From the NCBI RefSeq assembly GCF_030814115.1, contig NZ_JAUSUP010000002.1, positions 62,001-126,000 on the forward strand: 64,000 bases of DNA. Direction: 5' to 3'. The notes under the pieces are model-generated. The model searched no databases, had not been told where the DNA came from, and saw nothing but the letters and a program-made list of their open reading frames with translations. Source of the DNA: Alkalibacillus filiformis (GTDB lineage: Bacteria > Bacillota > Bacilli > Bacillales > Alkalibacillaceae). Below, in pieces: positions 1-64,000 of the stretch (positions are counted from its first letter, which is position 1; each line of letters starts with the position of its first letter). Both the position numbers and the translations under genes were made by a program.

Positions 1-173
1 CCGAGTTTTGACGATTTCGAGTCCATATCCGGAAGCAGTGCGCCGATCATGACGATGATGATAAAAAGAATCGTTTCATTGATGCCGCTTATTTCAATTG
101 GAAGAAGGTGCGAAAAGGTGATTGCTGCCACTCCCCATGTTAGTCCCATAGCTTGATGTCCACTTGCCATCAT
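1..173 (-). CDS. Membrane-bound metal-dependent hydrolase, YdjM/YvsG-like (N-terminal part only)
   Basis: Only the first 57 codons are present; the gene runs off the left edge. The N-terminus reads MMASGHQAMGLTWG, then a hydrophobic helix, then GALLPDMDSKSSKL. This pattern, an N-terminal GH(x)nG followed by a membrane helix and an LLPDxDSxxSK signature, is typical of the PF04307 family of inner-membrane metal-dependent hydrolases (E. coli YdjM, B. subtilis YvsG). The start at 173 is preferred over an in-frame ATG at 194, because an AGAGAGG sequence lies 11 bases before 173 and nothing suitable precedes 194. The biological substrate of this family is not settled. The catalytic His and Asp lie in the part seen here. 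Confidence 0.75.
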   Translation of the reverse strand, partial: MMASGHQAMGLTWGVAAITFSHLLPIEISGINETILFIIIVMIGALLPDMDSKSSKL

Positions 174-276
174 GATGTTGATATCCTCTCTCATGTTGTT
201 TAATAGATTTTCATATTACCATTAATTAGCACTGTAAACATCGGCCTTTATTCTTAAGAAGTTTCAGAATCCGGCG

Positions 277-370
277 TTCGCCGAATTAATCGGTTGTTTC
301 GCCGGAAAAATGAGGATTTCGCCGGATTATTGAAAATTTCGCCGGAATATCATAAAAATCGCCGAATTAA
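277..370. repeat. Five-copy phased short repeat, core TTCGCCGRAWWA
   Basis: The core TTCGCCGAATTA, or its variant TTCGCCGGAWWA, begins at 277, 298, 318, 338 and (as ATCGCCGAATTA) 358. Spacing is 21, 20, 20 and 20 bp. The cores are GC-rich while the spacers are AT-rich, so each lies on the same face of the helix about two turns apart. The array sits between the putP terminator and the YdjM-like gene. A 60-aa reading frame through it (294-476) has no ribosome binding site and is not believed. Function is unknown. Confidence 0.7.
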
Positions 371-385
371 TTTTATTGAACGTAA

Positions 386-422
386 AAAAATCCTCCCCGC
401 TATGAAAGGCAGGAAGGATTTT
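386..422 (-). terminator. Rho-independent terminator of putP
   Basis: On the minus strand an AAATCCTTCC/GGGAGGATTT stem with one mismatch is followed by a run of seven T. It lies directly after the putP stop. Confidence 0.8.
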
Positions 423-433
423 CACTTATACAA

Positions 434-1957
434 TTATGAATTCGCGATGTCACGCGCTTTATCAAACTCTTCTTGAACTTCTTGCTTAGGTCCAGAGCCG
501 ATTAAGCTTACGACAACAGCACCAACTGTCGCGAGTAAGAAGCCTGGAACCATTTCGTATAATCCACCGAATGGGTCAATGTACTCCCAAGTGATTACAG
601 TGATGGCACCAAGCAGAATACCGACTAAGGCACCATTTCTCGTTAGACGCTTCCAGAATAGTGACAATAGGATGATTGGTCCAAATGAGGCACCAAATCC
701 GGCCCACGCATATGCGACGAGATCGAGCACTCGACTCGTATCATCGCTTGCAATAACTAACGCAATTAACGCAATAACGATAACGGAAATACGCGCTACC
801 CATACAAGCTCTTGGTTTGAAGCGTTCTTTCTAAAGAAACCTTTGTAGAAGTCTTCTGCTACAGCTGAAGACGATACTAATAGCTGAGAGTCAACTGTAC
901 TCATAATCGCAGCTAAGATCGCAGCTAGTAAAATACCCGCTACTACTGGATGAGTTAACAGTTGTGTCATCGCAATGAAAATAGCTTCTTCATTCGCTAG
1001 CATAAGCAGGCCATTTTCCTGAACTGTTTCAATACCACGTTCAGCTAATTCTGATTGCACAGATTCTGTTGCGATATACGCAAGACCAGCAATACCGACG
1101 AAGATCGCACCGAATAGTGATAACACCATCCAAGTCATACCGATAAATCGAGCTGTCGGTACATCTTTATGCGAACGAATCGCCATGAAACGAGCTAAGA
1201 TGTGTGGCTGACCGAAGTAACCTAACCCCCAAGCAAGGGATGAGATAATCGCTAATGCCCCTACTCCTTGCACCATGTGAAGGTGGTCGCCACCAGCTAA
1301 ATCACCGATAATATTAACTGTCTCATTCCAACCACCAAGTTCAGTAATCGTAATGATCGGTAATACAATTAAAGCAAGAAACATTAATGAACCTTGAATA
1401 AAGTCAGTCCAACTAACCGCAATAAATCCACCTAAGAACGTGTAAATGATGATGACTGCTCCACCAATTAATAAAGCAACCATGTAATCATAACCAAACG
1501 TACTACTGAATAAAACAGCACCACCAACTAAACCTGATGCTACATAGACTGTAAAGAAAATCAAAATAACTACAGCAGATGCACTTCGTAGTAAACGAGA
1601 GTTATCACGGAATCGGTTTTCTAAAAAGTCCGGTAACGTGATCGCATTGTTCGAAACTTCCGTATAAACACGTAACCTTCTTGCAACGAATTGCCAGTTT
1701 AAATAAGCACCTATTGTTAAACCGACAGCAATCCAAGCTTCGCCAAACCCAGCTAAATAAATAGCACCAGGCAAACCGAGGATTAACCAACTACTCATGT
1801 CAGAAGCGCCTGCACTTAATGCCGCTACTCCTGGCCCTAACTTACGACCACCTAAAAAGTAGTCCGATAGGTTGTTCGTTAAACGATAACCAATAATACC
1901 TAAAACAAGCATCCCCAAAATGTAAATAAAAAAGGTAACTAGAGTCGCTGTATCCAT
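434..1957 (-). CDS. putP: Sodium/proline symporter, SSS family
   Basis: The 507-aa protein has about 13 hydrophobic segments and the usual length of solute:sodium symporters (TC 2.A.21). Family features visible are YFLGGRKLGP near residue 34, SAGASDMSSWL near 48 and the GGFIAVSWTDFIQG stretch near 175. The closest resemblance is to PutP/OpuE, which import proline with Na+ as nutrient or osmoprotectant. The start codon overlaps the stop of a 35-aa membrane microprotein by one base (TAATG), so the two are translationally coupled. An AAGGAG lies inside the microprotein's 3' end. No proline dehydrogenase is nearby, so a role in osmoprotection (OpuE) or nutrition (PutP) cannot be separated from sequence alone. 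Confidence 0.88.
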   Translation of the reverse strand: MDTATLVTFFIYILGMLVLGIIGYRLTNNLSDYFLGGRKLGPGVAALSAGASDMSSWLILGLPGAIYLAGFGEAWIAVGLTIGAYLNWQFVARRLRVYTEVSNNAITLPDFLENRFRDNSRLLRSASAVVILIFFTVYVASGLVGGAVLFSSTFGYDYMVALLIGGAVIIIYTFLGGFIAVSWTDFIQGSLMFLALIVLPIITITELGGWNETVNIIGDLAGGDHLHMVQGVGALAIISSLAWGLGYFGQPHILARFMAIRSHKDVPTARFIGMTWMVLSLFGAIFVGIAGLAYIATESVQSELAERGIETVQENGLLMLANEEAIFIAMTQLLTHPVVAGILLAAILAAIMSTVDSQLLVSSSAVAEDFYKGFFRKNASNQELVWVARISVIVIALIALVIASDDTSRVLDLVAYAWAGFGASFGPIILLSLFWKRLTRNGALVGILLGAITVITWEYIDPFGGLYEMVPGFLLATVGAVVVSLIGSGPKQEVQEEFDKARDIANS

Positions 1958-2064
1958 TATTTGTCACGCTCCTTTACCCATGATACAAATGATAGAATGA
2001 CGACTAATGACATTGGCACAAACAACCAGAAATATGTACCAAACGTAATACTATACTCCTCCAT
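1957..2064 (-). CDS. 35-aa membrane microprotein, probable symporter accessory subunit
   Basis: ATG at 2064 is preceded by GGGGAG five bases upstream. The peptide begins MEEYSITFGTYFW, continues with one hydrophobic helix of about 20 residues, and ends in SWVKERDK. The stop TAA overlaps the putP ATG (TAATG), a strong sign of translational coupling. Small single-helix proteins of 30-40 aa encoded directly before SSS-family carriers are known as symporter small accessory proteins. The assignment here rests on position, size and topology only. Confidence 0.72.
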   Translation of the reverse strand: MEEYSITFGTYFWLFVPMSLVVILSFVSWVKERDK

Positions 2065-2145
2065 CAAATCTCCCCTTTTTTGATTAGTACACTATCATTT
2101 TATCTAATATTTCTAAAAATTGAAAACCATCACCATACTACTCAC

Positions 2146-2322
2146 TTAAATTAATTCAAGCAATACGACGACAGCCATTACTAATATAAGCACCGAGATC
2201 ACGATTAATAAATAAGTAAGGCCCTTCTTCTCACTATTAATAGCATCTTTTAAGACGTAAGTCGCTAGTGCTGCAAAACCAAACAACATAATTAAAATAA
2301 CAATTTCATTAACAATAAACAC
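2146..2322 (-). CDS. 58-aa two-helix membrane protein of unknown function
   Basis: Two hydrophobic segments (about residues 4-22 and 35-56) are separated by a charged stretch with KDAINSEKKG. I place the start at the GTG at 2322, because AGGAG sits eight bases upstream; an in-frame GTG at 2331 would put the same AGGAG too close. The gene stands alone between putP and a 29-aa microprotein. I do not recognise the family. An inverted repeat at 2336-2367 lies just before its ribosome binding site. Confidence 0.6.
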   Translation of the reverse strand: MFIVNEIVILIMLFGFAALATYVLKDAINSEKKGLTYLLIVISVLILVMAVVVLLELI

Positions 2323-2335
2323 CCTCGACACTCCT

Positions 2336-2367
2336 ATAGTAGATTTAATGAGTTTCTCTTCTACTAT
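2336..2367. repeat. Inverted repeat ATAGTAGA-N16-TCTACTAT upstream of a small membrane gene
   Basis: Perfect 8-bp arms at 2336-2343 and 2360-2367 lie immediately upstream of the ribosome binding site at about 2331. It could be an operator or a leader hairpin. There is no T run, so it is not a simple terminator. Confidence 0.4.
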
Positions 2368-2523
2368 TTAATCCTTTATTACATCATATCAAACTTCATG
2401 CGACAAGTAATCCAAGGGCTTTTCCTTTTATTAGCTATCTTATTATCAATATCAGTTCAATATTACTACTTTTGTTATGGGTCTTATCTCACTTACTTGT
2501 AATTCCTGTCCCATTAAACAAAA

Positions 2524-2545
2524 AGCTTAGGAGCCACCCTAAGCT
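2524..2545 (-). terminator. Terminator of the 29-aa microprotein gene
   Basis: A perfect 8-bp stem AGCTTAGG/CCTAAGCT with a 6-base loop is followed on the minus strand by TTTTTGTTT. The stem overlaps the stop codon of the gene it ends. Confidence 0.82.
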
Positions 2546-2633
2546 ACCAGCCATACTGTGCCATACTCACAAAGATCGTCACGATACAAATTAACACTGC
2601 AATAATTATAGAACCAGCTACCAATTTATTCAT
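2544..2633 (-). CDS. 29-aa single-helix membrane microprotein
   Basis: ATG at 2633 is preceded by GGGGGG five bases upstream. The peptide starts MNKLVAGSIIIAVLICIV and ends MAQYGW: one membrane helix with a lone Lys near the N-terminus. A strong ribosome binding site before it and a perfect terminator overlapping its stop argue for a real, separately transcribed gene despite its size. I do not recognise a family. Such peptides often act as accessory subunits of membrane complexes, but nothing nearby names a partner. Confidence 0.6.
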   Translation of the reverse strand: MNKLVAGSIIIAVLICIVTIFVSMAQYGW

Positions 2634-2778
2634 AAAGACCCCCCAATACATAGATATGCCTGTATTAGAAGGTGTATTCCGTTACTAGTTAAAATTAGAA
2701 ACCTTTATGTAAATATTGAATATCTTAGTTCCTTCTCTGAATAAGATTGAGTAAAAGCAATAAACAAGGGTTGATTTT

Positions 2779-3210
2779 ATGTGGAAAGAGTTTAAACAGT
2801 TTGCGTTGCGGGGCAATGTTTTTGAATTAGCGATTGCGGTTGTGATCGGAACAGCTTTCAGCAAAATTGTCGATTCATTAGTTAACGATATTATTATGCC
2901 TTTGCTTGGAGTGTTAGCAGGGGGGACGAGCTTTAAGTTCCTTGTGTTAAATGTTAATGGTGTCATTATTAGGTACGGCTCATTTTTCCAAACGATGGTT
3001 GATTTCTTAGTGATCTCCTTTTCCATTTACCTCTTTATTAAGCTGTTTAATTACATAAGAGGTGATGAAAGTGTCTCATTAAAAGAACCACCTCACCCTA
3101 ACCAAGAAGTTTTAACAGAGATTAGAGACCTTTTAAAAGCAAAAGAAAAACCAAAGCCTAAACCAAAGAAGGATACTCAAGAGAGGAAAGTTAAAGTTCG
3201 AATCAGATAA
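2779..3210 (+). CDS. mscL: Large-conductance mechanosensitive channel
   Basis: This forms the homopentameric emergency release valve opened by membrane tension at hypo-osmotic shock. The N-terminus MWKEFKQFALRGNVFELAIAVVIG is split here only to describe it: amphipathic helix 1 (residues 1-14) leads into the pore-lining helix TM1 with the GNVFELAIAVVIG signature. TM2 lies at about 70-95 and ends in YIRGDE. A basic C-terminal bundle rich in KPKPKPKK follows. The length of 143 aa is usual. An AAGGG lies nine bases before the start, and a strong terminator follows at 3228-3252, so it is monocistronic. Confidence 0.95.
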   Translation: MWKEFKQFALRGNVFELAIAVVIGTAFSKIVDSLVNDIIMPLLGVLAGGTSFKFLVLNVNGVIIRYGSFFQTMVDFLVISFSIYLFIKLFNYIRGDESVSLKEPPHPNQEVLTEIRDLLKAKEKPKPKPKKDTQERKVKVRIR

Positions 3211-3227
3211 ATTATGAAAAAAAGAGA

Positions 3228-3252
3228 GGGTATAACACAAAATGTTATACCC
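3228..3252 (+). terminator. Terminator of mscL
   Basis: GGGTATAACA and TGTTATACCC form a 10-bp perfect stem with a 5-base loop (CAAAA), followed by TTAAATTT. It can also serve the convergent gene ending at 3291. Confidence 0.8.
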
Positions 3253-3290
3253 TTAAATTTAACTTATTTATTTTAGAACTTCACATGGAA

Positions 3291-4688
3291 CTACCAATAT
3301 AAAAACACTGCCAACAAAGCGACTACTGTAGCTACTGTACTTGAGATAATTCCAACGACAAACTGTTCACCCTTCGTATAAACACCTGCTAAGCTAGCAT
3401 AATAGGTCGTCGGGGCATGAATTGGAATCAAGATTGTCCCTCCAATTACCGTCATAATTAACAAGGCTAAAGCTACAGGGGAAAGGTCAATTAGACTTGC
3501 ATATGACATCATAATTGGGAAAATGACGACGATCGCTGATGTTGAGTTCGTGAACATCCAGCGCATAATGCCAATAAATAAAATAATAAAAATCACTTTC
3601 AGCCAAGTGCTTGCTCCATCTGGCACGAGCTGGATTAGTGCTGTTGCTATCATTTCAGCCGTTCCGTTCTCAGCCATGATAAACCCTAAGGAAAATGAGG
3701 TCCCTAATAATAAGAACGTCTCCCAATCAAAGTTTCTAATCAGTTGGTTATTCACTAAACCAATTGCTGGAATGGCTAGAAAAGCCACCATCAACATCGG
3801 TGGTAAAATGATCGGCACCACTGTTGGATCAGTCGAAATCCAAGCAACTACCATCGCAAGAAAAGCAAAAACAACATACCAAAACTTCGGATGCTCAACT
3901 TGTTTTTCCTCCAAGTGATGATTGGGCGCTTTTATTTGGACATTGCTCTCTTCATCTGTGTTCCATTTAAAATAAAACCAGACGAAAAGTGATGAAAATA
4001 GTGTAATAACAAATAGCGGCGGAGCCATTAAGCCCATCCACTCTAACCACTGGATTTGCGCAACGTTATACTCTACCATCAGCTGATAAGCGATGACGGC
4101 AAAGCCACCGCCAGTAAAAACGATGAATGTCCCTTTTTGATTTAAAAAACTGATGACAAATAAACCAAACTTATTAAAGACACTTTGGTTCGAAAAGCCG
4201 TTAAGATCATTCATGCGTTTAATTAAAGGTTCTAATATTTTATAACGGGCAACAGCTGACGGTAGAATGATTGGAAGTAACACCATCATAATAGGTAAAC
4301 TGACTACCAATCGACTGACACGTCCTCCGCTAAATTGTTGAAACAAACGCGCAATCACTTGGTCAAAGCCAACAATGACAAGTACTTGGCTAATTAAAGA
4401 TAAAAGAACAATAAAGTATAAACCAGTCGTCAAAAATCCTTGAAATGCTTGATCTGGTTCATCGACAACACCAAGTCCAATTAATAATGCCAGGACTAAA
4501 ATGCTCGATGCACCTTGTGGCATCGTCGATAACGTCCATAAATAAATAGCAATTACAAGAACTAGCAATGTGTATTGCTGTTCGGGCGAGAAAGACGTTA
4601 AAAATGTTGCTTTCCCTACAAAAAATGCCCCTAAAATCACCACCCAAACGAGCAATACAGCACGACTAGATTTTAATATTTGTAGCAT
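3291..4688 (-). CDS. SLC13/DASS-family anion:Na+ symporter
   Basis: This 465-aa polytopic protein has the two inverted halves of the divalent anion:Na+ symporter family. Visible are hairpin-like stretches in the first half (PSAVARYKILEPLIKRMN region), MFTNSTSAIVVIFPIM near residue 380 (an SNT/NST-type motif) and IPIHAPTTYYASLAGVY near 425. Substrates in the family are di- and tricarboxylates or sulfate. It follows tctA by 11 bases in a tctC-tctB-tctA operon, so a C4/C6 carboxylate substrate is likely. Two carboxylate carriers of different type in one operon is notable: one is binding-protein dependent and one is a secondary symporter. Confidence 0.85.
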   Translation of the reverse strand: MLQILKSSRAVLLVWVVILGAFFVGKATFLTSFSPEQQYTLLVLVIAIYLWTLSTMPQGASSILVLALLIGLGVVDEPDQAFQGFLTTGLYFIVLLSLISQVLVIVGFDQVIARLFQQFSGGRVSRLVVSLPIMMVLLPIILPSAVARYKILEPLIKRMNDLNGFSNQSVFNKFGLFVISFLNQKGTFIVFTGGGFAVIAYQLMVEYNVAQIQWLEWMGLMAPPLFVITLFSSLFVWFYFKWNTDEESNVQIKAPNHHLEEKQVEHPKFWYVVFAFLAMVVAWISTDPTVVPIILPPMLMVAFLAIPAIGLVNNQLIRNFDWETFLLLGTSFSLGFIMAENGTAEMIATALIQLVPDGASTWLKVIFIILFIGIMRWMFTNSTSAIVVIFPIMMSYASLIDLSPVALALLIMTVIGGTILIPIHAPTTYYASLAGVYTKGEQFVVGIISSTVATVVALLAVFLYW

Positions 4689-4699
4689 ATAACAACCTT

Positions 4700-6193
4700 C
4701 TATGCTTCTTTTTTATTTTGGCGCATTGATTTAATAATCGGGAACGCAAATGATAAGACAGATAGAATGATGAGCACTAATGAAATGTTGTTCGTAAAGA
4801 AGACTGAGATATCTCCGTTCGAACTCGTCATCGCCTGTCTAAATGATTGCTCCATCATACCGCCTAAAATAAACGCTAAAATAAACGGTGGTGCTGGGAA
4901 AGCAAACATGCGCATTAAGAAACCGATCACACCAAATGCTAGTAATAGATATAAATCAAACGTACTAAAGCTAATCGCATACACACCGATTAAACTAAAC
5001 ACGACCACTAGAGAAATGAGTAATGGTCTAGGGACTGTTAATACTCTAGCAATGTACGGAATTAACGGTAAGTTTAAAATTAATAGAAAGACATTTCCGA
5101 TATACATACTTGCGATGATCCCCCAGAAGATTTCCGGGTTGTCGCCCATTAACATTGGTCCTGGTTGAACACCGAGTACTAAGAACGCACCTAGCATAAC
5201 GGCTGTCGTACCTGAACCTGGAATACCTAAGCTTAATAACGGTACGAATGAACCACTTGTTGCCGCGTTGTTAGACGCTTCTGGTGCTGCTAGTCCTTTT
5301 ACCGCACCTTTACCGAATGTCTCAGGGTTTTTAGACAATCTTTTTTCTGAAATATAGCTTATAAAAGACGCAATCGTTGCACCTGCACCTGGTAAAATAC
5401 CAAGTACGAAACCTAAAATCGACTGACGACCTGATGGACCAGCAATTTCTTTCATATCTTGCTTCGATAGTTTTAAGCTACCTAGCTGCTTAGCGTCTGT
5501 GATTGATTTTTTGTGACGGTTAATAATTAAATAACCGACTTCAGCAATCGCAAATAAACCTAATGCGATAATTAAGAAATCAATTCCGTCTAATAGATTA
5601 GTGCTTCCGAATGTGTAACGAGCTGTCCCTGTCTGTGGATCAATCCCGATTGTTGCGACCATAAAACCAATGACAGCCGATATAAGCGCTTTAACCGTTG
5701 AACCTTCTGAAAGACTCGCAATTGCCGTTAGACCTAGTAACATTAAAGCAAAATAGGCTGGTGGTCCGAATGAGATTGCAACACTTGATAACATCGGTGC
5801 AAAAGCCATTAGTAAAATAACACTGATTGAACCGCCAATAAATGATGATATTGCGGCAATAGCTAGTGCTTTACCAGCTTGGCCGTTTTGTGCCATAGGA
5901 TACCCATCAAATGACGATGCCACTGTTCCGGAGATACCAGGGGCATTTAACAAAATAGATGATGTTGAACCACCAAAGACAGCACCATAATAAACACCAG
6001 CCATCATAACAAGTGCAAGTGTCGGGTTCATGCCGTAAGTGATCGGAATCATTATGGCAATCGCACTAATTGGACCTAACCCTGGTAACATACCGATAAA
6101 AGTACCGACGAATACACCAAGTAGTACGAATAAAATACCTTCAAGACTTAAGGCAACTTCAAAGCCTGTTAAAATTCCTTCAATCGCTCCCAT
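4700..6193 (-). CDS. tctA: Tripartite tricarboxylate transporter, large membrane subunit TctA
   Basis: The 497-aa protein has about 12 helices. The family signature GTFIGMLPGLGPISAIAI lies near residue 29, and a tract with GVYYGAVFGGSTSSILLN near 67. A second-half repeat shows LGILPGAGATIASFISY near 263 and PLLSLGIPGSGTTAVML near 319. TctA is the ion-coupled translocation subunit that works with TctB and the binding protein TctC to take up citrate-like acids. It is 12 bases from tctB upstream and 11 bases from the SLC13 gene downstream. Confidence 0.95.
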   Translation of the reverse strand: MGAIEGILTGFEVALSLEGILFVLLGVFVGTFIGMLPGLGPISAIAIMIPITYGMNPTLALVMMAGVYYGAVFGGSTSSILLNAPGISGTVASSFDGYPMAQNGQAGKALAIAAISSFIGGSISVILLMAFAPMLSSVAISFGPPAYFALMLLGLTAIASLSEGSTVKALISAVIGFMVATIGIDPQTGTARYTFGSTNLLDGIDFLIIALGLFAIAEVGYLIINRHKKSITDAKQLGSLKLSKQDMKEIAGPSGRQSILGFVLGILPGAGATIASFISYISEKRLSKNPETFGKGAVKGLAAPEASNNAATSGSFVPLLSLGIPGSGTTAVMLGAFLVLGVQPGPMLMGDNPEIFWGIIASMYIGNVFLLILNLPLIPYIARVLTVPRPLLISLVVVFSLIGVYAISFSTFDLYLLLAFGVIGFLMRMFAFPAPPFILAFILGGMMEQSFRQAMTSSNGDISVFFTNNISLVLIILSVLSFAFPIIKSMRQNKKEA

Positions 6194-6205
6194 GATATCC
6201 CTCCT

Positions 6206-6664
6206 TTAAAATGGCATAACACCTTGTGGTAGATTAATATTTAATAAGAATACGAAAATACTATATAAAATTAACGGGAAACAAACTGACACGATCGCAT
6301 TAACTAAATTGTTTTCGTAACCTAGAAATTTTGAAGAACTAAAAATAAAAAGTGCCGTCATAATGAAAAACCCGACAACCTCTAGTAATGTAATAAAAAT
6401 TAGTGCTAAGACGAATACGCCTGCTATAGCTTTCACATCTTTTTTTGGGATATGACGTTTCGCTTTTTGTTCTTCTGTGTCTTTGTCTTCACTAAAAAAT
6501 AATGCAACAGATAAGACGAGTAAAATCCAGCCTAGCGTAATAGGGATCGCATCGGCATCTACAGGGATATAAGGATAAGTCGGGAGTTGATAACTCATCA
6601 ACAAGTACCCAGCTGATATAAGAAATAAAATTAAACCGATTTTACGATTCACATTGTTTAACAC
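6206..6664 (-). CDS. tctB: Tripartite tricarboxylate transporter, small membrane subunit TctB
   Basis: At 152 aa with four hydrophobic segments (about 8-25, 40-57, 79-110 and 120-145) and a charged loop KDTEEQKAKRHIPKKD, this has the expected size and topology of TctB. Its place between tctC and tctA confirms the call. TctB sequences are poorly conserved, so context carries much of the weight. Confidence 0.9.
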   Translation of the reverse strand: MLNNVNRKIGLILFLISAGYLLMSYQLPTYPYIPVDADAIPITLGWILLVLSVALFFSEDKDTEEQKAKRHIPKKDVKAIAGVFVLALIFITLLEVVGFFIMTALFIFSSSKFLGYENNLVNAIVSVCFPLILYSIFVFLLNINLPQGVMPF

Positions 6665-6695
6665 TGTCAGGCACCTACCTTTCTATGAAATAACG

Positions 6696-6725
6696 GGAAG
6701 CCAACGGGGACATCCGTTGACTTCC
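6696..6725 (-). promoter_or_regulatory. Intercistronic stem-loop between tctC and tctB
   Basis: On the minus strand GGAAGTCAACGG pairs with CCGTTGGCTTCC (one G-T pair), without a clear T run. Such a structure after a binding-protein gene usually stabilises or partly terminates the message, so more TctC than TctBA is made. Confidence 0.6.
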
Positions 6726-6734
6726 TCAATAGAT

Positions 6735-7754
6735 TTATTCAGCTGATAGTTCTAGTTCATCTAGGATTTCTTTGAATACTTCATTTTCTTGTTCAAGGAA
6801 CTCTTGGTACTCTTCGCTACCCATGAACATTTCATCCCAACCGTAGTTGTCACGTACATCTGCGAAAGCTTCAGTCTCGCTCATTTCTTTTAACTTTTCT
6901 TCGTAATACTCAACTGCAGCTTCATCCATGTCACCAGGGCCGAAGAATCCTCTCCAGTTAACGAATGTCTCATCAATGCCTTGTTCTTTAGCTGTTGGAA
7001 TTTCTGATAAGATCTCACCTTCTAGACGCTCTTCAGAAGTAACTGCTAAAGCACGAATATCTTCAGAACGAATTTGTTCAACGATTTGACCTACACCTGT
7101 TGAGAATACGTCTGCACTACCGTTTAGTAGTTGAGTAACGCCACCTGCATCTGGGTCAGACACGTAGCTAATTTGTGAAACATCTACACCAGCCTCACGC
7201 GCAAAACGGATGAACTGAATGTGGTCCATGCTTCCTGGCGCTGAAGTACCTACTACAGTAATTTCTGATGGATCTTCTTTCATGTCTTCAAATAATTCAT
7301 TTAAATCGTCCCACTCAGCATCGTCACGTACTGCGAATGATGCATAGTCTGCAATAACATTTGCAATTGGTGTGAAGTCTTCGTAGTTATACTCTGATTG
7401 ACCATTTAAAGGTACTAATAGTAATGGTGATGATGATACGAATAAGTCGTATGGGCTGTCACCTTGGCTCGCAATGTGTGCCCAACCAATTGCACCACCA
7501 GCTCCTGGCTTGTTTACAACTCCAATATCTTCGTCAATGATTCCTTCTTCAGTTAATGTTTGCGCTGTCATACGAGCTGTCGTATCCCAGCCACCACCAG
7601 CACCCGATGGAGAAACTATTTCAATTGATTCTTCCGGCTCCCAATCTTGCGGTTCACCGTTGTTTCCTTCGTCAGCTGCTTGGTCGTCTCCACCACATGC
7701 AGCTAGAACTAATAACATAAAAGCAAAGATTGAACCTGCTAATAGTTTTTTCAT
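6735..7754 (-). CDS. tctC: Tricarboxylate-binding lipoprotein TctC (Bug family)
   Basis: This is the extracytoplasmic receptor of the TctCBA carrier. The start is set at 7754 (MKKLLAGSIFAFMLL), giving a lipoprotein signal with lipobox LAAC at residues 17-20. An AGGGGG ribosome binding site lies eight bases before, while the 14 upstream in-frame codons have none. The Bug fold is indicated by ESIEIVSPSGAGGGWDTTAR near residue 38 and VVNKPGAGGAIGWAHIA near 75, the paired loops that hold carboxylate ligands. The protein is strongly acidic, as in halophilic Bacillaceae. A perfect cre box and a tandem 9-bp repeat precede it. Confidence 0.92.
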   Translation of the reverse strand: MKKLLAGSIFAFMLLVLAACGGDDQAADEGNNGEPQDWEPEESIEIVSPSGAGGGWDTTARMTAQTLTEEGIIDEDIGVVNKPGAGGAIGWAHIASQGDSPYDLFVSSSPLLLVPLNGQSEYNYEDFTPIANVIADYASFAVRDDAEWDDLNELFEDMKEDPSEITVVGTSAPGSMDHIQFIRFAREAGVDVSQISYVSDPDAGGVTQLLNGSADVFSTGVGQIVEQIRSEDIRALAVTSEERLEGEILSEIPTAKEQGIDETFVNWRGFFGPGDMDEAAVEYYEEKLKEMSETEAFADVRDNYGWDEMFMGSEEYQEFLEQENEVFKEILDELELSAE

Positions 7755-7836
7755 TTTTATTTCCCCCTGTTCAAAATTTATTAATAAAAATGTCACAACT
7801 TTTTAAGTAATTCCTATGATAATTCGAAATTTCTAA

Positions 7837-7853
7837 TATGTAACCGTTTTCAA
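7837..7853 (-). promoter_or_regulatory. cre box (CcpA site) upstream of tctC
   Basis: The minus strand reads TTGAAAACGGTTACATA, which matches all 17 positions of the Bacillus cre consensus WTGNAARCGNWWWCAWW. It lies 82 bases before the tctC start codon, so carbon catabolite repression of the carboxylate operon by CcpA/HPr-Ser-P is expected. Confidence 0.82.
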
Positions 7854-7882
7854 AATAAGCAACATTAGTTACATTTTTATCT

Positions 7883-7900
7883 TTTTGTTCATTTTGTTCA
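7883..7900 (-). promoter_or_regulatory. Tandem repeat TGAACAAAA x2, candidate response-regulator site
   Basis: The minus strand carries two abutting copies of TGAACAAAA about 130-147 bases upstream of tctC and 30 bases upstream of the cre box. The position suits an activator site for the CitB-type regulator encoded just upstream, whose relatives bind AT-rich direct repeats. The assignment is inferred. Confidence 0.45.
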
Positions 7901-7921
7901 CAGAAGGTTAAGCAAACAAAA

Positions 7922-7951
7922 AAAGCTAAGGCAAAAACTCACCTTAGCTTT
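7922..7951 (-). terminator. Terminator of the two-component operon
   Basis: The perfect stem AAAGCTAAGG/CCTTAGCTTT on the minus strand is followed by TTTTG. It overlaps the stop codon of the response regulator and separates it from tctC. Confidence 0.88.
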
Positions 7952-8624
7952 GGTAATATCGTCGTTCTGGCCTACCGACGATTCCATATTCTAATTCTGC
8001 TTGGCATTCGCCTTCTGAGATGAGGTACTCTAAATAGCGACGCGCAGTTGTACGGGATGCGCCCATTTGGACACCCATTTCTTCAGCTGTTACCCCAACT
8101 TCCTTTTGCAGTATTTCTTTTACCTTTTTCAACGTTAATGGATCGATTCCTTTTGGTGTATCTTGTGGTAAAGGTTCATCCTTTATTTTCGAATCACGTC
8201 CGAAGTAAGCATCTAGAAACTGTTGATCGACTTCTTCACGGTTCATTAAATCCTCACGAAACTCCCTGAATTTCTCAACTGCTTCTACGAAACGATCCAG
8301 CGTAACGGGTTTAATGATATAATCGAACACCCCTTTATGCAGTGCTTGCTCGACGATTTCGCGTTCGGTTCCAGCACTGATCATAATTATGCCAATTTGG
8401 GGATTGATGGCTTTTATATCTTCAATTAAATCAATACCTAATCGATCTGGCATATAAATATCTAATAATATAAGATCTACTTCTTGTTTATTTAATTGAT
8501 TTAATGTATCTTCAGCCGTTAGCGACTTAAAGGCAACTTCACAATCATCAACTTTATTTAAAAACCCTTCATGAATTGAAGCCACCCGGTAGTCATCTTC
8601 TGTAATAGCTACTTTCAATGTCAT
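7944..8624 (-). CDS. CitB/DctR-type response regulator
   Basis: This 226-aa regulator has an N-terminal receiver domain: acidic pair ED at 9-10, phospho-acceptor Asp55 in LILLDIYMPD, and Lys in YIIKPVTL near 105. A C-terminal winged helix-turn-helix follows (MGVQMGASRTTARRYLEYL, near 180-198), ending in GRPERRYYQS as usual in the citrate/malate regulators. I start at 8624 (MTLKVAITEDD), because an AAGGTG overlapping the kinase stop lies just before it; a 20-codon upstream extension would overlap the kinase gene. It probably activates the tct operon downstream in response to an external carboxylate. Confidence 0.9.
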   Translation of the reverse strand: MTLKVAITEDDYRVASIHEGFLNKVDDCEVAFKSLTAEDTLNQLNKQEVDLILLDIYMPDRLGIDLIEDIKAINPQIGIIMISAGTEREIVEQALHKGVFDYIIKPVTLDRFVEAVEKFREFREDLMNREEVDQQFLDAYFGRDSKIKDEPLPQDTPKGIDPLTLKKVKEILQKEVGVTAEEMGVQMGASRTTARRYLEYLISEGECQAELEYGIVGRPERRYYQS

Positions 8625-8628
8625 TAAC

Positions 8629-10212
8629 TCACCTTCTTTCTTTAGGTAAATAAACGGTAAAGATCGTACCTTTACCTCGTTCACTTGATAATTCTATTGT
8701 TCCATCTAATTCTTTAACAACTTCGGCTACAATCGATAAGCCGTAACCACGGTCACTTTCTCCTTTAGTCGAATATCCTTTTTGGAAGATTTTCTGCTGC
8801 ACATCTTCTGGGATTCCACTTCCTTCATCACTTACTTCAAATATGACATCGTGCCCATAATCAGTCACTGAAAACGTCACTTGTGAATGGTTACAGTCTT
8901 TCACTGCTTCAAAAGCATTGTCAATTAAGTTCCCTAATATAGTAACGAGTTTCGACGTGCTCATATGTTCAGGCAATGGCGATAGTATACTGTCGGGGTC
9001 GATTACTAGGTCAACTTTTTTCTCTGAAGCTTTGCCGAGTTTACCAAGTAAAATCGCTTGAACTGACTGATCCTCTATATTTGAAAACAACGTCTTCGTC
9101 TGTTGGTGGTGTTGCTTCGACTCTTCTTGAATCATATTAATTGCTTCGTCATAACTGCCTAGCTGCAACAGCCCTGAAATAACATACAATTTATTCGTAT
9201 ACTCATGTGTTTGGGCACGCAAATCTTCTGAATAACTTTTCACTTCTGAGAGAGTATTAATCATGTCTTGAACCTCTGTCTTATCGCGGAAGCTTGCCAC
9301 AACACCGACAACTTCATTCCCTTCTAAAATCGGAGTACGGTTTACAATATATACTCGATCTTTTAACACCATTTCATCATCATACTCTGGTTCACCATTG
9401 TTCAATACTTCAATCATTCGTGTACTCGGTAATATATCATTAATATGCTCACTTTTTACATCTTCACTTAGATCTAACATTTTACGGGCCGAATGGTTCA
9501 TAATTGAAATCTTACCTGTTTGGTCAATAGCAATTATTCCTTCTTTAACTGAACGCAATACCGCTTTTCGCTCACGGTATAACGTGACAATTTCATGTGG
9601 CTCAAGGCCAAGTATATCTCTTCGAATACTTCTTGTTAAAAATATGCTACCAACAACACCGAGCGCTAAAATGATTGATGAGTTAATAAATAGTACTTGA
9701 AGTCGCTCAAAAATAATCCCTCGAATATCCTCAATCATAAAACCGACTGAAACGACTCCGATAATATCATCGTTATCATTAAATACGGGTGCTTTCCCTC
9801 GTAAGGAAGGTCCAAGTGATCCAACTGCTTCAGACTTGTAGTATTCTCCATGAACTAAAGCTGGATCATTATCTCCACCGACCATCTCCTGTCCAATTCG
9901 ATCTTCATTTGGGTGAGAATAACGAATACTATTTTCATTGCCAACCACGACGAATTCAGCCCCGACCGTTTGACGAATATCTTCTGCGATCGGTTGAATG
10001 ACTTCTGATGGGTTGTCTAGCTCGTAAGCTTCTATTACTTCTGGAGTTAATGAGATAGAAGTGGCTACATCTAAAGCTCGCTGCCCCATTTGCTCCTTAG
10101 TCTGTGTCCATTCTATATAAGAATAAATAGCTGTTATTAGTAATGTCACAACAATAAGCAAAAATATAATGGACGTTAAAATCTTTGTGCGTAGAGAAAC
10201 TCTTTTCAACAT
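8629..10212 (-). CDS. CitA/DcuS-type sensor histidine kinase
   Basis: This membrane sensor has two helices (about 8-30 and 173-195) flanking an extracytoplasmic PAS-like sensor. The sensor carries RYSHPNEDRIG, the ligand-contacting motif of citrate/C4-acid sensors. A cytoplasmic PAS domain follows, then the non-classical H-box with His336 in RAQTHEYTNKLYVISGLL, the N-box LGNLIDNAFEAV and the G-boxes DEGSGIPE and RGYGLSIV. Start 10212 (ATG) is chosen over a GTG four codons earlier, because GGAAGG lies at the right distance. It ends four bases before its partner regulator. It likely phosphorylates that regulator when a carboxylate taken up by TctCBA or the SLC13 carrier is present. Confidence 0.9.
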   Translation of the reverse strand: MLKRVSLRTKILTSIIFLLIVVTLLITAIYSYIEWTQTKEQMGQRALDVATSISLTPEVIEAYELDNPSEVIQPIAEDIRQTVGAEFVVVGNENSIRYSHPNEDRIGQEMVGGDNDPALVHGEYYKSEAVGSLGPSLRGKAPVFNDNDDIIGVVSVGFMIEDIRGIIFERLQVLFINSSIILALGVVGSIFLTRSIRRDILGLEPHEIVTLYRERKAVLRSVKEGIIAIDQTGKISIMNHSARKMLDLSEDVKSEHINDILPSTRMIEVLNNGEPEYDDEMVLKDRVYIVNRTPILEGNEVVGVVASFRDKTEVQDMINTLSEVKSYSEDLRAQTHEYTNKLYVISGLLQLGSYDEAINMIQEESKQHHQQTKTLFSNIEDQSVQAILLGKLGKASEKKVDLVIDPDSILSPLPEHMSTSKLVTILGNLIDNAFEAVKDCNHSQVTFSVTDYGHDVIFEVSDEGSGIPEDVQQKIFQKGYSTKGESDRGYGLSIVAEVVKELDGTIELSSERGKGTIFTVYLPKERR

Positions 10213-10313
10213 GTTTTGGGGCACCTTCCTTACGTCTCGTCATCGCTTTAGTTACAGTTTATCGGCTAAACTCTTAATCGACAACAATCCTGAACATATA
10301 TTTTACATAAAAA

Positions 10314-10342
10314 AACTAGGATGCGATGATCACACCCTAGTT
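10314..10342 (-). terminator. Terminator of the aromatic-type ABC importer operon
   Basis: AACTAGG and CCTAGTT arms, extended by partial pairing inside the loop, are followed on the minus strand by TTTTTTT. It closes the SBP-permease-ATPase operon and separates it from the sensor kinase gene. Confidence 0.85.
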
Positions 10343-10347
10343 CGTTG

Positions 10348-11142
10348 TTACCCTAACACCGCTCGGTCACTTTCAATTTGCTTACCTCGTATGCGGTGGA
10401 ATTCATCTAATAAATTTTTGATTGTTAACTCTTGTTTTTCTTCACCCGAAACGTCGAAAATGATTTGACCTTTATCCATCATAATGAGGCGATCACCTAA
10501 ATCTAACGCTTGTTGCATGTTGTGTGTCACCATTAAGGTCGTTAATTCAAACTTTTTAACGACATCAGCGGTAATTTCAGTAATGAGTTCTGCTCTTGAT
10601 GGGTCTAATGCAGCGGTATGCTCATCAAGCAGTAAAATATGTGGCTCGGTGAACGTCGCCATTAAAAGTGATAACGCTTGACGCTCACCACCAGATAGTA
10701 AACCAACTTTCGCATTTAGACGGTCTTCTAATCCTAAGTTTAGCGAATCTAAATACTCGCGGTACATTTCTCGACGTTTTTTCGTTACTCCTGGGATCAG
10801 CTTACGCTTTTTGTCACGTGAATAGGCCATGGCTAAGTTCTCTTCAATTGTCATTGAAGGTGCTGTACCTGCCATTGGATCTTGGAACACCCGCCCAATA
10901 AAACCAGCTCGCTTATATTCCGGCAAATGGACAACATGCTTGTCATCGATTGTGACATCACCTACGTCAGGAATTAAACTTCCTGAAACGACGTTCATTA
11001 ACGTTGACTTACCAGCACCATTACTACCGATCACTGTAACGAATTCACCTTTTTCAAGCTCCAAATCAACAGATTGTAAAGCTTTCTTTTCATCAGGTGT
11101 CCCTTCATTAAATGTGATTGACACGTCGTTTAATTTAAGCAC
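10348..11142 (-). CDS. ABC importer ATP-binding protein (TrpZ/COG1101-like)
   Basis: The 264-aa nucleotide-binding subunit has Walker A GSNGAGKS (near 40), the ABC signature LSGGERQAL (near 150), Walker B ILLLDEHTAAL (near 170) and the switch His in VTHNMQQAL. DEHTAAL in place of DEPTSAL is a hallmark of the COG1101 group, which pairs with PF04392 binding proteins. It starts with GTG at 11142, preceded by GGAGAGG, and overlaps the permease gene by 8 bases. Confidence 0.88.
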   Translation of the reverse strand: MLKLNDVSITFNEGTPDEKKALQSVDLELEKGEFVTVIGSNGAGKSTLMNVVSGSLIPDVGDVTIDDKHVVHLPEYKRAGFIGRVFQDPMAGTAPSMTIEENLAMAYSRDKKRKLIPGVTKKRREMYREYLDSLNLGLEDRLNAKVGLLSGGERQALSLLMATFTEPHILLLDEHTAALDPSRAELITEITADVVKKFELTTLMVTHNMQQALDLGDRLIMMDKGQIIFDVSGEEKQELTIKNLLDEFHRIRGKQIESDRAVLG

Positions 11143-12130
11143 TGTGGACCTCTCCTTCCTTACGTTGGAGTAGTTCGGCTTTTTTCCGGAGTCTTCTCTT
11201 CTTCTCTTTTCGTGCTTGAATCATTCTTGGTGCAACAAGTGCAGCAATGACTAATACAGCAGTAATTAATTTCATATCACCTGAATCTAAAAAGTCCACA
11301 CGAAGTGCCATCGTTACGACAATTCGGTAAACAATCGCACCACCGATTACAGCTAAAGTTGCAATAATAATCGTTCGTTTTCCGAATAACGCTTCACCAA
11401 TAATAACGGATGCAAGACCGATGACAATCATACCGATTCCCATATTTACGTTGGCAAATCCACCGTATTGGCCAACTAATGCACCTGATAACGCAACTAA
11501 ACCGTTAGAAATGCCAATCCCTATAATGATTAGCCCATCTGTATTGGCTGATAAGCTGCGGATCATCTTCTGGTTGTCACCCGTTGCTCTTAAAGCTAGT
11601 CCTACTTCCGTCTTTAAGAAGTAATCTAAAAACACTTTAACCATTAATGTCAAAATAACCATGACTGTAAAAACAAGCCATGTCCCTGAAAATCGTTCAA
11701 CACCTAAAGATAAAACGATATTATTGAAGAAGGCATCGAACCCTGAAGCAACCCACCACGACTTAATTTGTGTAAACAAAGTCGATTCATTGAGCATCGA
11801 GACAGTTGGTTGACCCATCAGCCGTAAATTGATTGAATAAAGCGCAATCATCATTAAAATCCCGGCTAATAAGGCATTAATTTTACCTTTTGTATGCAAG
11901 ACACCGGTAATACACCCTGCGATAAACCCTGCAAAAGCTCCTAGAAGTGTTGCTAAAATGGGGGACATACCTCCAACGATGGCAACACCAGCAACACCAG
12001 CACCCGTTACAAAACTTCCGTCTACTGTTAAATCAGGGAAGTGTAATATACGAAACGACAAGTATACGCCTAAAGCCATTAACGCGTAGATCACGCCTGA
12101 CTCCACTGCACCAAATAACGATATTAGCAT
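11135..12130 (-). CDS. ABC importer permease (TrpY/COG4120-like)
   Basis: The 331-aa permease has about eight helices and belongs to the branched-chain-amino-acid/LIV-H-like permease superfamily (ALMALGVYLSFRILHFPDLTVDGS-type N-terminus). The start at 12130 is selected because a textbook AAGGAGG lies seven bases before it; the upstream TTG seven codons earlier has no site. The very basic C-terminus (QARKEKKRRLRKKAELL) is typical. It works with the binding protein before it and the ATPase after it. Confidence 0.88.
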   Translation of the reverse strand: MLISLFGAVESGVIYALMALGVYLSFRILHFPDLTVDGSFVTGAGVAGVAIVGGMSPILATLLGAFAGFIAGCITGVLHTKGKINALLAGILMMIALYSINLRLMGQPTVSMLNESTLFTQIKSWWVASGFDAFFNNIVLSLGVERFSGTWLVFTVMVILTLMVKVFLDYFLKTEVGLALRATGDNQKMIRSLSANTDGLIIIGIGISNGLVALSGALVGQYGGFANVNMGIGMIVIGLASVIIGEALFGKRTIIIATLAVIGGAIVYRIVVTMALRVDFLDSGDMKLITAVLVIAALVAPRMIQARKEKKRRLRKKAELLQRKEGEVHSA

Positions 12131-12179
12131 GACGTCCTCCTTCGATCTCAAGTAGAGCTCTTTCTATTATTTGAAGGAA

Positions 12180-12213
12180 AGCGCTTGGCAGTTTAAATGC
12201 AAAGCCAAGCGCT
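12180..12213 (-). promoter_or_regulatory. Intercistronic stem-loop after the binding-protein gene
   Basis: A perfect 10-bp stem AGCGCTTGGC/GCCAAGCGCT with a 14-base loop lies between the binding-protein and permease genes. The T tract after it is weak (TTTCCTTC), which fits partial termination or mRNA protection. Confidence 0.65.
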
Positions 12214-12255
12214 CACCCGTTACTTTATAAAATCGAACTTAGTCTATTAATCAGT

Positions 12256-13266
12256 TTATTCCTCTTCTTCTGGTTCGATAAATTGTGCTTCATCATCCCA
12301 ATCATCGTGCCATTCTACACCTTGTAATTCAGCAGCTTCTTCATTAATGAATAATTGGATCTCAGGTGGATGCTCTGCAGGAATCTCTCCAATTTCTTTT
12401 TCGCCTGTCAAAATTTCAACCGCCATTTCACCTGAACGGTAACCAATCGTGTAATAATCAATACCGAATGTTGCAAAACCACCTTTTGCGACTGAATCTG
12501 GTTCACCAGTTATTAAAGGAATTTCGTTATTGTTCGCAACACCAATGACGCTATCAAGTGCTTCTACTACTGTGTTATCTGTTACCACAAAGAAAACATC
12601 AATGTCACTTACTAACGTCGTTGCTGCTTGTTGAACTTCTGATGCGTTAGCTACTGTACGTTCATGTAGCGTTAAGCTCGTTCCTTCAGCAGCAGATTCT
12701 ATCGCTTCAATTTGTGCAACAGAGTTTGGTTCACCTGCATTATAAATTAAACCAACACCTGCTCCTTCAAAATATTGATCAATAAATTCAACCGTTGCAT
12801 CAATAGCACCTGGGTGTAAATCTAATACGCCTGTAACGTTTGTTCCTGGATTCTCCATCGACTCAATAACACCTGCTCCTTCTGCATCTGTTACTGATGT
12901 AAACACAATCGGGATATCTTTCGTTGCTTCATAAGCACCTTGTGTACTCGGTGTCGAGTTAGTAAAAATTAAATCAACTCCGTCAGCTACAAAAGCATCC
13001 GAGATCGGCTTTACATTGTTCGGATCATTTTGTGCATCTTGGAAGTCATACTCAACATTTAACCCCGCATCTTCTAAAGCATCTTGGAACCCTTCATAAG
13101 CTCGATCTAATGATGGGTGCTGAACAATTTGTGTTGCACCAATGTGGAACGTTTCACCACCTGCATCCCCTTCATCTCCGCCTCCATTATCTTCACCATC
13201 ACCACATGCTACTAACAACAACATCCCTACTAACGCAACAAACAACAATTGAAAAACCTTTTTCAT
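12256..13266 (-). CDS. ABC importer substrate-binding lipoprotein, PF04392 (TrpX-like)
   Basis: The signal peptide MKKVFQLLFVALVGMLLL ends in lipobox LVAC. The mature 316-aa protein has the PF04392 (ABC_sub_bind) pattern: IGATQIVQHPSLDRAYEGFQ near 42, FTNSTPSTQGAYEAT near 101 and IPIVFTSVTDAEGAG near 118. Characterised relatives in streptococci (TrpXYZ) and others bind tryptophan, tyrosine or phenylalanine. It starts only 51 bases after the E3 stop of the 2-oxoacid dehydrogenase operon on the same strand, with AGAGGGGG before the ATG, so read-through is likely. Phenylalanine or another aromatic amino acid is the substrate I would expect, by inference from context. Confidence 0.85.
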   Translation of the reverse strand: MKKVFQLLFVALVGMLLLVACGDGEDNGGGDEGDAGGETFHIGATQIVQHPSLDRAYEGFQDALEDAGLNVEYDFQDAQNDPNNVKPISDAFVADGVDLIFTNSTPSTQGAYEATKDIPIVFTSVTDAEGAGVIESMENPGTNVTGVLDLHPGAIDATVEFIDQYFEGAGVGLIYNAGEPNSVAQIEAIESAAEGTSLTLHERTVANASEVQQAATTLVSDIDVFFVVTDNTVVEALDSVIGVANNNEIPLITGEPDSVAKGGFATFGIDYYTIGYRSGEMAVEILTGEKEIGEIPAEHPPEIQLFINEEAAELQGVEWHDDWDDEAQFIEPEEEE

Positions 13267-13317
13267 CCAATGTATCCCCCTCTTATATTTAATAATTGGC
13301 TTTTAAAGCGCCAAGCT

Positions 13318-14766
13318 TTAAACAGTTTTTTCAAATACTTTGGATTGCTTTTGTTTTTTCGGTGGTGTATGAATCGATTGGCCAACAAGAGCCTCAACCG
13401 CTTCAACCAATCCTTCATTCATACTAGGGTGAGCATAATGCGGGAACGTTAAGTCTTCTGTTTTTGCAGCCATTTCAAGCAGCTGCACAAAGTGACTCGA
13501 CATCTCCACCGCTCCTTCACCAATCATATGAACACCTAAAATTATGTCAGTATTAGCATCACTAATGACTTTTACAAAGCCATCGCGCTTACCTGTTATT
13601 AATGCATATCCGTTAGCACCTAAATTAAATTGACCTACTTTATAATGAATTTCATTAGCTTGTGCTTGTTGTTCAGTTAAACCGACTGATGCAATCGGTG
13701 GGTTCGTATGAGCTATAAAAGGTAAAAACGTTAAATCAGCTTCAGGGTTCTCACCGGCAACTGCTTCAGCTGCGACTTTTCCTTGCTTGATCGCCTTGAC
13801 AGCTAACGGTTCACCTTCTGTTAAATCACCAATAGCGTATATATTCGGTGTCGACGTTTTCATTTGGTGATCGACAGCAACATGACCTGTTTCAGTTAAA
13901 CGAACACCTAAACGCTCCAAGCCTAATGAATCTATGTTCGGTTTTCGTTCACCACTGACGTAACAGTGTGTTGCTTCGATCTGTTGTTCCTCTCCATCTT
14001 TACTAATGTTGACTGTAATACCTTGTTCAGTTTCGTCTATTAAGTTTATAGTCGCTTGATTGACGATATGAATCTTTTTCTTCTTATATAATCGCTTCAA
14101 TTCCTTTATTAAATCTGCATCTAAAGATGAGTCGTCATCGTTAGTTACTAACGTTACTTTAGTTCCAAAACTATGAAACACAGAAGCTACTTCTAAGGCC
14201 AAGTAGTCAAAACCACTTACAACAAGGTGTTCAGGTGTTTCTTCAATTTGAAAAACTTTTTCCGCTAGAAAAGCCTTTTCACTATTGATTGGGAAATAAT
14301 TAGGCTTCACAGCTTGGCTACCTGTCGCGATGATGGCGTTTTTATATATGTAGTGATCAAATTGATGACCGTTTTCAACGCCAATTCGCTGTTCTCCAGT
14401 AAATGTAGCAGTGCCTTGAATAACTTCAATTTGGTTCGTTTTAAGTAGTGACTCAACACCTTTTCTTAATTGTGTCGTCACTTGTGATTTATATTGTTGC
14501 AGTTGATTTAAATCCACTGTATTAGATGAATCTACTCCAACTCCTAAGTTTTGCATGTGAGAGATTTCATTGATCTTCTTACTAGCGTAAGTCCATACTT
14601 TCGAAGGGATACACCCTTCATTTAGGCAAATGCCTCCTAAATCGGATTGTTCAACTAAAGAAACGTTTAAACCGAGTTGTGCAGCGCGGATGGCAGCAGT
14701 ATATCCACCTGGTCCGCCGCCAATGACGACTAAATCGCGCTCTTCTGTAATTTCGCCAACAACCAT
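13318..14766 (-). CDS. Dihydrolipoyl dehydrogenase, E3 of the 2-oxoacid dehydrogenase complex
   Basis: This flavoenzyme of 482 aa reoxidises the lipoyl arm of E2 with NAD+. An FAD-binding GGGPGGYTAAIRAAQLG lies at 16-32. The redox disulfide GGICLNEGCIPSK has Cys47 and Cys52. A second Rossmann fold lies at 170-200, AIGDLTEGEPLAVKA near 314, and the C-terminal His-Glu pair is in HYAHPSMNEGLVEAVEAL. The second nucleotide domain reads VVSGFDYLALEVASVFHSFG, lacking the usual GGGxIG glycines (SGFDYLA here), an oddity worth noting. The start abuts the E2 stop with no intervening base. Confidence 0.9.
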   Translation of the reverse strand: MVVGEITEERDLVVIGGGPGGYTAAIRAAQLGLNVSLVEQSDLGGICLNEGCIPSKVWTYASKKINEISHMQNLGVGVDSSNTVDLNQLQQYKSQVTTQLRKGVESLLKTNQIEVIQGTATFTGEQRIGVENGHQFDHYIYKNAIIATGSQAVKPNYFPINSEKAFLAEKVFQIEETPEHLVVSGFDYLALEVASVFHSFGTKVTLVTNDDDSSLDADLIKELKRLYKKKKIHIVNQATINLIDETEQGITVNISKDGEEQQIEATHCYVSGERKPNIDSLGLERLGVRLTETGHVAVDHQMKTSTPNIYAIGDLTEGEPLAVKAIKQGKVAAEAVAGENPEADLTFLPFIAHTNPPIASVGLTEQQAQANEIHYKVGQFNLGANGYALITGKRDGFVKVISDANTDIILGVHMIGEGAVEMSSHFVQLLEMAAKTEDLTFPHYAHPSMNEGLVEAVEALVGQSIHTPPKKQKQSKVFEKTV

Positions 14767-15993
14767 TTATACCAACTCCAGCATTAGTTTGTTCGGATTT
14801 TCTATTAACTCGTTTAATCGGTTCGTAAACGCCACAGCTGTTGCACCATCTGCTACGCGGTGGTCAAATGACATCGACACATTCATCATGTAACCTGGCA
14901 CAATTTCATCTTGTTCATTATAGATTGGTAGTTTACGAGTTTTATGAAAGGCAATAAGTGCTGTTTCTGGGTAATTAATAATCGGTGTTGCACCAGTACT
15001 ACCTAATGGGCCGACATTACTCATCGTAAACGTACTACCTTTTAGTAGCTGTGGTTCTAGATTACCGTTTTGCGCCTTTTCAGTTATAGCTTTCATATCA
15101 CTATGAATTTGACGCAACGACTTACGATCAACGTCATGTAAAACAGGGACGATTAAACCGTCTTTTGTGTCTGATGCGAGACCGATATGGTATTGCTTCT
15201 TTAAAATAATTTGTTCATTTTCTTCATCTAATTGTGCGTTAAAAACTGGGAAGTCCTTTAATGTAATGACAAGCGCTTTTAGTAGGAAAGCCGGGATGGA
15301 AATATTGTCTCCAGTTTGTTTAAGTTGCTCACGAATCTGGAATAGTCTTGTCATATTCATTTCATCAAAGTGTGTCACGTGAGGAATAGTATAAATTGAT
15401 TGCGTCATTTTGTTTGCAATTGTTTTTCGAATACCTCTAAATGGAATCGTTTCTTGTTCTGTCTGGTTAATCGCATTCAGTTCTAACGTTACCGGTTTAG
15501 TAGGTTCTGTTTGCTTCGGTTCTGAATCCGTAGTCGTTCCATTTATAAATTGATACACATCTTCTTCTGTCACGCGTCCTGAAGGATCAGATGCTGTCAC
15601 TTGTTCTATATCAACGTTATGGTCTCGTGCAATTTTTCTCGTGTAAGGTGTCGCTAGTACGCGATTTACTTTCGTTTGGATCCGCCTATTTTGCAATCCT
15701 TTTGTCTCGCTCGTCGCTTTTACTAGTTCAGGCTCTGATTGTTCAGGTTGCTTTGCTCCAACACCTTCTATATAAAGGAGTGTTGTACCAACTTGAACAG
15801 TTTCTCCAACAGGTACGACAATTTCTTTAACAGTACCTTTTCCTGGTGAAGGGAGTTCAGCAACCATTTTGTCTGTTTGGACTTCAACGAGTGGTTGATC
15901 AGTTGAAACCGAATCACCTTCTTTAACGAAGTAATTAACGATTTCCCCTTCCGTCATCCCTTCTCCAATATCGTGTAATTTCACTTCTAACAA
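14767..15993 (-). CDS. Dihydrolipoyl acyltransferase, E2 of the 2-oxoacid dehydrogenase complex
   Basis: The 408-aa protein has a single N-terminal lipoyl domain with lipoyl-Lys42 in EVQTDKMVAELPSP. A peripheral subunit-binding domain (VLATPYTRKIARDHNVDIEQV, shown here as the Ala/Pro-linked helix pair near 113-150) follows, and then a CoA-dependent acyltransferase domain ending in the catalytic SFDHRVADGATAVAF. One lipoyl domain and the MLEVKLHDIGEGMTEGEI start are of the branched-chain/general 2-oxoacid type rather than the multi-lipoyl enterobacterial PDH type. In this operon the acyl group carried is inferred to be phenylacetyl. Confidence 0.9.
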   Translation of the reverse strand: MLEVKLHDIGEGMTEGEIVNYFVKEGDSVSTDQPLVEVQTDKMVAELPSPGKGTVKEIVVPVGETVQVGTTLLYIEGVGAKQPEQSEPELVKATSETKGLQNRRIQTKVNRVLATPYTRKIARDHNVDIEQVTASDPSGRVTEEDVYQFINGTTTDSEPKQTEPTKPVTLELNAINQTEQETIPFRGIRKTIANKMTQSIYTIPHVTHFDEMNMTRLFQIREQLKQTGDNISIPAFLLKALVITLKDFPVFNAQLDEENEQIILKKQYHIGLASDTKDGLIVPVLHDVDRKSLRQIHSDMKAITEKAQNGNLEPQLLKGSTFTMSNVGPLGSTGATPIINYPETALIAFHKTRKLPIYNEQDEIVPGYMMNVSMSFDHRVADGATAVAFTNRLNELIENPNKLMLELV

Positions 15994-16010
15994 TGTGCTT
16001 CCTCCCTTAC

Positions 16011-17030
16011 TTAAAAGTTGACCGACTTATGAATACTTTCTAAAACGCGTTTTGCAGTCGGTAAATAGTGATCTTCTAATGAAAAGAATGGTACTGGTAC
16101 ATCAAATCCTGTCACTCGCTCAATTGGTGACCTTAAATATAGGAAGGATGTGTCATTAATAACCGATAAGATATCATTGCCAAGTCCACCAGTTCCCTGC
16201 GCTTCATGCACGATGACCGCCCGGCCTGTTTTTTGAACGGATTCAGCAATTAAGTCACGGTCAAGTGGGTAAAGTGTTCTTAAATCAAGCACTTCACAAC
16301 TTACACCTTGCTCTTCAGCCTGCTTTGCTGCTTGTTCTGCTACTGTAACCATTGCTCCCCATGCAATTAAAGTAATGTCTGTTCCTTCTTGAAGCTTTTG
16401 ACCTTTACCAATTTCTACGTTGTATTTACCTTCAGGAACGTCCTCACGTTTCGCGCGATAACTACGCATCGGCTCCATGAAAATAACTGGATCTGGGTCT
16501 TCAATCGATTCAATTAACAATCCTTTAGCATCATACGGTGATGCAGGACAAACGACTTTAATTCCTGGCATATGAGTAAACAATGCTTCCGCACTATCCG
16601 AATGAATCTCTGGAGCACGAATCCCAGCTCCATATGGCGCACGGGTCACCATTGGCGCTGAGTAATGACCTAACGTTTTCATACGCAAACGTGATACATG
16701 TGTCATAATTTGGTCATAAGCTGGGTATATGAATCCCATAAACTGCATTTCTGCGACAGGTTTAAAACCATTAACCGCTAAACCGACTGATGTTCCAACA
16801 ATTCCAGACTCTGATAACGGTGTATCAACCACTCGATCTTCTCCAAAAATCTCTTGCAAACCTTCTGTTGCTCTAAATACACCGCCGTTTTTTCCGATAT
16901 CTTCTCCGAGTACTATGGTGGTATCATCTAACTCTAGCATCGTCTTCAAGCCATCATTAATAGCTTGAATCATTGTCATTTGTTTCGTTTTACTATTTGA
17001 CTCAGGCTTCTGTTTAACCTTTAAATCCAC
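16011..17030 (-). CDS. 2-oxoacid dehydrogenase E1 beta subunit
   Basis: The 339-aa transketolase-like beta subunit has VLGEDIGKNGGVFRATEGL near 41, PLSESGIVGTSVGLAV near 73, EMQFMGFIYPAYDQI near 93 and the C-terminal domain from about 205, ending RVTGFDVPVPF. It pairs with E1 alpha, encoded one base upstream (stop and start separated by a single nucleotide), to form the TPP site at the interface. Automatic annotation would call it pyruvate or branched-chain dehydrogenase. The neighbouring phenylalanine dehydrogenase suggests phenylpyruvate instead. Confidence 0.9.
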   Translation of the reverse strand: MDLKVKQKPESNSKTKQMTMIQAINDGLKTMLELDDTTIVLGEDIGKNGGVFRATEGLQEIFGEDRVVDTPLSESGIVGTSVGLAVNGFKPVAEMQFMGFIYPAYDQIMTHVSRLRMKTLGHYSAPMVTRAPYGAGIRAPEIHSDSAEALFTHMPGIKVVCPASPYDAKGLLIESIEDPDPVIFMEPMRSYRAKREDVPEGKYNVEIGKGQKLQEGTDITLIAWGAMVTVAEQAAKQAEEQGVSCEVLDLRTLYPLDRDLIAESVQKTGRAVIVHEAQGTGGLGNDILSVINDTSFLYLRSPIERVTGFDVPVPFFSLEDHYLPTAKRVLESIHKSVNF

Positions 17031-17031
17031 G

Positions 17032-18087
17032 TTAATCCCCCTTTAGCTGTGCTAAGTATTGATCCTTTTGTTCTTCGAGTTGCTCTGGCATTTCCTCAAA
17101 GACATAATCAAAAAGATCTGCAGGGTTAGCTTTCGGACTGTTTTCCATTGCATCTACAGCTGCTTCAACTTCAGCCTCTATTTTCTCTTTCGTTTCACTA
17201 ATCCACTCTTCATTCCAGTGGCCGTAGTTTTTCATAAACATCTCTAAACGATCTAATGGGTGAACAATTTCTTCACCTTGGCCATCCGGGCGGTACTTCG
17301 TTGGATCATCTGCAGTCGTGTGAGCACCTGTCCGCCACGTTACTGCCTCGATTAACGTTGGACCGCCACCTTCTCGCGCTCGATTAACTGCTTTTTCCAT
17401 TTCAAAATAAACGCTAAAACAGTCATTTCCATCAATTCTTACACTTGGCATATCATAAGCGAGCGCTTTTTGAGCTATTGTTTCTGAATTCATCTGTTTT
17501 TCAATCGGAACGGAAATCGCATAACCGTTGTTCTGATTAAAGAAAACAGTTGGCGTTTGAAAAACAGAAGCAAAATTTAACCCTTCATGAAAGTCACCCT
17601 CTGATGTTGCCCCATCACCGAAATAGGCTAGTGCGATATTAGTCGTCCCTTTTCGCTTTTCAGCCCACGCTGTTCCTGTTGCGTGCGGAATTTGCGTCGC
17701 AATTGGTACAGCCGCTGGGAAAATATTTTTACCTTCTGGTGGCACAACCCCTTCATGTCGGCCATTCCAATATAAAAACGTGCGCACCATATCAGCACCA
17801 AATGTCAACGTTGCACCATGATCACGATATGTTGGGAACATCCAGTCGCCATCTTCAAGTGCTAAGGCGCTACCAACTTGCGATGCTTCTTGCCCTTCAA
17901 ACGGCGGGTAAGTACCAATTCGCCCTTGCCTTTGAAGGTTGATCGCTTTACGGTCAAACGTACGAATTCTAAGCATGTTGTAATACATCGTGCGGACTAG
18001 CTCTTGATCGATTTTTTCTTCAAATGATGAATCAATTAAATTCCCTTGATCATCCATTACTTTCTTGATTGGGAATTGTTCTTCCAT
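17032..18087 (-). CDS. 2-oxoacid dehydrogenase E1 alpha subunit (candidate phenylpyruvate dehydrogenase)
   Basis: The 351-aa protein is a TPP-dependent E1 alpha. The TPP/Mg motif runs GDGATSEGDFHEGLNFA (near 166) to NQNNGYAIS (near 193). The phosphorylation-loop region RTGAHTTADDPTKYR contains the His that stabilises the intermediate. This subunit performs the decarboxylation and sets substrate choice. The sequence resembles Bacillus PdhA/BkdA families and alone does not define the substrate. It lies 21 bases after the phenylalanine dehydrogenase gene and in the same operon, so phenylpyruvate to phenylacetyl-CoA is the inferred reaction. Confidence 0.88.
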   Translation of the reverse strand: MEEQFPIKKVMDDQGNLIDSSFEEKIDQELVRTMYYNMLRIRTFDRKAINLQRQGRIGTYPPFEGQEASQVGSALALEDGDWMFPTYRDHGATLTFGADMVRTFLYWNGRHEGVVPPEGKNIFPAAVPIATQIPHATGTAWAEKRKGTTNIALAYFGDGATSEGDFHEGLNFASVFQTPTVFFNQNNGYAISVPIEKQMNSETIAQKALAYDMPSVRIDGNDCFSVYFEMEKAVNRAREGGGPTLIEAVTWRTGAHTTADDPTKYRPDGQGEEIVHPLDRLEMFMKNYGHWNEEWISETKEKIEAEVEAAVDAMENSPKANPADLFDYVFEEMPEQLEEQKDQYLAQLKGD

Positions 18088-18108
18088 CGTAAGACCCCCA
18101 ATTCTTTA

Positions 18109-19263
18109 TTAATGACGTATTTTCCATTTAGGGCTAACTGTGCGGTTGAAGAAACTATTACGTTTCTCACGATTAGACATTACTTTTTCGCACAGCTGAT
18201 CAGCCGCTTCAACAGTGGAAATTTCGTTAAATTCAGACTGCCTATATACTTCTAAAATCGTGTTGTATATTTCTTTCGTTTTTAATAAAACGCGTTCTTT
18301 ATTTGGTCCATATAGCTCATCTGCCACTTGTATGAGACCACCTGCGTTAACAATGTAGTCAGGAGCATAAAGAATGCCTCTTTTCGTTAATTCAATGCCA
18401 TGCTTTTCTTCTAACAATTGGTTATTAGCAGATCCAACGACTGCTTTAAATTGAAATTGCTCTATTGTCGTATCATTTATAATGCCACCCATTGCACACG
18501 GAACAAATATGTCAGCTGGTACTGAATAAATCTCATTTGTTTCAACAACCGTCACAGTCCCTTCAGCTGTTTGTGCCGCCTTCGCTTGAATTTCTTCGAT
18601 TGAGTCTTTATTAATATCCGACACGTATAACGAAGCGCCTTCTTCAAGCAATCGCTCAGCAATTTTAAAGCCAACTTTACCTAAACCTTGAATCGCGTAA
18701 GTAACGGGCTGTAAACTTTCATGACCAAAAAGCATTTTGTTCGTCGCTTTAAGTCCATAAATAACACTTTCAGTAGTAGGTATTGATGAATCGCCACCTC
18801 CACCGTATTCTTCTGGGATTCCAGCAATGCAATTTGTCTCTTTCATTGCATGAACGAAATCAGCTAATGTTGTACCCATGTCTGTACCTGTGTAAAATCG
18901 GCCGCTGAGAGATTCTACAAATTGGCCGAATGCGCGGAATAATTCTGGTGATTTATCTGTGTGGGGATCTCCTATAATGACAGCTTTGCCTCCACCGAAG
19001 TCTAAGTCAGCTGCTGCACATTTGTAGCTCATACCTTTGGATAATCTTAATACATCTTCTAATGCTTCATCGAACGATTCATAGGGTTGCATTCGACATC
19101 CACCGATTGCTGGTCCTAATTTCGTACTATGTATGGCGATAATAGCCTTTAAATTAGTCGATGGATCATTACAAAAAACGACTTGCTCATGTTCTGACAT
19201 TTTCTCGAGGAGTGATAAGTTTTCAATCTCATCATTTTTAGATGATGTCATAATATAACTCAT
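18109..19263 (-). CDS. pdh: Phenylalanine dehydrogenase
   Basis: This 384-aa NAD-dependent enzyme deaminates L-Phe to phenylpyruvate. Catalytic Lys81 (GMSYKCAAA) and Lys93 ([11 protein letters not shown]) are present, and the NAD site GLGKVG is at 193-198. The segment [12 protein letters not shown] at 121-132 is the form found in Lysinibacillus/Bacillus badius phenylalanine dehydrogenase; leucine dehydrogenases have YITAEDVGT there. [16 protein letters not shown] and the C-terminal [12 protein letters not shown] ending also match the Phe enzymes. AGGAGG precedes the start. It is followed by all four subunits of a 2-oxoacid dehydrogenase, which would consume its product. Confidence 0.93.
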
Positions 19264-19293
19264 AGTTAACCTCCTATTCTATTCACAACCAAA

Positions 19294-19692
19294 TTAACCA
19301 TGTAACTGTCCTGTACGCTTTTCGATTACCTCCTTAGGTAGAATGACTTGCTTAACAGTTCCTTTTCCAATTAACTGTCCTTCTTCGCGGTAAGCCTCTA
19401 CTTCAGTGATCACTTGATGATCTTTATATTCAATTAAAGTTGCTGTTATACTAACATTCGTATTTAGCGGAGCAGCATCAAGATGTTTCACACTAACTGA
19501 TGCTCCCATACCTTCTTCATTTTCTTCTAAAAAAGGTAATATAATTTTTCGTGAAACCCACTCCATGTGGTACACCATCGAGACAGTAGAGTATACGGGA
19601 TGCACGACATTTCCTTCAAAACTCGCAAACATATCTTTCGTAACTTTTACTTCAATGGTCTCTTTCCTACCAACTTCCATGCCAGGCTTCAT
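19294..19692 (-). CDS. FlK-type hot-dog acyl-CoA thioesterase
   Basis: At 132 aa it matches the fluoroacetyl-CoA thioesterase (FlK)-like hot-dog family: KPGMEVG start, HMEWVSRK helix and VSVKHLDAAPLNTNV strand. Thr36, Glu44 and His70 have exactly the spacing of the FlK catalytic residues Thr42, Glu50 and His76. It is the first gene of the Phe dehydrogenase operon. A housekeeping role is plausible, releasing CoA from phenylacetyl-CoA or from stalled epoxide/oxepin intermediates as the unrelated PaaI does in proteobacteria. The substrate is inferred. Confidence 0.78.
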   Translation of the reverse strand: MKPGMEVGRKETIEVKVTKDMFASFEGNVVHPVYSTVSMVYHMEWVSRKIILPFLEENEEGMGASVSVKHLDAAPLNTNVSITATLIEYKDHQVITEVEAYREEGQLIGKGTVKQVILPKEVIEKRTGQLHG

Positions 19693-19738
19693 ACTATCAT
19701 CACTTCCATTCTAAAAATTAGAAGTCTTTTCGTTTATA

Positions 19739-19799
19739 TAAAAGCGCTTACATAATTCGTGAAAAAATGTGGTTCGTCAACAATTAATTTGACGAAACC
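19739..19799 (-). promoter_or_regulatory. Promoter, cre-like site and palindrome of the Phe dehydrogenase operon
   Basis: On the minus strand TTGACG (19775-19780) and AATTAT (19752-19757) are 17 bases apart. A cre-like TGTAAGCGCTTTTA (19739-19752), one mismatch from the core consensus, overlaps the end of the -10. An imperfect palindrome GGTTTCGTCAA-N8-TTGACGAACC (19771-19799) covers the -35. The arrangement fits CcpA repression plus a second, pathway-specific regulator. Confidence 0.55.
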
Positions 19800-19866
19800 G
19801 ATCACCTTTTGTCAAAGATTCATTCATTTAAAGTTGTCTCAAAACATATGACGTTTATATAACGCT

Positions 19867-19895
19867 ATTTTACCATTTTGTAATGGATAAAACAA
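19867..19895 (-). promoter_or_regulatory. Second candidate promoter of the Phe dehydrogenase operon
   Basis: Minus-strand TTGTTT (19890-19895) and TAAAAT (19867-19872) are 17 bases apart. The region between is a near-palindrome, TTTTATCCATT...AATGGTAAAA, which might bind a regulator. It lies just after the flavoprotein gene stop; no strong terminator separates them. Confidence 0.4.
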
Positions 19896-19921
19896 TAATT
19901 TATTTGAAAAGTGTTTATTTT

Positions 19922-20896
19922 CTAATAATTATATTGATCATTTAAAAACGTGAGCTGCTGTCTTGAGTGTTCAACTTGACTAGACGCCTCTTGCACCATG
20001 CCTTCAACTAACTCTCGGACAGTAGGAATGTCTTCTATTAACCCTGTAATTTGTCCACTGTTTAAAAATCCGTTTTCCAAGTCACCTTCTAATGCACCTT
20101 TACAATGTAGTTCTTCAGAGGTTAATTGACGGTACTCCTCTACAGTTAAGCCTGACTTCTCAAGATCAGTAAGCTTCTTTGCATATTCGGTATTCAAAAT
20201 ACGTCTAACTTGCCCTACTGTTCGGCCAACGATTGTCGTCCCTGTACCATTAGCTTCTAATATTTTCTCTTTGTAATGGGTGTGGAAAGGGGCTTCTTGA
20301 GTTGCAATGAAGCGCGTTCCCATTTGTACGCCACTAGCTCCAAGCATGAGGGTTGCGGCTAGACCTTTCCCATCACCGACGCCACCAGCAGCAAGAACTG
20401 GTACATTAACGTTTCGTACAATTTGTGGTACTAGAGTGAAAGTTGTTAGCTCTAAGTTTGAATTGATCCCAGCAGCTTCATAGCCTTCAGCAACTAACAA
20501 ATCAGCACCCGCTTCTTCAGCTTTTTTCGCATGTTTCACTGAAGCAACTAAAGTCATCACTTTAATCCCTTGTTCGTGAAGCTTTGGAATGTAAGGTGCT
20601 GGGTTTCCGGCAGACAATGATACGACAGGAACTTGTAAGTCGATCACAAGGTCAATTAGACGCTCAACATTTGGTGCAACAGCCATCGCAATGTTTACTG
20701 CAAACGGCTTATTCGTTAATTTTTTCGTTTTAGTTATTTTCATTTCGACCTCTTCTGGTGACATCGTGCCACAACCGATCGTGCCAAGTCCTCCTGCCTC
20801 TGAGACTGCTGCCGTTAGCTCTGGGCTACTTATATTACCCATTCCCCCTAATACGATTGGGTATTGAATGTTTAATAGATGACATACTGGATTCAT
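19922..20896 (-). CDS. NPD/FabK-like flavin oxidoreductase of the paa operon
   Basis: The 324-aa TIM-barrel flavoprotein resembles the nitronate monooxygenase/FabK family: PIVLGGMGNISSPELTAAVSEAG start, NIAMAVAPN near 68 and the FMN-phosphate loop AAGGVGDGKGLAATL at 169-183. The family motif EGxEAGGHxG is EGYEAAGINSN here (137-147), so the usual catalytic His is missing. Classical nitronate oxidation is therefore doubtful. It lies 37 bases after paaJ as the last gene of the operon. With no PaaE-type reductase present, a redox job in the pathway is possible but unproven. Confidence 0.75.
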   Translation of the reverse strand: MNPVCHLLNIQYPIVLGGMGNISSPELTAAVSEAGGLGTIGCGTMSPEEVEMKITKTKKLTNKPFAVNIAMAVAPNVERLIDLVIDLQVPVVSLSAGNPAPYIPKLHEQGIKVMTLVASVKHAKKAEEAGADLLVAEGYEAAGINSNLELTTFTLVPQIVRNVNVPVLAAGGVGDGKGLAATLMLGASGVQMGTRFIATQEAPFHTHYKEKILEANGTGTTIVGRTVGQVRRILNTEYAKKLTDLEKSGLTVEEYRQLTSEELHCKGALEGDLENGFLNSGQITGLIEDIPTVRELVEGMVQEASSQVEHSRQQLTFLNDQYNY

Positions 20897-20933
20897 AGCT
20901 TTCCTCCTCTAATACATGAAAGATTCCTGTTAC

Positions 20934-22133
20934 TTATATATTCTCAATTAAAGTTGAAATTCCCTGCCCGACACCCACACACATTGTCGCAACGCCTAGT
21001 TTCGTATCTTGCTTTTTCATTTCGTGAATTAACGTCGTTAAGATTCTAGCGCCACTTGCTCCTAGTGGATGACCAAATGCAATCGCGCCACCATTTACGT
21101 TAACTTTGTCTTCATCAAGGTTTAGCTGTTTCATACATTCAATAGACTGCGAGGCGAACGCTTCATTTAATTCGACTAAACCAATGTCTTCTATTGTGTA
21201 TTCCGTGCGCTTTAATAGTTTTTCAGTTGAGTAGATTGGTCCTAATCCCATAACAGCCGGCTCTAACCCTGCAGCCGCTCCACCAACATATTTAACTAAC
21301 GGCTTTAATCCTAACTCCTTCGCTTTTTCAGCACTCATTAAAAGTAAGGCAGAAGCACCGTCATTAACGCCTGATGCATTACCAGCTGTAACTGTACCTT
21401 CATCAAAGATTGGTCTTAGTTTACCTAACTTTTCTTTCGTTGTATTTGGACGCGGATGTTCATCTTGATTGATCATGAACTCATTTCCTTTACGATCAAC
21501 GTATTTAACAGGAACGATTTCGTCTTCGAACCGTCCGTTTTCAAAGGCTTTTTTTGCTTTCATTTGACTAGCGTAAGCAAACTCATCTTGTTCTTCTCTC
21601 GTAATTTCATATCGTTTTGCAACATTTTCTGCTGTTTGTGGCATCGTGTCAGCGCCGTACATTTCTTCCAATCTCTTATTTGTAAAACGCCACCCAATTG
21701 TCGTGTCATACATTTCCATATTGCCTCTTGGGAAATCTTTTTCTGGTTTTGCCATAACAAATGGTGCACGCGTCATACTTTCTGTGCCACCAGCAATATA
21801 AATATCACCATCACCTACTGTAATTGCACGTGCCGCTTGAATAACAGCATCCATACCTGAGCCACAAAGGCGATTTACAGTCGTCGCACTAACGTCAACT
21901 GGTAAGCCCGCTAATAACGTTGACATACGTGCCACGTTACGATTATCTTCCCCTGCTTGATTGGCATTACCGAAAATAACTTCTTCTATTTCCTCTGAAG
22001 GCAAGTTCGGATTGCGTTCTAATAACGCCTCAATGACGATCGCACCTAAATCATCTGGGCGGATTGTCTTAAGTGCACCGTTATATCTTCCAATCGGCGT
22101 TCTAACCGCATCAACAATGACTACTTCATTCAT
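20934..22133 (-). CDS. paaJ: Thiolase (3-oxoadipyl-CoA/3-oxo-5,6-dehydrosuberyl-CoA type)
   Basis: The 399-aa thiolase has acylated Cys in NRLCGSGMDAV near 88, GGTESMTRAPFVM near 116, His in NGGAIAFGHPLGASG near 350 and the second Cys in CVGVGQG near 386. In the phenylacetyl-CoA pathway PaaJ acts twice, cutting acetyl-CoA from the ring-opened C8 ester and later from 3-oxoadipyl-CoA. The ATG overlaps the paaH stop by four bases. Substrate is inferred from the operon; the sequence alone would also fit acetyl-CoA acetyltransferase. Confidence 0.88.
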   Translation of the reverse strand: MNEVVIVDAVRTPIGRYNGALKTIRPDDLGAIVIEALLERNPNLPSEEIEEVIFGNANQAGEDNRNVARMSTLLAGLPVDVSATTVNRLCGSGMDAVIQAARAITVGDGDIYIAGGTESMTRAPFVMAKPEKDFPRGNMEMYDTTIGWRFTNKRLEEMYGADTMPQTAENVAKRYEITREEQDEFAYASQMKAKKAFENGRFEDEIVPVKYVDRKGNEFMINQDEHPRPNTTKEKLGKLRPIFDEGTVTAGNASGVNDGASALLLMSAEKAKELGLKPLVKYVGGAAAGLEPAVMGLGPIYSTEKLLKRTEYTIEDIGLVELNEAFASQSIECMKQLNLDEDKVNVNGGAIAFGHPLGASGARILTTLIHEMKKQDTKLGVATMCVGVGQGISTLIENI

Positions 22134-23005
22134 TTTTTGATCAACTCATTTTCATTAGAATAATCATAAACACCACGGCCTGTTTTTCTTCCTAAACGAC
22201 CAGCTTTCACATACTTTTCAAGTAATGGTGCAGGTCGGTATTTTTCACCTAATGTTTCATACAAGTAGTTTAAATTATTAAGTCTAGCATCTAGTCCGAC
22301 TAAGTCACCTAGCTCAAGAGGTCCCATCGGGTAGTTCAGTCCTAATTTAATTGCTTTGTCGATATCTTCAGCTGAAGCTACACCTTCTTGAAGCATATGA
22401 AAGGCTTCATTACCGACTAACGCGCTAATTCGGCTCGTCACAAAACCTGGGAATTCATTAACTTCAACTGTTTCTTTTCCCATTTTCTCTGCTGTTTGGC
22501 GAACCATTTCAACCGTTTCATCGCTCGTCTCTAAACCTCTAATGATCTCGACTAATTTCATAACGTGAACTGGGTTAAAGAAGTGCATCGCGACTACTTT
22601 TTCAGGACGTTTCGTATAAGATCCTAATTCTGTCGGACTAATTGTAGACGTGTTTGAAGCTAAAATCGTATGATCTGGTGCATGTTGATCGGCTGTTTCG
22701 AGTACCTTTTGTTTTAGGTCAGACTTTTCCGGAACTGCTTCAATGACTAAATCTGCACTTGCAGCAGAACTCGCTAAGTCTAGTGAGGTGTGAAGACGCT
22801 CTAACAGTTGCTCAGCTTCTTCTTCTGTTACTTTGCCACGTTTGATCCCTTTTGCCGCGGTTTGCTTGGTGTGTTCATAGGCATCTTGTAACTGCTCTTC
22901 TGATACGTCGACGAGCTCAGTTTGATAACCTGAAAGGGCCGAGACATATGCTATGCCTCGCCCCATGACACCAGCACCCACGACAGTAACACGATTAATG
23001 GTCAT
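22130..23005 (-). CDS. paaH: 3-hydroxyacyl-CoA dehydrogenase
   Basis: The 291-aa protein is of the short 3-hydroxybutyryl/3-hydroxyadipyl-CoA dehydrogenase type. It has the NAD-binding VVGAGVMGRGIA near 8, LASNTSTISPTEL with the catalytic Ser/Thr region near 114, MHFFNPVHVMKLVEI with the catalytic His near 139, and a C-terminal dimer domain ending GRLGRKTGRGVYDY. I use the ATG at 23005 because AAAGG is ten bases upstream; a GTG two codons earlier is too close to it. It probably oxidises 3-hydroxyadipyl-CoA. Confidence 0.88.
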   Translation of the reverse strand: MTINRVTVVGAGVMGRGIAYVSALSGYQTELVDVSEEQLQDAYEHTKQTAAKGIKRGKVTEEEAEQLLERLHTSLDLASSAASADLVIEAVPEKSDLKQKVLETADQHAPDHTILASNTSTISPTELGSYTKRPEKVVAMHFFNPVHVMKLVEIIRGLETSDETVEMVRQTAEKMGKETVEVNEFPGFVTSRISALVGNEAFHMLQEGVASAEDIDKAIKLGLNYPMGPLELGDLVGLDARLNNLNYLYETLGEKYRPAPLLEKYVKAGRLGRKTGRGVYDYSNENELIKK

Positions 23006-23035
23006 GGACACTCTACCTTTCTATCATTCTATTAT

Positions 23036-24553
23036 TTACACGTTGAATGGATTAAGAGGTTTTGAGCCATAGTATGAAAGAACACTCTTATCTTCCATAT
23101 ATAAATCTAGCGTTTCGACTGTTAGTTCACGGCCGAACCCTGACTGTTTGTAACCACCGAATGGCGTACCAGGGAATGCTGAGAATGGGCTGTTTACCAT
23201 TACGATTCCCGCTTGGATTTGGTGTGCGACTCGAGTAGCGCGACCTTGATTCGTCGTCCAAATCGCTGAACCTAATCCGTATTTCGTATCGTTAGCACGC
23301 TTGATCACATCTTTTTCGTCTGTAAATTTCTCAACGACGACAACTGGGCCGAAGATCTCTTCTTGTACAGCTTTCATATCAGGTGTTACGTCCGTAATAA
23401 CTGTTGGTGCATACCAATAGCCATCTTCAAAACCTTCTGGGTAAATTTGTTTACCACCTGTTGCAATTGTCGCACCGTCTTGAACAGCAGACTGAACGTA
23501 ACCATCAATTATATCTAACTGTTCTTGGCTTATAATTGAACCAAGGTGAGTTCCTTTATTAAACGGATCGCCTGATTGTAGCTTTTCCGTTTTATCAATA
23601 AACTGCTCCATAAACTCATCATAAATTGATTCATGAACAAACATACGTGAACGCGCTTCACACGATTGACCTGTGTTGAAGAAGATTCCAAATAATGAAC
23701 CAGGAACCGCCGCTTCTAGATCAGCATCTTCAAACACGATATTAGGTGACTTACCACCTAACTCAAGAGTGACACGCTTAAGCGTTTGAGATGCTTTTTC
23801 CATAATGTCTTTACCAGTCGGAGTTGAACCTGTGAATGCAACTTTGTTAATGTCTTCATGTTGTACTAAGTAATCACCAACAACACTTCCTGAACCAGGA
23901 ATCGTATTGACGACACCTTCTGGAACACCCGCTTCATGGCAAATCTCGTTTAATAAAAGAGCCGTAATTGGCGTTAAACTAGCTGGCTTAATGACAACTG
24001 AGCAACCAGCTGCAATGGCAGGGGCAATCTTCCATGCCGCCATCATCATTGGGTAGTTCCACGGAATAATTTGAGCACATACACCAACAGGCTCTTTATG
24101 CGTATAGTTAAAGAAACCGTACGGCATATTGTTCACTTCACCACGATGCCCAACAATCGCGCCTGCGTAAAATTCAAAATCCTCAATTGACTGGTTAATT
24201 TGAACTTGTGCAGCACCAACCGATTTACCACTGTTTAGCACTTCCATTTCAACTAGCTCTTTAAATCGTGAACGCATAATTGATGCGATGTTGTTTAATA
24301 CACGAGCACGCTTTCCTACTGGGTACTTGCGCCATTTTCCGTGATCAAACGCAGCTCGAGCTGCCTGAACAGCCTTTTCTGCATCTTCCTCACTTGCTTT
24401 TGCTACTGTTGCAATCACTTCCCCTGTTGCGGGGTTATAAGTTTCGAACGTGTCTTTTGAACTACTATCAACTCTTTCACCATTAATGATCATCCCATAA
24501 TGATCACGCTTCATTTCCCCTACTTGTTCAATTGCCTCTTTCGTTAATTCCAT
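23036..24553 (-). CDS. Aldehyde dehydrogenase in the paa operon (candidate PaaZ-type semialdehyde dehydrogenase)
   Basis: This 505-aa NAD(P)-dependent aldehyde dehydrogenase has IIPWNYPMMMAAWKIAPA near 163, the general-base Glu in [11 protein letters not shown] near 263, catalytic Cys in FNTGQSCEARS near 296 and EEIFGPVVVV near 394. In proteobacteria the oxidation of the ring-opened semialdehyde is done by the N-terminal domain of PaaZ. Here a free-standing aldehyde dehydrogenase sits between paaG and paaH and no MaoC-type hydratase domain is fused or nearby. It could equally be a phenylacetaldehyde dehydrogenase. The operon position favours the semialdehyde role, by inference. Confidence 0.82.
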   Translation of the reverse strand: MELTKEAIEQVGEMKRDHYGMIINGERVDSSSKDTFETYNPATGEVIATVAKASEEDAEKAVQAARAAFDHGKWRKYPVGKRARVLNNIASIMRSRFKELVEMEVLNSGKSVGAAQVQINQSIEDFEFYAGAIVGHRGEVNNMPYGFFNYTHKEPVGVCAQIIPWNYPMMMAAWKIAPAIAAGCSVVIKPASLTPITALLLNEICHEAGVPEGVVNTIPGSGSVVGDYLVQHEDINKVAFTGSTPTGKDIMEKASQTLKRVTLELGGKSPNIVFEDADLEAAVPGSLFGIFFNTGQSCEARSRMFVHESIYDEFMEQFIDKTEKLQSGDPFNKGTHLGSIISQEQLDIIDGYVQSAVQDGATIATGGKQIYPEGFEDGYWYAPTVITDVTPDMKAVQEEIFGPVVVVEKFTDEKDVIKRANDTKYGLGSAIWTTNQGRATRVAHQIQAGIVMVNSPFSAFPGTPFGGYKQSGFGRELTVETLDLYMEDKSVLSYYGSKPLNPFNV

Positions 24554-24573
24554 TAAAAATCCACTCCTCTCGA

Positions 24574-25356
24574 TTATTTTCCGATGAAATTTGGTTCGCG
24601 TTTTTCTTTAAATGCTTGAATACCTTCTTGATGGTCATTAGATAAACCAGCTATTCGCTGGGCTTGTGCTTCACTTTCAAGTACATCTTGATAATCTGAA
24701 TGCATGCCATCCATCATATAACGCTTAACTAACGCAACCGCTTTGGTTGGCATACTCGCTAACTTTTGCGTAAACGCTTCAACTTGCTTATCCCACTCGT
24801 CTTGTGGAACCACTTCAGTTGCCAATCCTAATCCATAAGCTTCTTCACCCGTAATCGGCTTTCCTAGTACGGAGATTTCCATAGCCTTCGCGTATCCGAC
24901 TATTCGTGGCAAGTTATAAATAAACCCTGAATCAGGGATTAAGCCGATGTTTATAAAAGCACTGACGAATTTCGCTTGCGGTTGTACAAGTCTAAAATCA
25001 CACGCTAACGCTAAACTCATTCCGGCACCTGCTGCTGTGCCATTAACCGCAGCAACTACAGGCTTAGGCGTTTCTTTAATCGCTTTTAACATTGGGTGAT
25101 ACCTTTTTCTTAAAAAAGTGGCGTGATTCGTGTTTTCATCAACACCTTGTAGATCTTGACCAGCACAAAAGGCTTTTCCTTCACCTGTAAAGACGATACA
25201 ACGGACGTCATCGTTTTTCGTTGCTTGCTTTAGCGCCCGTGTAACTTCGTAATTCATTCCTTCAGTAAATGCGTTATACGCTGACGGTCGGTTAAGTGTA
25301 ATCGTTGCAACACCTGAGTACTCTTCATATTTAATCGTTTGAAATTCTTTCCCCAT
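24574..25356 (-). CDS. paaG: Ring 1,2-epoxyphenylacetyl-CoA isomerase (oxepin-forming)
   Basis: This 260-aa crotonase-fold protein has the CoA/oxyanion-hole loops GEGKAFCAGQDLQGVD near 58 and NGTAAGAGMSLALACDFRL near 105. The sequence FINIGLIPDSGFIYNLPRIVG near 135 contains the PDSG that marks PaaG, which isomerises the epoxide to the seven-membered oxepin. It is 3 bases from the preceding crotonase gene and 20 before the aldehyde dehydrogenase gene, in one transcript. Confidence 0.88.
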   Translation of the reverse strand: MGKEFQTIKYEEYSGVATITLNRPSAYNAFTEGMNYEVTRALKQATKNDDVRCIVFTGEGKAFCAGQDLQGVDENTNHATFLRKRYHPMLKAIKETPKPVVAAVNGTAAGAGMSLALACDFRLVQPQAKFVSAFINIGLIPDSGFIYNLPRIVGYAKAMEISVLGKPITGEEAYGLGLATEVVPQDEWDKQVEAFTQKLASMPTKAVALVKRYMMDGMHSDYQDVLESEAQAQRIAGLSNDHQEGIQAFKEKREPNFIGK

Positions 25357-25359
25357 GAC

Positions 25360-26133
25360 TTACACTCCTTTAAAAGAAGGTGAGCGCTTTTCGGTAAAAG
25401 CTTTCATTCCTTCTTTTTGGTCCTCTGAGGCAAACGTTAAGTAAAAGTTCTTCCGTTCTAGATTCATGCCGTCCATTAACGTCATATCTTTAGCTGCTTT
25501 GACCGATTCTTTAATTAAACGTATTGAAATAGGCGCTTGGTTAGCTAATTGTTTTGCTAAACGGAATGACTCTTCAAAAACGAGCTCATCAGCTACAACT
25601 CGGTTTATAGCCCCGAGTTTTAACGCCTCACGAGCCTCCATTTGTTCACCTAACCAAATCCACTCTAGTGCTTTACGTTCACCAATTGCTTTAGTCAATA
25701 GTTGTGTACCACCTGCTCCCGGCATGACACCGAGCTGCACTTCAGGGAATCCGAACTTAGACGATTCTCCAGCGACAATTAAGTCACAATGAAGAGCTAG
25801 TTCAAAACCTCCACCTAAAGCAACGCCATTAACTGACGCTATAATCGGCTTATTAATAAGTGTGATATGGTCCCAAACTGCAAATGGATCCGCTAACTCC
25901 ATCGTAAGCGGTGTTTCATCCATCATTTCTTCAATATCAGCACCAGCTGCAAACGCTTTGTCATTTCCTTTAATCATCATGACACGAACGTCTTCGCTTT
26001 CATCATACTGCTCTAGCTTCTCAACAATTTCATCTACCATTTGCCGGTTTAATGCATTAAGCACTTCAGGGCGATTCAATTGAATCACCCCAATTTTGTC
26101 CTCAACAAACGCTTCAATGTACTGATTAGACAT
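25360..26133 (-). CDS. paaF: Enoyl-CoA hydratase of the phenylacetyl-CoA pathway
   Basis: The crotonase-family protein is 257 aa. Features are GNDKAFAAGADIEEMMD near 58, NGVALGGGFELALHCDLI near 102 and PEVQLGVMPGAGGTQLL near 130, the usual hydratase type with GAGGTQ. In the pathway PaaF hydrates 2,3-dehydroadipyl-CoA. The start at 26133 is chosen because its ATG follows AGGAAG at good distance and overlaps the stop of the previous gene; the TTG seven codons upstream lacks a site. Confidence 0.85.
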   Translation of the reverse strand: MSNQYIEAFVEDKIGVIQLNRPEVLNALNRQMVDEIVEKLEQYDESEDVRVMMIKGNDKAFAAGADIEEMMDETPLTMELADPFAVWDHITLINKPIIASVNGVALGGGFELALHCDLIVAGESSKFGFPEVQLGVMPGAGGTQLLTKAIGERKALEWIWLGEQMEAREALKLGAINRVVADELVFEESFRLAKQLANQAPISIRLIKESVKAAKDMTLMDGMNLERKNFYLTFASEDQKEGMKAFTEKRSPSFKGV

Positions 26134-26437
26134 TAACAGCAACTTCCTCGCCAATGACTAATGTGACAATATCCCCGGCAAACTTCATAACATCTTTTCC
26201 AGACGCTTTTCCTTCGTCTGTTTTCATCGCTTCTTGTAACGCGTCATGACTCTCATAGTACATTTCACATAACAAGTAGTAATCTGTCTCGCCCATTGGT
26301 GAACCAACAATTTTAGTTACTTTCATGTCTTTTAACCCTGGAATCTTTTGTGTCAGTGGTGTGTGTACGTTGTAGTAGTGCTCATCAAACTTCTCCTGAT
26401 CTTCCGGTTTCTTGTAAATCGCAATTAATTTAACCAT
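26126..26437 (-). CDS. EthD-family ferredoxin-like-fold protein
   Basis: At 103 aa, it begins MVKLIAIYKKPEDQEKFDEH and continues with YYNVHTPLTQKIPGLK, the pattern of PF07110 (EthD) dimeric alpha+beta barrel proteins. These bind small ligands or catalyse rearrangements, and some genes lie in aromatic degradation operons. The start at 26437 follows AGAGGGG; the TTG six codons before would consume that site. It lies between paaD and paaF. A stabilising or isomerising role on an epoxide/oxepin intermediate is conceivable. No function is proven. Confidence 0.8.
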   Translation of the reverse strand: MVKLIAIYKKPEDQEKFDEHYYNVHTPLTQKIPGLKDMKVTKIVGSPMGETDYYLLCEMYYESHDALQEAMKTDEGKASGKDVMKFAGDIVTLVIGEEVAVNV

Positions 26438-26457
26438 TGTAAAATCCCCTCTCAAAT

Positions 26458-26958
26458 TTATTTGATTGCATATTCCACTACTGGCTTCATCGCTTCAAAT
26501 GGGTTTTTACACGAGCTGCAATATAAAATGCTGCGACAAGCCGTAGGTCCAAACACATTATCCATTGACGTATAGTCAGAATCACAATAAGGACAGTTAA
26601 CCGTCCACTGCTGTCCTGGCTCGTAATTCTCTGGTGGAGGTGCAATGCCATGCTTTTTCAGCTGCTCTTTCCCTTCATCTGTAATCGCATCTGTCGACCA
26701 TTTCAGTTCAAAGGAGAAGTCAACTTCACATTCAGACACCCAATCCAGTTCAAGTACCGCTTTATGAACGTCTGTTTTAATGAAGTCTAAAGCAGGACAT
26801 CCTGCAAAAGTTGGAACCATTACAATCGAGACGCTACTTCCATCAACGATCACCGTATGAACCATCCCTAAATCTGAAACACTAACAGAAGGTAATTCAG
26901 GGTCATCAACTAACTTTAAGACCTCTCGAATTTCTTCCTCTTTCACCTGACGCGTCAT
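26458..26958 (-). CDS. paaD: Phenylacetyl-CoA epoxidase maturation protein PaaD
   Basis: The 166-aa protein has an N-terminal DUF59/MIP18 domain (KLVDDPELPSVSVSDLGMV near 14 and PTFAGCPALDFI near 49). A C-terminal zinc-ribbon-like part has CPYCDSDY at 121-128 and CRSILYCSSC further on. PaaD is needed for assembling iron centres of the epoxidase system. It begins 19 bases after the paaC stop. Confidence 0.9.
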   Translation of the reverse strand: MTRQVKEEEIREVLKLVDDPELPSVSVSDLGMVHTVIVDGSSVSIVMVPTFAGCPALDFIKTDVHKAVLELDWVSECEVDFSFELKWSTDAITDEGKEQLKKHGIAPPPENYEPGQQWTVNCPYCDSDYTSMDNVFGPTACRSILYCSSCKNPFEAMKPVVEYAIK

Positions 26959-26977
26959 TGAACGACACCTCCTTTAC

Positions 26978-27793
26978 TTACCAAACGGCTTTCTCATCAC
27001 TGCGGTATACTTCAGCCAGCGTATTTAACGCTTGGTCTAAATCCGGTGTATGGTCACCTTCTCTACCACTTCCAAATGCTTTACCGAACGAAAGATCTCG
27101 AATATGTGCAATAGTCGATTCAACTTCTTGAATAAACCGTTCCTTTAAGTCGTCCTCACCACTTATAATGTCAAAATGCTCAAGTTCAGTAGCATACTCA
27201 CCAAGCTCTAAGACATCACCGAATTGCTGCCACGCTTCTTCTAAACGCGATTGCAACTTCGTCTTCGCCTCATCAGTAGAGTTATAAAGTTGGTTAAACC
27301 ATATTTTCCAATGCGATAAATGGTAAGGTTGTTCCATTAACACTTTTCCAGCAACGTTGGCTAACGGTGTATAGGAACTTTTCGTTAACGCTTCTAGCTT
27401 TACTTTTTTGAAAGATTCATAGAGAAAGTTACGTACAACAGCTAACGCCCAGTCATAATACGGTTCTGTTAAGTATTCACCTTCACCATTTTTCTTTTCA
27501 AAATAAACAGCATTTCGTCTGTTACTAGGTTCGCGTTCATGCGCAAGAGCATCCGCTTCACCTTCACTTAAATCTTCAAGCAATCGATAGTACATTAACG
27601 CATGGCCCATCGTATTTTGCGTGATCGAGGAAAAGGCCACATCTTCTTCTATATGCGGTGCTAACCCAAGCCATTCTGAACCGCGAAAAGAAATGAGAAA
27701 GTCATCATCAGCTAATTGGTAAAGTAAATCTGTTAAAGCTTTTAAATAAGCTGCATCATTCATTGCCTCTTGTGCAGATGTCACTTGCGTCAT
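26978..27793 (-). CDS. paaC: Phenylacetyl-CoA epoxidase structural subunit PaaC
   Basis: The 271-aa ferritin-like all-helical protein lacks a full di-iron ligand set, as expected of PaaC, which scaffolds the catalytic PaaA. Typical stretches are YQLADDDFLISFRGSEWLG near 25, NTMGHALMYYRLLEDL near 60 and ANVAGKVLMEQPYHLSHWK near 147. The ATG at 27793 overlaps the paaB stop as ATGA and has AGAGGTG nine bases before. An upstream extension of seven codons would start inside paaB and is rejected. Confidence 0.9.
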   Translation of the reverse strand: MTQVTSAQEAMNDAAYLKALTDLLYQLADDDFLISFRGSEWLGLAPHIEEDVAFSSITQNTMGHALMYYRLLEDLSEGEADALAHEREPSNRRNAVYFEKKNGEGEYLTEPYYDWALAVVRNFLYESFKKVKLEALTKSSYTPLANVAGKVLMEQPYHLSHWKIWFNQLYNSTDEAKTKLQSRLEEAWQQFGDVLELGEYATELEHFDIISGEDDLKERFIQEVESTIAHIRDLSFGKAFGSGREGDHTPDLDQALNTLAEVYRSDEKAVW

Positions 27794-28149
27794 TTCTTTT
27801 TCACCTCTTTCCACGACATGATCTCTTTCTCATCTAACATGCCTTGTTCTTTTTCCTTCCACTTCTTACGTAAATAGCCGTAACCTTTCGTCCTACGGTA
27901 GTCTTTATTGTCTAAACGCTTTGTTAAATTCAAACGCTCCTCACTCGTCATTGAGCGAATATTACTTCGTTTAACTACCCAAACATCTAGCACGTCTTCA
28001 CGGCGCATGAAATTTTCAACCGCCATGCTAAGCGCCATCTCTTCATTAGGAGCAAGTAAACTGAATTGATGCTGAATGGGTGATTTAACACTTTTTTTAC
28101 TAAAAACTTCATACTCTTGGTAGAAGTTTGTTTCATTCGACTCCGACAT
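27790..28149 (-). CDS. paaB: Phenylacetyl-CoA epoxidase subunit PaaB
   Basis: The 119-aa protein has the PaaB pattern YQEYEVFSKKSVKSPIQHQFSLLAPNEEMAL, quoted here only by its key ends: YEVFSKK near 13 and GSL-like SLLAP near 31. WVVKRSNI near 57 follows. PaaB bridges PaaAC heterodimers and is required for activity. A basic C-terminal extension (YLRKKWKEKEQ and WKEVKKK) is longer than in the about 95-aa proteobacterial proteins. AAGGAGAGG lies before the start, 18 bases after paaA. Confidence 0.9.
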   Translation of the reverse strand: MSESNETNFYQEYEVFSKKSVKSPIQHQFSLLAPNEEMALSMAVENFMRREDVLDVWVVKRSNIRSMTSEERLNLTKRLDNKDYRRTKGYGYLRKKWKEKEQGMLDEKEIMSWKEVKKK

Positions 28150-28167
28150 AAAACCTCTCCTTTCCAG

Positions 28168-29157
28168 TTATTGGCCAATTGCTTCAGGTGAAAGCGCTTC
28201 TCTTACCCAACGGTTGTTTTCGTAAGCGACTTCACGTAAGCGCAAACGTTCTTTTGATCGCGGTCCTTTATTTTTAATAATTTGTTTAAACTCATTCCAA
28301 TCAGGTTGTTGGTAAACCCACATTTCTTGTTCTTCGTCGTAGTGGATCGTTTCATCTGGTACTGTAAGTCCTAGTGAGAATACACGTGGTAAGTATTTAT
28401 CAAGGAATGCTTGTCGTAGTTCTTCGTTGGAGCTTTTACGAATGCGGTATTTAATCATCGTGTCTTGTTTTGAGGTTCCAGTCGTGTCAGCTGAGCTCGG
28501 TCCAAAAAACATCAATAGTGCTGGCCACCAACGATTCAGTGACTCTTGCAATATTTCTCTTTGATACTCAGTTCCTTCAGCTAATGCCATGATGATTGCT
28601 TCACCATGCTGTGCGTGGAAAACTTCTTCTTGGCAAATGCGTTGAAGTGCGCGTTGGTAGGGTCCATAAGAAGCATCTAACATGTTCGTTTGTGAAATGA
28701 TGGCTGCACCGTCAACTAACCAGCCAACCATGCCAGCATCAGCCCACGTTTTCGTCGGCATATGGAAAACGTTATGAAACTTAAGGTCGCCACTTAATAA
28801 ATCCTCCATTATGTTTTCACGGTTTTTGCCGTATGGTTTCATTAAATCTTCAGCTACTCGCAGTAGTAATTGGCCGTGACCCATTTCATCTTGTACCTTT
28901 GCCATAATGCCAAGCTTACGCTTCATCGTCGGTGCTTTTGGCGTCCACTCTTTCTCAGGTAAGGCACCCATAATTTCACTAATGCCATGCATGGAAATTA
29001 ATTTAATTAAACCTTGCCTATAATCCTCTGGCATCCAATCGTCCGGTTCAATTTTCTCCCCCGCTTCAATCCGTGCCATAAACTGCTCGTATTTTTCTTG
29101 GTCTTGTTCTGGTACATTAGGCTGATCAGAACCGCCGTATTCCAAGTAATTATACAT
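28168..29157 (-). CDS. paaA: Phenylacetyl-CoA 1,2-epoxidase catalytic subunit PaaA
   Basis: The 329-aa ferritin-like di-iron oxygenase subunit shows the metal-ligand helices: KVQDEMGHGQLLLR with Glu91 and His94, and CQEEVFHAQHGE with Glu178 and His181/His184. PaaA epoxidises the ring of phenylacetyl-CoA with O2 and NADPH-derived electrons. It is the first gene of the minus-strand operon. GGAGGAGAGG precedes the ATG and a well-formed sigma-A promoter lies at 29194-29222. No paaE reductase gene follows paaD, unlike in E. coli. Confidence 0.95.
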   Translation of the reverse strand: MYNYLEYGGSDQPNVPEQDQEKYEQFMARIEAGEKIEPDDWMPEDYRQGLIKLISMHGISEIMGALPEKEWTPKAPTMKRKLGIMAKVQDEMGHGQLLLRVAEDLMKPYGKNRENIMEDLLSGDLKFHNVFHMPTKTWADAGMVGWLVDGAAIISQTNMLDASYGPYQRALQRICQEEVFHAQHGEAIIMALAEGTEYQREILQESLNRWWPALLMFFGPSSADTTGTSKQDTMIKYRIRKSSNEELRQAFLDKYLPRVFSLGLTVPDETIHYDEEQEMWVYQQPDWNEFKQIIKNKGPRSKERLRLREVAYENNRWVREALSPEAIGQ

Positions 29158-29193
29158 ACAGCAACCTCTCCTCCATCACGTTTATTTAACGCA

Positions 29194-29222
29194 ATCATAA
29201 CAAACCGTTATACAAACTTCAA
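29194..29222 (-). promoter_or_regulatory. paaA promoter with overlapping palindrome
   Basis: Minus strand TTGAAG (29217-29222) and TATGAT (29194-29199) are exactly 17 bases apart. A palindrome ATAAC-GGTTT-GTTAT at 29197-29211 overlaps the -10 and spacer, a place where a bound repressor would block polymerase. Confidence 0.7.
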
Positions 29223-29298
29223 TATAAATATTTTAATTTTCAAAAAATAATATAGGTTATATAATACATTGTATGATGAGATTTGAGGTTAATATTCG

Positions 29299-29336
29299 TT
29301 GTTTTATCAATGACTAGCTTGTACATTTTGATAAAA
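29299..29336 (+). promoter_or_regulatory. paaX promoter with candidate PaaX operator
   Basis: The perfect inverted repeat TTTTATCAA-N17-TTGATAAAA spans 29302-29336. A plausible promoter, TTGTTT (29299-29304) with TACATT (29322-29327) and a 17-base spacer, lies inside it, which suggests autoregulation. PaaX of E. coli also recognises separated TGATTC/TGATA-type half-sites, so the TGATAAAA arms are reasonable candidates. Confidence 0.55.
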
Positions 29337-29413
29337 AAGAAGTGAATTTTGCACCACCATGTAGTAAACTAGTAATTAAATATCGAACTAGACAAAGAAG
29401 GAAATGATAGAGC

Positions 29414-30235
29414 ATGGATAAACAGTTTAAAACACGGTCAATGATTTTTACGTTATACGGCGATTACATAAGACATTATGGTAATGTCATTTGGATTGGT
29501 AGTTTAATTCAGTTATTAGAAGAGTTCGGACATAATGAACAATCAGTTAGAGCCGCGGTTTCTAGAATGAGTAAGCAAGGGTGGCTCCAATCTGAAAAAA
29601 GAGGGAACAAAAGCTATTATTCTCTTACCGAACAAGGAAAAGCCCGCATGGAAGAAGCTTCTAAGCGAATTTATAGATCTGAATCACCTAAGTGGGATGG
29701 GCAGTGGCGCATGCTTGTCTATTCGATTCCTGAAAGTCAACGTCATTTACGAGATGAATTACGTAAAGAGTTAGTATGGAGTGGTTTTGGCTCTTTAACT
29801 AATAGTTGCTGGATTACGCCAAATCCACTTGAAGAACAAGTGCATCGTTTAGTTGATAAGTATGAGATTAGTCAGTATGTAACGTTCTTTAATGCGACTT
29901 ATGAAGGGATGAGTTCCCCGAAAGAATTAGTCGACCAATGTTGGGATTTAGATGATGTGAATGCAAAATACTCACAGTTCATAAAAGAATACAGTGAAAT
30001 GTATTACATCGATAAGAACTTAGTAGAAAAAGGGGATATAAGTGATGGGCAGTGTTTCGTCAAATGTGCCTCACTTGTCCATGAGTATCGTAAGTTTTTA
30101 TTCGTTGATCCAAACTTGCCTGATGAGTTACTCCCAAATCAATGGTTAGGTGACTCTGCAGCAGCATTATTCTCTGATTATCATGAACTGTTACAAACAC
30201 CAGCTACACGCTTTTTTGAGTCTGTGTTTGAATAG
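29414..30235 (+). CDS. paaX: PaaX-family transcriptional repressor
   Basis: The 273-aa protein has the N-terminal winged helix of PaaX (TLYGDYIRHYGNVIWIGSLI near 14, then EQSVRAAVSRMSKQGWLQ near 42 as recognition helix). The central PaaX domain (WDGQWRMLVYSIPE near 95, LRKELVWSGFG near 115) and C-terminal domain follow. In E. coli PaaX binds DNA until phenylacetyl-CoA displaces it. It is divergent from paaA with 256 bases between them, the standard layout for the pathway regulator. AAGGAAA precedes the ATG. Confidence 0.92.
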   Translation: MDKQFKTRSMIFTLYGDYIRHYGNVIWIGSLIQLLEEFGHNEQSVRAAVSRMSKQGWLQSEKRGNKSYYSLTEQGKARMEEASKRIYRSESPKWDGQWRMLVYSIPESQRHLRDELRKELVWSGFGSLTNSCWITPNPLEEQVHRLVDKYEISQYVTFFNATYEGMSSPKELVDQCWDLDDVNAKYSQFIKEYSEMYYIDKNLVEKGDISDGQCFVKCASLVHEYRKFLFVDPNLPDELLPNQWLGDSAAALFSDYHELLQTPATRFFESVFE

Positions 30236-30244
30236 GGAAATCGG

Positions 30245-30265
30245 TCACCGGATGACTTCCGGTGA
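30245..30265 (+). terminator. Terminator of paaX
   Basis: TCACCGGA and TCCGGTGA form a perfect 8-bp stem with a 5-base loop, followed by TTTATTTTAT. Confidence 0.85.
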
Positions 30266-30298
30266 TTTATTTTATACTTTAGGTAAGGACGGTTAATT

Positions 30299-30868
30299 AT
30301 GAAGTTGTACTTTGAGGGTCCGGTTATAATAGTCGCCTTAATCATTTATATTGTTTTACTTTTATATTTGAAATTCAAGCTTAATAAAGGATTGATGTAT
30401 TTATTCTTTTTTTCAGTATTCTACTTATATATCACTCAAGTGGTAAGATATACGCAGTTCCCGATCACGTATATTCCAGAAATGTACGACCCATTGAGTG
30501 TATTAAGACATAATATCAACTTAGTCCCATTTCAAAACTTAGAAATTAACTTAAAGTTTATGTTCTTAAATGTTTTGCTAACTATTCCCTTTGGCTTTCT
30601 TCTACCGCTAATTGCTCAAATTACCATGAGGAAAGTTTTGTTATGGGCATTTCTATTACCACTCATTATTGAAGCAACACAACTTATAGTTGGTATATCT
30701 ACAGGGTATAGACATCGCATATTTGATATTAACGATTTCATTATGAACGGTCTTGGCGTTTTAATTGGTTTTATCATACTAAAGGCTTCGATCAAAGTAA
30801 TGTTTAAAATCTTTGACCAAAGCCATATTAACCAAAATAAACTACTTAACTATATTGCTAAAAGGTAA
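30299..30868 (+). CDS. VanZ-like membrane protein
   Basis: The 189-aa protein has about five helices with the VanZ pattern: NLVPFQNL near 76, LNVLLTIPFGFLLPL near 90, IEATQLIVG near 123 and RHRIFDINDFIMNGLGVLIG near 139. VanZ homologues can raise teicoplanin tolerance, but most are of unknown role. It is separated from paaX by a terminator and is convergent with the next gene, so it is probably unrelated to phenylacetate catabolism. Confidence 0.82.
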   Translation: MKLYFEGPVIIVALIIYIVLLLYLKFKLNKGLMYLFFFSVFYLYITQVVRYTQFPITYIPEMYDPLSVLRHNINLVPFQNLEINLKFMFLNVLLTIPFGFLLPLIAQITMRKVLLWAFLLPLIIEATQLIVGISTGYRHRIFDINDFIMNGLGVLIGFIILKASIKVMFKIFDQSHINQNKLLNYIAKR

Positions 30869-30871
30869 ATG

Positions 30872-31402
30872 TTATCTCGAAACACGTTCAAATATAGTTG
30901 GATCATTAAACTCTTGACCTTTATTAGCATAAACATCAATCGTTTCTTCAATCATCTTCATGTCCTCATCTGTTAACTCACGGACGACTTTGCCTGGTGA
31001 TCCTAAGACGAGTGAACGTGGCGGGATCACTTTACCAGATGGCACTAGGCTATTAGCGCCGATAATCGAATACTCTCCTATTTCAGCACCATCTAAAACC
31101 GTTGCTCCCATACCTATGAGGACACCTTTTCTTAGTGTACAACCGTGAACAATTGCATTGTGACCAACTGACACTTCATCTTCTAAAGTAAGTGGAAACT
31201 GTTCGTACAGGTGACACATGGAGTTTTCTTGTATATTACAACGCTCACCAATGCGGATTGGTCCTTCATCACCTCGTACTGTGACATTGAACCAGATGCT
31301 AGACTCCTTTCCGATCTCAACATCACCAATAATTCTAGCATTATCTGCAATAAAAGCTGTCTCGTCTATTCGTGGGGTATGATTCTTGTAGCGATAGATC
31401 AT
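30872..31402 (-). CDS. Gamma-carbonic-anhydrase-like hexapeptide protein (YtoA/PaaY type)
   Basis: The 176-aa left-handed beta-helix protein has repeated hexapeptides (IIGDVEIG, IRIGERCNIQ, VLIGMGATVLDGAEIG). The metal-site histidines are in NSMCHLYEQ, VSVGHNAIVHG. The C-terminal helix is short. B. subtilis YtoA is similar. In proteobacterial paa clusters PaaY belongs to this family and acts as a thioesterase that removes dead-end CoA adducts, so its location 0.6 kb from paaX may be meaningful. A housekeeping role is the alternative. AGGAGGG precedes the ATG. Confidence 0.85.
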   Translation of the reverse strand: MIYRYKNHTPRIDETAFIADNARIIGDVEIGKESSIWFNVTVRGDEGPIRIGERCNIQENSMCHLYEQFPLTLEDEVSVGHNAIVHGCTLRKGVLIGMGATVLDGAEIGEYSIIGANSLVPSGKVIPPRSLVLGSPGKVVRELTDEDMKMIEETIDVYANKGQEFNDPTIFERVSR

Positions 31403-31475
31403 AAACCATCCCTCCTATTATTCTGTAAGTTTAATATAACACATTTTTATCATAGCGTAATTATCCCATAATATA

Positions 31476-31504
31476 TTGACAATGTAGAAGAACTTTTGTA
31501 TTCT
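31476..31504 (+). promoter_or_regulatory. Promoter of the ferredoxin-NADP reductase gene
   Basis: TTGACA (31476-31481) and TATTCT (31499-31504) with a 17-base spacer form a near-consensus sigma-A promoter, 57 bases before the start codon. Confidence 0.8.
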
Positions 31505-31560
31505 TTTATATAACAAAATAATTACAAGCGTGTTAAAAACGTTATAAAAGGAGGGTAGTC

Positions 31561-32556
31561 ATGTTGAATGACCGCATATATGATATTACCGTTATAGGGG
31601 CAGGTCCTGTAGGGTTATTTACTGCTTTTTACGCTGGGATGAGAGAAGCATCAGTCAATATCATCGACAGCATGCCACAAGTTGGAGGACAATTAGCTGC
31701 ATTATATCCTGACAAATACATTTACGATGTTGCAGGCTTTCCGAAAGTTAAAGCACAAGAGTTAGTTGACCACTTACACGAACAAGCTAAGACGTTTTCA
31801 CCTTCCATTCACTTAGAACAATCTGTAACAGACATTAGTCGCCACGACGAGTACTTCGAGATCTTTACTACCCAAGGGACACATTATTCCAAAACGATTA
31901 TTATTACAGCAGGTGCAGGAGCATTCCAACCACGAAAACTTAAAACAGAACAAGCGGACCAGTATGAAGGCAGTAACCTTCACTATTTCGTGCAGAAATT
32001 AGATCAGTTTAAAAACCGTCGCATCCTTTTATGTGGGGGTGGTGACTCAGCAATTGACTGGTCCTTAGCATTGGAACCTATTGCTGAACAAGTTACACTA
32101 ATCCACCGTCGAGACAAATTCCGCGCGCATGAACATAGCGTTACACAGTTAAAAAACTCATCCGTTAACATTATGACACCTTTTGAAGTTGGTCGTTTAA
32201 TTGGAGATGGCAATCGTATTGAGCAAGTCGCAATTAAAGAAGTAAAAGGTGAACAACTCGAACTGATCGACGTAGATGACGTCATTGTTAACTATGGTTT
32301 TGTCACTTCATTAGGTCCTTTAAAATCGTGGGGGCTTGAGTTACAAAAAAATAGTATTTTCGTTAATTCTAAAATGGAGACGAACATTTCAGGCATTTTT
32401 GCCGCTGGTGACATTTGTACGTATGAAGGGAAACCGAAACTAATTGCAACCGGTTTTGGTGAAGCACCAATTGCTGTTAATCATGCTAAGTCAATGATCG
32501 ATCCAAAAGCTAAGTTAAGTATTCATAGTACCCATCTTTTTGAGAAATCGAAGTAA
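31561..32556 (+). CDS. Ferredoxin--NADP(+) reductase, thioredoxin-reductase-like (FNR2/YumC type)
   Basis: The 331-aa flavoprotein has FAD motif [14 protein letters not shown] near 13, NADP motif [14 protein letters not shown] near 158 and the C-terminal FAD contact [15 protein letters not shown] near 279. It has no CxxC redox pair, which separates this family from thioredoxin reductases. B. subtilis YumC is the model; it passes electrons from NADPH to ferredoxin or flavodoxin. AAGGAGGG precedes the start. Since the cluster lacks PaaE, this is a candidate electron supplier for the PaaABC epoxidase, though YumC-like enzymes also have general roles. Confidence 0.92.
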
Positions 32557-32559
32557 TAA

Positions 32560-32589
32560 AAAGCCCAGCTAACAATTTAGCTGGGCTTT
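32560..32589 (+). terminator. Terminator of the ferredoxin-NADP reductase gene
   Basis: A 13-bp perfect stem AAAGCCCAGCTAA/TTAGCTGGGCTTT with a CAAT loop. Confidence 0.88.
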
Positions 32590-32649
32590 AACTACCATTA
32601 TTCCCCGTATGTTATAATGAGAATTAAAATATATGAGGGGGGTTATTTC

Positions 32650-32970
32650 ATGCCGGTTTGTCAGCAATGTGAAACAGAGTGGACGTGGTGGGAGACGCAT
32701 AAAGCGTCTGCTAACTTAGATACACGATTGGTATGCCCTCATTGTCATGGACATCAGTATGCCTCAAAAGATACACTGAAAAAAACAAGTGTATTAACTT
32801 TACTTATTCCGCTTCTAATTATTTTTCCTTCTTTCTTTTTTAACCTTTCTATTGTAGGACTTATTTTGCACTGTCTTACTGTTATAACTTTATTTTTTAT
32901 CTTTTACCCTTTTATCTTAAAGTTAAGTAGTACTGAAGAACATTTAGTTAACTGGGGCAAAATAAAATAA
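32650..32970 (+). CDS. CXXC-20-CXXC membrane zinc-ribbon protein
   Basis: The 106-aa protein opens MPVCQQCETEWTWWETHKAS, with a second pair CPHC about 25 residues later. This is the TIGR04104 cxxc_20_cxxc pattern found in Bacilli. Two hydrophobic helices follow. ATG at 32650 is preceded by GAGGGGGG; the upstream codons are leader. An extended -10 (TG-T-TATAAT, 32610-32618) precedes it. The function of the family is unknown. Confidence 0.78.
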   Translation: MPVCQQCETEWTWWETHKASANLDTRLVCPHCHGHQYASKDTLKKTSVLTLLIPLLIIFPSFFFNLSIVGLILHCLTVITLFFIFYPFILKLSSTEEHLVNWGKIK

Positions 32971-33008
32971 AGCCAGCCGTCAGTTAATCATGACGACTGG
33001 CTTTATTT
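32966..33008. terminator. Bidirectional terminator between the CXXC protein and oppF genes
   Basis: AATAAAGCCAGCCGTCA and TGACGACTGGCTTTATT pair with one mismatch. A-rich on one side and T-rich on the other, it ends both convergent transcripts. Confidence 0.85.
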
Positions 33009-33009
33009 A

Positions 33010-33996
33010 TTATTCAGCGTAATGACAGGCCGCTAAATGATGCTCCTTCACTTCTTCTAAGGCTGGTTCAGCTTGTTTACAATATTCTGTCGCAAGGGGG
33101 CAACGTGTATGAAAACGACAACCAGTAGGTACATTTAGCGGGCTAGGTACATCTCCTTTTAATTGAATTCTTTCTTTGTGATCTTCTGTTATATCTGGAA
33201 TAGCTGAAAACAGTGCCTGTGTGTATGGATGCGCTGGATTTTCGTAAATCGAGTCTTCATCAGCTAATTCGACCATCTTACCTAAATACATGACACCGAC
33301 TCGGTCACTAATATGCTTAACGACTGATAAATCATGAGAAATAAAAATGTATGTTAGCTGGTGTTTTCTTTTCAGTTTTTGCAATAAGTTCAATACTTGC
33401 GCTTGAACGGATACGTCTAATGCCGATACCGCTTCATCGCATATGATCAGTTTGGGTTGTACAGCAAGTGCTCTAGCAATACTAACTCTCTGCCTTTGGC
33501 CACCGCTAAATTCGTGCGGGTACTTCCAATAAGCTTCAGCTTTCAACCCGACTTCTTCAAGCAAATTTTGAACGTAGCTTTGCCGTTCTTTTTTAGGGAC
33601 GATTTCGTGGGTGGCAACAATTTCAGTCAGCATTGCACCCACTGTCATTCTTGGGTTCAATGACGCAAAAGGATCTTGGAAGATAATTTGTATATCTTTG
33701 CGCAATTTCCGTAACTGCTTCCCATTTAATTGTGCAATATCTTGACCTTCATAATACACTTCACCAGACGTTGGTTTTTGAAGCTGTAATAAGGCTCGTC
33801 CCATCGTTGATTTACCACAGCCAGACTCGCCGACAATACCTAAAGTCTCGCCCTTTTTAACGTTAAAGGTTAAGTCATCAACAGCTTTAACTTGTTGTTT
33901 TTGTTTAAATAAGCCACCGCCGAGTTCAAAGTATTTTTTTAACCCTTTAATTTCTAATAGGTTCTCGGTCGACTGCTCCATCTGTGGTGTAGCCAT
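33010..33996 (-). CDS. Oligopeptide ABC importer ATPase, OppF/DppF type
   Basis: The 328-aa ATPase has Walker A GESGCGKS near 57, signature FSGGQRQRV near 160, Walker [13 protein letters not shown] near 182 and the C-terminal oligopeptide domain with [14 protein letters not shown] near 290, a four-Cys region that in DppD/F relatives can bind an Fe-S cluster. The ATG follows a perfect AGGAGG but lies 50 bases inside the end of the oppD-like gene, an unusually long overlap. Confidence 0.9.
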
Positions 33997-35011
33997 TGGA
34001 CTCTCCTCCTTTAAGCGGTGTCATCTGTTGCCACTCAGCTGAATACATCCAACAACGAACTGGATGTGCTTCTGTACCTTCTTCTTGTGGTGACTGGTCA
34101 AAGCATTCCTGCTTCGCAAAAGCGCACCTAGTCGAAAAGCGACAGCCTGATGGCATTTCATCAGGGTTTGGTACCGCCCCTTTAATGACTGGCAATTCTT
34201 CTGTTTTTCCTTGTAGCTTAGGAATTGATGCGATTAACCCCTGTGTGTACGGGTGCTTAGGGTTTTCAAATAATGATTTCGAATCAGTATATTCAATCAC
34301 TTCACCTGCATACATCACAAGTACTTGATCAGCCATTTCAGAAACGACACCTAAATCATGAGTGATCATGACAATCGACATGTCTAAATCGCCTTTCAAC
34401 TCGTTTAAAAGGTCTAATATTTGGGCTTGGATCGTTACGTCTAATGCTGTTGTCGGTTCATCAGCAATTAACAATTTCGGGTCGCAAGCAAGTGCCATCG
34501 CAATCATGACACGTTGGCGCATTCCACCGCTCATTTCGTGTGGGTAGTTATGAACACGTTCGCGTGGCGATGGAATACCGACTAATTCAAACATCTCAAC
34601 AACCCGTTCAGTGGCTTCCTTTTTCGATACATTACGGTGGATCCGGATTGCTTCTATAATTTGTTTCCCTACTGTATGAACAGGGTTAAGTGACGTCATC
34701 GGCTCTTGGAAAATCATTGAGATCTCATTGCCACGTATTTTGCTCATTTCTTTCATTGATCGATTTGTTAATTCTTGACCTTCAAAGCGAATCTCGCCTG
34801 AACGAACTTCGCCTGACTCTGGTAGCAGACCCATAATTGAAAGTGAAGTTAAACTTTTGCCACACCCTGATTCACCAACGATGCACAACGTTTCACCCTT
34901 GTTCACATTAAAGGATACACCATTTAAAATTTGAGTGTATTTCTTTTTATTTTTAAACCCAACTTCTAAGCCATGGACTTGTAATTGGTTTTCTTCGCTC
35001 GTACTTTTCAT
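33947..35011 (-). CDS. Oligopeptide ABC importer ATPase, OppD/DppD type
   Basis: The 354-aa ATPase has Walker A GESGCGKS near 46, signature MSGGMRQRV near 157, Walker [13 protein letters not shown] near 177 and the C-terminal [14 protein letters not shown] near 293. The last ~30 residues (from about [12 protein letters not shown]) extend beyond the usual family end into the oppF-like gene. AAGGAG precedes the start, 13 bases after the oppC-like stop. Confidence 0.9.
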
Positions 35012-35024
35012 GACGTGACACTCC

Positions 35025-35918
35025 TTACTTCATCTTCGGATCTAACATGTCGCGTATGCCATCGCCGAACAAGTTAATCGAAATAACAGTAATAAAGATT
35101 AATGCCCCTGGAAATAATGCGATCCAAGGTGCTGAATCTAAATAGCCTTGACCTGTCGCTAACATTGAGCCCCAACTTGGATTAGGTGGCTGGGTGCCTA
35201 AGCCTAAATAACTGAGTGAAGCTTCAACGATAATAGCGGCTGCAATCGCAAGCGTTGCTTGAACCATAATTGGTGCAATTGTATTCGGTAAAATATGCTT
35301 TAGGATTATACTAAAATCACTAATACCTGATGCCTTACCCGCTTCAACATACTCTTTCTCACGATGCGCCAACACTTCACCACGAATTAAACGAACAAAG
35401 TTAGGGGTTAACACTAAACCGATGGCAATCATCGCGTTTGTTAAACCTGCACCTAATACCGCAGCTAATGCCAATGCTAATACTAAAGCAGGAATGGAAA
35501 GCATCGCGTCTGTCATTCTCATAATGATGTACTCATCAATAAAGCCACGGTAATAACCTGAAATTAAACCAATCGGAACACCTATGATTAACGCAATCCC
35601 AACGGAAATTAGACCCGCTTGTAGCGACACTTGCGCTCCATATATAACTCGGCTAAAAATATCGCGCCCTAAATTATCTGTTCCAAACCAGTATTCACTA
35701 CTTGGAGCTTGTAGTACTGCACTGTAATTTTGTTCCGTCGGGTCATGCGGAGCCAACCACGTTGCAAATAGTGCTGTAAAGATTAATAGAAAAGTCACAA
35801 CACCACCGAAAACAGCTAACTTGTTTTGCCATAGTCGTTCTAACATCGTCTTAAGCATTCGCAGGCGAGGGTTTTGAACTTTAGTCGTTTGCACTGATAG
35901 ATTTTCAGTTTGTTCCAT
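35025..35918 (-). CDS. Oligopeptide ABC importer permease, OppC/DppC type
   Basis: The 297-aa permease has the N-terminal cytoplasmic stretch before TM1 at about 36-56, HDPTEQNYSAVLQAP and WFGTDNLGRDIFSRVIYGA near 84, and the EAA loop EAGKASGISDFSIILKHILPN near 192. It ends FGDGIRDMLDPKMK, as is standard for OppC. The start overlaps the oppB stop by one base (TAATG). Confidence 0.93.
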   Translation of the reverse strand: MEQTENLSVQTTKVQNPRLRMLKTMLERLWQNKLAVFGGVVTFLLIFTALFATWLAPHDPTEQNYSAVLQAPSSEYWFGTDNLGRDIFSRVIYGAQVSLQAGLISVGIALIIGVPIGLISGYYRGFIDEYIIMRMTDAMLSIPALVLALALAAVLGAGLTNAMIAIGLVLTPNFVRLIRGEVLAHREKEYVEAGKASGISDFSIILKHILPNTIAPIMVQATLAIAAAIIVEASLSYLGLGTQPPNPSWGSMLATGQGYLDSAPWIALFPGALIFITVISINLFGDGIRDMLDPKMK

Positions 35919-36874
35919 TATTGTGACCCTCCTGTAAGCTTAATGCGTGGATCTAAGATCGAATATAAAACATCGGTTAAGAAGTTAATTAATATAACAG
36001 CTAAAGCCATAAACATAACGGCCCCTTGTAAAACAGGGAAATCACGCGTTTGAATCGATGTGACGAGTAGTTGACCTAACCCAGGAATATTAAAGATCTC
36101 CTCTGTAATTACGGTACCACCTAAGAAAGCAGCGAACTGCAACGCACTAACTGTAATAACAGGTAATATGGAATTCCTTAATGCGTGACCATACACAACG
36201 GCTCGCTCTAGCAATCCTTTGGCATAGCCAGTTCGTATATAATCCGATCCTAAGACTTCTAGTAAACTAGACCGAAGCATACGGGTTAGTTCGGCTGATA
36301 GTCTTACACCTAAAGCAACGGCTGGTAGTAACATGTACCATAAACTTTGGGCGACATTTTCTGTGATCGGTACGTAGCCTGATGGTGGGAACCATCCGAG
36401 CGTTACAGCAAAAATAAAGATTAATAGAATGCCTAACCAGAAAGGTGGTAGTGATACGCCTGATAGTGCAAATAAAGTTGCTGATGAATCCCATAAAGTT
36501 CCTTTTCTCGTCGCACTAATGACACCTGCTGGGATCGCAATTAAAACGGCAATTGCAAACGACATGACCGTTAGCTGTAGTGTGATAGGTATCTTTTCAG
36601 CTAATAGACTCGAAACTTCAGTATTATCTCGAAACGATTGACCGAAATCACCTTGTAACAAGTCACCAACCCAGGCAAAGTATTGCATGACTAGAGGGTC
36701 ATTCAAGCCCATATCCTCACGCAAGGCTTCAAGAGACTCGTCTGTTGCTTCCTGTCCTAAAATCATTAATGCCGGATCACCAGGCAAGACATTGACGAGT
36801 GAGAAAACGATAATACTAACGAAAAATAATATAACGATCATTAAGCCTGCTCGGCGAAGTAGAAATGAGAGCAC
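35918..36874 (-). CDS. Oligopeptide ABC importer permease, OppB/DppB type
   Basis: The 318-aa permease has NVLPGDPALMILG near 28, the EAA-type loop RTGYAKGLLERAVVYGHALRN, quoted as its key part GLLERAVVYGHAL near 220, and the C-terminal TDVLYSILDPRIK. I start at the GTG at 36874, because AGGAGG is six bases upstream; the GTG two codons earlier abuts the same site. Confidence 0.92.
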   Translation of the reverse strand: MLSFLLRRAGLMIVILFFVSIIVFSLVNVLPGDPALMILGQEATDESLEALREDMGLNDPLVMQYFAWVGDLLQGDFGQSFRDNTEVSSLLAEKIPITLQLTVMSFAIAVLIAIPAGVISATRKGTLWDSSATLFALSGVSLPPFWLGILLIFIFAVTLGWFPPSGYVPITENVAQSLWYMLLPAVALGVRLSAELTRMLRSSLLEVLGSDYIRTGYAKGLLERAVVYGHALRNSILPVITVSALQFAAFLGGTVITEEIFNIPGLGQLLVTSIQTRDFPVLQGAVMFMALAVILINFLTDVLYSILDPRIKLTGGSQ

Positions 36875-36908
36875 CTTCACCCCTCCTGATTGTCTAAATT
36901 AGTGTAAA

Positions 36909-36940
36909 GCAAGGTGCTGCAACTTGTTGCAGCACCTTGC
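36909..36940 (-). promoter_or_regulatory. Long perfect stem-loop between the binding-protein and permease genes
   Basis: The 15-bp arms GCAAGGTGCTGCAAC/GTTGCAGCACCTTGC are separated by two bases, and TTTACAC follows. It is probably a partial terminator or stability element that keeps the binding protein in excess over the membrane parts. Confidence 0.72.
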
Positions 36941-36946
36941 CAACTT

Positions 36947-38518
36947 TTATTCAAGTGTTAAATCTGCTGGTCGAATTAAGCCGTCTGGTACGTGGTTAAA
37001 TCCTTGAACGTTGTCTTTCATCGGCTTATAATCATTTTCGTGGTATAAGAAAATGTAAGGTGCTTCATCCCATAGAATTTCAGCTGCTTGACGGTACATC
37101 TCTTGTCTTTCATTTTGATCAACAGTCGTTCTAGCATCCACTAGCAATTCATCTAACTGTTCATTTGAACTGCCGGTAAAGTTATACGTTTCGTCTGTGT
37201 GGAACCAGCTATAGGCATTACCGTCTGGGTCCACTCGACCACTCCAACCAAGTCGAGCAACATCATAGTCACCTTCATACATACGGTCTAAAATGGCACC
37301 AAACTCAACTTGTTCAATTTCAACTTCAAACCCAACATCATCAAGCATTGACTTTAACATTTCAGATAGTTGTTGCTCTGCTGGTGATGGGCTAACGGTT
37401 AACGTGAATGATAGATCCTCAACCCCTGATTCTTCTAATAGCTCCTGTGCCTTTTCAACTTCACGATCAGGCACTTCTAAGTCTGGGTTGTTTGCCCAAC
37501 TTGACGGTGCAAATGGACTAACTGCCGGTTCAGCGCCATTATGAAAGACGACTTCTGTAATCGCGTCACGATCTACGGCATAATTCATAGCTTGTCTAAC
37601 CTTTTGGTTATCAAACGGCTCTCGGTCTGTGTTTAACATCAAGCCTTGGAAGCCAATACCGTCCTCTTCAGACATATTAATTTCAGGGTTTTCTTCTAAC
37701 TGTTCAATATCTTTATGAGCAATACGATTTACAATATCTAAATCCCCTGAAACTAAGTTCGTAATACGCGTGTCCTCGTTAGAAAACGCATGATATTCTA
37801 AATACTTATAATCTGGTGACTCACCCCAGTAATCGTCGAAGCGTTCAAACTCTAAGTGGCTTTGAGCTGTACGATCAACGAATTGAAATGGCCCTGTGCC
37901 AACAGGTTCATTAGATAAGTCAATCTCTTCATCTTCAGCTGCTTTAGGTGAAACAATTTGACCTGCTCGGTGAGATAGTCCAGATAAGAAAGGAGCAAAC
38001 GTTTCCTCAAGCTCAACGACAAATGTGTACTCATCCTCTACCGACATCTCTTCAATTAACCTTAAATCCGAAGCATTTGGCGAACCAAGATCTTCATCTA
38101 AAATTCGTTCAAAGTTATACTTTACCGCTTCAGCGTTAAAATCGGCTCCATCGTGGAAAGTGACACCTTCTTGCAAATAAAATGTATAAGTTAAACCATC
38201 CTCTGAGACATCCCAATCTTTAGCAAGTCCAGGGATAGGGTCTAAGTTTTCATCTACATTAATTAGCGTTTCGTAATTAGCTTTAAAAATTTGACTCTCT
38301 ACTTGCGCAGTTGATAAATGAGGATCTAATAATGGTGGGTCATCATCTAGTCCTACAACTAAAGTGTCTTCTGCATCATTATTTGTTAAATCTTCGGCTT
38401 CATCTTCTCCACCAGCTGACTCACTATCCTGGCCACCGCCTCCACAAGCAGCTAGTACGATAAGTAAAGTTAATAGTAGTGTTGTTAATAGCTTTTTAGA
38501 ATACATTCGATCGTCCAT
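36947..38518 (-). CDS. Peptide-binding lipoprotein, SBP family 5
   Basis: The 523-aa lipoprotein has signal MYSKKLLTTLLLTLLIVL and lipobox LAAC. The acidic linker is followed by LVVGLDDDPPLLDPHLS, quoted near 52, and SBP_bac_5 features such as LAKDWDVSEDGLTYTFYLQE near 100, GVTFHDGADFNAEAVKYNF near 120 and VGTGPFQFV near 204. It delivers peptides or a related solute to the OppBCDF parts behind it. AGGAGG is seven bases before the ATG. The specificity (dipeptide, oligopeptide, glutathione, nickel chelate) cannot be read from sequence. Confidence 0.9.
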   Translation of the reverse strand: MDDRMYSKKLLTTLLLTLLIVLAACGGGGQDSESAGGEDEAEDLTNNDAEDTLVVGLDDDPPLLDPHLSTAQVESQIFKANYETLINVDENLDPIPGLAKDWDVSEDGLTYTFYLQEGVTFHDGADFNAEAVKYNFERILDEDLGSPNASDLRLIEEMSVEDEYTFVVELEETFAPFLSGLSHRAGQIVSPKAAEDEEIDLSNEPVGTGPFQFVDRTAQSHLEFERFDDYWGESPDYKYLEYHAFSNEDTRITNLVSGDLDIVNRIAHKDIEQLEENPEINMSEEDGIGFQGLMLNTDREPFDNQKVRQAMNYAVDRDAITEVVFHNGAEPAVSPFAPSSWANNPDLEVPDREVEKAQELLEESGVEDLSFTLTVSPSPAEQQLSEMLKSMLDDVGFEVEIEQVEFGAILDRMYEGDYDVARLGWSGRVDPDGNAYSWFHTDETYNFTGSSNEQLDELLVDARTTVDQNERQEMYRQAAEILWDEAPYIFLYHENDYKPMKDNVQGFNHVPDGLIRPADLTLE

Positions 38519-38639
38519 TTAAGTTCCTCCTAGGTTTTAATTAATTCATAAGTCTGAAATAAAATCGCAAATATCATTTTCCACACAAACCAACTCCTCT
38601 GAACTTTTAAAATAGTTAGATAATTTAAATTTAAAATCC

Positions 38640-38667
38640 ATTTTACTTACTTGAGAGCTAAAGTCAA
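38640..38667 (-). promoter_or_regulatory. Promoter of the oligopeptide importer operon
   Basis: Minus-strand TTGACT (38662-38667) and TAAAAT (38640-38645) with a 16-base spacer. Confidence 0.65.
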
Positions 38668-38690
38668 TAACATTTTGATAAATTTTTGTT

Positions 38691-38704
38691 TGTAATCGTT
38701 ATCA
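38691..38704. promoter_or_regulatory. cre-like site between the peptide importer and psuK
   Basis: TGTAATCGTTATCA fits the looser cre core TGWNANCGNTNWCA but has T at the purine position. It is 24 bases upstream of the importer -35. It is a plausible CcpA site, weaker than those at 7837 and 57949. Confidence 0.4.
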
Positions 38705-38775
38705 TTTTGTTCGATATATATGAAAACCCTTTCATGATGTTTATTTAGGCCTAAGTAATAATAACTAATCTCTTA

Positions 38776-38804
38776 TTTACAAACAAATGTTTAAATGATA
38801 AACT
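38776..38804 (+). promoter_or_regulatory. Promoter of psuK-psuG
   Basis: TTTACA (38776-38781) and TAAACT (38799-38804) are spaced by 17 bases, 56 bases before the start. The rest of the 341-bp divergent region is AT-rich and shows nothing further that I can name. Confidence 0.5.
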
Positions 38805-38859
38805 TTTGTCATAACAGATTGATAGCGATTTCATTTATTGAATAAAGGAGGGTTCAAAA

Positions 38860-39951
38860 ATGGAGAAAGAACAACAAATTTTAAATCTAATACAATTAAA
38901 CCCTTACATTTCACAGCAAGAGCTAGCAGATGAGGTCGGCCTTTCACGTTCGGCAGTTGCCAACTACATTAAACGGTTGATCGAATCTGGGGAAATTAGA
39001 GGACGAGCTTATATCTTAAATAACCACAACAGCGTTACTTGCATTGGTGGTGCTAACGTCGACCGTAAGTCACATGCCTTGCAAGACGTTAGGATGGAAT
39101 CGTCTAACCCTGTTACGACGGATGAATCTCTTGGTGGAGTAGCAAGGAACGTTGCTGAAAACTTAGTGCGGTTAGACTTAAAACCGACTTTAGCTACTTT
39201 TGTTGGTCAAGATAAAGAAGGCGCTTGGTTAACTGAATCAGCTTATAAAATTGGAATAGACACGAGCGAAGTTACCACCTTACCCCAAAACCGTACAGGA
39301 ACTTATACAGCATTGATTGACCGTAATGGTGAACTTGTTGTATCTATGGCTGATATGGAGATTTATAACGAAGTCACTCAACAGTTAATTGAGCAAAAGT
39401 GGCAACAATACGCACGTTCTAATGTCATTTTCTTAGATACTAATATTTCTGAGGATGCTCTTCATACAGTGATTAGACGTAGTGAAAGCAATCAGAAGCC
39501 TTTATTTTTAGACCCTGTCTCCTCAATTAAGGCGAAAAAGCTACCTGAAGATTTAACAGGTGTGCATACGATTATTCCGAACAAGGAAGAAGCCGAGGAA
39601 CTTTCAGGAATAACGATTAGTAACACTGAAGACTACGGGAAAGCTTGCCATGAGTTGCTGCGCAGAGGCGTTAAGCAAGTGATCATCACTTTGGGTGAAG
39701 AAGGTATTTACTACTGTTCTGCTCATGAAGAAGGGAAAGTTGAAGCTATTCGTACAGAAGTAGCTGACGTTACAGGAGCTGGTGATGCATTTACTGCTGG
39801 TCTCATATATGGATTCATTAATAATCAAACGTTACAACAATCTTGTCGTTTTGGACTAGCTTGCTCAACACTTACTCTTCAATCTAATCAGTCTTGTTCT
39901 GAAGACTTATCAACTAAGAAAATTAATACTTTATTAAAGGAGTTGTCGTAA
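38860..39951 (+). CDS. psuK: Pseudouridine kinase with N-terminal winged helix (PfkB family)
   Basis: The 363-aa protein fuses a MarR/Lrp-like winged helix (residues 1-50: ISQQELADEVGLSRSAVANYI) to a PfkB/ribokinase domain starting VTCIGGANVDRKSHAL at 59. Kinase hallmarks are LGGVARNVAENLVRL at 91-105 and the catalytic GAGDAFTAG at 306-314. E. coli YeiI has the same HTH-kinase layout. The next gene, one base on, is psuG, so phosphorylation of pseudouridine to its 5'-phosphate is the expected reaction. The DNA-binding part may let the enzyme control its own promoter. AAGGAGGG precedes the ATG. Confidence 0.88.
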   Translation: MEKEQQILNLIQLNPYISQQELADEVGLSRSAVANYIKRLIESGEIRGRAYILNNHNSVTCIGGANVDRKSHALQDVRMESSNPVTTDESLGGVARNVAENLVRLDLKPTLATFVGQDKEGAWLTESAYKIGIDTSEVTTLPQNRTGTYTALIDRNGELVVSMADMEIYNEVTQQLIEQKWQQYARSNVIFLDTNISEDALHTVIRRSESNQKPLFLDPVSSIKAKKLPEDLTGVHTIIPNKEEAEELSGITISNTEDYGKACHELLRRGVKQVIITLGEEGIYYCSAHEEGKVEAIRTEVADVTGAGDAFTAGLIYGFINNQTLQQSCRFGLACSTLTLQSNQSCSEDLSTKKINTLLKELS

Positions 39952-40866
39952 ATGGAACAATTTTTATCATATACAAAAGAAGTACAAGAGGCTATACAAA
40001 ATAACCAACCTGTTGTTGCATTAGAATCAACGATTATCTCTCATGGTTTACCATATCCACAAAACTTAGAGATGGCTCGTAAAGTTGAAACAATCATCCG
40101 TGAACAAGGGGCAGTCCCAGCTACTATTGGGATCATGGATGGCCAAATTAAGATTGGTTTAACAGAAGAAGAATTAAATGTTTTTGCTACGAGTGAAAAT
40201 GTTCATAAGGTGAGCCGTCGCGATTTCGCCCATGTTATAGCACAAAAAGAGCTTGGTGCAACAACTGTCGCTGGAACGATGATCGCTGCGGAACTAGCAG
40301 GCATTAAAGTATTTGCTACTGGTGGAATTGGTGGTGTCCATCGTGAAGGTGAGATTACATGGGACGTTTCAGCTGACTTAACTGAATTAGCTCAAACGAA
40401 TGTCGCTGTTGTTTGTGCTGGTGCTAAATCGATTTTAGATATTAGTAGAACGCTAGAATATTTAGAGACGCATGGCGTTCCGGTCATTGGATATAAAACG
40501 AACACATTTCCTTCATTCTACTCAAGAGTCAGTGAATTCGGCGTCGATTACCAAATCGATGAACCAGATACAGTTGCTAAATCACTTAAAACTAAGTGGG
40601 AATTAGGTCTTGAAGGTGGCGCAATTATCGCTAACCCTGTGCCTGAACATGCTGCGCTAAACTATGATGAAATTGAGCATATTATTCAAGAAGCTATTAC
40701 AGAAGCCAAAGATCATAACATTACAGGTAAAGAAGTGACGCCATTTATTTTAGATAAAGTCAAAACTTTAACAGATGGACAAAGCTTAGAAACGAACTTA
40801 GCTCTTGTTTATCATAACGCTGAAGTCGCTGGTCAAGTGGCAAAAGCTTATCAAGATCAAATCTAA
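39952..40866 (+). CDS. psuG: Pseudouridine-5'-phosphate glycosidase
   Basis: The 304-aa protein cleaves the C-C glycosidic bond of pseudouridine 5'-phosphate to uracil and ribose 5-phosphate. Family features are [21 protein letters not shown] at 22-42 (quoted in part: [14 protein letters not shown]), [11 protein letters not shown] near 60, the catalytic Lys region [11 protein letters not shown] near 85, [11 protein letters not shown] near 122 and NPVPEHAAL near 228. AAGGAG precedes the ATG, immediately after psuK. Strong terminator downstream. Confidence 0.95.
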
Positions 40867-40873
40867 TTCAGAA

Positions 40874-40903
40874 AAGAGTGAACTCCTATTCGAGTTCACT
40901 CTT
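40874..40903. terminator. Bidirectional terminator after psuG
   Basis: AAGAGTGAACTC and GAGTTCACTCTT form a perfect 12-bp stem with a 6-base loop, and TTTTTAT follows on the plus strand. On the minus strand it also follows a 46-aa reading frame. Confidence 0.9.
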
Positions 40904-40904
40904 T

Positions 40905-41045
40905 TTATACTTGAGGCTCTTGTTCAGAGTCAATTGCCCCGGTACGTCTATAAGCTGGCGGTATTTTTAGCCAACCGCGTTTTTTCATCATTTCTTTTGC
41001 GCTAAACCCTAATGAGAACTTATCTATTTGAAACTTTAAAAACAT
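40905..41045 (-). CDS. Possible 46-aa basic protein or gene remnant
   Basis: A reading frame MFLKFQIDKFSLGFSAKEMM, continuing KKRGWLKIPPAYRRTG and ending EPQV, stops two bases before the psuG terminator, which would also end it. An in-frame TTG a little upstream (near 41066) could extend it by seven codons. A ribosome binding site is weak (AGG four to five bases before the ATG). The composition looks protein-like, with charged and aromatic residues spread evenly. I do not recognise it. It may be a small real gene or the surviving end of a larger one. Confidence 0.4.
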   Translation of the reverse strand: MFLKFQIDKFSLGFSAKEMMKKRGWLKIPPAYRRTGAIDSEQEPQV

Positions 41046-41061
41046 TAAACCTAAGCCTGTT

Positions 41062-41095
41062 CCCAAATTCTGTATTTATAGCTTGAGAATTTGGG
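41062..41095. repeat. Inverted repeat CCCAAATTCT-N14-AGAATTTGGG
   Basis: Perfect 10-bp arms lie between the 46-aa frame and the D-threonine-aldolase-like gene. There is no T run on either side, so an operator or mRNA hairpin at the 3' end of that gene is more likely than a terminator. Confidence 0.5.
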
Positions 41096-41115
41096 GGTAA
41101 TTTATTCGTTAATTT

Positions 41116-42201
41116 TTATTTCAGACCACCACGTGCATCAACTGGCCAATTGTTTACCACTTCATTTTCATTACAAACGACATACTCATCAAATAAGTTA
41201 GCCACTACACAAGCATGGTTTGGAATGATTTCGACTGTATCATTTACTTCCAAGTCACACTGTTCATTAATCGGAATGACACCATGCTCTTCAGACAGTC
41301 TTTCAATAACTAAGCTTGGGTAACCAATAACGTGACCAAATCCGACAACACTTTCGTTACCATGTGCTCCTTTTTCAAGTGACAATGCTTTGCTTCCTGC
41401 ATCAATCACTATACGATCAGAATGTTTAGCAACAACCGTGGCAAGTACAGTTAAAGCACAATCTTCAGGCTCCGCTATACCTAAACCGACTTGAACCATA
41501 TCATAAAAGATCGCATTCCCTGGTCTAATTTCAGTTACACCCTTAACCTTACCTGCATCCATGAACGTTGGGGTGGCACCAACACTTCGATGCCGAATAC
41601 GGATTCCTTCAACTTCACACGCTTTTGCACTCTTTACAACACTTTCTGCTTCATACTTGGCGATCCTTTTCCGTTCTTCATTTGACTTAGCACCGTAAGA
41701 ATGGCCAGCATGAGTGTATAAACCAGTTAATTCAAGACCTGGAAGTGCTGCTATATACTTGGCTAGGCTAACCGTCTCTTCACCTGGCTCAACACCACAA
41801 CGGTTCAACCCAGAGTTCACTTTAATCCATACTTCAAGCACTTCATCTTCAAACGTGTCACTTAAAGCTTTTGCACCGACCTCAGAATCAACGCTAGCAA
41901 TTATATTAGCTCGTTTAGTTAACTCTTTTAAACGGTTTACTTTTTGTTTTTTAGTAATTGGATAAGCAATAAAAATATCTTCAATACCACCATCGACCAT
42001 GACTTCAGCTTCATCCAGTTTAGCAACGGTTATCCCAACCGCTCCTTCTTCAACTTGTCTTCTAGCAATTTGAACACTTTTATGTGTTTTTATGTGAGGA
42101 CGTAATGCAATGTGTTGTGATTGGGCAAAACCAACCATACTCATTAAGTTACGCTCCATTGTATCTTGTTGTATTAATAAACTTGGCGTATCTAAGTTCA
42201 T
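41116..42201 (-). CDS. D-threonine aldolase/D-serine dehydratase-like PLP enzyme
   Basis: The 361-aa fold-type III PLP enzyme has DTPSLLIQQDTMERNL at the N-terminus and the PLP-Lys in RPHIKTHKS (Lys38). RCGVEPGEE near 134 and HAGHSYG near 164 follow. The C-terminal metal site PNHACVVANLFDEYVV has the His and Cys used by D-threonine aldolases (Zn or Mn). It cleaves D-3-hydroxyamino acids or dehydrates D-Ser; the exact substrate is uncertain. It is 20 bases after a CocE-type hydrolase gene, probably one operon. Confidence 0.85.
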   Translation of the reverse strand: MNLDTPSLLIQQDTMERNLMSMVGFAQSQHIALRPHIKTHKSVQIARRQVEEGAVGITVAKLDEAEVMVDGGIEDIFIAYPITKKQKVNRLKELTKRANIIASVDSEVGAKALSDTFEDEVLEVWIKVNSGLNRCGVEPGEETVSLAKYIAALPGLELTGLYTHAGHSYGAKSNEERKRIAKYEAESVVKSAKACEVEGIRIRHRSVGATPTFMDAGKVKGVTEIRPGNAIFYDMVQVGLGIAEPEDCALTVLATVVAKHSDRIVIDAGSKALSLEKGAHGNESVVGFGHVIGYPSLVIERLSEEHGVIPINEQCDLEVNDTVEIIPNHACVVANLFDEYVVCNENEVVNNWPVDARGGLK

Positions 42202-42221
42202 CCCTCAATCACCTTTTCTGT

Positions 42222-43859
42222 TTATCTTTTAATAATCGGCAATACTACAGAAGATGGATACTGCTCCGAGTGGTAGACCATTTGGTTCGCCACTTTCATC
42301 TCAGTCGTCTTACCTAATTCATCACCTGTATTTAAGTTGCGGTCATACTTCGGAAATGCACTGGATGCGACTTCAATTCGGATTTGATGACTTTTTTTAA
42401 AGACGTGTGACGTATTCCAACAGTCGACTTCCACTTCGTAAACTTCACCTGGGGTCATTAGTTCAGGCTTGTCTGTTCCGTTACGGAAACGCCCGCGTAC
42501 GAGCCCGTCTGTTAAACGTTGGGCAAAACCACTCGGCCTTACATCCAGTAACTTAACCGTAAAGTCAGTATCTTTCGCATCAGTTGATACGAATAAGTTT
42601 GCTTTAACTTGTCCTGTTACTTCTACATCTTCATCTAACACTTCACTCGTATAGACAAGGACGTCATCTCTTCTTTCAATTGATGAGTAATCATCTGGAC
42701 CACCAATTTGATGTGATACCATCTCTGTAATGAACGGTACAGGATTTGCAGGGTTATAGGAATACTGATCATACTCCGCTTCATTTCCAGCTGGTTCACT
42801 CGTACTTAAAACACCATCTCCAAAACGGCTATTTGCCTTACCTCTACTATGTAAATAAAAGTCGGTCCACTCCGTATTTGGAAGAGGCCACGTTTCTTCT
42901 TGCTGCCATTTGTTTTCACCCATTACAAAAAGATCGACAGGCTTCTTCTCACTAAATCCATCGTCTATTCCTTTTAAATAGTAATCGAAAAACCGTCGTT
43001 GATAGTCATTCATATCGATTAATGAATCTGCACCAAAGTCTAAATCACCGAGCTTTGTAGATTTATTTAACTGGTGTGGCCAAGGTCCCATAAGTAAATG
43101 TTGATTAGACTTACCCGCCTCAACCATGCCACGATAATTCAACGGTGTTCCAATTTGTTCGTCATCATACCAACCTGAAATATTTAAAACTGGAACATCT
43201 ATTTCATCAAAACGATGTTGATAAGCAATATGCTTCCAATATTCATCAAAGTACGGATGTTCTATTTCCTCACGCCACTGCTCAGAATACCACCCTGTTG
43301 GTAAGTCCATATCAACATAAGGTAACGTCCAGTACACCTTTTGCCAATCAACTAAATTAATATTTTGCATGACACGACCTCGCGTCATGTATAACCAACA
43401 AATATGCATCGGGTTTGGTAAACCAGTTGGCCATTCCACAAATGGATCTGACGGTGTAACTAGTGGAACCATCGCCTTGAGTGATGGAGGTTGCTCCAAT
43501 GCGGTAAGCCACTGGATGCGTCCTAAATATGAGCCTCCAAGAGTACCGACATTGCCGTCACACCACGTTTGTCCAGCGACCCATTCAATCACATCATAGC
43601 CGTCAACACCATCATTGCGATAAGGGACGAACTCCCCTTCTGAATCTCCACGCCCTCTTACATCAACGTTAATAACATGATAGCCATGGTCAGCGAAGTA
43701 TTCACCCTGCAAATGTTGCTGCTCTCTCGTTTTACCATAAGGTGTTCGTACAACAATAGCTGGGTATTGACCATCTTCCTCAGGTTGATAATGATCAGCA
43801 GATAATAACACGCCGTCCCTTAAAGGAATTTTTATATCTCTTTTAACACGATTACTCAT
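42222..43859 (-). CDS. CocE/NonD family hydrolase (X-Pro dipeptidyl-peptidase S15 fold)
   Basis: The 545-aa alpha/beta hydrolase has RDIKIPLRDGVLLSADHYQP at the start, DVRGRGDSEGEF near 66 and nucleophile Ser110 in GTLGGSYLGRIQW. A helical cap and a C-terminal jelly-roll domain follow (TGQVKANLFVSTDAKDTDF near 400). Members hydrolyse acyl esters, amides or X-Pro peptides. Being next to a D-hydroxyamino-acid enzyme and a peptide importer, it could process an amide or peptide-like nutrient, which is only an inference. Confidence 0.87.
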   Translation of the reverse strand: MSNRVKRDIKIPLRDGVLLSADHYQPEEDGQYPAIVVRTPYGKTREQQHLQGEYFADHGYHVINVDVRGRGDSEGEFVPYRNDGVDGYDVIEWVAGQTWCDGNVGTLGGSYLGRIQWLTALEQPPSLKAMVPLVTPSDPFVEWPTGLPNPMHICWLYMTRGRVMQNINLVDWQKVYWTLPYVDMDLPTGWYSEQWREEIEHPYFDEYWKHIAYQHRFDEIDVPVLNISGWYDDEQIGTPLNYRGMVEAGKSNQHLLMGPWPHQLNKSTKLGDLDFGADSLIDMNDYQRRFFDYYLKGIDDGFSEKKPVDLFVMGENKWQQEETWPLPNTEWTDFYLHSRGKANSRFGDGVLSTSEPAGNEAEYDQYSYNPANPVPFITEMVSHQIGGPDDYSSIERRDDVLVYTSEVLDEDVEVTGQVKANLFVSTDAKDTDFTVKLLDVRPSGFAQRLTDGLVRGRFRNGTDKPELMTPGEVYEVEVDCWNTSHVFKKSHQIRIEVASSAFPKYDRNLNTGDELGKTTEMKVANQMVYHSEQYPSSVVLPIIKR

Positions 43860-44122
43860 ACAAACCCTCCTTAGATCTATATTTCGATATTCGAATTAAA
43901 AGTCCTGCTAATCGACATACGTTTGAATAAATATTTGCCCTTTCATCAAACTTTCACATTAGTGGATTAAGTTAATTTGGGTTTTTAACCTTTATTAGAA
44001 GTTAACGCCAGCTCAAAATTAGAGCTGGCGTTAATGGCTTTTTACTGCTGAAGCTTTAAGCTTTGTCTACTATTCCATGGAAATCTCGACATTAAACGTG
44101 CTCTACTGTGTCGAATCTTGTA
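43860..44122. other. Intergenic stretch upstream of the CocE-type gene
   Basis: AT-rich, no credible gene. It holds a 12-bp perfect hairpin TAACGCCAGCTC/GAGCTGGCGTTA at 44003-44033 without a good T run. It could end an unseen small transcript or act as a leader hairpin. Confidence 0.5.
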
Positions 44123-44185
44123 TTCTATAAGCTATTCCAAACCTTCTATGAGCCGTTTTCCAATTTCTATGAGCTATTCGCATGA
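44123..44185. repeat. Three-copy 21-bp phased repeat, core TTCTATGAGCYRTTY
   Basis: Copies begin at 44123 (TTCTATAAGCTATTCC), 44144 (TTCTATGAGCCGTTTTC) and 44165 (TTCTATGAGCTATTCG), spaced exactly 21 bp. It sits between the YeeE/YedE terminator and the CocE-type gene. A 70-aa minus-strand reading frame starting at 44315 crosses it but merely reflects the 7-codon period. Its period matches the unrelated array at 277-370. Confidence 0.7.
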
Positions 44186-44188
44186 AAA

Positions 44189-44214
44189 AACCCTCATACG
44201 ACCGTATGAGGGTT
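44189..44214 (-). terminator. Terminator of the YeeE/YedE carrier gene
   Basis: AACCCTCATACG/CGTATGAGGGTT forms a perfect stem and is followed on the minus strand by TTTTTTC. Confidence 0.9.
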
Positions 44215-44218
44215 ACAT

Positions 44219-45478
44219 CTAACAGAATGAATCTTTTGATTTTGGTACGGATAAGCCGAAGAGTGGCCTTAAATATAAGGCGAGGAAGGTTCCTGCTAGT
44301 GCTAGAATTCCCCAAATATATCCGTGTAGGCTGAATGATGCAATTCCGCCGAAGTAAGCACCGATATTACAACCGAATGCTAGACGTGCACCGTAACCCA
44401 TTAGTAAACCACCAATAATGGATGCTGCTACATTACCTTTAGTTAATCTCGTAAACTTAAATAATCCACCTGCTGCTGATGCGATAAAGGCACCGATAAT
44501 GACACCGAAGTTCAAGACTGTTGTTGAATCTGCTAGAATTGATGCTTCTAATGCTGCGGCATTTGCACCTTGCCAATAACTCCAGCTAGCAACATCAATG
44601 CCAAAAAAGTCAGCTACTTTTGATCCCCAAAGCGCGAAGGCAGATGTTACTCCCCACGGTTGACCACGCGTCATTAACGTTACAGCATTTAATACTGCTA
44701 AAACAATCGCCGCTGCGAATAATGGCCAAGAACCACGGAAGATCCGTTTCCAACCTTTTTCAGATGGTACTGGTGCCATTTTTGGTGCTTTTCTTCTTTT
44801 TTCAATCACTAACGTAATCCATGCAATTAAACCAAATAGCGCAATTGAAACTAACCATGCTCCACCATAACCAAAACCTGTCGTTTCAGCTAATGAAACT
44901 GGCTGGTAAGCTGGCAAGTCTTCAGTCCAGAACGGTAAGTGGTATGCTCCAATTGTCGAACCAACGATAAAGAAGATCAGTGTTACGAACATCACTGTAC
45001 GACCGCCACCAACAGCGTATAACGTACCTGATGCACAGCCCCCACCTAGCTGCATACCGACACCAAACATAAACGCACCAACTAGTAAACTAATACCGAT
45101 CGGCGCAACATACCCAGATACACCTGTATCGAAAAACGAGATTCCGAATGCTAGAATCGGTGCAAATAACGTTACAGCAACTGCCAACATGAGCATGTGT
45201 GACCTTAAGGCCTGCCCGTTACCTACAGATGCTAAACGACGAAATGCTGATGTAAAACCAAACCTCGCGTGGAATAATGTATAACCTAATAATAGACCAA
45301 TGATGAGAAGTAACGCTTGAACACCATCATATGATGTCATTAAGTGAACCATTAAAACAAACGTTACAGCTAAAGCACCAATGATCAACTTATTTTGCGG
45401 TTTATTTAAACCAGTATCATCTTTTTCAACTGATACCGGATCTTTAACTTCATTAACCGGTTGTACTTTAGTTGTCAT
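44219..45478 (-). CDS. YeeE/YedE family sulfur-compound transporter (TsuA-like)
   Basis: The 419-aa protein with about nine helices has the duplicated YeeE/YedE half-repeat, each with a Gly-rich Cys motif: MQLGGGCASGTLYAVGGG near 138 and GARLAFGCNIGAYFGGIAS near 367. In TsuA these cysteines pass thiosulfate through the pore. The gene is monocistronic with its own terminator. A rhodanese lipoprotein lies 2.8 kb away, but not in one operon. Thiosulfate or a related sulfur anion is the likely substrate. Confidence 0.88.
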   Translation of the reverse strand: MTTKVQPVNEVKDPVSVEKDDTGLNKPQNKLIIGALAVTFVLMVHLMTSYDGVQALLLIIGLLLGYTLFHARFGFTSAFRRLASVGNGQALRSHMLMLAVAVTLFAPILAFGISFFDTGVSGYVAPIGISLLVGAFMFGVGMQLGGGCASGTLYAVGGGRTVMFVTLIFFIVGSTIGAYHLPFWTEDLPAYQPVSLAETTGFGYGGAWLVSIALFGLIAWITLVIEKRRKAPKMAPVPSEKGWKRIFRGSWPLFAAAIVLAVLNAVTLMTRGQPWGVTSAFALWGSKVADFFGIDVASWSYWQGANAAALEASILADSTTVLNFGVIIGAFIASAAGGLFKFTRLTKGNVAASIIGGLLMGYGARLAFGCNIGAYFGGIASFSLHGYIWGILALAGTFLALYLRPLFGLSVPKSKDSFC

Positions 45479-45621
45479 GTTAATTCTCCTTTTCTGATAA
45501 ACTTACTCGGATATTATCTACTTGTAATACTATATTCGGTTTGCGCTTTTTCGTCAACCATTTAACTTAACTTTTTTTAATTAGGCTATTATGATTTATA
45601 ATGGTGATGAGGAGGGTTTAA

Positions 45622-45822
45622 ATGTCTCGAAAGCAAGTCGTTTCACTCTACTTATTTTGGATATTGACATTCCCGACAATGATAGTCGGTTTTAGGGCAT
45701 TAATAGACTGGAGTGCTGGAAACTTAGAGTCTTTCATATCATATTTACCAGTCTGGCTTGGTATTGCCACAGGAGGAATATTAGCAGGGTTGTTTGTTCA
45801 TTCATTAAAGAAAGCAAAATAA
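45622..45822 (+). CDS. 66-aa two-helix membrane protein of unknown function
   Basis: Two hydrophobic segments (about 8-28 and 40-60) are followed by a short basic tail HSLKKAK. GAGGAGGG is at good distance before ATG. I do not recognise a family. It is followed by a stem-loop at 45825-45846. Confidence 0.65.
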   Translation: MSRKQVVSLYLFWILTFPTMIVGFRALIDWSAGNLESFISYLPVWLGIATGGILAGLFVHSLKKAK

Positions 45823-45824
45823 AT

Positions 45825-45846
45825 ACCGACCTAATCTAAGGCCGGT
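45825..45846. terminator. Stem-loop between convergent genes
   Basis: ACCGACCT/AGGCCGGT stem with one mismatch and a 6-base loop. It is a weak terminator candidate, lacking a long T run on the plus strand. Confidence 0.5.
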
Positions 45847-45858
45847 GATGATTCATGC

Positions 45859-46815
45859 TTAACTTTTCACTTTTGCGATGTAATCTACAATACCAAGTGC
45901 GCACACATCAACATCCATGTTTATAAACTGATAAACTTTATGCTCGTGTGGAACACCTAGCTGATCTAAATGGTCTGATACTAATTTGAACAATGCTGAC
46001 TTAACTGCTTCTGTTTGTTCTTCTAGATCTGCACTTTTTTGCTCAACTAATGCCGCTTCACTTACTTCAAGAAATCGCGGCAACCATTCGCGCATTTGTT
46101 TATATACAAGCTCTGGGGTCGTCGATTGTCCAAAGTGCCCGAAGTTAATCGCATCAACTTCAAGACGTTCAATTCGGCTTAGTGAATCTAGCATCGCTTC
46201 TGGATCAAACTGATTTGGGGATGTAGATGGTAGAACAAGCTCTTCATCAAACTCTAGTAAATCAGGGTAATACACGCCGATCGTATCTCCTGTGAAAATA
46301 CTATTGCTTTTAGATTCATGAATGGAAAAATGGTGCTTCGCATGACCAGGCGAGTCATAAAATGTTAACTCTCGGTCTTTAAGCGTTAACTGACTACCAT
46401 CCTCATGCTCTTGTAACCTCTCTTCTGGTACAGGAACAATTGGATCAAATAACTTATCAAACTTCTCGCCATAAACTGCTCTTGCCCCTTGAATGAGCTT
46501 TGACGGATCTGCTAAATGACGCTTACCACGTGGGTGAACGTGTACTGTTGCATTTGGACAACTTTCTAAAAATAAACCGACACCACCTGCGTGGTCTAAA
46601 TGAATATGTGTGACAATGATATGCCTAATGTCTTCTGGCTTAAGACCTAATTGCTTTAAACCTTCTAGTAAATACGGAACTGAAGGGCTGGCACTCGTTT
46701 CAACAACCGTCAGTTCTTCATCATGAATGACGTACGAACCCGTTCTTTTTGGTAACCCTAAATCGTATATGTCGATTAATGAAATACCGTTATTTAAATC
46801 AATTGGTTTTGACAT
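45859..46815 (-). CDS. MBL-fold metallo-hydrolase
   Basis: The 318-aa protein carries the HxHxDH motif as THIHLDHAGGVGLF near 69, a His in SPGHAKHHFSIH near 155, Asp in FTGDTIGVYYPD near 173 and a final His in INFGHFGQ near 220. It is close to the glyoxalase II-like/YqgX-like branch with an alpha-helical C-terminal extension. The reaction is not predictable beyond hydrolysis of a thioester, lactone or phosphate. A promoter-like pair follows upstream on the other strand (46886-46914) for a microprotein. Confidence 0.85.
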   Translation of the reverse strand: MSKPIDLNNGISLIDIYDLGLPKRTGSYVIHDEELTVVETSASPSVPYLLEGLKQLGLKPEDIRHIIVTHIHLDHAGGVGLFLESCPNATVHVHPRGKRHLADPSKLIQGARAVYGEKFDKLFDPIVPVPEERLQEHEDGSQLTLKDRELTFYDSPGHAKHHFSIHESKSNSIFTGDTIGVYYPDLLEFDEELVLPSTSPNQFDPEAMLDSLSRIERLEVDAINFGHFGQSTTPELVYKQMREWLPRFLEVSEAALVEQKSADLEEQTEAVKSALFKLVSDHLDQLGVPHEHKVYQFINMDVDVCALGIVDYIAKVKS

Positions 46816-46957
46816 AAACTCCCTCTTTCTATACTTAGATTATTTATGTCATTATTTCGACTGAATCATAACAATTCCCTGCTAATTGATCAATTCCGAT
46901 AGCATTTTTAATTAATTTATGTAATTCTATAAGTAAATGGACAAAGGAGTGCTGGAC

Positions 46958-47047
46958 TTGTTAGATTTTCTTTTAGGCAATATGTTTTTACTGTTTTGGA
47001 TTGTATTTTTCGTCGTCATTTTTATTATTTTCATTAAAAAAGGTTAA
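46958..47047 (+). CDS. 29-aa single-helix membrane microprotein with TTG start
   Basis: TTG at 46958 follows AAAGGAG by eight bases. The peptide is LDFLLGNMFLLFWIVFFVVI followed by FIIFIKKG: a single very hydrophobic helix with a Lys-Lys end. A possible promoter TTGATC-17-TAATTA lies at 46886-46914. Its stop overlaps the end of the convergent acetyltransferase gene by four bases. It is supported by the ribosome binding site and composition only. Confidence 0.45.
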   Translation: MLDFLLGNMFLLFWIVFFVVIFIIFIKKG

Positions 47048-47523
47048 ACTTTGCCAATCATTCGGATGACATTTCCATCAATTTCCAAACCTGATTCTTT
47101 CATACCTAACTTCTTGTAAAAGGCTCGAGCTTGTTTATTAGTCGGTGAGACGCGCAAATGGAACTCAGACACTTGATGCCTTTGAAAAAAGTCTTCCGCA
47201 TAGTGTTGTAACACTTGACCATATCCTTTTCCACGTTTTCTTGGAACTAAGTAATATAGATGGACATAGCCGATTTCTCTTCCTTCGTACTCACGAATGG
47301 AAAGCTCGATTTGTCCAATTAATTCCCCGTCCTCTTCAACTAATACAAAGCCATCAGGGTGTTTTGTAATTTTCTCGCGCAAAAATTGAAGGTATTCTTC
47401 AACATTTAAATATTGATTCGTACCAAAGCTAACAAGGTATGAGTCCCGTCTAAAACGGATGGTAATATCCCTATGTTTGACCGGATCAATCGGTATGAAA
47501 TTCACGTGATCTCTATTCTTCAT
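47044..47523 (-). CDS. GNAT family N-acetyltransferase
   Basis: The 159-aa protein has the GNAT fold signatures: VEEDGELIGQIELSIRE (beta4 region) near 62, YLVPRKRGKGYGQVLQHYAEDF with the acetyl-CoA loop RGKGYG near 97 (key residues R-G-K-G-Y-G), and SPTNKQARAFYKKLGM near 127. The acceptor is unknown. It starts with ATG at 47523 after a GGGGGAG. Confidence 0.87.
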   Translation of the reverse strand: MKNRDHVNFIPIDPVKHRDITIRFRRDSYLVSFGTNQYLNVEEYLQFLREKITKHPDGFVLVEEDGELIGQIELSIREYEGREIGYVHLYYLVPRKRGKGYGQVLQHYAEDFFQRHQVSEFHLRVSPTNKQARAFYKKLGMKESGLEIDGNVIRMIGKV

Positions 47524-47560
47524 TAATTTCCACTCCCCCTTTACCTATGATATTCAACCT

Positions 47561-48151
47561 TCAAGGATTTTTTGCTTTGATTACGAGAAATAAACCTTTA
47601 TACATATGGTCAACATCAGTCACTTCAAACCCTGCTTCTTTAATAAGAGTTAAGGAGTCACGATTAAGGTGGCACCCACCCGCAACCTTTTTCCAGACAG
47701 GCGTTAACAAATCTTGAAGTTTCCCCACGGTTGAATCGTTTAATTTTACATGTTCAAAAAACATCACTTGTCCACCCGGCGTCACCACTCTTCTCATCTC
47801 ACTTAAAGCTTGGTTAACGTCTTGAATCGTACATAGAGCCAATGTCACCACGACACTATCAAACTGGTGGTCATCAAATGGAAGGTTTTCAGCGTAAGCA
47901 AGTTGAACTTCTATAGGGACTTTTGAGTGAGTGATTTTTTCCATCGAACGATTTTTCATTGTTTCATCTGGCTCAACAGCGGTAACCGATTTGACGTTTT
48001 GATATAGCGGAAAATTAACCCCAGTTCCTGAACCAATTTCTAAAACGTGTCCATCGGCATAACTTAACAACTCACTTCGAACGCGTTTAAATCGCTTCTT
48101 TTCAATTGGAGCCATAATTAAATCATAAAGCTTAGGAACTAACTTACCCAT
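47561..48151 (-). CDS. Class I SAM-dependent methyltransferase
   Basis: The 196-aa protein has motif I VLEIGSGTGVNFPLY near 37, motif II acidic residue in AVEPDETM near 58, DSVVVTLALCTI near 98 and FFEHVKLND near 131. It resembles the UbiE/phospholipid N-methyltransferase-like YdaC/YrrT branch. The substrate is unknown. It starts 38 bases before the GNAT gene end on the same strand, so the two might be co-transcribed. Confidence 0.87.
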   Translation of the reverse strand: MGKLVPKLYDLIMAPIEKKRFKRVRSELLSYADGHVLEIGSGTGVNFPLYQNVKSVTAVEPDETMKNRSMEKITHSKVPIEVQLAYAENLPFDDHQFDSVVVTLALCTIQDVNQALSEMRRVVTPGGQVMFFEHVKLNDSTVGKLQDLLTPVWKKVAGGCHLNRDSLTLIKEAGFEVTDVDHMYKGLFLVIKAKNP

Positions 48152-48263
48152 AACTAACCTCTCCTCTCATGTATAAATTACCAAGTTAATAACGAAGCTA
48201 ACTATTAGACATGGTTGATTAATTACCATTATCATATAAGAAGCAACTGTAGGAGGTATAACA

Positions 48264-48644
48264 TTGAAGAAAAACTTATTATTTATAACCATTATAACTG
48301 TTTTAACTCTACTTGTAGCGTGTGGTGATACAGAAGTTGAAGCTGATTATCAAACAATCGACCTTGATGAAGTACTGACTAAACAAGAAGAAGGTTACAC
48401 AATAGTTGACGTACGGGAAGTCAATGAATACGAAGCAGGTCATATTGAAGGGGCGATTAATAAACCGCTTTCTGAATTAAGAGAGCAAAGTTTTGAACCA
48501 CTCATAGATGATGAGCCTTATGTCATCATTTGTGAGACTGGCAACCGCTCTCAACAAGCTAGTGAACTTTTATCCAAAGAAGGTTATGATGTCATCAACG
48601 TGTCCCAAGGAATGAGCTCTTGGGAGGGCGATGTCGTACAATAA
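48264..48644 (+). CDS. Rhodanese-domain lipoprotein
   Basis: The 126-aa protein starts with TTG after AGGAGG at seven bases. The signal LLFITIITVLTLLVACG carries lipobox LVAC. The rhodanese domain has VDVREVNEYEAGHIEGAIN (key residues D-V-R-E and G-H-I-x-G-A) near 49 and the active Cys in IICETGNRSQQA near 93. Extracytoplasmic rhodaneses may handle sulfane sulfur; a YeeE/YedE sulfur carrier is nearby. Confidence 0.9.
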   Translation: MKKNLLFITIITVLTLLVACGDTEVEADYQTIDLDEVLTKQEEGYTIVDVREVNEYEAGHIEGAINKPLSELREQSFEPLIDDEPYVIICETGNRSQQASELLSKEGYDVINVSQGMSSWEGDVVQ

Positions 48645-48655
48645 GTAAACTATTT

Positions 48656-48682
48656 AGCTGAATGAGAAAACTTCATTCAGCT
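48656..48682 (+). terminator. Terminator of the rhodanese gene
   Basis: AGCTGAATGA/TCATTCAGCT with a 7-base loop and TTTTT. Confidence 0.88.
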
Positions 48683-48708
48683 TTTTTACAGTTATTTTGC
48701 ACTTCAGT

Positions 48709-48737
48709 CTGAAAATCCCAAGTATAAATGGTATAAT
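48709..48737 (+). promoter_or_regulatory. Promoter of the GNAT-like gene
   Basis: CTGAAA (48709-48714) and consensus TATAAT (48732-48737) spaced 17 bases. Confidence 0.6.
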
Positions 48738-48780
48738 AGTCCTGCATTATTTTATTGGGGGGATATTTGGGGGATTTACA

Positions 48781-49263
48781 ATGAAACCATTAAATTTAAA
48801 GCCTGCTTCAAAGAAAGACTTTAACTTCATCGATCAGTTGTGCCAGTTAAGTGCGAGTAATCAAGCACAATGGTTAGGTGATCCTAAGATTAAGAACTTG
48901 GAAGATTTGCAGGAGAAAATTACTGAGTATGAAAACTTTTTTCATCATTGTGTTTTAACTATTGAGTTAGACGGAAAGCCTGCTGGATTTACTGGTCTCC
49001 TTTACAAAGAAGGTGATCTTGAGGCCACAATTATTGGTCCTGTCTTACTTGAACAGTACCACACAACAGCATTTCTTCAAATTGTTTTAGATGAGCTGAT
49101 CGGTATATGTTTAAATACGTTTGACACTATTTACATAAAAATTGCCAACCAAAACAAAAATCTCATTCAAAGCATTGATGAACAAAAGTGGGTCGCCACT
49201 AACAATTCGACTAACGATATTCAATCGTACTCATTAAAATTAAAACGCGCGTTGACATTATAA
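48781..49263 (+). CDS. GNAT-like acetyltransferase-fold protein
   Basis: The 160-aa protein begins MKPLNLKPASKKDFNFI, followed by a helix-rich part, then LTIELDGKPAGFTGLLYKEG near 60 and TIIGPVLLEQYHTTAFLQIV near 84, with secondary-structure order like GNAT enzymes. The canonical R/QxxGxG/A acetyl-CoA loop is not evident, so activity is doubtful. ATG at 48781 follows GGGGG; a longer frame from 48697 would overlap the promoter and is rejected. Confidence 0.6.
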   Translation: MKPLNLKPASKKDFNFIDQLCQLSASNQAQWLGDPKIKNLEDLQEKITEYENFFHHCVLTIELDGKPAGFTGLLYKEGDLEATIIGPVLLEQYHTTAFLQIVLDELIGICLNTFDTIYIKIANQNKNLIQSIDEQKWVATNNSTNDIQSYSLKLKRALTL

Positions 49264-49274
49264 TCAACGCGCGT
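49245..49274. terminator. Bidirectional terminator between convergent genes
   Basis: ACGCGCGTTGA/TCAACGCGCGT perfect 11-bp stem with an 8-base loop that contains the stop codon of the upstream gene. Confidence 0.82.
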
Positions 49275-49280
49275 CTTATT

Positions 49281-49526
49281 TTACTCTTCTCCACCTTCAT
49301 CTCCACCGTTACCTTCTTCATCATCAAGGTCCAGCTCAATGTTTACATCTTCTTCACCTTCATCTTCTTGTTCCCCACCATCACCAAACATTGGGAATAC
49401 AAAATAAACAATGAAGAATAACAAGAGTACAGTAATTATAATTGCTGTAATAGATTTAATCGCTGTTGAACCTGTACGATCTGGTTCTTCTCTTCTTTCA
49501 ACATGTTCTTTTCTTTCATCTACCAT
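49281..49526 (-). CDS. 81-aa membrane protein with acidic tail
   Basis: A charged N-terminus (DERKEHVERREEPDRTG) is followed by one hydrophobic helix at about 24-46, and a C-terminal tail made almost only of Asp, Glu and Gly (key stretch GEQEDEGEEDVN...DEEGNGG). AAAGGAGG precedes the ATG. The strongly acidic extracytoplasmic tail fits a halophilic lifestyle. Family not recognised. Confidence 0.65.
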   Translation of the reverse strand: MVDERKEHVERREEPDRTGSTAIKSITAIIITVLLLFFIVYFVFPMFGDGGEQEDEGEEDVNIELDLDDEEGNGGDEGGEE

Positions 49527-49644
49527 AATAGAACCTCCTTTAAAGTAGGTTGTACTATGGGTTTACCCTGACGTCGACAAATGTAAACAAATGATTTAAA
49601 AATAAAATGAATATGATAAAAATTAACTAGATTTATTAAACCAA

Positions 49645-50916
49645 CTACCCTGTCATATTGGGTCCTTTATTAACCCATGCGACTAGCGTTGCCGTTAATG
49701 GAAAGATCAACATAACGATTAGTATTTCTGTATAACTTCCAAACCAATCATAAGCTAACCCAAACGGCAACGGGCCTAATGACGACGCTATAACTGTCGA
49801 AGTTACACCAACCCCTTTTAAACTTCCTAAATGACCTGTACCGAAGAAGTTAGGGATTATTAGCGCAATACACATCGTTCCAAAACCACCTGCTAAACCT
49901 CTTAACACTCCGAAAAGCAATGCTCCTGCAAACGAATCAGCAACTAACAATATGATAATAGCCAATGTTTCTAACACAAAGGTTAACGTAAACACTTTAT
50001 GTAATGAAATACGGTCAAGCATAAACCCAGCAATAAATGAAATTGGAAATGCTGTTAACGCAATAGTACTTAATATAAATGAGGACTCTCCTCTTGTTAG
50101 GCCTTCTTCACCCAAAATAGATACCATATGAAAGGTTAAGCCCGTATTAACCATAGCCGGAACTGCAATACAGAATAAAACAGCCCAAAAGCTAAAAGTC
50201 CTTACAGCTTCATTTAATGTCCAACTATGTTGAGCTACAGGCGGATGACTTTTATCTTCTTCAGGATCTTGTTGCTTAATTGGTCCATCAGGCTGCAAAC
50301 TCACTTCTTCCGGGCGATTTTTTATTAATAGCACTACTAAAGGAACATAAAAAAGACATAAAACGGCTGCCCAAAACTGCCATGCACCAGACCAACCAAA
50401 CGATGCAATGAGCCATACATTTAATGGTGGAAGCGCCGCAGCACTTAGAAATCCACCTACTTCCATAAATGCCATAGCCTTACCTCTTTTTCTAACAAAC
50501 CATTGAGGAACTAATGTATTAGGCACCATCTCCATTAACCCTTGTCCAAACATCCGAATTAAAAAGAAACCAATAAATAACATGATCGGACCAAGAATAA
50601 AGCTATTAAACAGACAAGCAATGGCAAGCATAACGCCTGCAAAGACTGACATAGCTTTTTGTCCACGTCGATCTATTAATTTACCTAACCAAATCATAAG
50701 TGTACCCGAAATTAATGTTGCACCTGAGTACATAGTAGATACTAATGTATGACTAAAACCAAAATCCTCTATGTAAGCATCAATAAAAATTGAAACTGAA
50801 TAAGTTTGCCCAGGTCCTGACAAAAACACACCTAATGCAGACATAACAACAATAACCCATCCATAATAAAATGGGGTGTTTTTAACAACCCGACCCGATG
50901 ATGACTGCTGACTCAT
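49645..50916 (-). CDS. MFS transporter, monocarboxylate/oxalate-formate-like
   Basis: The 423-aa, 12-helix carrier has YYGWVIVVMSALGVFLSGPGQT, key GW...G...SGPGQT, near residue 17. The loop 2-3 motif GKLIDRRGQKAM is near 78 and the second-half LDRISLHKV near 300. A long central loop (KQQDPEEDKSHPPVAQ) separates halves. ATG at 50916 is chosen over 50922, because AAGGAG stands seven bases before it. The substrate could be a monocarboxylate or another small anion. Confidence 0.82.
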   Translation of the reverse strand: MSQQSSSGRVVKNTPFYYGWVIVVMSALGVFLSGPGQTYSVSIFIDAYIEDFGFSHTLVSTMYSGATLISGTLMIWLGKLIDRRGQKAMSVFAGVMLAIACLFNSFILGPIMLFIGFFLIRMFGQGLMEMVPNTLVPQWFVRKRGKAMAFMEVGGFLSAAALPPLNVWLIASFGWSGAWQFWAAVLCLFYVPLVVLLIKNRPEEVSLQPDGPIKQQDPEEDKSHPPVAQHSWTLNEAVRTFSFWAVLFCIAVPAMVNTGLTFHMVSILGEEGLTRGESSFILSTIALTAFPISFIAGFMLDRISLHKVFTLTFVLETLAIIILLVADSFAGALLFGVLRGLAGGFGTMCIALIIPNFFGTGHLGSLKGVGVTSTVIASSLGPLPFGLAYDWFGSYTEILIVMLIFPLTATLVAWVNKGPNMTG

Positions 50917-51071
50917 TTTCATTCTCCTTATTTTATTTCAGATGCCTCCCATTATATCACGAACTTTCAGAGTTCCTGTTTAAATTGTTAGCTGTGCGTT
51001 TGCCCAAGACTTGTCACGTCTGCCCACTGTTTGAATATGTTAAGGGTGAAGACAAATGAGGAGGTTGAAAG

Positions 51072-51611
51072 ATGGATAAAAATTATAAACAGCCACATAT
51101 GATGCAGCCAATGGGTCAGCACAAACACCATAAAAACCAGAAAATGCACCCGATGCATCATGGACCACACCACCATAAAAAAATGGATCCTAAACATCAC
51201 ATGAAAAAAGATCCTAAGCATCATCACCAGAAGATGGACCCTAAACATCACATGAAAAGCATGTTTGATACATGTCATAAACATCGCATGCATTTAGTTC
51301 AAGTTCAAGCACATGACGGGCAAGTCTATGATGGCATTATCGATGATGTCGGTGAAGACGGTGTCACTTTAATTATGCCGTGGGGCGATTATGAAGATAT
51401 GGATCATGGCTACGATGACCGTATGGGACCAGGTGGCGGCTTCGGCCCTGGTTACGGTCCTGGATATGGGTCTGGGTATGGACCTGGGTATGGACCTGGG
51501 TACGGATTAGGTTATGGTCATGGTCAATACCCTAGACGTTTCCGCCGTTTTAGAAGACATCGTTTCCCATTTAGTGGTTTATCACGAATTTTCTTCCCAT
51601 TCTTTTTATAA
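51072..51611 (+). CDS. His/Met-rich and GPGYG-repeat protein, possibly spore coat or metal-binding
   Basis: The 179-aa protein has three parts. Residues 1-73 are very rich in His, Met and Lys, with KMDPKHHMK-type units at 37-45, 46-53 (KDPKHHHQ) and 54-62. Residues 74-104 form a short beta-like segment (VQVQAHDGQVYDGIIDDVG) resembling small SH3/Sm-like barrels seen in spore coat proteins. Residues 118-152 are GPGYG repeats, followed by a basic RRFRRFRRHRFPF and a hydrophobic end. GAGGAGG precedes the ATG. Binding of Cu, Ni or Zn by the His-rich part is likely. Coat location is a guess from composition. Confidence 0.7.
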   Translation: MDKNYKQPHMMQPMGQHKHHKNQKMHPMHHGPHHHKKMDPKHHMKKDPKHHHQKMDPKHHMKSMFDTCHKHRMHLVQVQAHDGQVYDGIIDDVGEDGVTLIMPWGDYEDMDHGYDDRMGPGGGFGPGYGPGYGSGYGPGYGPGYGLGYGHGQYPRRFRRFRRHRFPFSGLSRIFFPFFL

Positions 51612-51635
51612 ACCATTGAACTCACCCATACCGTT

Positions 51636-51670
51636 AAGCCGTCTCTTTCATTATATGTAAGAGACGGCTT
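51636..51670 (+). terminator. Terminator after the His-rich repeat gene
   Basis: AAGCCGTCTCTT/AAGAGACGGCTT perfect 12-bp stem with an 11-base loop. A T run is lacking, but it lies between two separate plus-strand genes. Confidence 0.65.
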
Positions 51671-51690
51671 ATGAAGGGTGGGTAATTTTA

Positions 51691-52329
51691 ATGGAGGAGG
51701 AATTGTTTTTTCGCGCATTAGGTGATTCGCTAACTGTCGGTGTTGGAAGTTACTTTAACCGAGGATTTGTCAGCCGTTATGCCCAAATGACAGTTGAGCA
51801 ATTAAACCGCCCAGTTCGGACTGAAGTTTTCGCTAAAAACCGGATGACAAGTGGTCAACTAAGAGCTATGATTCACGACCAACACGTTCGTTCTAGGTTG
51901 ATGCACTCTAATATAGTGACGATTAGTGTAGGTGGAAACGACTTAATTCAAGCAAACCGAATGTTTCTAAGAACATATAACCCCGTTGTGTTTGAACACG
52001 CTGAACAGCAGTTATATGAAAACTTATTGTACATTTTATATGAAATTCAAATTTTAAAATGGTTATATCCTACTCCTTACTTTATTCGTTTAATTGGCTT
52101 ATACAATCCGTATCCACAACTAGGCTATAGTCAGTTTTGGATTAACCGATTTAATGATGTTCTAAGGTCTTTACAAACAGACCATATTCGTTATGTCGAT
52201 ATTCTTCCGCACTTTTCAGAGGGCGGTCGAAATTTATTAGCATTTGGTAGCATCCACCCAAACCGAAATGGATATAATCTTATTGCTAAACAGTTAGTTA
52301 ATTCAGGGTTTTCACCTTTAAAAATATAA
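51691..52329 (+). CDS. SGNH/GDSL-fold hydrolase, atypical
   Basis: The 212-aa protein has block I LGDSLTVGVGS with the nucleophile Ser, block III SVGGNDL near 80 and block V SIHPNRNGYNLIA near 188. In most family members an Asp lies three residues before this His (DxxHPN). Here the sequence is AFGSIHPN, so the Asp is replaced by Gly. Activity could rest on a Ser-His pair or be reduced. Similar to YpmR-type lipases/acylhydrolases of Bacillus. Confidence 0.82.
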   Translation: MEEELFFRALGDSLTVGVGSYFNRGFVSRYAQMTVEQLNRPVRTEVFAKNRMTSGQLRAMIHDQHVRSRLMHSNIVTISVGGNDLIQANRMFLRTYNPVVFEHAEQQLYENLLYILYEIQILKWLYPTPYFIRLIGLYNPYPQLGYSQFWINRFNDVLRSLQTDHIRYVDILPHFSEGGRNLLAFGSIHPNRNGYNLIAKQLVNSGFSPLKI

Positions 52330-52334
52330 CGTAA

Positions 52335-52366
52335 AAAGAGCCAATGGACGGTTCCATTGGCTCTTT
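52335..52366. terminator. Bidirectional terminator between the SGNH hydrolase and DsbA-like genes
   Basis: AAAGAGCCAATGGA/TCCATTGGCTCTTT, 14-bp perfect stem with a 4-base loop. Confidence 0.9.
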
Positions 52367-52373
52367 CTTATAT

Positions 52374-53078
52374 TTAACACGAGTCACCATCACAGTATTC
52401 TGTTTTAGAATCTTTGTTTAACATTTGAACTTGTGGCTTGCTCTTTTCTTCTTCATACACTTTATTTAACACTTCCAAAAAGCTTTCAGTTGATTGTGCA
52501 CCAGAGACTGCATACTTTTCATTAAAGACGAAAAACGGAACACCTTGAACACCGATTTGAGAAGCTTCTTGTTGATCACGTCTAACATTAGATAAGTAAG
52601 CACCACTTTCTAAAGCGTTGGAAGCTTCTTCGCGATCAAGTCCTACTTCACCTGCCGTATCAAGTAAAACTTCATGGTCCCCTACATCTAATCCTTTTGT
52701 GAAATAAGCTTTCATCAACTCTTCCATCAGTTCATACAACTTACCTTCCTGTTTAGCAAATTGACTTAAACGATGGGCATCTTCAGTGTTTGTCGGGACA
52801 ACAGAGTCAAAATTGAACTCCAACCCTACTTCTTTAGCTTGTTGTGCCATTTGCGCATTCATTTCTTTTCCTTGTTCATAAGGAACTTGATATTTATTCG
52901 CTAACATTTGGTGAATATCATCGTACTGACCCTTTTCTACTGTTGGGTCTAGTTGAAAGCTTTTAAAAGTCACTTCAACTTCATCCCCAAAGTTAAATTG
53001 TTGTAAGGCCTGTTCAAAGCGCCTTTTACCTATATAACAAAACGGACAAACGACGTCCGACCAAATTTCTACTTTCAT
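52374..53078 (-). CDS. DsbA-family oxidoreductase, FrnE-like
   Basis: The 234-aa cytoplasmic protein starts MKVEIWSDVVCPFCYIGKRR with the CPFC redox pair at residues 11-14. An inserted helical domain follows, and then GVQGVPFFVFNEKYAVSGAQ with the cis-Pro near 176. FrnE/YwbO proteins are thioredoxin-fold isomerases or oxidoreductases. GGAGG stands eight bases before the ATG at 53078; the upstream seven codons are not needed. It ends in EYCDGDSC, an unusual C-terminal CxxxxC pair. Confidence 0.9.
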   Translation of the reverse strand: MKVEIWSDVVCPFCYIGKRRFEQALQQFNFGDEVEVTFKSFQLDPTVEKGQYDDIHQMLANKYQVPYEQGKEMNAQMAQQAKEVGLEFNFDSVVPTNTEDAHRLSQFAKQEGKLYELMEELMKAYFTKGLDVGDHEVLLDTAGEVGLDREEASNALESGAYLSNVRRDQQEASQIGVQGVPFFVFNEKYAVSGAQSTESFLEVLNKVYEEEKSKPQVQMLNKDSKTEYCDGDSC

Positions 53079-53150
53079 GAATAGAACCTCCAACAACATT
53101 TTTCAGTTCTCATTATTCATGAATTAAGCTTGAAAATCAAATTATTTGTA

Positions 53151-53969
53151 CTACCAGCCAATTTCATCAAGCTCAACAAATACTGGAATTAAAGCCTCAT
53201 CATAGATATCAATAATTTCATCCTCTACTTGTTGCGTTTGTACGATTTCTCCGATTCTTTGTAAGATTTCTCGGTCTGCATTCTCTTCTCTTGCTGCAAT
53301 AATGTTAATATATGGCGTTGCTGTATCACCTTCAATAAAAATTGAGTCGTCATTCGGTTGAAAGTCAGCTTCACGAGCAACACCGTTATTAATGATTGAA
53401 ATATCAACGTCTGGTAATACACGTGGTGTTTGTGCTGCTACAACAGGTTCGAACTCAAGCCCTTTAGGATTCTCCACAATCTTATCTAGTTCACCATAAC
53501 CATTAAAACCTTCTTCTAACTCAATCAAGTCAGCTTCTTCTAACAGCAATAAAGCTCGGCCCATATTCGTTGCTTCTTGAGGTAATGCGACAATGCCACC
53601 TTCAGGAACTTCTTCAATTGATTCATGCTCATCTGAATAAAGGGCCATAGGAGCGATATATGTCGTTGCGATCGGCTCTAGACTTAGATCATGCTCTTCA
53701 ATGAACTCATCAAAATACGAAACAGTTTGAAAGGCGTTAATGTCGACATCTCCATCTTCTAGCGCCAAATTTGGCCTTACGTAATCTGCGAATTCAATTA
53801 ACTCTAACTCTACTCCTTCTTCTTCATATACAATATCAGCTACTTCCTCCCATAAAGGAACACCTGAACCATTCAATCCAACCTTAATGGTTTCATCACT
53901 TGACCCACAACCTGCAAAAATAATTGTTAATACTAATGCTCCGAATAAAGCTTTAATTGTTGTTTTCAT
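53151..53969 (-). CDS. metQ: Methionine-binding lipoprotein MetQ
   Basis: The 272-aa NlpA-family lipoprotein has signal MKTTIKALFGALVLTIIF with lipobox FAGC. VGLNGSGVPLWEEVADIVYE near 32, the ligand-binding ALEDGDVDINAFQTVSYFDEF, quoted by its key LxxGxVDxNAFQ near 71, and IALPQEATNMGRALLLLEE-like region near 128 follow. It is the last gene of metNIQ, 17 bases after metI. Confidence 0.93.
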   Translation of the reverse strand: MKTTIKALFGALVLTIIFAGCGSSDETIKVGLNGSGVPLWEEVADIVYEEEGVELELIEFADYVRPNLALEDGDVDINAFQTVSYFDEFIEEHDLSLEPIATTYIAPMALYSDEHESIEEVPEGGIVALPQEATNMGRALLLLEEADLIELEEGFNGYGELDKIVENPKGLEFEPVVAAQTPRVLPDVDISIINNGVAREADFQPNDDSIFIEGDTATPYINIIAAREENADREILQRIGEIVQTQQVEDEIIDIYDEALIPVFVELDEIGW

Positions 53970-53986
53970 TTATTATTCCTCCTAGT

Positions 53987-54649
53987 TTATAATCTTCGAA
54001 GTTTCTTAGATAGATAGTTTCCAATAGCTTGGAACGCTTGAACAATAATGATTAATAAGATTACGGTGACAATCATAATATCCGTCTCAAAACGTTGGTA
54101 ACCGTAAGAGATTGCTAAGTCACCTAAGCCACCGCCACCAACGAAACCAGCCATCGCAGAAGCTCCAACAAGTCCAATTGATGCAATGGTTAAGTTCAAC
54201 GCGATGGTACTTAAAGCTTCAGGTAATAAAACACGATAAATAATTTGCCAATTAGTAGCTCCCATCGACTGCGCCGCTTCAATCACCCCTTTATTTACAT
54301 CTAACAAGCTACTTTCAATTAGCCTTGCAATATAAGGGCCTGAAAATAAAACTAGTGGTACAGTTGCAGCTGCAGTTCCGATTGATGTGCCGACTAATAA
54401 ACGTGTCAAAGGTAATATCGCAACAAGTAAGATGATAAAAGGAATGGAACGGAAAATATTCACAACACCATTTAACACATTAAACACGATTTTATTTTCC
54501 ATTAGACCATGATCTCTCGTGACAACTAAAGCGACACCTAAAGGTAAACCGATGACCGTGGCTAGTACTAATGCAATTGAAACCATCAATAACGTTTCTT
54601 GAGTTGCTTCTAATATACGTGGCCAAAAATCTAATAAATTAACTTGCAC
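53987..54649 (-). CDS. metI: Methionine ABC importer permease MetI
   Basis: The 220-aa permease has five helices with the EAA loop EAAQSMGATNWQIIYRVLLPEAL, key EAAxSMGA near 135, and FVGGGGLGDLAISYGYQRF near 171. It starts with GTG at 54649, overlapping metN by 11 bases. Confidence 0.95.
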   Translation of the reverse strand: MQVNLLDFWPRILEATQETLLMVSIALVLATVIGLPLGVALVVTRDHGLMENKIVFNVLNGVVNIFRSIPFIILLVAILPLTRLLVGTSIGTAAATVPLVLFSGPYIARLIESSLLDVNKGVIEAAQSMGATNWQIIYRVLLPEALSTIALNLTIASIGLVGASAMAGFVGGGGLGDLAISYGYQRFETDIMIVTVILLIIIVQAFQAIGNYLSKKLRRL

Positions 54650-55667
54650 TTGCCATCACCCTCTCTACCGATACGACTTCCTCTATGTAATGAACTGCCT
54701 TCAAAATTTCTGAATCCTCTCCTTGTAGCTCTACAATTAAGTTCCCGAACGGTGTTTCTTGAATTTCTAATATTTGACCATAAAGTATGTTCACTTCAAC
54801 ATTAAATCGCTTAGCGATCCTTGAGAAAACAGGTTCACCCGCATGTTCTTTCAAAAATGTAACGCGATAAATATGGCGTGGATGGTTATTTTCTCCAATA
54901 CCTATTAGAATGGACTGAGGTATATCACCTTTCATGACGCTTTGAATGAACTTATGGGTTGTTTTATGTTTAGGGTTTGTAAACAAATCAAAAATCGATC
55001 CTTGCTCAATTACTTCCCCATCTTCCATCACTGCAACTCGATCACAAACGTCTTTAACAACATTCATTTCATGTGTAATCATTAAAATTGTCACATTATA
55101 TTCGTCTCGTATTTTCCTTAACAGCTCCAATATAGACTGTGTAGTTTCTGGGTCTAACGCTGACGTTGCTTCATCGCATAATAAAATATCTGGTGAAGTG
55201 GCAAGAGCTCGCGCTATACCTACACGTTGTTTCTGTCCTCCTGATAGCTGGTCAGTGTAATAATTAGCGCGATCTTTTAAACCAACGAAATCTAATATTT
55301 TCTCAACCCTTTTCTTAACCTTATCTCTCGGTTCACCTGACAAGATGAGTGGAAAGGCAACGTTATGATAGACCGTTTTAGACTCTAACAGATTGAAATG
55401 CTGAAAAATCATACTGATCTTCCTACGCATCCCTCTTAACTCTTTTGCTGATAAAGACGAAACGTCCTGACCATCAACGAGCACTTCCCCTTCAGTCGGT
55501 TTCTCCAATTGATTTACTAAACGTACTAAAGTGCTCTTACCAGCTCCACTAAAACCAATCACACCAAAAATTTCTCCACGTTCCACCTGAAGGTTCACTT
55601 CGTTTACAGCTACTAGTTTTTCACCTTCGTGTTCATACACTTTAGAAACGTTTTTAAAGTTAATCAT
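54639..55667 (-). CDS. metN: Methionine ABC importer ATPase MetN
   Basis: The 342-aa ATPase has Walker A GFSGAGKS near 38, Q-loop MIFQHFNLL, signature LSGGQKQRV near 143 and Walker B ILLCDEATSALD near 161. A C-terminal ACT-like NIL domain (about 265-340) binds methionine and inhibits transport in E. coli. It is the first gene after a SAM-I riboswitch. AAAGGAG precedes the ATG. Confidence 0.95.
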   Translation of the reverse strand: MINFKNVSKVYEHEGEKLVAVNEVNLQVERGEIFGVIGFSGAGKSTLVRLVNQLEKPTEGEVLVDGQDVSSLSAKELRGMRRKISMIFQHFNLLESKTVYHNVAFPLILSGEPRDKVKKRVEKILDFVGLKDRANYYTDQLSGGQKQRVGIARALATSPDILLCDEATSALDPETTQSILELLRKIRDEYNVTILMITHEMNVVKDVCDRVAVMEDGEVIEQGSIFDLFTNPKHKTTHKFIQSVMKGDIPQSILIGIGENNHPRHIYRVTFLKEHAGEPVFSRIAKRFNVEVNILYGQILEIQETPFGNLIVELQGEDSEILKAVHYIEEVVSVERVMASAS

Positions 55668-55701
55668 GGTGATTGCTCCTTTCTACAGAAACAACAAAAA
55701 A

Positions 55702-55884
55702 CCCCCTCTTCTTACCTTGTATAAAAGATAAGAAGAGGGGGTGAATAGTTATATAATCGACCCGACTCTTCTTATCTTTCAAATACTTTACAAGTATTTG
55801 CTGGAGTTGGCACAGTGTCTGTCGCATAACAGACCCGCTGCCGAGGTTTCAAAGGGCCAGTCCCTCCACCTCTCTAGATAAGAA
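55702..55884 (-). ncRNA. SAM-I (S-box) riboswitch with terminator controlling metNIQ
   Basis: On the minus strand the aptamer (about 55884 to 55768) shows the S-box core: the P1 strand CTTCTTATCT, AGAGAGGTGGAGGGACTGGC, CCTTTGAAACCTCGGCA, GTGCCAA, TCC and the closing AGATAAGAAG. A terminator with stem CCCCCTCTTCTTATC/GTAAGAAGAGGGGG (55741-55702) and TTTTTTG follows. The GATAAGAAG of P1 can alternatively pair with CTTCTTATC of the terminator, giving the SAM-controlled switch. High SAM ends transcription 35 bases before metN. Confidence 0.95.
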
Positions 55885-55966
55885 GATTTTATGTTTTTGC
55901 TATTTTGAATTTTTTAAATGATAGATACAATCATAAGAACTTTAGGTTTAAATGTCAATCATATTT

Positions 55967-56329
55967 TTAAAATTGATTTTTTATTTGTTGATACTCTTCA
56001 TCTGTATATGCTCTAGACCTCGTTAAAAAACGCTTACCGTGAACACCTTCCAATGAAAACATACCGCCTCGACCATCAACAACATCGATGATTAACTGTG
56101 TATGCTTCCAATATTCATACTGGCTTTTATGAATGTAGAAAGGCGTGCCACCAATTTCGCCTAAATAGACATCTTGATCTCCAATTAACAGGTCACCTTT
56201 CGGGTAACACATCGGGGAACTGCCGTCACAGCAACCGCCAGATTGATGAAACATAAGCTCACCATGCTCTTCTTTTAGTTGGTTAATTAATTGAATCGCC
56301 TCTTCAGTTGCTGTTACACGTTCAACCAT
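55967..56329 (-). CDS. DUF779 protein
   Basis: The 120-aa protein has MFHQSGGCCDGSSPMCYPKG near 26, the Cys-rich signature of DUF779 (PF05610), and YIHKSQYEYWKHTQLIIDVV near 65. Genes of this family regularly follow ExaC/AldB-type aldehyde dehydrogenase genes, as here (23 bases). Its role is unknown. The three Cys in GGCCDGSSPMC suggest metal or redox chemistry. Confidence 0.9.
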   Translation of the reverse strand: MVERVTATEEAIQLINQLKEEHGELMFHQSGGCCDGSSPMCYPKGDLLIGDQDVYLGEIGGTPFYIHKSQYEYWKHTQLIIDVVDGRGGMFSLEGVHGKRFLTRSRAYTDEEYQQIKNQF

Positions 56330-56352
56330 GTCCCTATCCCCTTTCGTTAATT

Positions 56353-57873
56353 TTAAAAGAATCCTAGTTTCTGAGGGCTGTAGCTGACGAGTAAGTTTTT
56401 CGTTTGCTGGTAATGCTCTAGCATCATCTTATGGTTTTCGCGTCCGATCCCTGACATTTTGTAACCACCAAATGCAGCGTGTGCAGGATAGTCATGGTAA
56501 CAATTCGTCCATACACGTCCTGCTTCAATCGCACGACCAAAACGGTAAGCTGTATTAATATTACGCGTCCATACACCTGCACCTAGGCCGTATAGTGTGT
56601 CATTGGCAATTTGCAGGGCTTCTTCATCTGTTTTAAAAGTCGTAACCGCCAAAACAGGGCCAAAAATCTCTTCTTGGAAAATTCGCATACTGTTATCGCC
56701 TTTGAAAACAGTTGGCTTCACATAATAACCGTCAGCAAACTCGCCATCTTTCTTGTTTTGTTCACCACCAATTAAGCATTCAGCACCTTCTTGCTTACCA
56801 ATATCTAAATAAGACAAAATCTTTTCTAACTGTTCACTTGATGCTTGAGCACCCATCATCGTATTTGGATCTAACGGATTACCTGTTGCAACCTCTGCAA
56901 CGCGTTTTAATGCTCGTTCCATAAACTCATCATAAATATCTTCGTGAATTATAGCACGCGATGGGCATGTACAGACCTCACCTTGGTTTAGTGCAAACAT
57001 AACTAACCCTTCTATCGCTTTATCTAAAAAGTCATCATCTTCATCCATAACATCTTTAAAGAAAATATTCGGTGATTTACCACCTAGTTCTAATGTAACT
57101 GGAATTAAATTTTGTGAAGCGTATTGCATAATCATACGACCTGTCGTCGTCTCACCTGTGAATGCTACTTTACCTACACGATCACTTGAAGCAAGTGGTT
57201 TACCTGCCTCTAAACCGAATCCGTTAACGATATTAAGTACGCCAGCTGGAAGTAAATCTTCAATTAGCTCCATTAATAGTAAAATCGTTGTCGGTGTTTG
57301 TTCTGCAGGTTTTAATACGACACAGTTACCTGTCGCCAATGCCGGTGCTAACTTCCAAGTCGCCATTAATAGCGGGAAGTTCCACGGAATAATTTGGCCT
57401 ACAACACCAATCGGCTCATTAAAATGGTATGCCACCGTATCGTTATTAATTTCACCAATCGTACCTTCTTGTGAGCGGATTGCCCCAGCAAAATAACGGA
57501 AATGGTCAATCGCTAATGGCAAGTCTGCATTTAACGTCTCACGTACAGCTTTACCGTTTTCCCACGTTTCAGCAACTGCTAGCATTTCTAAGTTATCCTC
57601 AATACGATCAGCAATTTTGTTCAAAATGTTCGCACGTTCAGCAACCGAAGACTTACCCCAAGCGTCTTTAGCTGCATGAGCTGCATCTAAAGCTAATTCA
57701 ACATCTTCTTTCGTTGAAGCTGGGATCTCACAAAAAGCTTTCCCTGTTACTGGTGTAACATTGTCAAAGTACTTACCATTGGTAGGTGCCGTCCACTTTC
57801 CTCCAATATAATTCTCATAACGTGATTTAAAGTTTACAACCGCTCCATCTGTGTTTGGAAATGCATACGTCAT
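56353..57873 (-). CDS. Acetaldehyde-type aldehyde dehydrogenase (ExaC/AldB-like)
   Basis: The 506-aa NAD-dependent enzyme has [20 protein letters not shown] near 162, Glu in [11 protein letters not shown] near 263, the catalytic Cys in the form GEVCTCPSR near 302 and [10 protein letters not shown] near 400. GEVCTCPSR and the C-terminal [19 protein letters not shown] are typical for the acetaldehyde/ExaC group. It differs from the paa-cluster aldehyde dehydrogenase, which has GQSCEARS. A perfect cre box lies 76 bases before the start, so glucose repression is expected. The ATG at 57873 follows GGGGAGG. Confidence 0.9.
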
Positions 57874-57948
57874 CAATTAATTCCTCCCCTATATTATAAG
57901 TTTAATAGGACTGAACTAGATGTATTGGACAAGTTTCCGTCTCACTAA

Positions 57949-57965
57949 TATGTATGCGTTTACAT
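57949..57965 (-). promoter_or_regulatory. cre box upstream of the ExaC-type aldehyde dehydrogenase
   Basis: The minus strand ATGTAAACGCATACATA matches WTGNAARCGNWWWCAWW at all 17 positions. Confidence 0.85.
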
Positions 57966-58054
57966 TTTGTTATATGATTAAGTGAAAGTGGTGAAACTTG
58001 TATTATTATTTTATCAGAAAATGAGGAATATTCAATCTTTTGTTCGCAAAAAAA

Positions 58055-58083
58055 AAGCTTTGGGCTTTATGCACCCAAAGCTT
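58055..58083 (-). terminator. Terminator of the Bcr/CflA transporter gene
   Basis: AAGCTTTGGG/CCCAAAGCTT perfect stem with a 9-base loop, then TTTTTTT on the minus strand. The stem reaches into the last codons of the gene. Confidence 0.9.
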
Positions 58084-59272
58084 GATCCTTTCTTCTTACT
58101 AAAAAGATATATGATAATAAAGCACTCATTTGACATACTAAAATGATCGACGCTAACGGAAGAACTGTCGTCGTTCCTAAGAAACCTACAAGAGGCGCTG
58201 CAACACCACCGAATATAAACTGGAATAACCCTAGAAAAGCCGCTGCACTTCCTGCATTGTTTTCTTGTTTTTCCATAGCGAGTGATAAACTCGTTGGATT
58301 TAACACACCAACACTAGAAATGACTAAGAAAAGTCCAAACATAACTAACCAAAAGTTCTCACCGTTTAACGAAGCCAATAGTAATGTAACACCACCTGAC
58401 AAGGCTATAATAAACCCTGCGACAAGCAACTTCTCTTCTTTCACATAATCTACTAACCTACCTGTTATTTGACTGAGCGTTATAAAACCTAACGCATTAA
58501 CACCAAAAACGATCCCATAAGTTTGTGCTGATAAGTTAAAGATATCTTGTAAAATAAATGATGAGCCCGAGATGTATGAAAACAATGCCGCCGCCACAAA
58601 GCCTTGAATAAGCGCAAAGCCGACAAAGCTTTTTTGCTTTAACAGTGCGACAAACACATTTACCGTATTCTTCAAACCACCAGTTGAACGCCTTTCATTT
58701 GGTAACGTTTCTTCAACTTTAAAAACAGCCATTAATGTAACTAAAATTCCTGCAATAGCTAGAATCGTAAAAATACCACGCCATGATGTAAAGGTTAATA
58801 CTTGACCACCAATCACCGGCGCTAAAATCGGGGCTAACCCCATGACTAAAATTAACAACGAAAACATTTTTGTCATATCAGGTCCAGAATAAAGATCGCG
58901 AATCATTGAACGAGAAAGTACAATTCCTGCTGCCCCAGTAAAGCCTTGAATGAAACGACAAGCAATAAAGACCCAAATATTCGGTGCAACCGCGCATAAA
59001 AACGAAGCGACAACAAATAAAGAAATGGCTAGAACTAACGGTCGTTTCCGCCCATATATATCACTCATTGAACCTATAATTAACTGACCAAATGCAATTC
59101 CTAACAAACTAGCAGTTAAACTAATTTGCGTTAAAGAATTAGTCGTATTCAAATCTTCTGTTAAAGCTGGAAAAGCCGGTAAATACATATCAATTGTTAA
59201 TGGAACAAGTGCTGTTAACGCACCTAGCATTAACAACAATTTAAATCGGCTGCTTGTCATCTTTTGTGTCAA
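58067..59272 (-). CDS. Bcr/CflA family drug efflux MFS transporter
   Basis: The 401-aa, 12-helix exporter has the DHA1 features: TIDMYLPAFPALTEDL near 22, GSMSDIYGRKRPLVLA near 67 (motif A, key residues G-S-x-S-D-x-x-G-R-K/R-P), FIQGFTGAAGIVLSRSMIRD near 113 and GLAPILAPVIGG near 143 (motif C). It starts with TTG at 59272, seven bases after AGAGGAG; the first ATG four codons later lies too far from it. Drug specificity cannot be predicted. Confidence 0.88.
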   Translation of the reverse strand: MTQKMTSSRFKLLLMLGALTALVPLTIDMYLPAFPALTEDLNTTNSLTQISLTASLLGIAFGQLIIGSMSDIYGRKRPLVLAISLFVVASFLCAVAPNIWVFIACRFIQGFTGAAGIVLSRSMIRDLYSGPDMTKMFSLLILVMGLAPILAPVIGGQVLTFTSWRGIFTILAIAGILVTLMAVFKVEETLPNERRSTGGLKNTVNVFVALLKQKSFVGFALIQGFVAAALFSYISGSSFILQDIFNLSAQTYGIVFGVNALGFITLSQITGRLVDYVKEEKLLVAGFIIALSGGVTLLLASLNGENFWLVMFGLFLVISSVGVLNPTSLSLAMEKQENNAGSAAAFLGLFQFIFGGVAAPLVGFLGTTTVLPLASIILVCQMSALLSYIFLVRRKDQALGA

Positions 59273-59378
59273 ATCAATACTCCTCTACACCCTAAAAAAT
59301 TACAACAAATCTATCATAACACTTATTCTTCAACACCTAAAGGTTGCAAAAATTAAATATTGTTAAAGGTAAAGTTTT

Positions 59379-59404
59379 TGAAACTAAATCTAGGGGTATT
59401 CGTC
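59379..59404 (+). promoter_or_regulatory. ECF sigma-factor type promoter of the ABC exporter
   Basis: TGAAAC (59379-59384), 16 bases, CGTC (59401-59404), followed by TAA. This is the exact form recognised by Bacillus extracytoplasmic-function sigma factors (SigM/SigX/SigW family), which respond to cell-envelope stress. The leader to the ATG would be about 180 bases. Confidence 0.72.
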
Positions 59405-59436
59405 TAATTAGTTAGGGACTTAGTTGAAGTAGACGA
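59400..59436 (+). repeat. Inverted repeat at the start of the exporter leader
   Basis: TCGTCTA (59400-59406) and TAGACGA (59430-59436) are perfect 7-bp arms around the expected transcription start. It is a possible operator or 5' hairpin. Confidence 0.45.
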
Positions 59437-59590
59437 CCTTTTAACCAGAAAAGTAAAACAAGTAACATTGAATATGACATTTTCGTTTATACTTGCTTTA
59501 ATGGATGACATACATAAATTGGTCGTAGATAAAGAGGGCATTTCTATTTCAACACTGCTCACACGATAAACCATTAAGGGAGAGAGAGTT

Positions 59591-60523
59591 ATGGAAACAG
59601 TTTTAACTGTCGAAGGACTGGAGAAATCTTTTAAAAATACTAAAGTTCTTCACAACATTACCTTTGATGTTCACAAAGGAGAAATTATGGCCATTTTAGG
59701 GCCTAACGGTGCTGGTAAATCAACAACCATTCGTAACATTATGGGCATTATGTACCCTGATGATGGATGTGTAACGTTTCACAACCATCAAGGAAACGAA
59801 ATACCCCGTCACAAAATCGGTTACTTGCCAGAAGAACGAGGGCTTTATAAAAACGTAAAGGTAATGGACATTATTCTTTACTTTGCCGAGCTTAAAGATT
59901 ATCCATTAAAAAAAGCTAAAGAAAGAGCTATTCAATACTTAGAGAAGTTTGGATTAGAAGGGAAAGAAAATGTCTCAGTTGAAGAATTATCAAAAGGTAT
60001 GGGGCAAAAAGTACAATTTATCGGCTCGATCATTCATGAACCAGAGTTATTAATATTAGATGAGCCGTTCTCTGGTTTAGACCCCGTTAGCCAAGATGTC
60101 TTTAAACAAGAAATTAAAGAGCTTGCTAATAATGGAACTGCCATTTTATTGAGCTCACATCAAATGAACTTAGTAGAAGAAATGTGTGACCGTTTGTTTA
60201 TGATCAACCGTGGCCAGAAAGTTATTTACGATTCATTAAAAGACGTCAAATCGAAGTACGCTAACTTCAAATGTACGATTTTAGGTGATAACTCTGTACA
60301 GCAACTTGAATCTATTAATCAAGTATCTCGTGTTGAACAAGATGGTTATAGTTCAGTTCTATACTTAGAACAAGGAATTGAACTTCCATCATGGTTACAC
60401 ACGTTGCCAAATGACTTAGATATCGTAGAGTTAAAAGTGGACCGAATTTCACTTCATGAAATATTTATTGACGTTGCACTAGGGCGTTCAATCGCAGAGG
60501 AAGTAGGTGGCACATATGCGTAA
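59591..60523 (+). CDS. ABC exporter ATP-binding protein (NatA/YhaQ-like)
   Basis: The 310-aa ATPase has Walker A GPNGAGKST near 38, signature LSKGMGQKV near 136, Walker B LLILDEPFSGLD near 156 and SSHQMNLVEEMCDRLFMI near 188. A C-terminal extension of about 80 aa typical of NatA/YhaQ DUF4162 follows. GGGAGAGAG precedes the ATG. It pairs with the permease behind it to form an exporter for Na+, a peptide or an antibiotic. Confidence 0.88.
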   Translation: METVLTVEGLEKSFKNTKVLHNITFDVHKGEIMAILGPNGAGKSTTIRNIMGIMYPDDGCVTFHNHQGNEIPRHKIGYLPEERGLYKNVKVMDIILYFAELKDYPLKKAKERAIQYLEKFGLEGKENVSVEELSKGMGQKVQFIGSIIHEPELLILDEPFSGLDPVSQDVFKQEIKELANNGTAILLSSHQMNLVEEMCDRLFMINRGQKVIYDSLKDVKSKYANFKCTILGDNSVQQLESINQVSRVEQDGYSSVLYLEQGIELPSWLHTLPNDLDIVELKVDRISLHEIFIDVALGRSIAEEVGGTYA

Positions 60524-61763
60524 TAGTATTAAAGTCGGTAAATGGGAAATTAAAAGAAATATTAAAAACAAATCGTTTATCATTTCATTATTTTTAACAC
60601 CACTGATCTTTTTATTTTTCGCAACAGTGCCTAACTTGTTAAGCGGAAATGACTATGACACAACAACGACGGTTTACGTAAATGACCAACTTGGCACATT
60701 TGAAATGATTGAGCCAATTATAGAAGAAAATAACATGATGAACTGGGACTTAACTGAAACGAATGAAGAATTACCCGCGGTTCAGGAACGGTTTGAAGAA
60801 GAACCAAACTCAGCATACATTCAAATTGATGAACATACTGCAGAAAACGGAGTTGTTACTTACGTTAAAGGTGATGATGTCAGTCCACAGTTTTCAAACC
60901 AACTTCGTATTATTGAGCAACCTTTAAAACAAAATCAGTTACAAAGTGCCAACCTAACGGAAGAACAATTAGAGTTAATTTCTACACCTATTTTGTTTGA
61001 GGCTGCAGATGGCAATGATGAATCAAAAGCTAGTCAAGAAGAGACAGCAACAGCTGAAATTGGTATGGTTGACCCATTTGAAAGTGGAATTCCTGCTGCT
61101 TTCGCCGGACTTGTTCTCTTCTCGATTGTCATTACGGGTATGATGATTTTCCAAAGCGCATCACAAGAAAAGAAAGATAAAGTTGCTGAGATTATCTTAT
61201 CCTCAGTTACGCCAGGTGAACTTATGCAAGGGAAAATCTTAGGATACTTTGTTTTAGGACTTATTCAAGTTGGTGTGTGGATGCTATTTGCAATACCTAT
61301 TGCGATCTATATGTTAGATGACGTTCCAGTTTTACAATACTTATTTGTCCCTGAAACGTTCATTCTTGTAATCATTGCGATTTTAGGTTACTTATTGTTC
61401 GCTGCTTTATTTGTCGGTTTAGGTGCTACTCTAGAAGATGCAAGTTCAGGAAGCAACTTCCAAGGTATGGTGATGATGTTACCATTTATTCCTGTTGTGA
61501 TCATAGGACCTGTATTATCTGACCCTAGTGGCATTGTGGCTCAAGTTGGAAGTTATATACCATTCACATCACCTACTATTCTCATTTTGAGGTTAGCCAT
61601 TTTAGACGAATGGCCATGGATTGAAATTTTAATCGGCATAGCAATCTTACTTGTAAGCATTTGGCTGTTCATGAAGCTAGCCGGTAAGATCTTTAAAGTC
61701 GGCATTTTAATTTACGGTAAAAATGCGACACCGCAAGAGATATGGAAATGGTTAAGAGCATAA
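60516..61763 (+). CDS. ABC exporter permease (NatB/YhaP-like)
   Basis: The 415-aa protein has an N-terminal helix (about 20-42), a large extracytoplasmic domain (45-190, acidic), and five C-terminal helices, the architecture of the ABC-2 NatB/YhaP family. A conserved motif FQSASQEKKDKVAEIILSSV, key EKKDKVAEIILSSVTP, is near 215. ATG at 60516 overlaps the ATPase stop by 8 bases; a GTG three codons before is disfavoured by its distance from the AGGTGG site. Confidence 0.87.
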   Translation: MRNSIKVGKWEIKRNIKNKSFIISLFLTPLIFLFFATVPNLLSGNDYDTTTTVYVNDQLGTFEMIEPIIEENNMMNWDLTETNEELPAVQERFEEEPNSAYIQIDEHTAENGVVTYVKGDDVSPQFSNQLRIIEQPLKQNQLQSANLTEEQLELISTPILFEAADGNDESKASQEETATAEIGMVDPFESGIPAAFAGLVLFSIVITGMMIFQSASQEKKDKVAEIILSSVTPGELMQGKILGYFVLGLIQVGVWMLFAIPIAIYMLDDVPVLQYLFVPETFILVIIAILGYLLFAALFVGLGATLEDASSGSNFQGMVMMLPFIPVVIIGPVLSDPSGIVAQVGSYIPFTSPTILILRLAILDEWPWIEILIGIAILLVSIWLFMKLAGKIFKVGILIYGKNATPQEIWKWLRA

Positions 61764-61785
61764 ATGGAGTAAATTAATAAATTAG

Positions 61786-61821
61786 CTGAACGATTGTCAC
61801 GAACTTCGTGCTTTCGTTCAG
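61786..61821 (+). terminator. Terminator of the ABC exporter operon
   Basis: CTGAACGA/TCGTTCAG arms with an internal GTCACGAA...TTCGTG extension, then TTTTTTT. Confidence 0.85.
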
Positions 61822-61889
61822 TTTTTTTATATAATTTCAACCGATCGTGACAAAATAAGGCTAACTATTATTCATGGAGGGACGGTTTA

Positions 61890-62612
61890 GTGGAAGAAAC
61901 AATTAAAGAATCACTGATCGTTATTGGCCGCGTAGTCACCATCTTACCGCTACTTTTATTTATGACAATCTATATGGGCAAACGCACCATTGGAGAAATC
62001 CCTGTGTTTGATTTCTTAATTATTATTTCTCTCGGTTCGATTGTCGGTGCAGACTTAGCTGACCCATCTATTAGCCATATATATACAGCTGTCGCTATTG
62101 TATCAGTTGCACTTCTTCAACGAATTATTACCAAGCTCAAACTCTCTAACAGGCGTTTCGGTAGAATTGTAACGTTTGAGCCGACTGTAGTTATCCAAAA
62201 TGGACAATTTCTTAAACAAAATATGAAAAATATCGGCTATTCAATTGATAACGTCTTGCAATTATTAAGAGAGAAAGATGTCTTTGATATCGATGAAGTA
62301 AAAACTGCCATTGTTGAATCAAGTGGTAAGGTAAGTGTATTAAAAAAGTCATCAAGCACTAATGTAACCCGTTCTGATTTAAACATTACCGGAAAATCTG
62401 CAGATATTGCCTTACCCATTGTCGTTGAAGGAAAAGTTTACACACACGTGTTAGAAGATTTCGGACTTGATTATGATTGGTTACAAAAACGAATGAAAGA
62501 ACAAGATGTTCAAAATGTTGATGAGGTCTTTTATGCGACAATCAACCAAGAAAGAAATCTGCATGTCTCACTTAAAGAAAACAATTTAAACGTTCCACGA
62601 ATATTACATTAA
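61890..62612 (+). CDS. DUF421 (YetF family) membrane protein
   Basis: The 240-aa protein has three N-terminal helices with MTIYMGKRTIGEIPVFDFLI, key GKRxIGxxPVFDF, near 25. A cytoplasmic double alpha/beta domain follows (EPTVVIQNGQFLKQNMKNIG near 96, DVFDIDEVKTAIVESSGKVS near 130). GTG start after GGAGGG. The fold is shared with Bacillus spore-germination-related and stress YetF/YrbG proteins; the function is unknown. Confidence 0.88.
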   Translation: MEETIKESLIVIGRVVTILPLLLFMTIYMGKRTIGEIPVFDFLIIISLGSIVGADLADPSISHIYTAVAIVSVALLQRIITKLKLSNRRFGRIVTFEPTVVIQNGQFLKQNMKNIGYSIDNVLQLLREKDVFDIDEVKTAIVESSGKVSVLKKSSSTNVTRSDLNITGKSADIALPIVVEGKVYTHVLEDFGLDYDWLQKRMKEQDVQNVDEVFYATINQERNLHVSLKENNLNVPRILH

Positions 62613-62677
62613 ACAAGCACGATTCAAGTTAAACACCTATATCATATAGTAATGAATAATAACGAGGTGTTTTAACG

Positions 62678-63442
62678 ATGAACCCAATTGTTACGGGTAG
62701 TTCTACTGAAGACATAGTCACGATCAATATTGACTTAAGCCAGCGTTCAATTAGTTACTTAAATGTCTTCAGATCAGATCAACTAGTTGGAATTTTTGAG
62801 CCTGTAAGGAGTTTTCACTTACGTAATGAAAGGTTAGAACCCATTACAGTCGAGTGTGTATTTGGAGATGGCACTTCCTACTCCACTTACTTAACATTTG
62901 ATGAAAACCGCCAAGTGAGACGTCCAAGTGACTTTAAACCTGGTGATATTCTAGTGGCAAGTGATAACTTTGGAGATGTCTTCCCTCCTGGTTACATAGG
63001 CCACTCTGCAATTGTTATTGATGAGTATCGAATCGCCGAATCTGTCACATCACACCCACAAGTTAGAAAAGCACCAATCGATAACTTTCTCTCTGTTCAT
63101 ACCCAAGTCATGCATGCTCGTCCAAAAGACCCAAGTGTTGGCATGGCTGCTGCTGAGTATGCTAAAGAGTATGTAGAGGCATATGATACGAACTTAAAAC
63201 AAGGTAATTCTGTTCCTGAATTTTCCTTTTCAACACGTGTCCCGTTAAATGACCCTAATGATGCGATTTATTGTTCTAAACTTGTATGGTTAAGCTACTA
63301 TTATGGTGCCGATGTAGAGTTCCAAAATAACTTCTACTTATTCGCTCCAGTTGATTTAAAAGCCAATATTGAAATGGATGACCGTTTCGATGTGATGTAT
63401 CAGCACCCTGAGTTTGATTTTAAAATTAACTTAAAGCTTTAA
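62678..63442 (+). CDS. Permuted NlpC/P60 papain-like (YiiX-type) protein
   Basis: The 254-aa protein has an N-terminal beta-rich part (1-85). A domain follows with KPGDILVASDN near 87, IGHSAIVID near 108 containing the catalytic His, and AIYCSKLVWLSYYYGAD near 195 with the catalytic Cys. His before Cys is the circularly permuted order of YiiX/YaeF/DUF830 amidases. No signal peptide is present, so it acts inside the cell or is carried out by other means. Its substrate may be an amide, thioester or peptidoglycan fragment. Confidence 0.75.
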   Translation: MNPIVTGSSTEDIVTINIDLSQRSISYLNVFRSDQLVGIFEPVRSFHLRNERLEPITVECVFGDGTSYSTYLTFDENRQVRRPSDFKPGDILVASDNFGDVFPPGYIGHSAIVIDEYRIAESVTSHPQVRKAPIDNFLSVHTQVMHARPKDPSVGMAAAEYAKEYVEAYDTNLKQGNSVPEFSFSTRVPLNDPNDAIYCSKLVWLSYYYGADVEFQNNFYLFAPVDLKANIEMDDRFDVMYQHPEFDFKINLKL

Positions 63443-63452
63443 CCCTCCCATT

Positions 63453-63487
63453 CAGTCAGCGATTACTATTTCAGTTTTCGCTGACTG
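63453..63487 (+). terminator. Terminator of the papain-like protein gene
   Basis: CAGTCAGCGA and TCGCTGACTG, 10-bp perfect stem with a 15-base loop and TTTTTG. Confidence 0.85.
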
Positions 63488-63494
63488 TTTTTGT

Positions 63495-63537
63495 AATGAA
63501 AAAGACTCACCATATCTCTATGGCAAGCCTCTTCATT
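63495..63537 (-). terminator. Terminator of the DUF4870 gene
   Basis: On the minus strand AATGAAGAGGCTTGCCAT and ATGGTGAGTCTTTTTCATT form an imperfect stem with several G-T pairs, running into TTTTTC. Confidence 0.6.
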
Positions 63538-63543
63538 GTTAAC

Positions 63544-63906
63544 TCACTTAATAATGTGATACTTTCCGATTACAGGAAGTGGGGCCATTTCACCTTTAGC
63601 CGCGTTTAAAATACCAATTAACCAAAGAATAAAGACAAATAAGTTTCCAATCGGTAAAATGATCAACCAGCCAATAATAGGAATTAACGTCCCGGCCGTG
63701 TTGATTATAATTGCTGTTAAAAGTAACAGTAACCCTTGGTTAGCATGGTATGTTGCAAACTTAGACTCTTTCGCTACTAACAATGGGATAAAGAAAATAA
63801 TATACGCTACAATACCTAAACCTTTGTTTTTCTGAGCATCTTCACTTACTTGGTCCTGCGAGGGATCTTTTTGTTGTTGATTTTCCTTTTCACTTCCATC
63901 TGTCAT
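63544..63906 (-). CDS. DUF4870 domain membrane protein
   Basis: The 120-aa protein has a polar Gln/Asp/Glu-rich N-terminus (about 28 aa) and then three hydrophobic segments. KFATYHANQGLLLLL near 49 is the DUF4870 hallmark (YHANQGL). It ends PLPVIGKYHIIK. The function is unknown. The gene is followed by a separate terminator. The 94 bases to the window end show no complete gene, although GAAGGGAG near 63987 could be a ribosome binding site for a gene starting just outside. Confidence 0.83.
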   Translation of the reverse strand: MTDGSEKENQQQKDPSQDQVSEDAQKNKGLGIVAYIIFFIPLLVAKESKFATYHANQGLLLLLTAIIINTAGTLIPIIGWLIILPIGNLFVFILWLIGILNAAKGEMAPLPVIGKYHIIK

Positions 63907-64000
63907 CTTTTCTCCCTCCCATCTATAAAAACCTTACTCAATTTTATGTTTTAAAAATTGCTGTATGACTGTGACAACTAAAGTGAAGGGAGATTTTATA

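Follow-up and report, generated by a model that had tools for sequence, protein, structure and literature searches.

A candidate arylpyruvate dehydrogenase complex beside the phenylacetate genes of Alkalibacillus filiformis and related Bacillales

The conversion of phenylpyruvate to phenylacetyl-CoA has been assigned to PglB and PglC, a pyruvate dehydrogenase (PDH)-like E1 pair of pristinamycin biosynthesis in Streptomyces pristinaespiralis. The locus described here resembles that system in its PDH-like E1 pair, in the conversion proposed for it and in having a thioesterase gene in the operon. The actinobacterial system is, however, biosynthetic and, in the portions of its description available, comprises alpha and beta subunits with no E2, E3 or phenylalanine dehydrogenase in the operon; the likeness is one of description. 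Indolepyruvate, phenylpyruvate and hydroxyphenylpyruvate:ferredoxin oxidoreductases (Ior1, HpdDEFG) achieve the same overall conversion of arylpyruvates to arylacetyl-CoA, according to the accessible accounts, and Ior1 is described there as having sustained tropodithietic acid production in a paaK1 paaK2 mutant. These enzymes belong to a ferredoxin-linked PFOR-type family, whose PF01558 domain has no match in the genome of A. filiformis. The design of an amino-acid dehydrogenase near E1 alpha (E1a), E1 beta (E1b), E2 and E3 is shared with the branched-chain system (Bkd) and its leucine dehydrogenase, which differs in having leucine-type dehydrogenase motifs and an E1a of a separate clade.

The 2008 genome paper on Exiguobacterium sibiricum 255-15 (PMC2615787) remarks in one sentence that PDH lies next to phenylalanine dehydrogenase. 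The product is given as phenylacetate, to be followed by the ligase PaaK, and the available text of that paper holds no cross-genome comparison and proposes no bypass. PglB/C, Ior1 and the Exiguobacterium remark weaken any claim that the locus encodes a distinct, unreported route: the chemistry is known and the adjacency has been remarked. The order-wide cluster, the PaaK-less genomes and the tyrosine branch described below were not found in print by a search that missed most subscription journals.

The locus in Alkalibacillus filiformis

The locus lies on contig NZ_JAUSUP010000002.1, in a window of 64,000 nucleotides (the whole stretch of DNA analysed). All named genes at 13318-29157 are open and read from the minus strand, so the complex and the phenylalanine dehydrogenase (PheDH) are indeed co-directional with the paa genes, as the sequence-only reading had it. 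One unit, 19692-10348, with gaps of at most 104 bases, comprises a FlK-family hotdog thioesterase (19294..19692; PF22636, 118.4 bits, cut-off 27), PheDH (18109..19263), E1a (17032..18087), E1b (16011..17030), E2 (14767..15993), E3 (13318..14766) and a TrpX-like ABC transporter (10348..13266; gaps of 51, 104 and -8 bases), all on the minus strand. The binding protein of the transporter (12256-13266) scores 227.8 bits against NF041285, under the cut-off of 390, and the permease and ATPase were named by eye; homologues of the transporter recur adjoining the complex in other loci. No RNA element was matched by Rfam at the gathering score over 9000-33000, and three stretches near gene starts yielded inverted repeats too short to convince.

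A gap of 229 bases separates this unit from the paa run, likewise on the minus strand. It holds PaaA, the epoxidase catalytic subunit (28168..29157; TIGR02156, 482.4 bits), PaaB (27790..28149; TIGR02157, 121.2 bits), PaaC (26978..27814; TIGR02158, 255.2 bits) and PaaD (26458..26958; TIGR02159, 188.5 bits), all over their cut-offs, so that the PaaABC epoxidase and PaaD required by the aerobic Paa pathway are present. An EthD-family protein (26126..26455; TIGR02118, 125.7 bits, over the cut-off) occupies the place where PaaE might be expected; the best match to the PaaE reductase model (TIGR02160, cut-off 420.8) lies elsewhere in the genome, scores 106.2 bits and has an internal stop. The run continues with a PaaF-like enoyl-CoA hydratase (25360..26154; best PRK08138, 285 bits; PaaF model 272, cut-off 371), a PaaG-like isomerase (24574..25356; TIGR02280, 241.3 bits, cut-off 345), an aldehyde dehydrogenase (23036..24553; PF00171, 600.8 bits), a PaaH-like 3-hydroxyacyl-CoA dehydrogenase (22130..23011; PRK09260, 497.6 bits, cut-off 429) and a PaaJ-like 3-oxoadipyl-CoA thiolase (20934..22133; PRK09050, 589.6 bits, slightly under the cut-off of 605). 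Of the paaABCD-paaF-G-H-J set claimed from the sequence, PaaABCD thus stand on their scores; the names of PaaF, G, H and J rest on context, because these homologues score under the Paa-specific cut-offs. No PaaZ fusion for ring opening exceeds the cut-off in the genome. The available literature gives separate aldehyde dehydrogenases (PacL) as a known alternative to the fusion. The aldehyde dehydrogenase of the run, a usual member of such runs, probably performs the PaaZ/PacL oxidation step. A nitronate-monooxygenase/FabK-like flavoprotein (19922..20896; PF03060, 239.9 bits) follows, which often neighbours the complex in relatives, and the PaaX repressor is divergent on the plus strand (29414..30235; TIGR02277, 352.3 bits, over the cut-off). 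The thioesterase, the transporter and PaaX share this neighbourhood and were absent from the sequence-only reading.

PheDH directly precedes E1a and carries TGTDMG and GGLIQV, whereas the leucine-type paralogue of the same genome, 47.6% identical, has TAEDVG and GGVINV. Compared with that paralogue, it therefore has Gly and Leu at the two side-chain positions where leucine dehydrogenase has Ala and Val, and its earlier assignment to the phenylalanine type is upheld. Its best NCBIfam model is the tryptophan dehydrogenase ScyB (354 bits, under the cut-off of 600). At 32 of the 34 fetched loci of PaaA-positive genomes a PheDH-type open reading frame (ORF) is present, each time with TGTDMG and GGL.

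Class and distribution of the complex

The four genes have the parts of a multienzyme complex with a thiamine-diphosphate E1 of the a2b2 type. E1a has the GDG...NN motif and exceeds the cut-off of TIGR03181 (460.8 against 411.35 bits), which NCBIfam names pyruvate dehydrogenase. E1b, with a PF02780 match (L003), scores 290 bits against the PDH beta subfamily PRK09212, below the cut-off of 321, and E2, with lipoyl TDKM and catalytic DHRVADG, is under the cut-off of every E2 model that it matches. E3, a dihydrolipoyl dehydrogenase with CLNEGC, exceeds that of TIGR01350 (434.6 against 408.8 bits). Compared with the genome's own paralogues, E1b is 51% identical to the PDH and 43% to the BKD beta subunit, E2 38% and 31% to the corresponding E2 proteins, and E3 37% to the PDH E3. 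The sequence-only reading had named it as fatal to its claim if the complex were the sole PDH/BCKDH set. It is not: PDH and bkd each have an operon of their own elsewhere in the genome (97.9% complete, 30 contigs), the bkd operon on C1 with its own leucine-type dehydrogenase.

In a tree of E1a sequences, the source row falls in a starred clade (99) of 41 rows, apart from the PDH and BKD references, one of which (L206) is a wrong ORF. It thus groups with neither, and its partner is PheDH-type. Some paa-linked rows (e.g. L171, L181, L184, L185) lie outside this clade. The source E1a has the segment PIATQ, where the genome's own PDH-type rows read IIIGAQ-like. The pattern P-x-A-x-Q occurs in 107 of 110 'aryl' rows and in none of 11 PDH or 10 BKD rows. 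The BKD rows include one wrong ORF, the wrong ORFs among the references are L206 and L194, and the split into 'aryl' and 'deep' rows is our own classing. Acetoin dehydrogenase, which shares the architecture, was set aside on context alone; the neighbouring genes gave no reason to invoke it, and the tree held no acetoin E1 reference.

The recurrence of the PheDH-E1-E2-E3-paa arrangement, for which a survey had been suggested, extends well beyond one family. Among 397 genomes of the order, 166 are PaaA-positive by cut-off. E1a is matched strongly, at E 1e-110 or better, in 156 of these against 9 of the 231 others (both 156, E1a only 9, PaaA only 10, neither 222). At E 1e-95 the counts are 157, 14, 9 and 217; the stricter count is preferred because the looser one admits weak matches (G065, G074, G099, G248, G270, G394). 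In two of these genomes, G248 and G270, the E1a paralogues retrieved group with or near PDH or BKD references. Some strong matches (e.g. G005, G069) are deeper lineages outside the 41-row clade. Where E1a and PaaA were both placed, they share a contig in 113 of 128 genomes and lie within 25 kb of each other in 104; presence but not distance was counted for 16 PaaA-positive and 24 E1a-positive genomes. In the family of the source genome, PaaA occurs in 6 of 17 genomes and E1a in the same six. Of the 80 named loci, 19 show no paa or hpa genes in the DNA retrieved around them. Among the 65 nearest (our own split) this holds for 8, five of which have PheDH and one an aminotransferase. Survey genomes and named loci are not independent, since they overlap (G116=L108, G204=L124, G085=L143, G320=L160, G090=L159, G279=L161).

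Proposed route and its alternatives

The four genes are most readily explained as an NAD-linked 2-oxoacid dehydrogenase complex dedicated to arylpyruvates, here converting phenylpyruvate to phenylacetyl-CoA, a reading to which we give a probability of roughly 0.8. The ABC transporter may import an aromatic amino acid, and PheDH, judged by its family and diagnostic residues, would deaminate phenylalanine to phenylpyruvate. By the chemistry of its family, E1 would decarboxylate phenylpyruvate and hand the phenylacetyl group to the lipoyl arm of E2, which would move it onto CoA while E3 reoxidises the lipoamide with NAD. Phenylacetyl-CoA would then be epoxidised by PaaABC, and PaaK would not be needed for phenylalanine. 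Without PaaK, this organism is predicted not to grow on phenylacetate supplied from outside. A possible role of the FlK-type thioesterase is that of a relief valve, like PaaI.

PaaK is absent from the window, as claimed before (none among its 76 ORFs, read by eye), and was not found elsewhere in the genome, where it would have spoken against the route: the best of all 14 candidates scored reaches 20.8 bits against TIGR02155 (cut-off 646.3). Across the order, 148 genomes have a match to the PaaK model, of which 140 were counted; eight with weak matches only (E 9.6e-65 to 1e-89; G007, G089, G106, G125, G171, G355, G374, G394), none PaaA-positive by cut-off, were dropped, and broken genes in G121 (split) and G288 (stop) were taken as present. 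No match was found in 27 of the 166 PaaA-positive genomes, spread over 12 families, and 25 of these have a strong E1a; the exceptions are G128, with no match, and G248, with a weak one only and with paralogues outside the arylpyruvate clade. The E1a and PaaK searches scored the first 4 or 5 candidates per genome (about four for PaaK), so absence elsewhere is less firm than in the source genome. Strong E1a is as common with PaaK (131 of 139) as without it (25 of 27; Fisher p = 0.67, not significant), since almost every PaaA-positive genome has the complex, and PaaK absence is thus not statistically tied to it. The 'bypass' of the sequence-only reading fits the source genome and 24 other PaaA-positive genomes with a strong E1a and no PaaK match; most relatives keep PaaK, and the complex there would offer a second way in beside the ligase without replacing it.

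A second pyruvate or branched-chain dehydrogenase, placed beside paa by history and serving lipid priming or general acyl-CoA supply, would agree with the NCBIfam name of E1a and the identity of E1b to the PDH beta subunit. It is made very improbable by the presence of both ordinary sets elsewhere, by the separate position of E1a in the tree, by the P-x-A-x-Q counts and by the fact that all 165 strong carriers have PaaA (156) or HpaG (the other 9). It is also very unlikely that PaaK or its function was missed, in an unsequenced part of the 30-contig assembly or in another ligase, with phenylpyruvate passing through phenylacetaldehyde to phenylacetate. The genome does have several aldehyde dehydrogenases and ten AMP-binding enzymes, several of them generic fatty-acid ligases, and the order-wide search scored about four PaaK candidates per genome, as noted. 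However, no AMP-binding enzyme among the ten reaches E 1e-100 against PaaK, nor was a PaaK match found in the same-genus genome (G086) or in the four other PaaA-positive genomes of the family, and the only TPP_enzyme_N proteins found are MenD and an acetolactate-synthase-like enzyme. The latter was counted against the main reading.

Less improbable, though still unlikely, is that the complex acts with the thioesterase to release phenylacetate or hydroxyphenylacetate in free form, which would be excreted or used by some other pathway, so that the complex would be linked to PaaA indirectly; this is compatible with the main reading. Thioesterase homologues occur in 50 of the 80 named loci, PglD, a thioesterase, accompanies PglB/C in the available description, and the accessible Exiguobacterium text (PMC2615787) gives phenylacetate as the product. 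An hpa cluster on another contig of the source genome (HpaB, HpaD and HpaE over cut-off) would need free 4-hydroxyphenylacetate. Against it, free phenylacetate would have no known return into PaaABC in a genome where no PaaK was found.

If the dedicated complex is real, a large group of common Bacillales would gain a defined route from phenylalanine to CoA-bound arylacetates, with tyrosine in a sister branch. Compared with the ATP-using ligase, such a route would save ATP and yield NADH. It would also account for paa clusters without a ligase, and would correct gene names, as a curated model labels E1a pyruvate dehydrogenase.

A probable tyrosine branch

All nine PaaA-less genomes with strong E1a have homoprotocatechuate genes. 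HpaG occurs in each of them, against none of five weak-match and none of 19 E1a-less genomes, and in the eight that were placed its distance from E1a is about 4.6 to 18 kb. The gene ahead of E1 in this hpa-linked branch is an aminotransferase, as would suit tyrosine; HisC-like genes outside the branch, 41-55% identical, were not counted as the branch aminotransferase. Within the 41-row E1a clade, the ten tyrosine-type rows group together in a starred clade of their own (99), and this branch, in other Bacillales, probably acts on 4-hydroxyphenylpyruvate. It is fairly likely that the order holds an NAD-linked arylpyruvate dehydrogenase family, its phenylalanine branches joined to PheDH and paa, its tyrosine branch to a HisC-like aminotransferase and hpa. 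This family would be the chief aerobic route by which aromatic amino acids reach ring cleavage there and would have made PaaK dispensable, as would explain its absence from the 27 genomes. The paired branches would open the E1 substrate pocket to direct comparison. In the tyrosine branch, E3 is often outside the operon and would be borrowed. An ORF of about 476 residues after E2 in Halobacillus-type loci is an NhaC-type antiporter rather than an E3.

Gene order and proposed function of the phenylalanine locus

In the window, the Alkalibacillus filiformis genome (2.72 Mb, 30 contigs, completeness 97.9%) carries two co-directional runs of genes on the minus strand. The first, running downward from 29157, comprises paaA, paaB, paaC, paaD, an EthD-family gene, paaF- and paaG-like genes, an aldehyde dehydrogenase gene, paaH- and paaJ-like genes and a nitronate-monooxygenase-like gene; paaX, starting at 29414, diverges from it. 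After a gap of 229 bases, the second run encodes a FlK-type thioesterase, phenylalanine dehydrogenase (PheDH), the E1a, E1b, E2 and E3 subunits of a 2-oxoacid dehydrogenase complex, and a TrpX-like ABC transporter, ending at 10348. Within each run, neighbouring genes overlap or lie at most 104 bases apart. PheDH carries the residues typical of its kind, and E2 and E3 have intact motifs.

The complex would accept phenylpyruvate as its substrate and release phenylacetyl-CoA. That it acts as an arylpyruvate dehydrogenase feeding phenylacetyl-CoA to PaaABC in this bacterium is the favoured reading, with a probability of roughly 0.8. An aromatic cargo for the ABC transporter and the role of the thioesterase are predictions.

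Several neighbouring features deserve mention. The EthD-family protein (26126-26455) follows PaaD in almost all related paa clusters inspected. No protein of the genome exceeds the cut-off for PaaE. The C-terminal part of PaaD (26458-26958) resembles a model for a small haloarchaeal PaaE (NF041869; 48.9 bits, below the cut-off of 100), which may point to the electron carrier that is missing. The nitronate-monooxygenase/FabK-like flavoprotein (19922-20896) often adjoins the complex and the paa genes; we know of no role for it in the paa pathway. Just downstream of the aromatic transporter lie a TctABC-like tripartite tricarboxylate transporter set (4700-7796) and, beside it, a sensor kinase with a response regulator (7944-10224), all named by eye from their translations.

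Alternative assignments and routes within the genome

The sequence-only reading, which proposed this direct conversion without PaaK, would have been undermined if the complex were the only pyruvate (PDH) or branched-chain (BKD) dehydrogenase of the genome. Among five PF02780 matches, three are of E1b size, and the two outside the window belong to a four-gene PDH set (L010) and to a bkd set (L009) accompanied by a leucine-type dehydrogenase. In all nine genomes checked for E1a paralogues, at least four PF00676 matches were found, OGDH-size proteins among them. The E1a clade is separate from PDH and BKD. The motif P-x-A-x-Q, mostly PIATQ or PIASQ, occurs in 107 of the 110 E1a rows classed as aryl, in none of 11 PDH rows and in none of 10 BKD rows (one of which is a wrong ORF); the corresponding segment is IIIGAQ in most PDH rows and PVTTQ in BKD. 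In an alignment of human BCKDH, the segment reads PLATQ, and in that enzyme it lines the side-chain pocket. The pattern may serve as a lead to the substrate pocket.

The sequence-only reading also called for a genome-wide search for PaaK, and the assembly yielded no match: the best of all 14 candidates scored reached 20.8 bits against a cut-off of 646.3. Ten AMP-binding enzymes were found, and a scan of all ten gave hits at E 1e-100 or better to models of the fatty-acid, acetate, MbcS and MenE kinds and the like; PaaK was not among the hits at that level. Phenylpyruvate could also be consumed by a ferredoxin-dependent enzyme, but the POR-family domain PF01558 has no match in the genome. A phenylpyruvate decarboxylase is unlikely, since the two TPP_enzyme_N proteins found are MenD and an acetolactate-synthase-like protein that stays below the cut-off for all families among the 25 listed.

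Linkage across the order and earlier reports

The survey of the order covered 397 genomes. PaaA exceeds its cut-off in 166 of them, an E1a match reaches E 1e-95 in 171, and a clear PaaK is present in 140; the E1a and PaaK searches scored the first four or five candidates per genome. At this E1a threshold, 157 genomes have both PaaA and E1a, 14 E1a alone, 9 PaaA alone and 217 neither. A stricter count, which drops six weak E1a matches (about 1e-96 to 1e-106), gives 156, 9, 10 and 222, respectively, with an odds ratio of 385 (p 3e-85, too small a value because the genomes are related). In the family of the window, PaaA occurs in 6 of 17 genomes and E1a in the identical six (chance 8e-5 if independent). 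Positions for both were obtained in 128 genomes: they share a contig in 113 and lie within 25 kb in 104; in 24 they are farther apart or on different contigs.

No PaaK match at E 1e-60 was found in 27 of the 166 PaaA-positive genomes, spanning 12 families, and 25 of these, all except G128 and G248, have a strong E1a (E 1e-110 or better). PaaK absence is not coupled to strong E1a (25/27 without PaaK versus 131/139 with it, p = 0.67), and the claim is therefore limited to the complex making the loss of PaaK possible.

The arrangement for which the sequence-only reading proposed a survey does recur, both as E1a-PaaA linkage among the 397 genomes and as gene order: thioesterase-PheDH-E1a-E1b-E2-E3 next to paa is repeated among relatives, often with a TrpX-like transporter or with what, judged by eye, is an SNF-type symporter. 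Forty regions were fetched, 34 of them from PaaA-positive genomes (L057-L090). A PheDH-type ORF is present in 32 of these 34, always with TGTDMG and GGL; none was seen in L075 and L089. Across 80 named loci, a paa-type gene occurs in 55, at least two hpa genes in 10 and either in 61, with PheDH in 51, a thioesterase in 50 and a tyrosine-branch aminotransferase in 5. The fetched stretches of the other 19, four of them haloarchaeal, contain neither paa nor hpa. In Exiguobacterium, E1 genes adjoin paa in L117, L119, L120 and L122.

The conversion itself is already known: it is assigned to PglB/C, which is described in PMC7089894 and named "phenylpyruvate dehydrogenase" in PMC10685826, and the ferredoxin enzymes Ior1 (PMC5577590) and HpdDEFG (PMC13285125) catalyse an equivalent step. 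Adjacent PDH and PheDH genes in Exiguobacterium sibiricum were also noted earlier, with conversion to phenylacetate suggested (PMC2615787). A review of the PAA pathway gives PaaK as the entry, its main text not containing the word "phenylpyruvate" (PMC9493321). Searches of open-licence papers turned up no account of how widely the complex is conserved, of genomes lacking PaaK or of a tyrosine branch.

Probable tyrosine-type and other relatives

HpaG is present in all nine PaaA-less genomes with a strong E1a; in eight of them its distance from E1a could be measured and is about 4.6 to 18 kb. HpaG was found in none of the five weak-match genomes, in none of 19 genomes lacking both E1a and PaaA, and in 19 of the 37 remaining, PaaA-positive genomes of that search. 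In the Halobacillus-type order, a HisC-like aminotransferase is followed by E1a, E1b, E2, an NhaC-type antiporter, an esterase, two HpaG and HpaF, and E3 is absent from the set. E3 is present in L094, L095 and L160, where the antiporter precedes E1 or is oppositely directed. In L154, L159, L160, L161, L169 and L091-L096, E1-E2 lies downstream of the aminotransferase, directly or with the antiporter nearby, and homoprotocatechuate genes are close to most of them. These sets probably represent tyrosine-type arylpyruvate dehydrogenases, often lacking their own E3. In an E1a tree from a short search with a single kind of support, the tyrosine-type forms make up one starred clade (99, 10 rows) nested in a starred 41-row clade that includes the E1a of the window and most paa-linked forms. 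The hpa-linked L153, L162 and L163 fall outside the tyrosine-type branch, so the link to hpa probably has several independent origins.

Downstream of the complex, the Bacillaceae locus L124 encodes a 4-hydroxyphenylpyruvate dioxygenase (TIGR01263, 468.8 bits); the tyrosine route is therefore separate there, and the complex would serve phenylalanine. A. filiformis has an hpa cluster on another contig (L097, G000:C3:12000-31900), with HpaB, HpaD and HpaE above their cut-offs; the stretch fetched there contains no E1 complex. Together with the FlK thioesterase, the complex of the window might supply this cluster with 4-hydroxyphenylacetate from tyrosine.

E1a relatives at 49-50% identity stand beside E1b and E3 relatives in the haloarchaeal loci L182, L183, L186 and L187, whose fetched stretches contain no recognised paa or hpa genes. 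In Paenibacillus (L178, L179), E1 relatives adjoin an ABC ATPase and two further proteins, one of 777 residues and the other of about 1500; this is possibly a biosynthetic cluster with an acyl-CoA starter.
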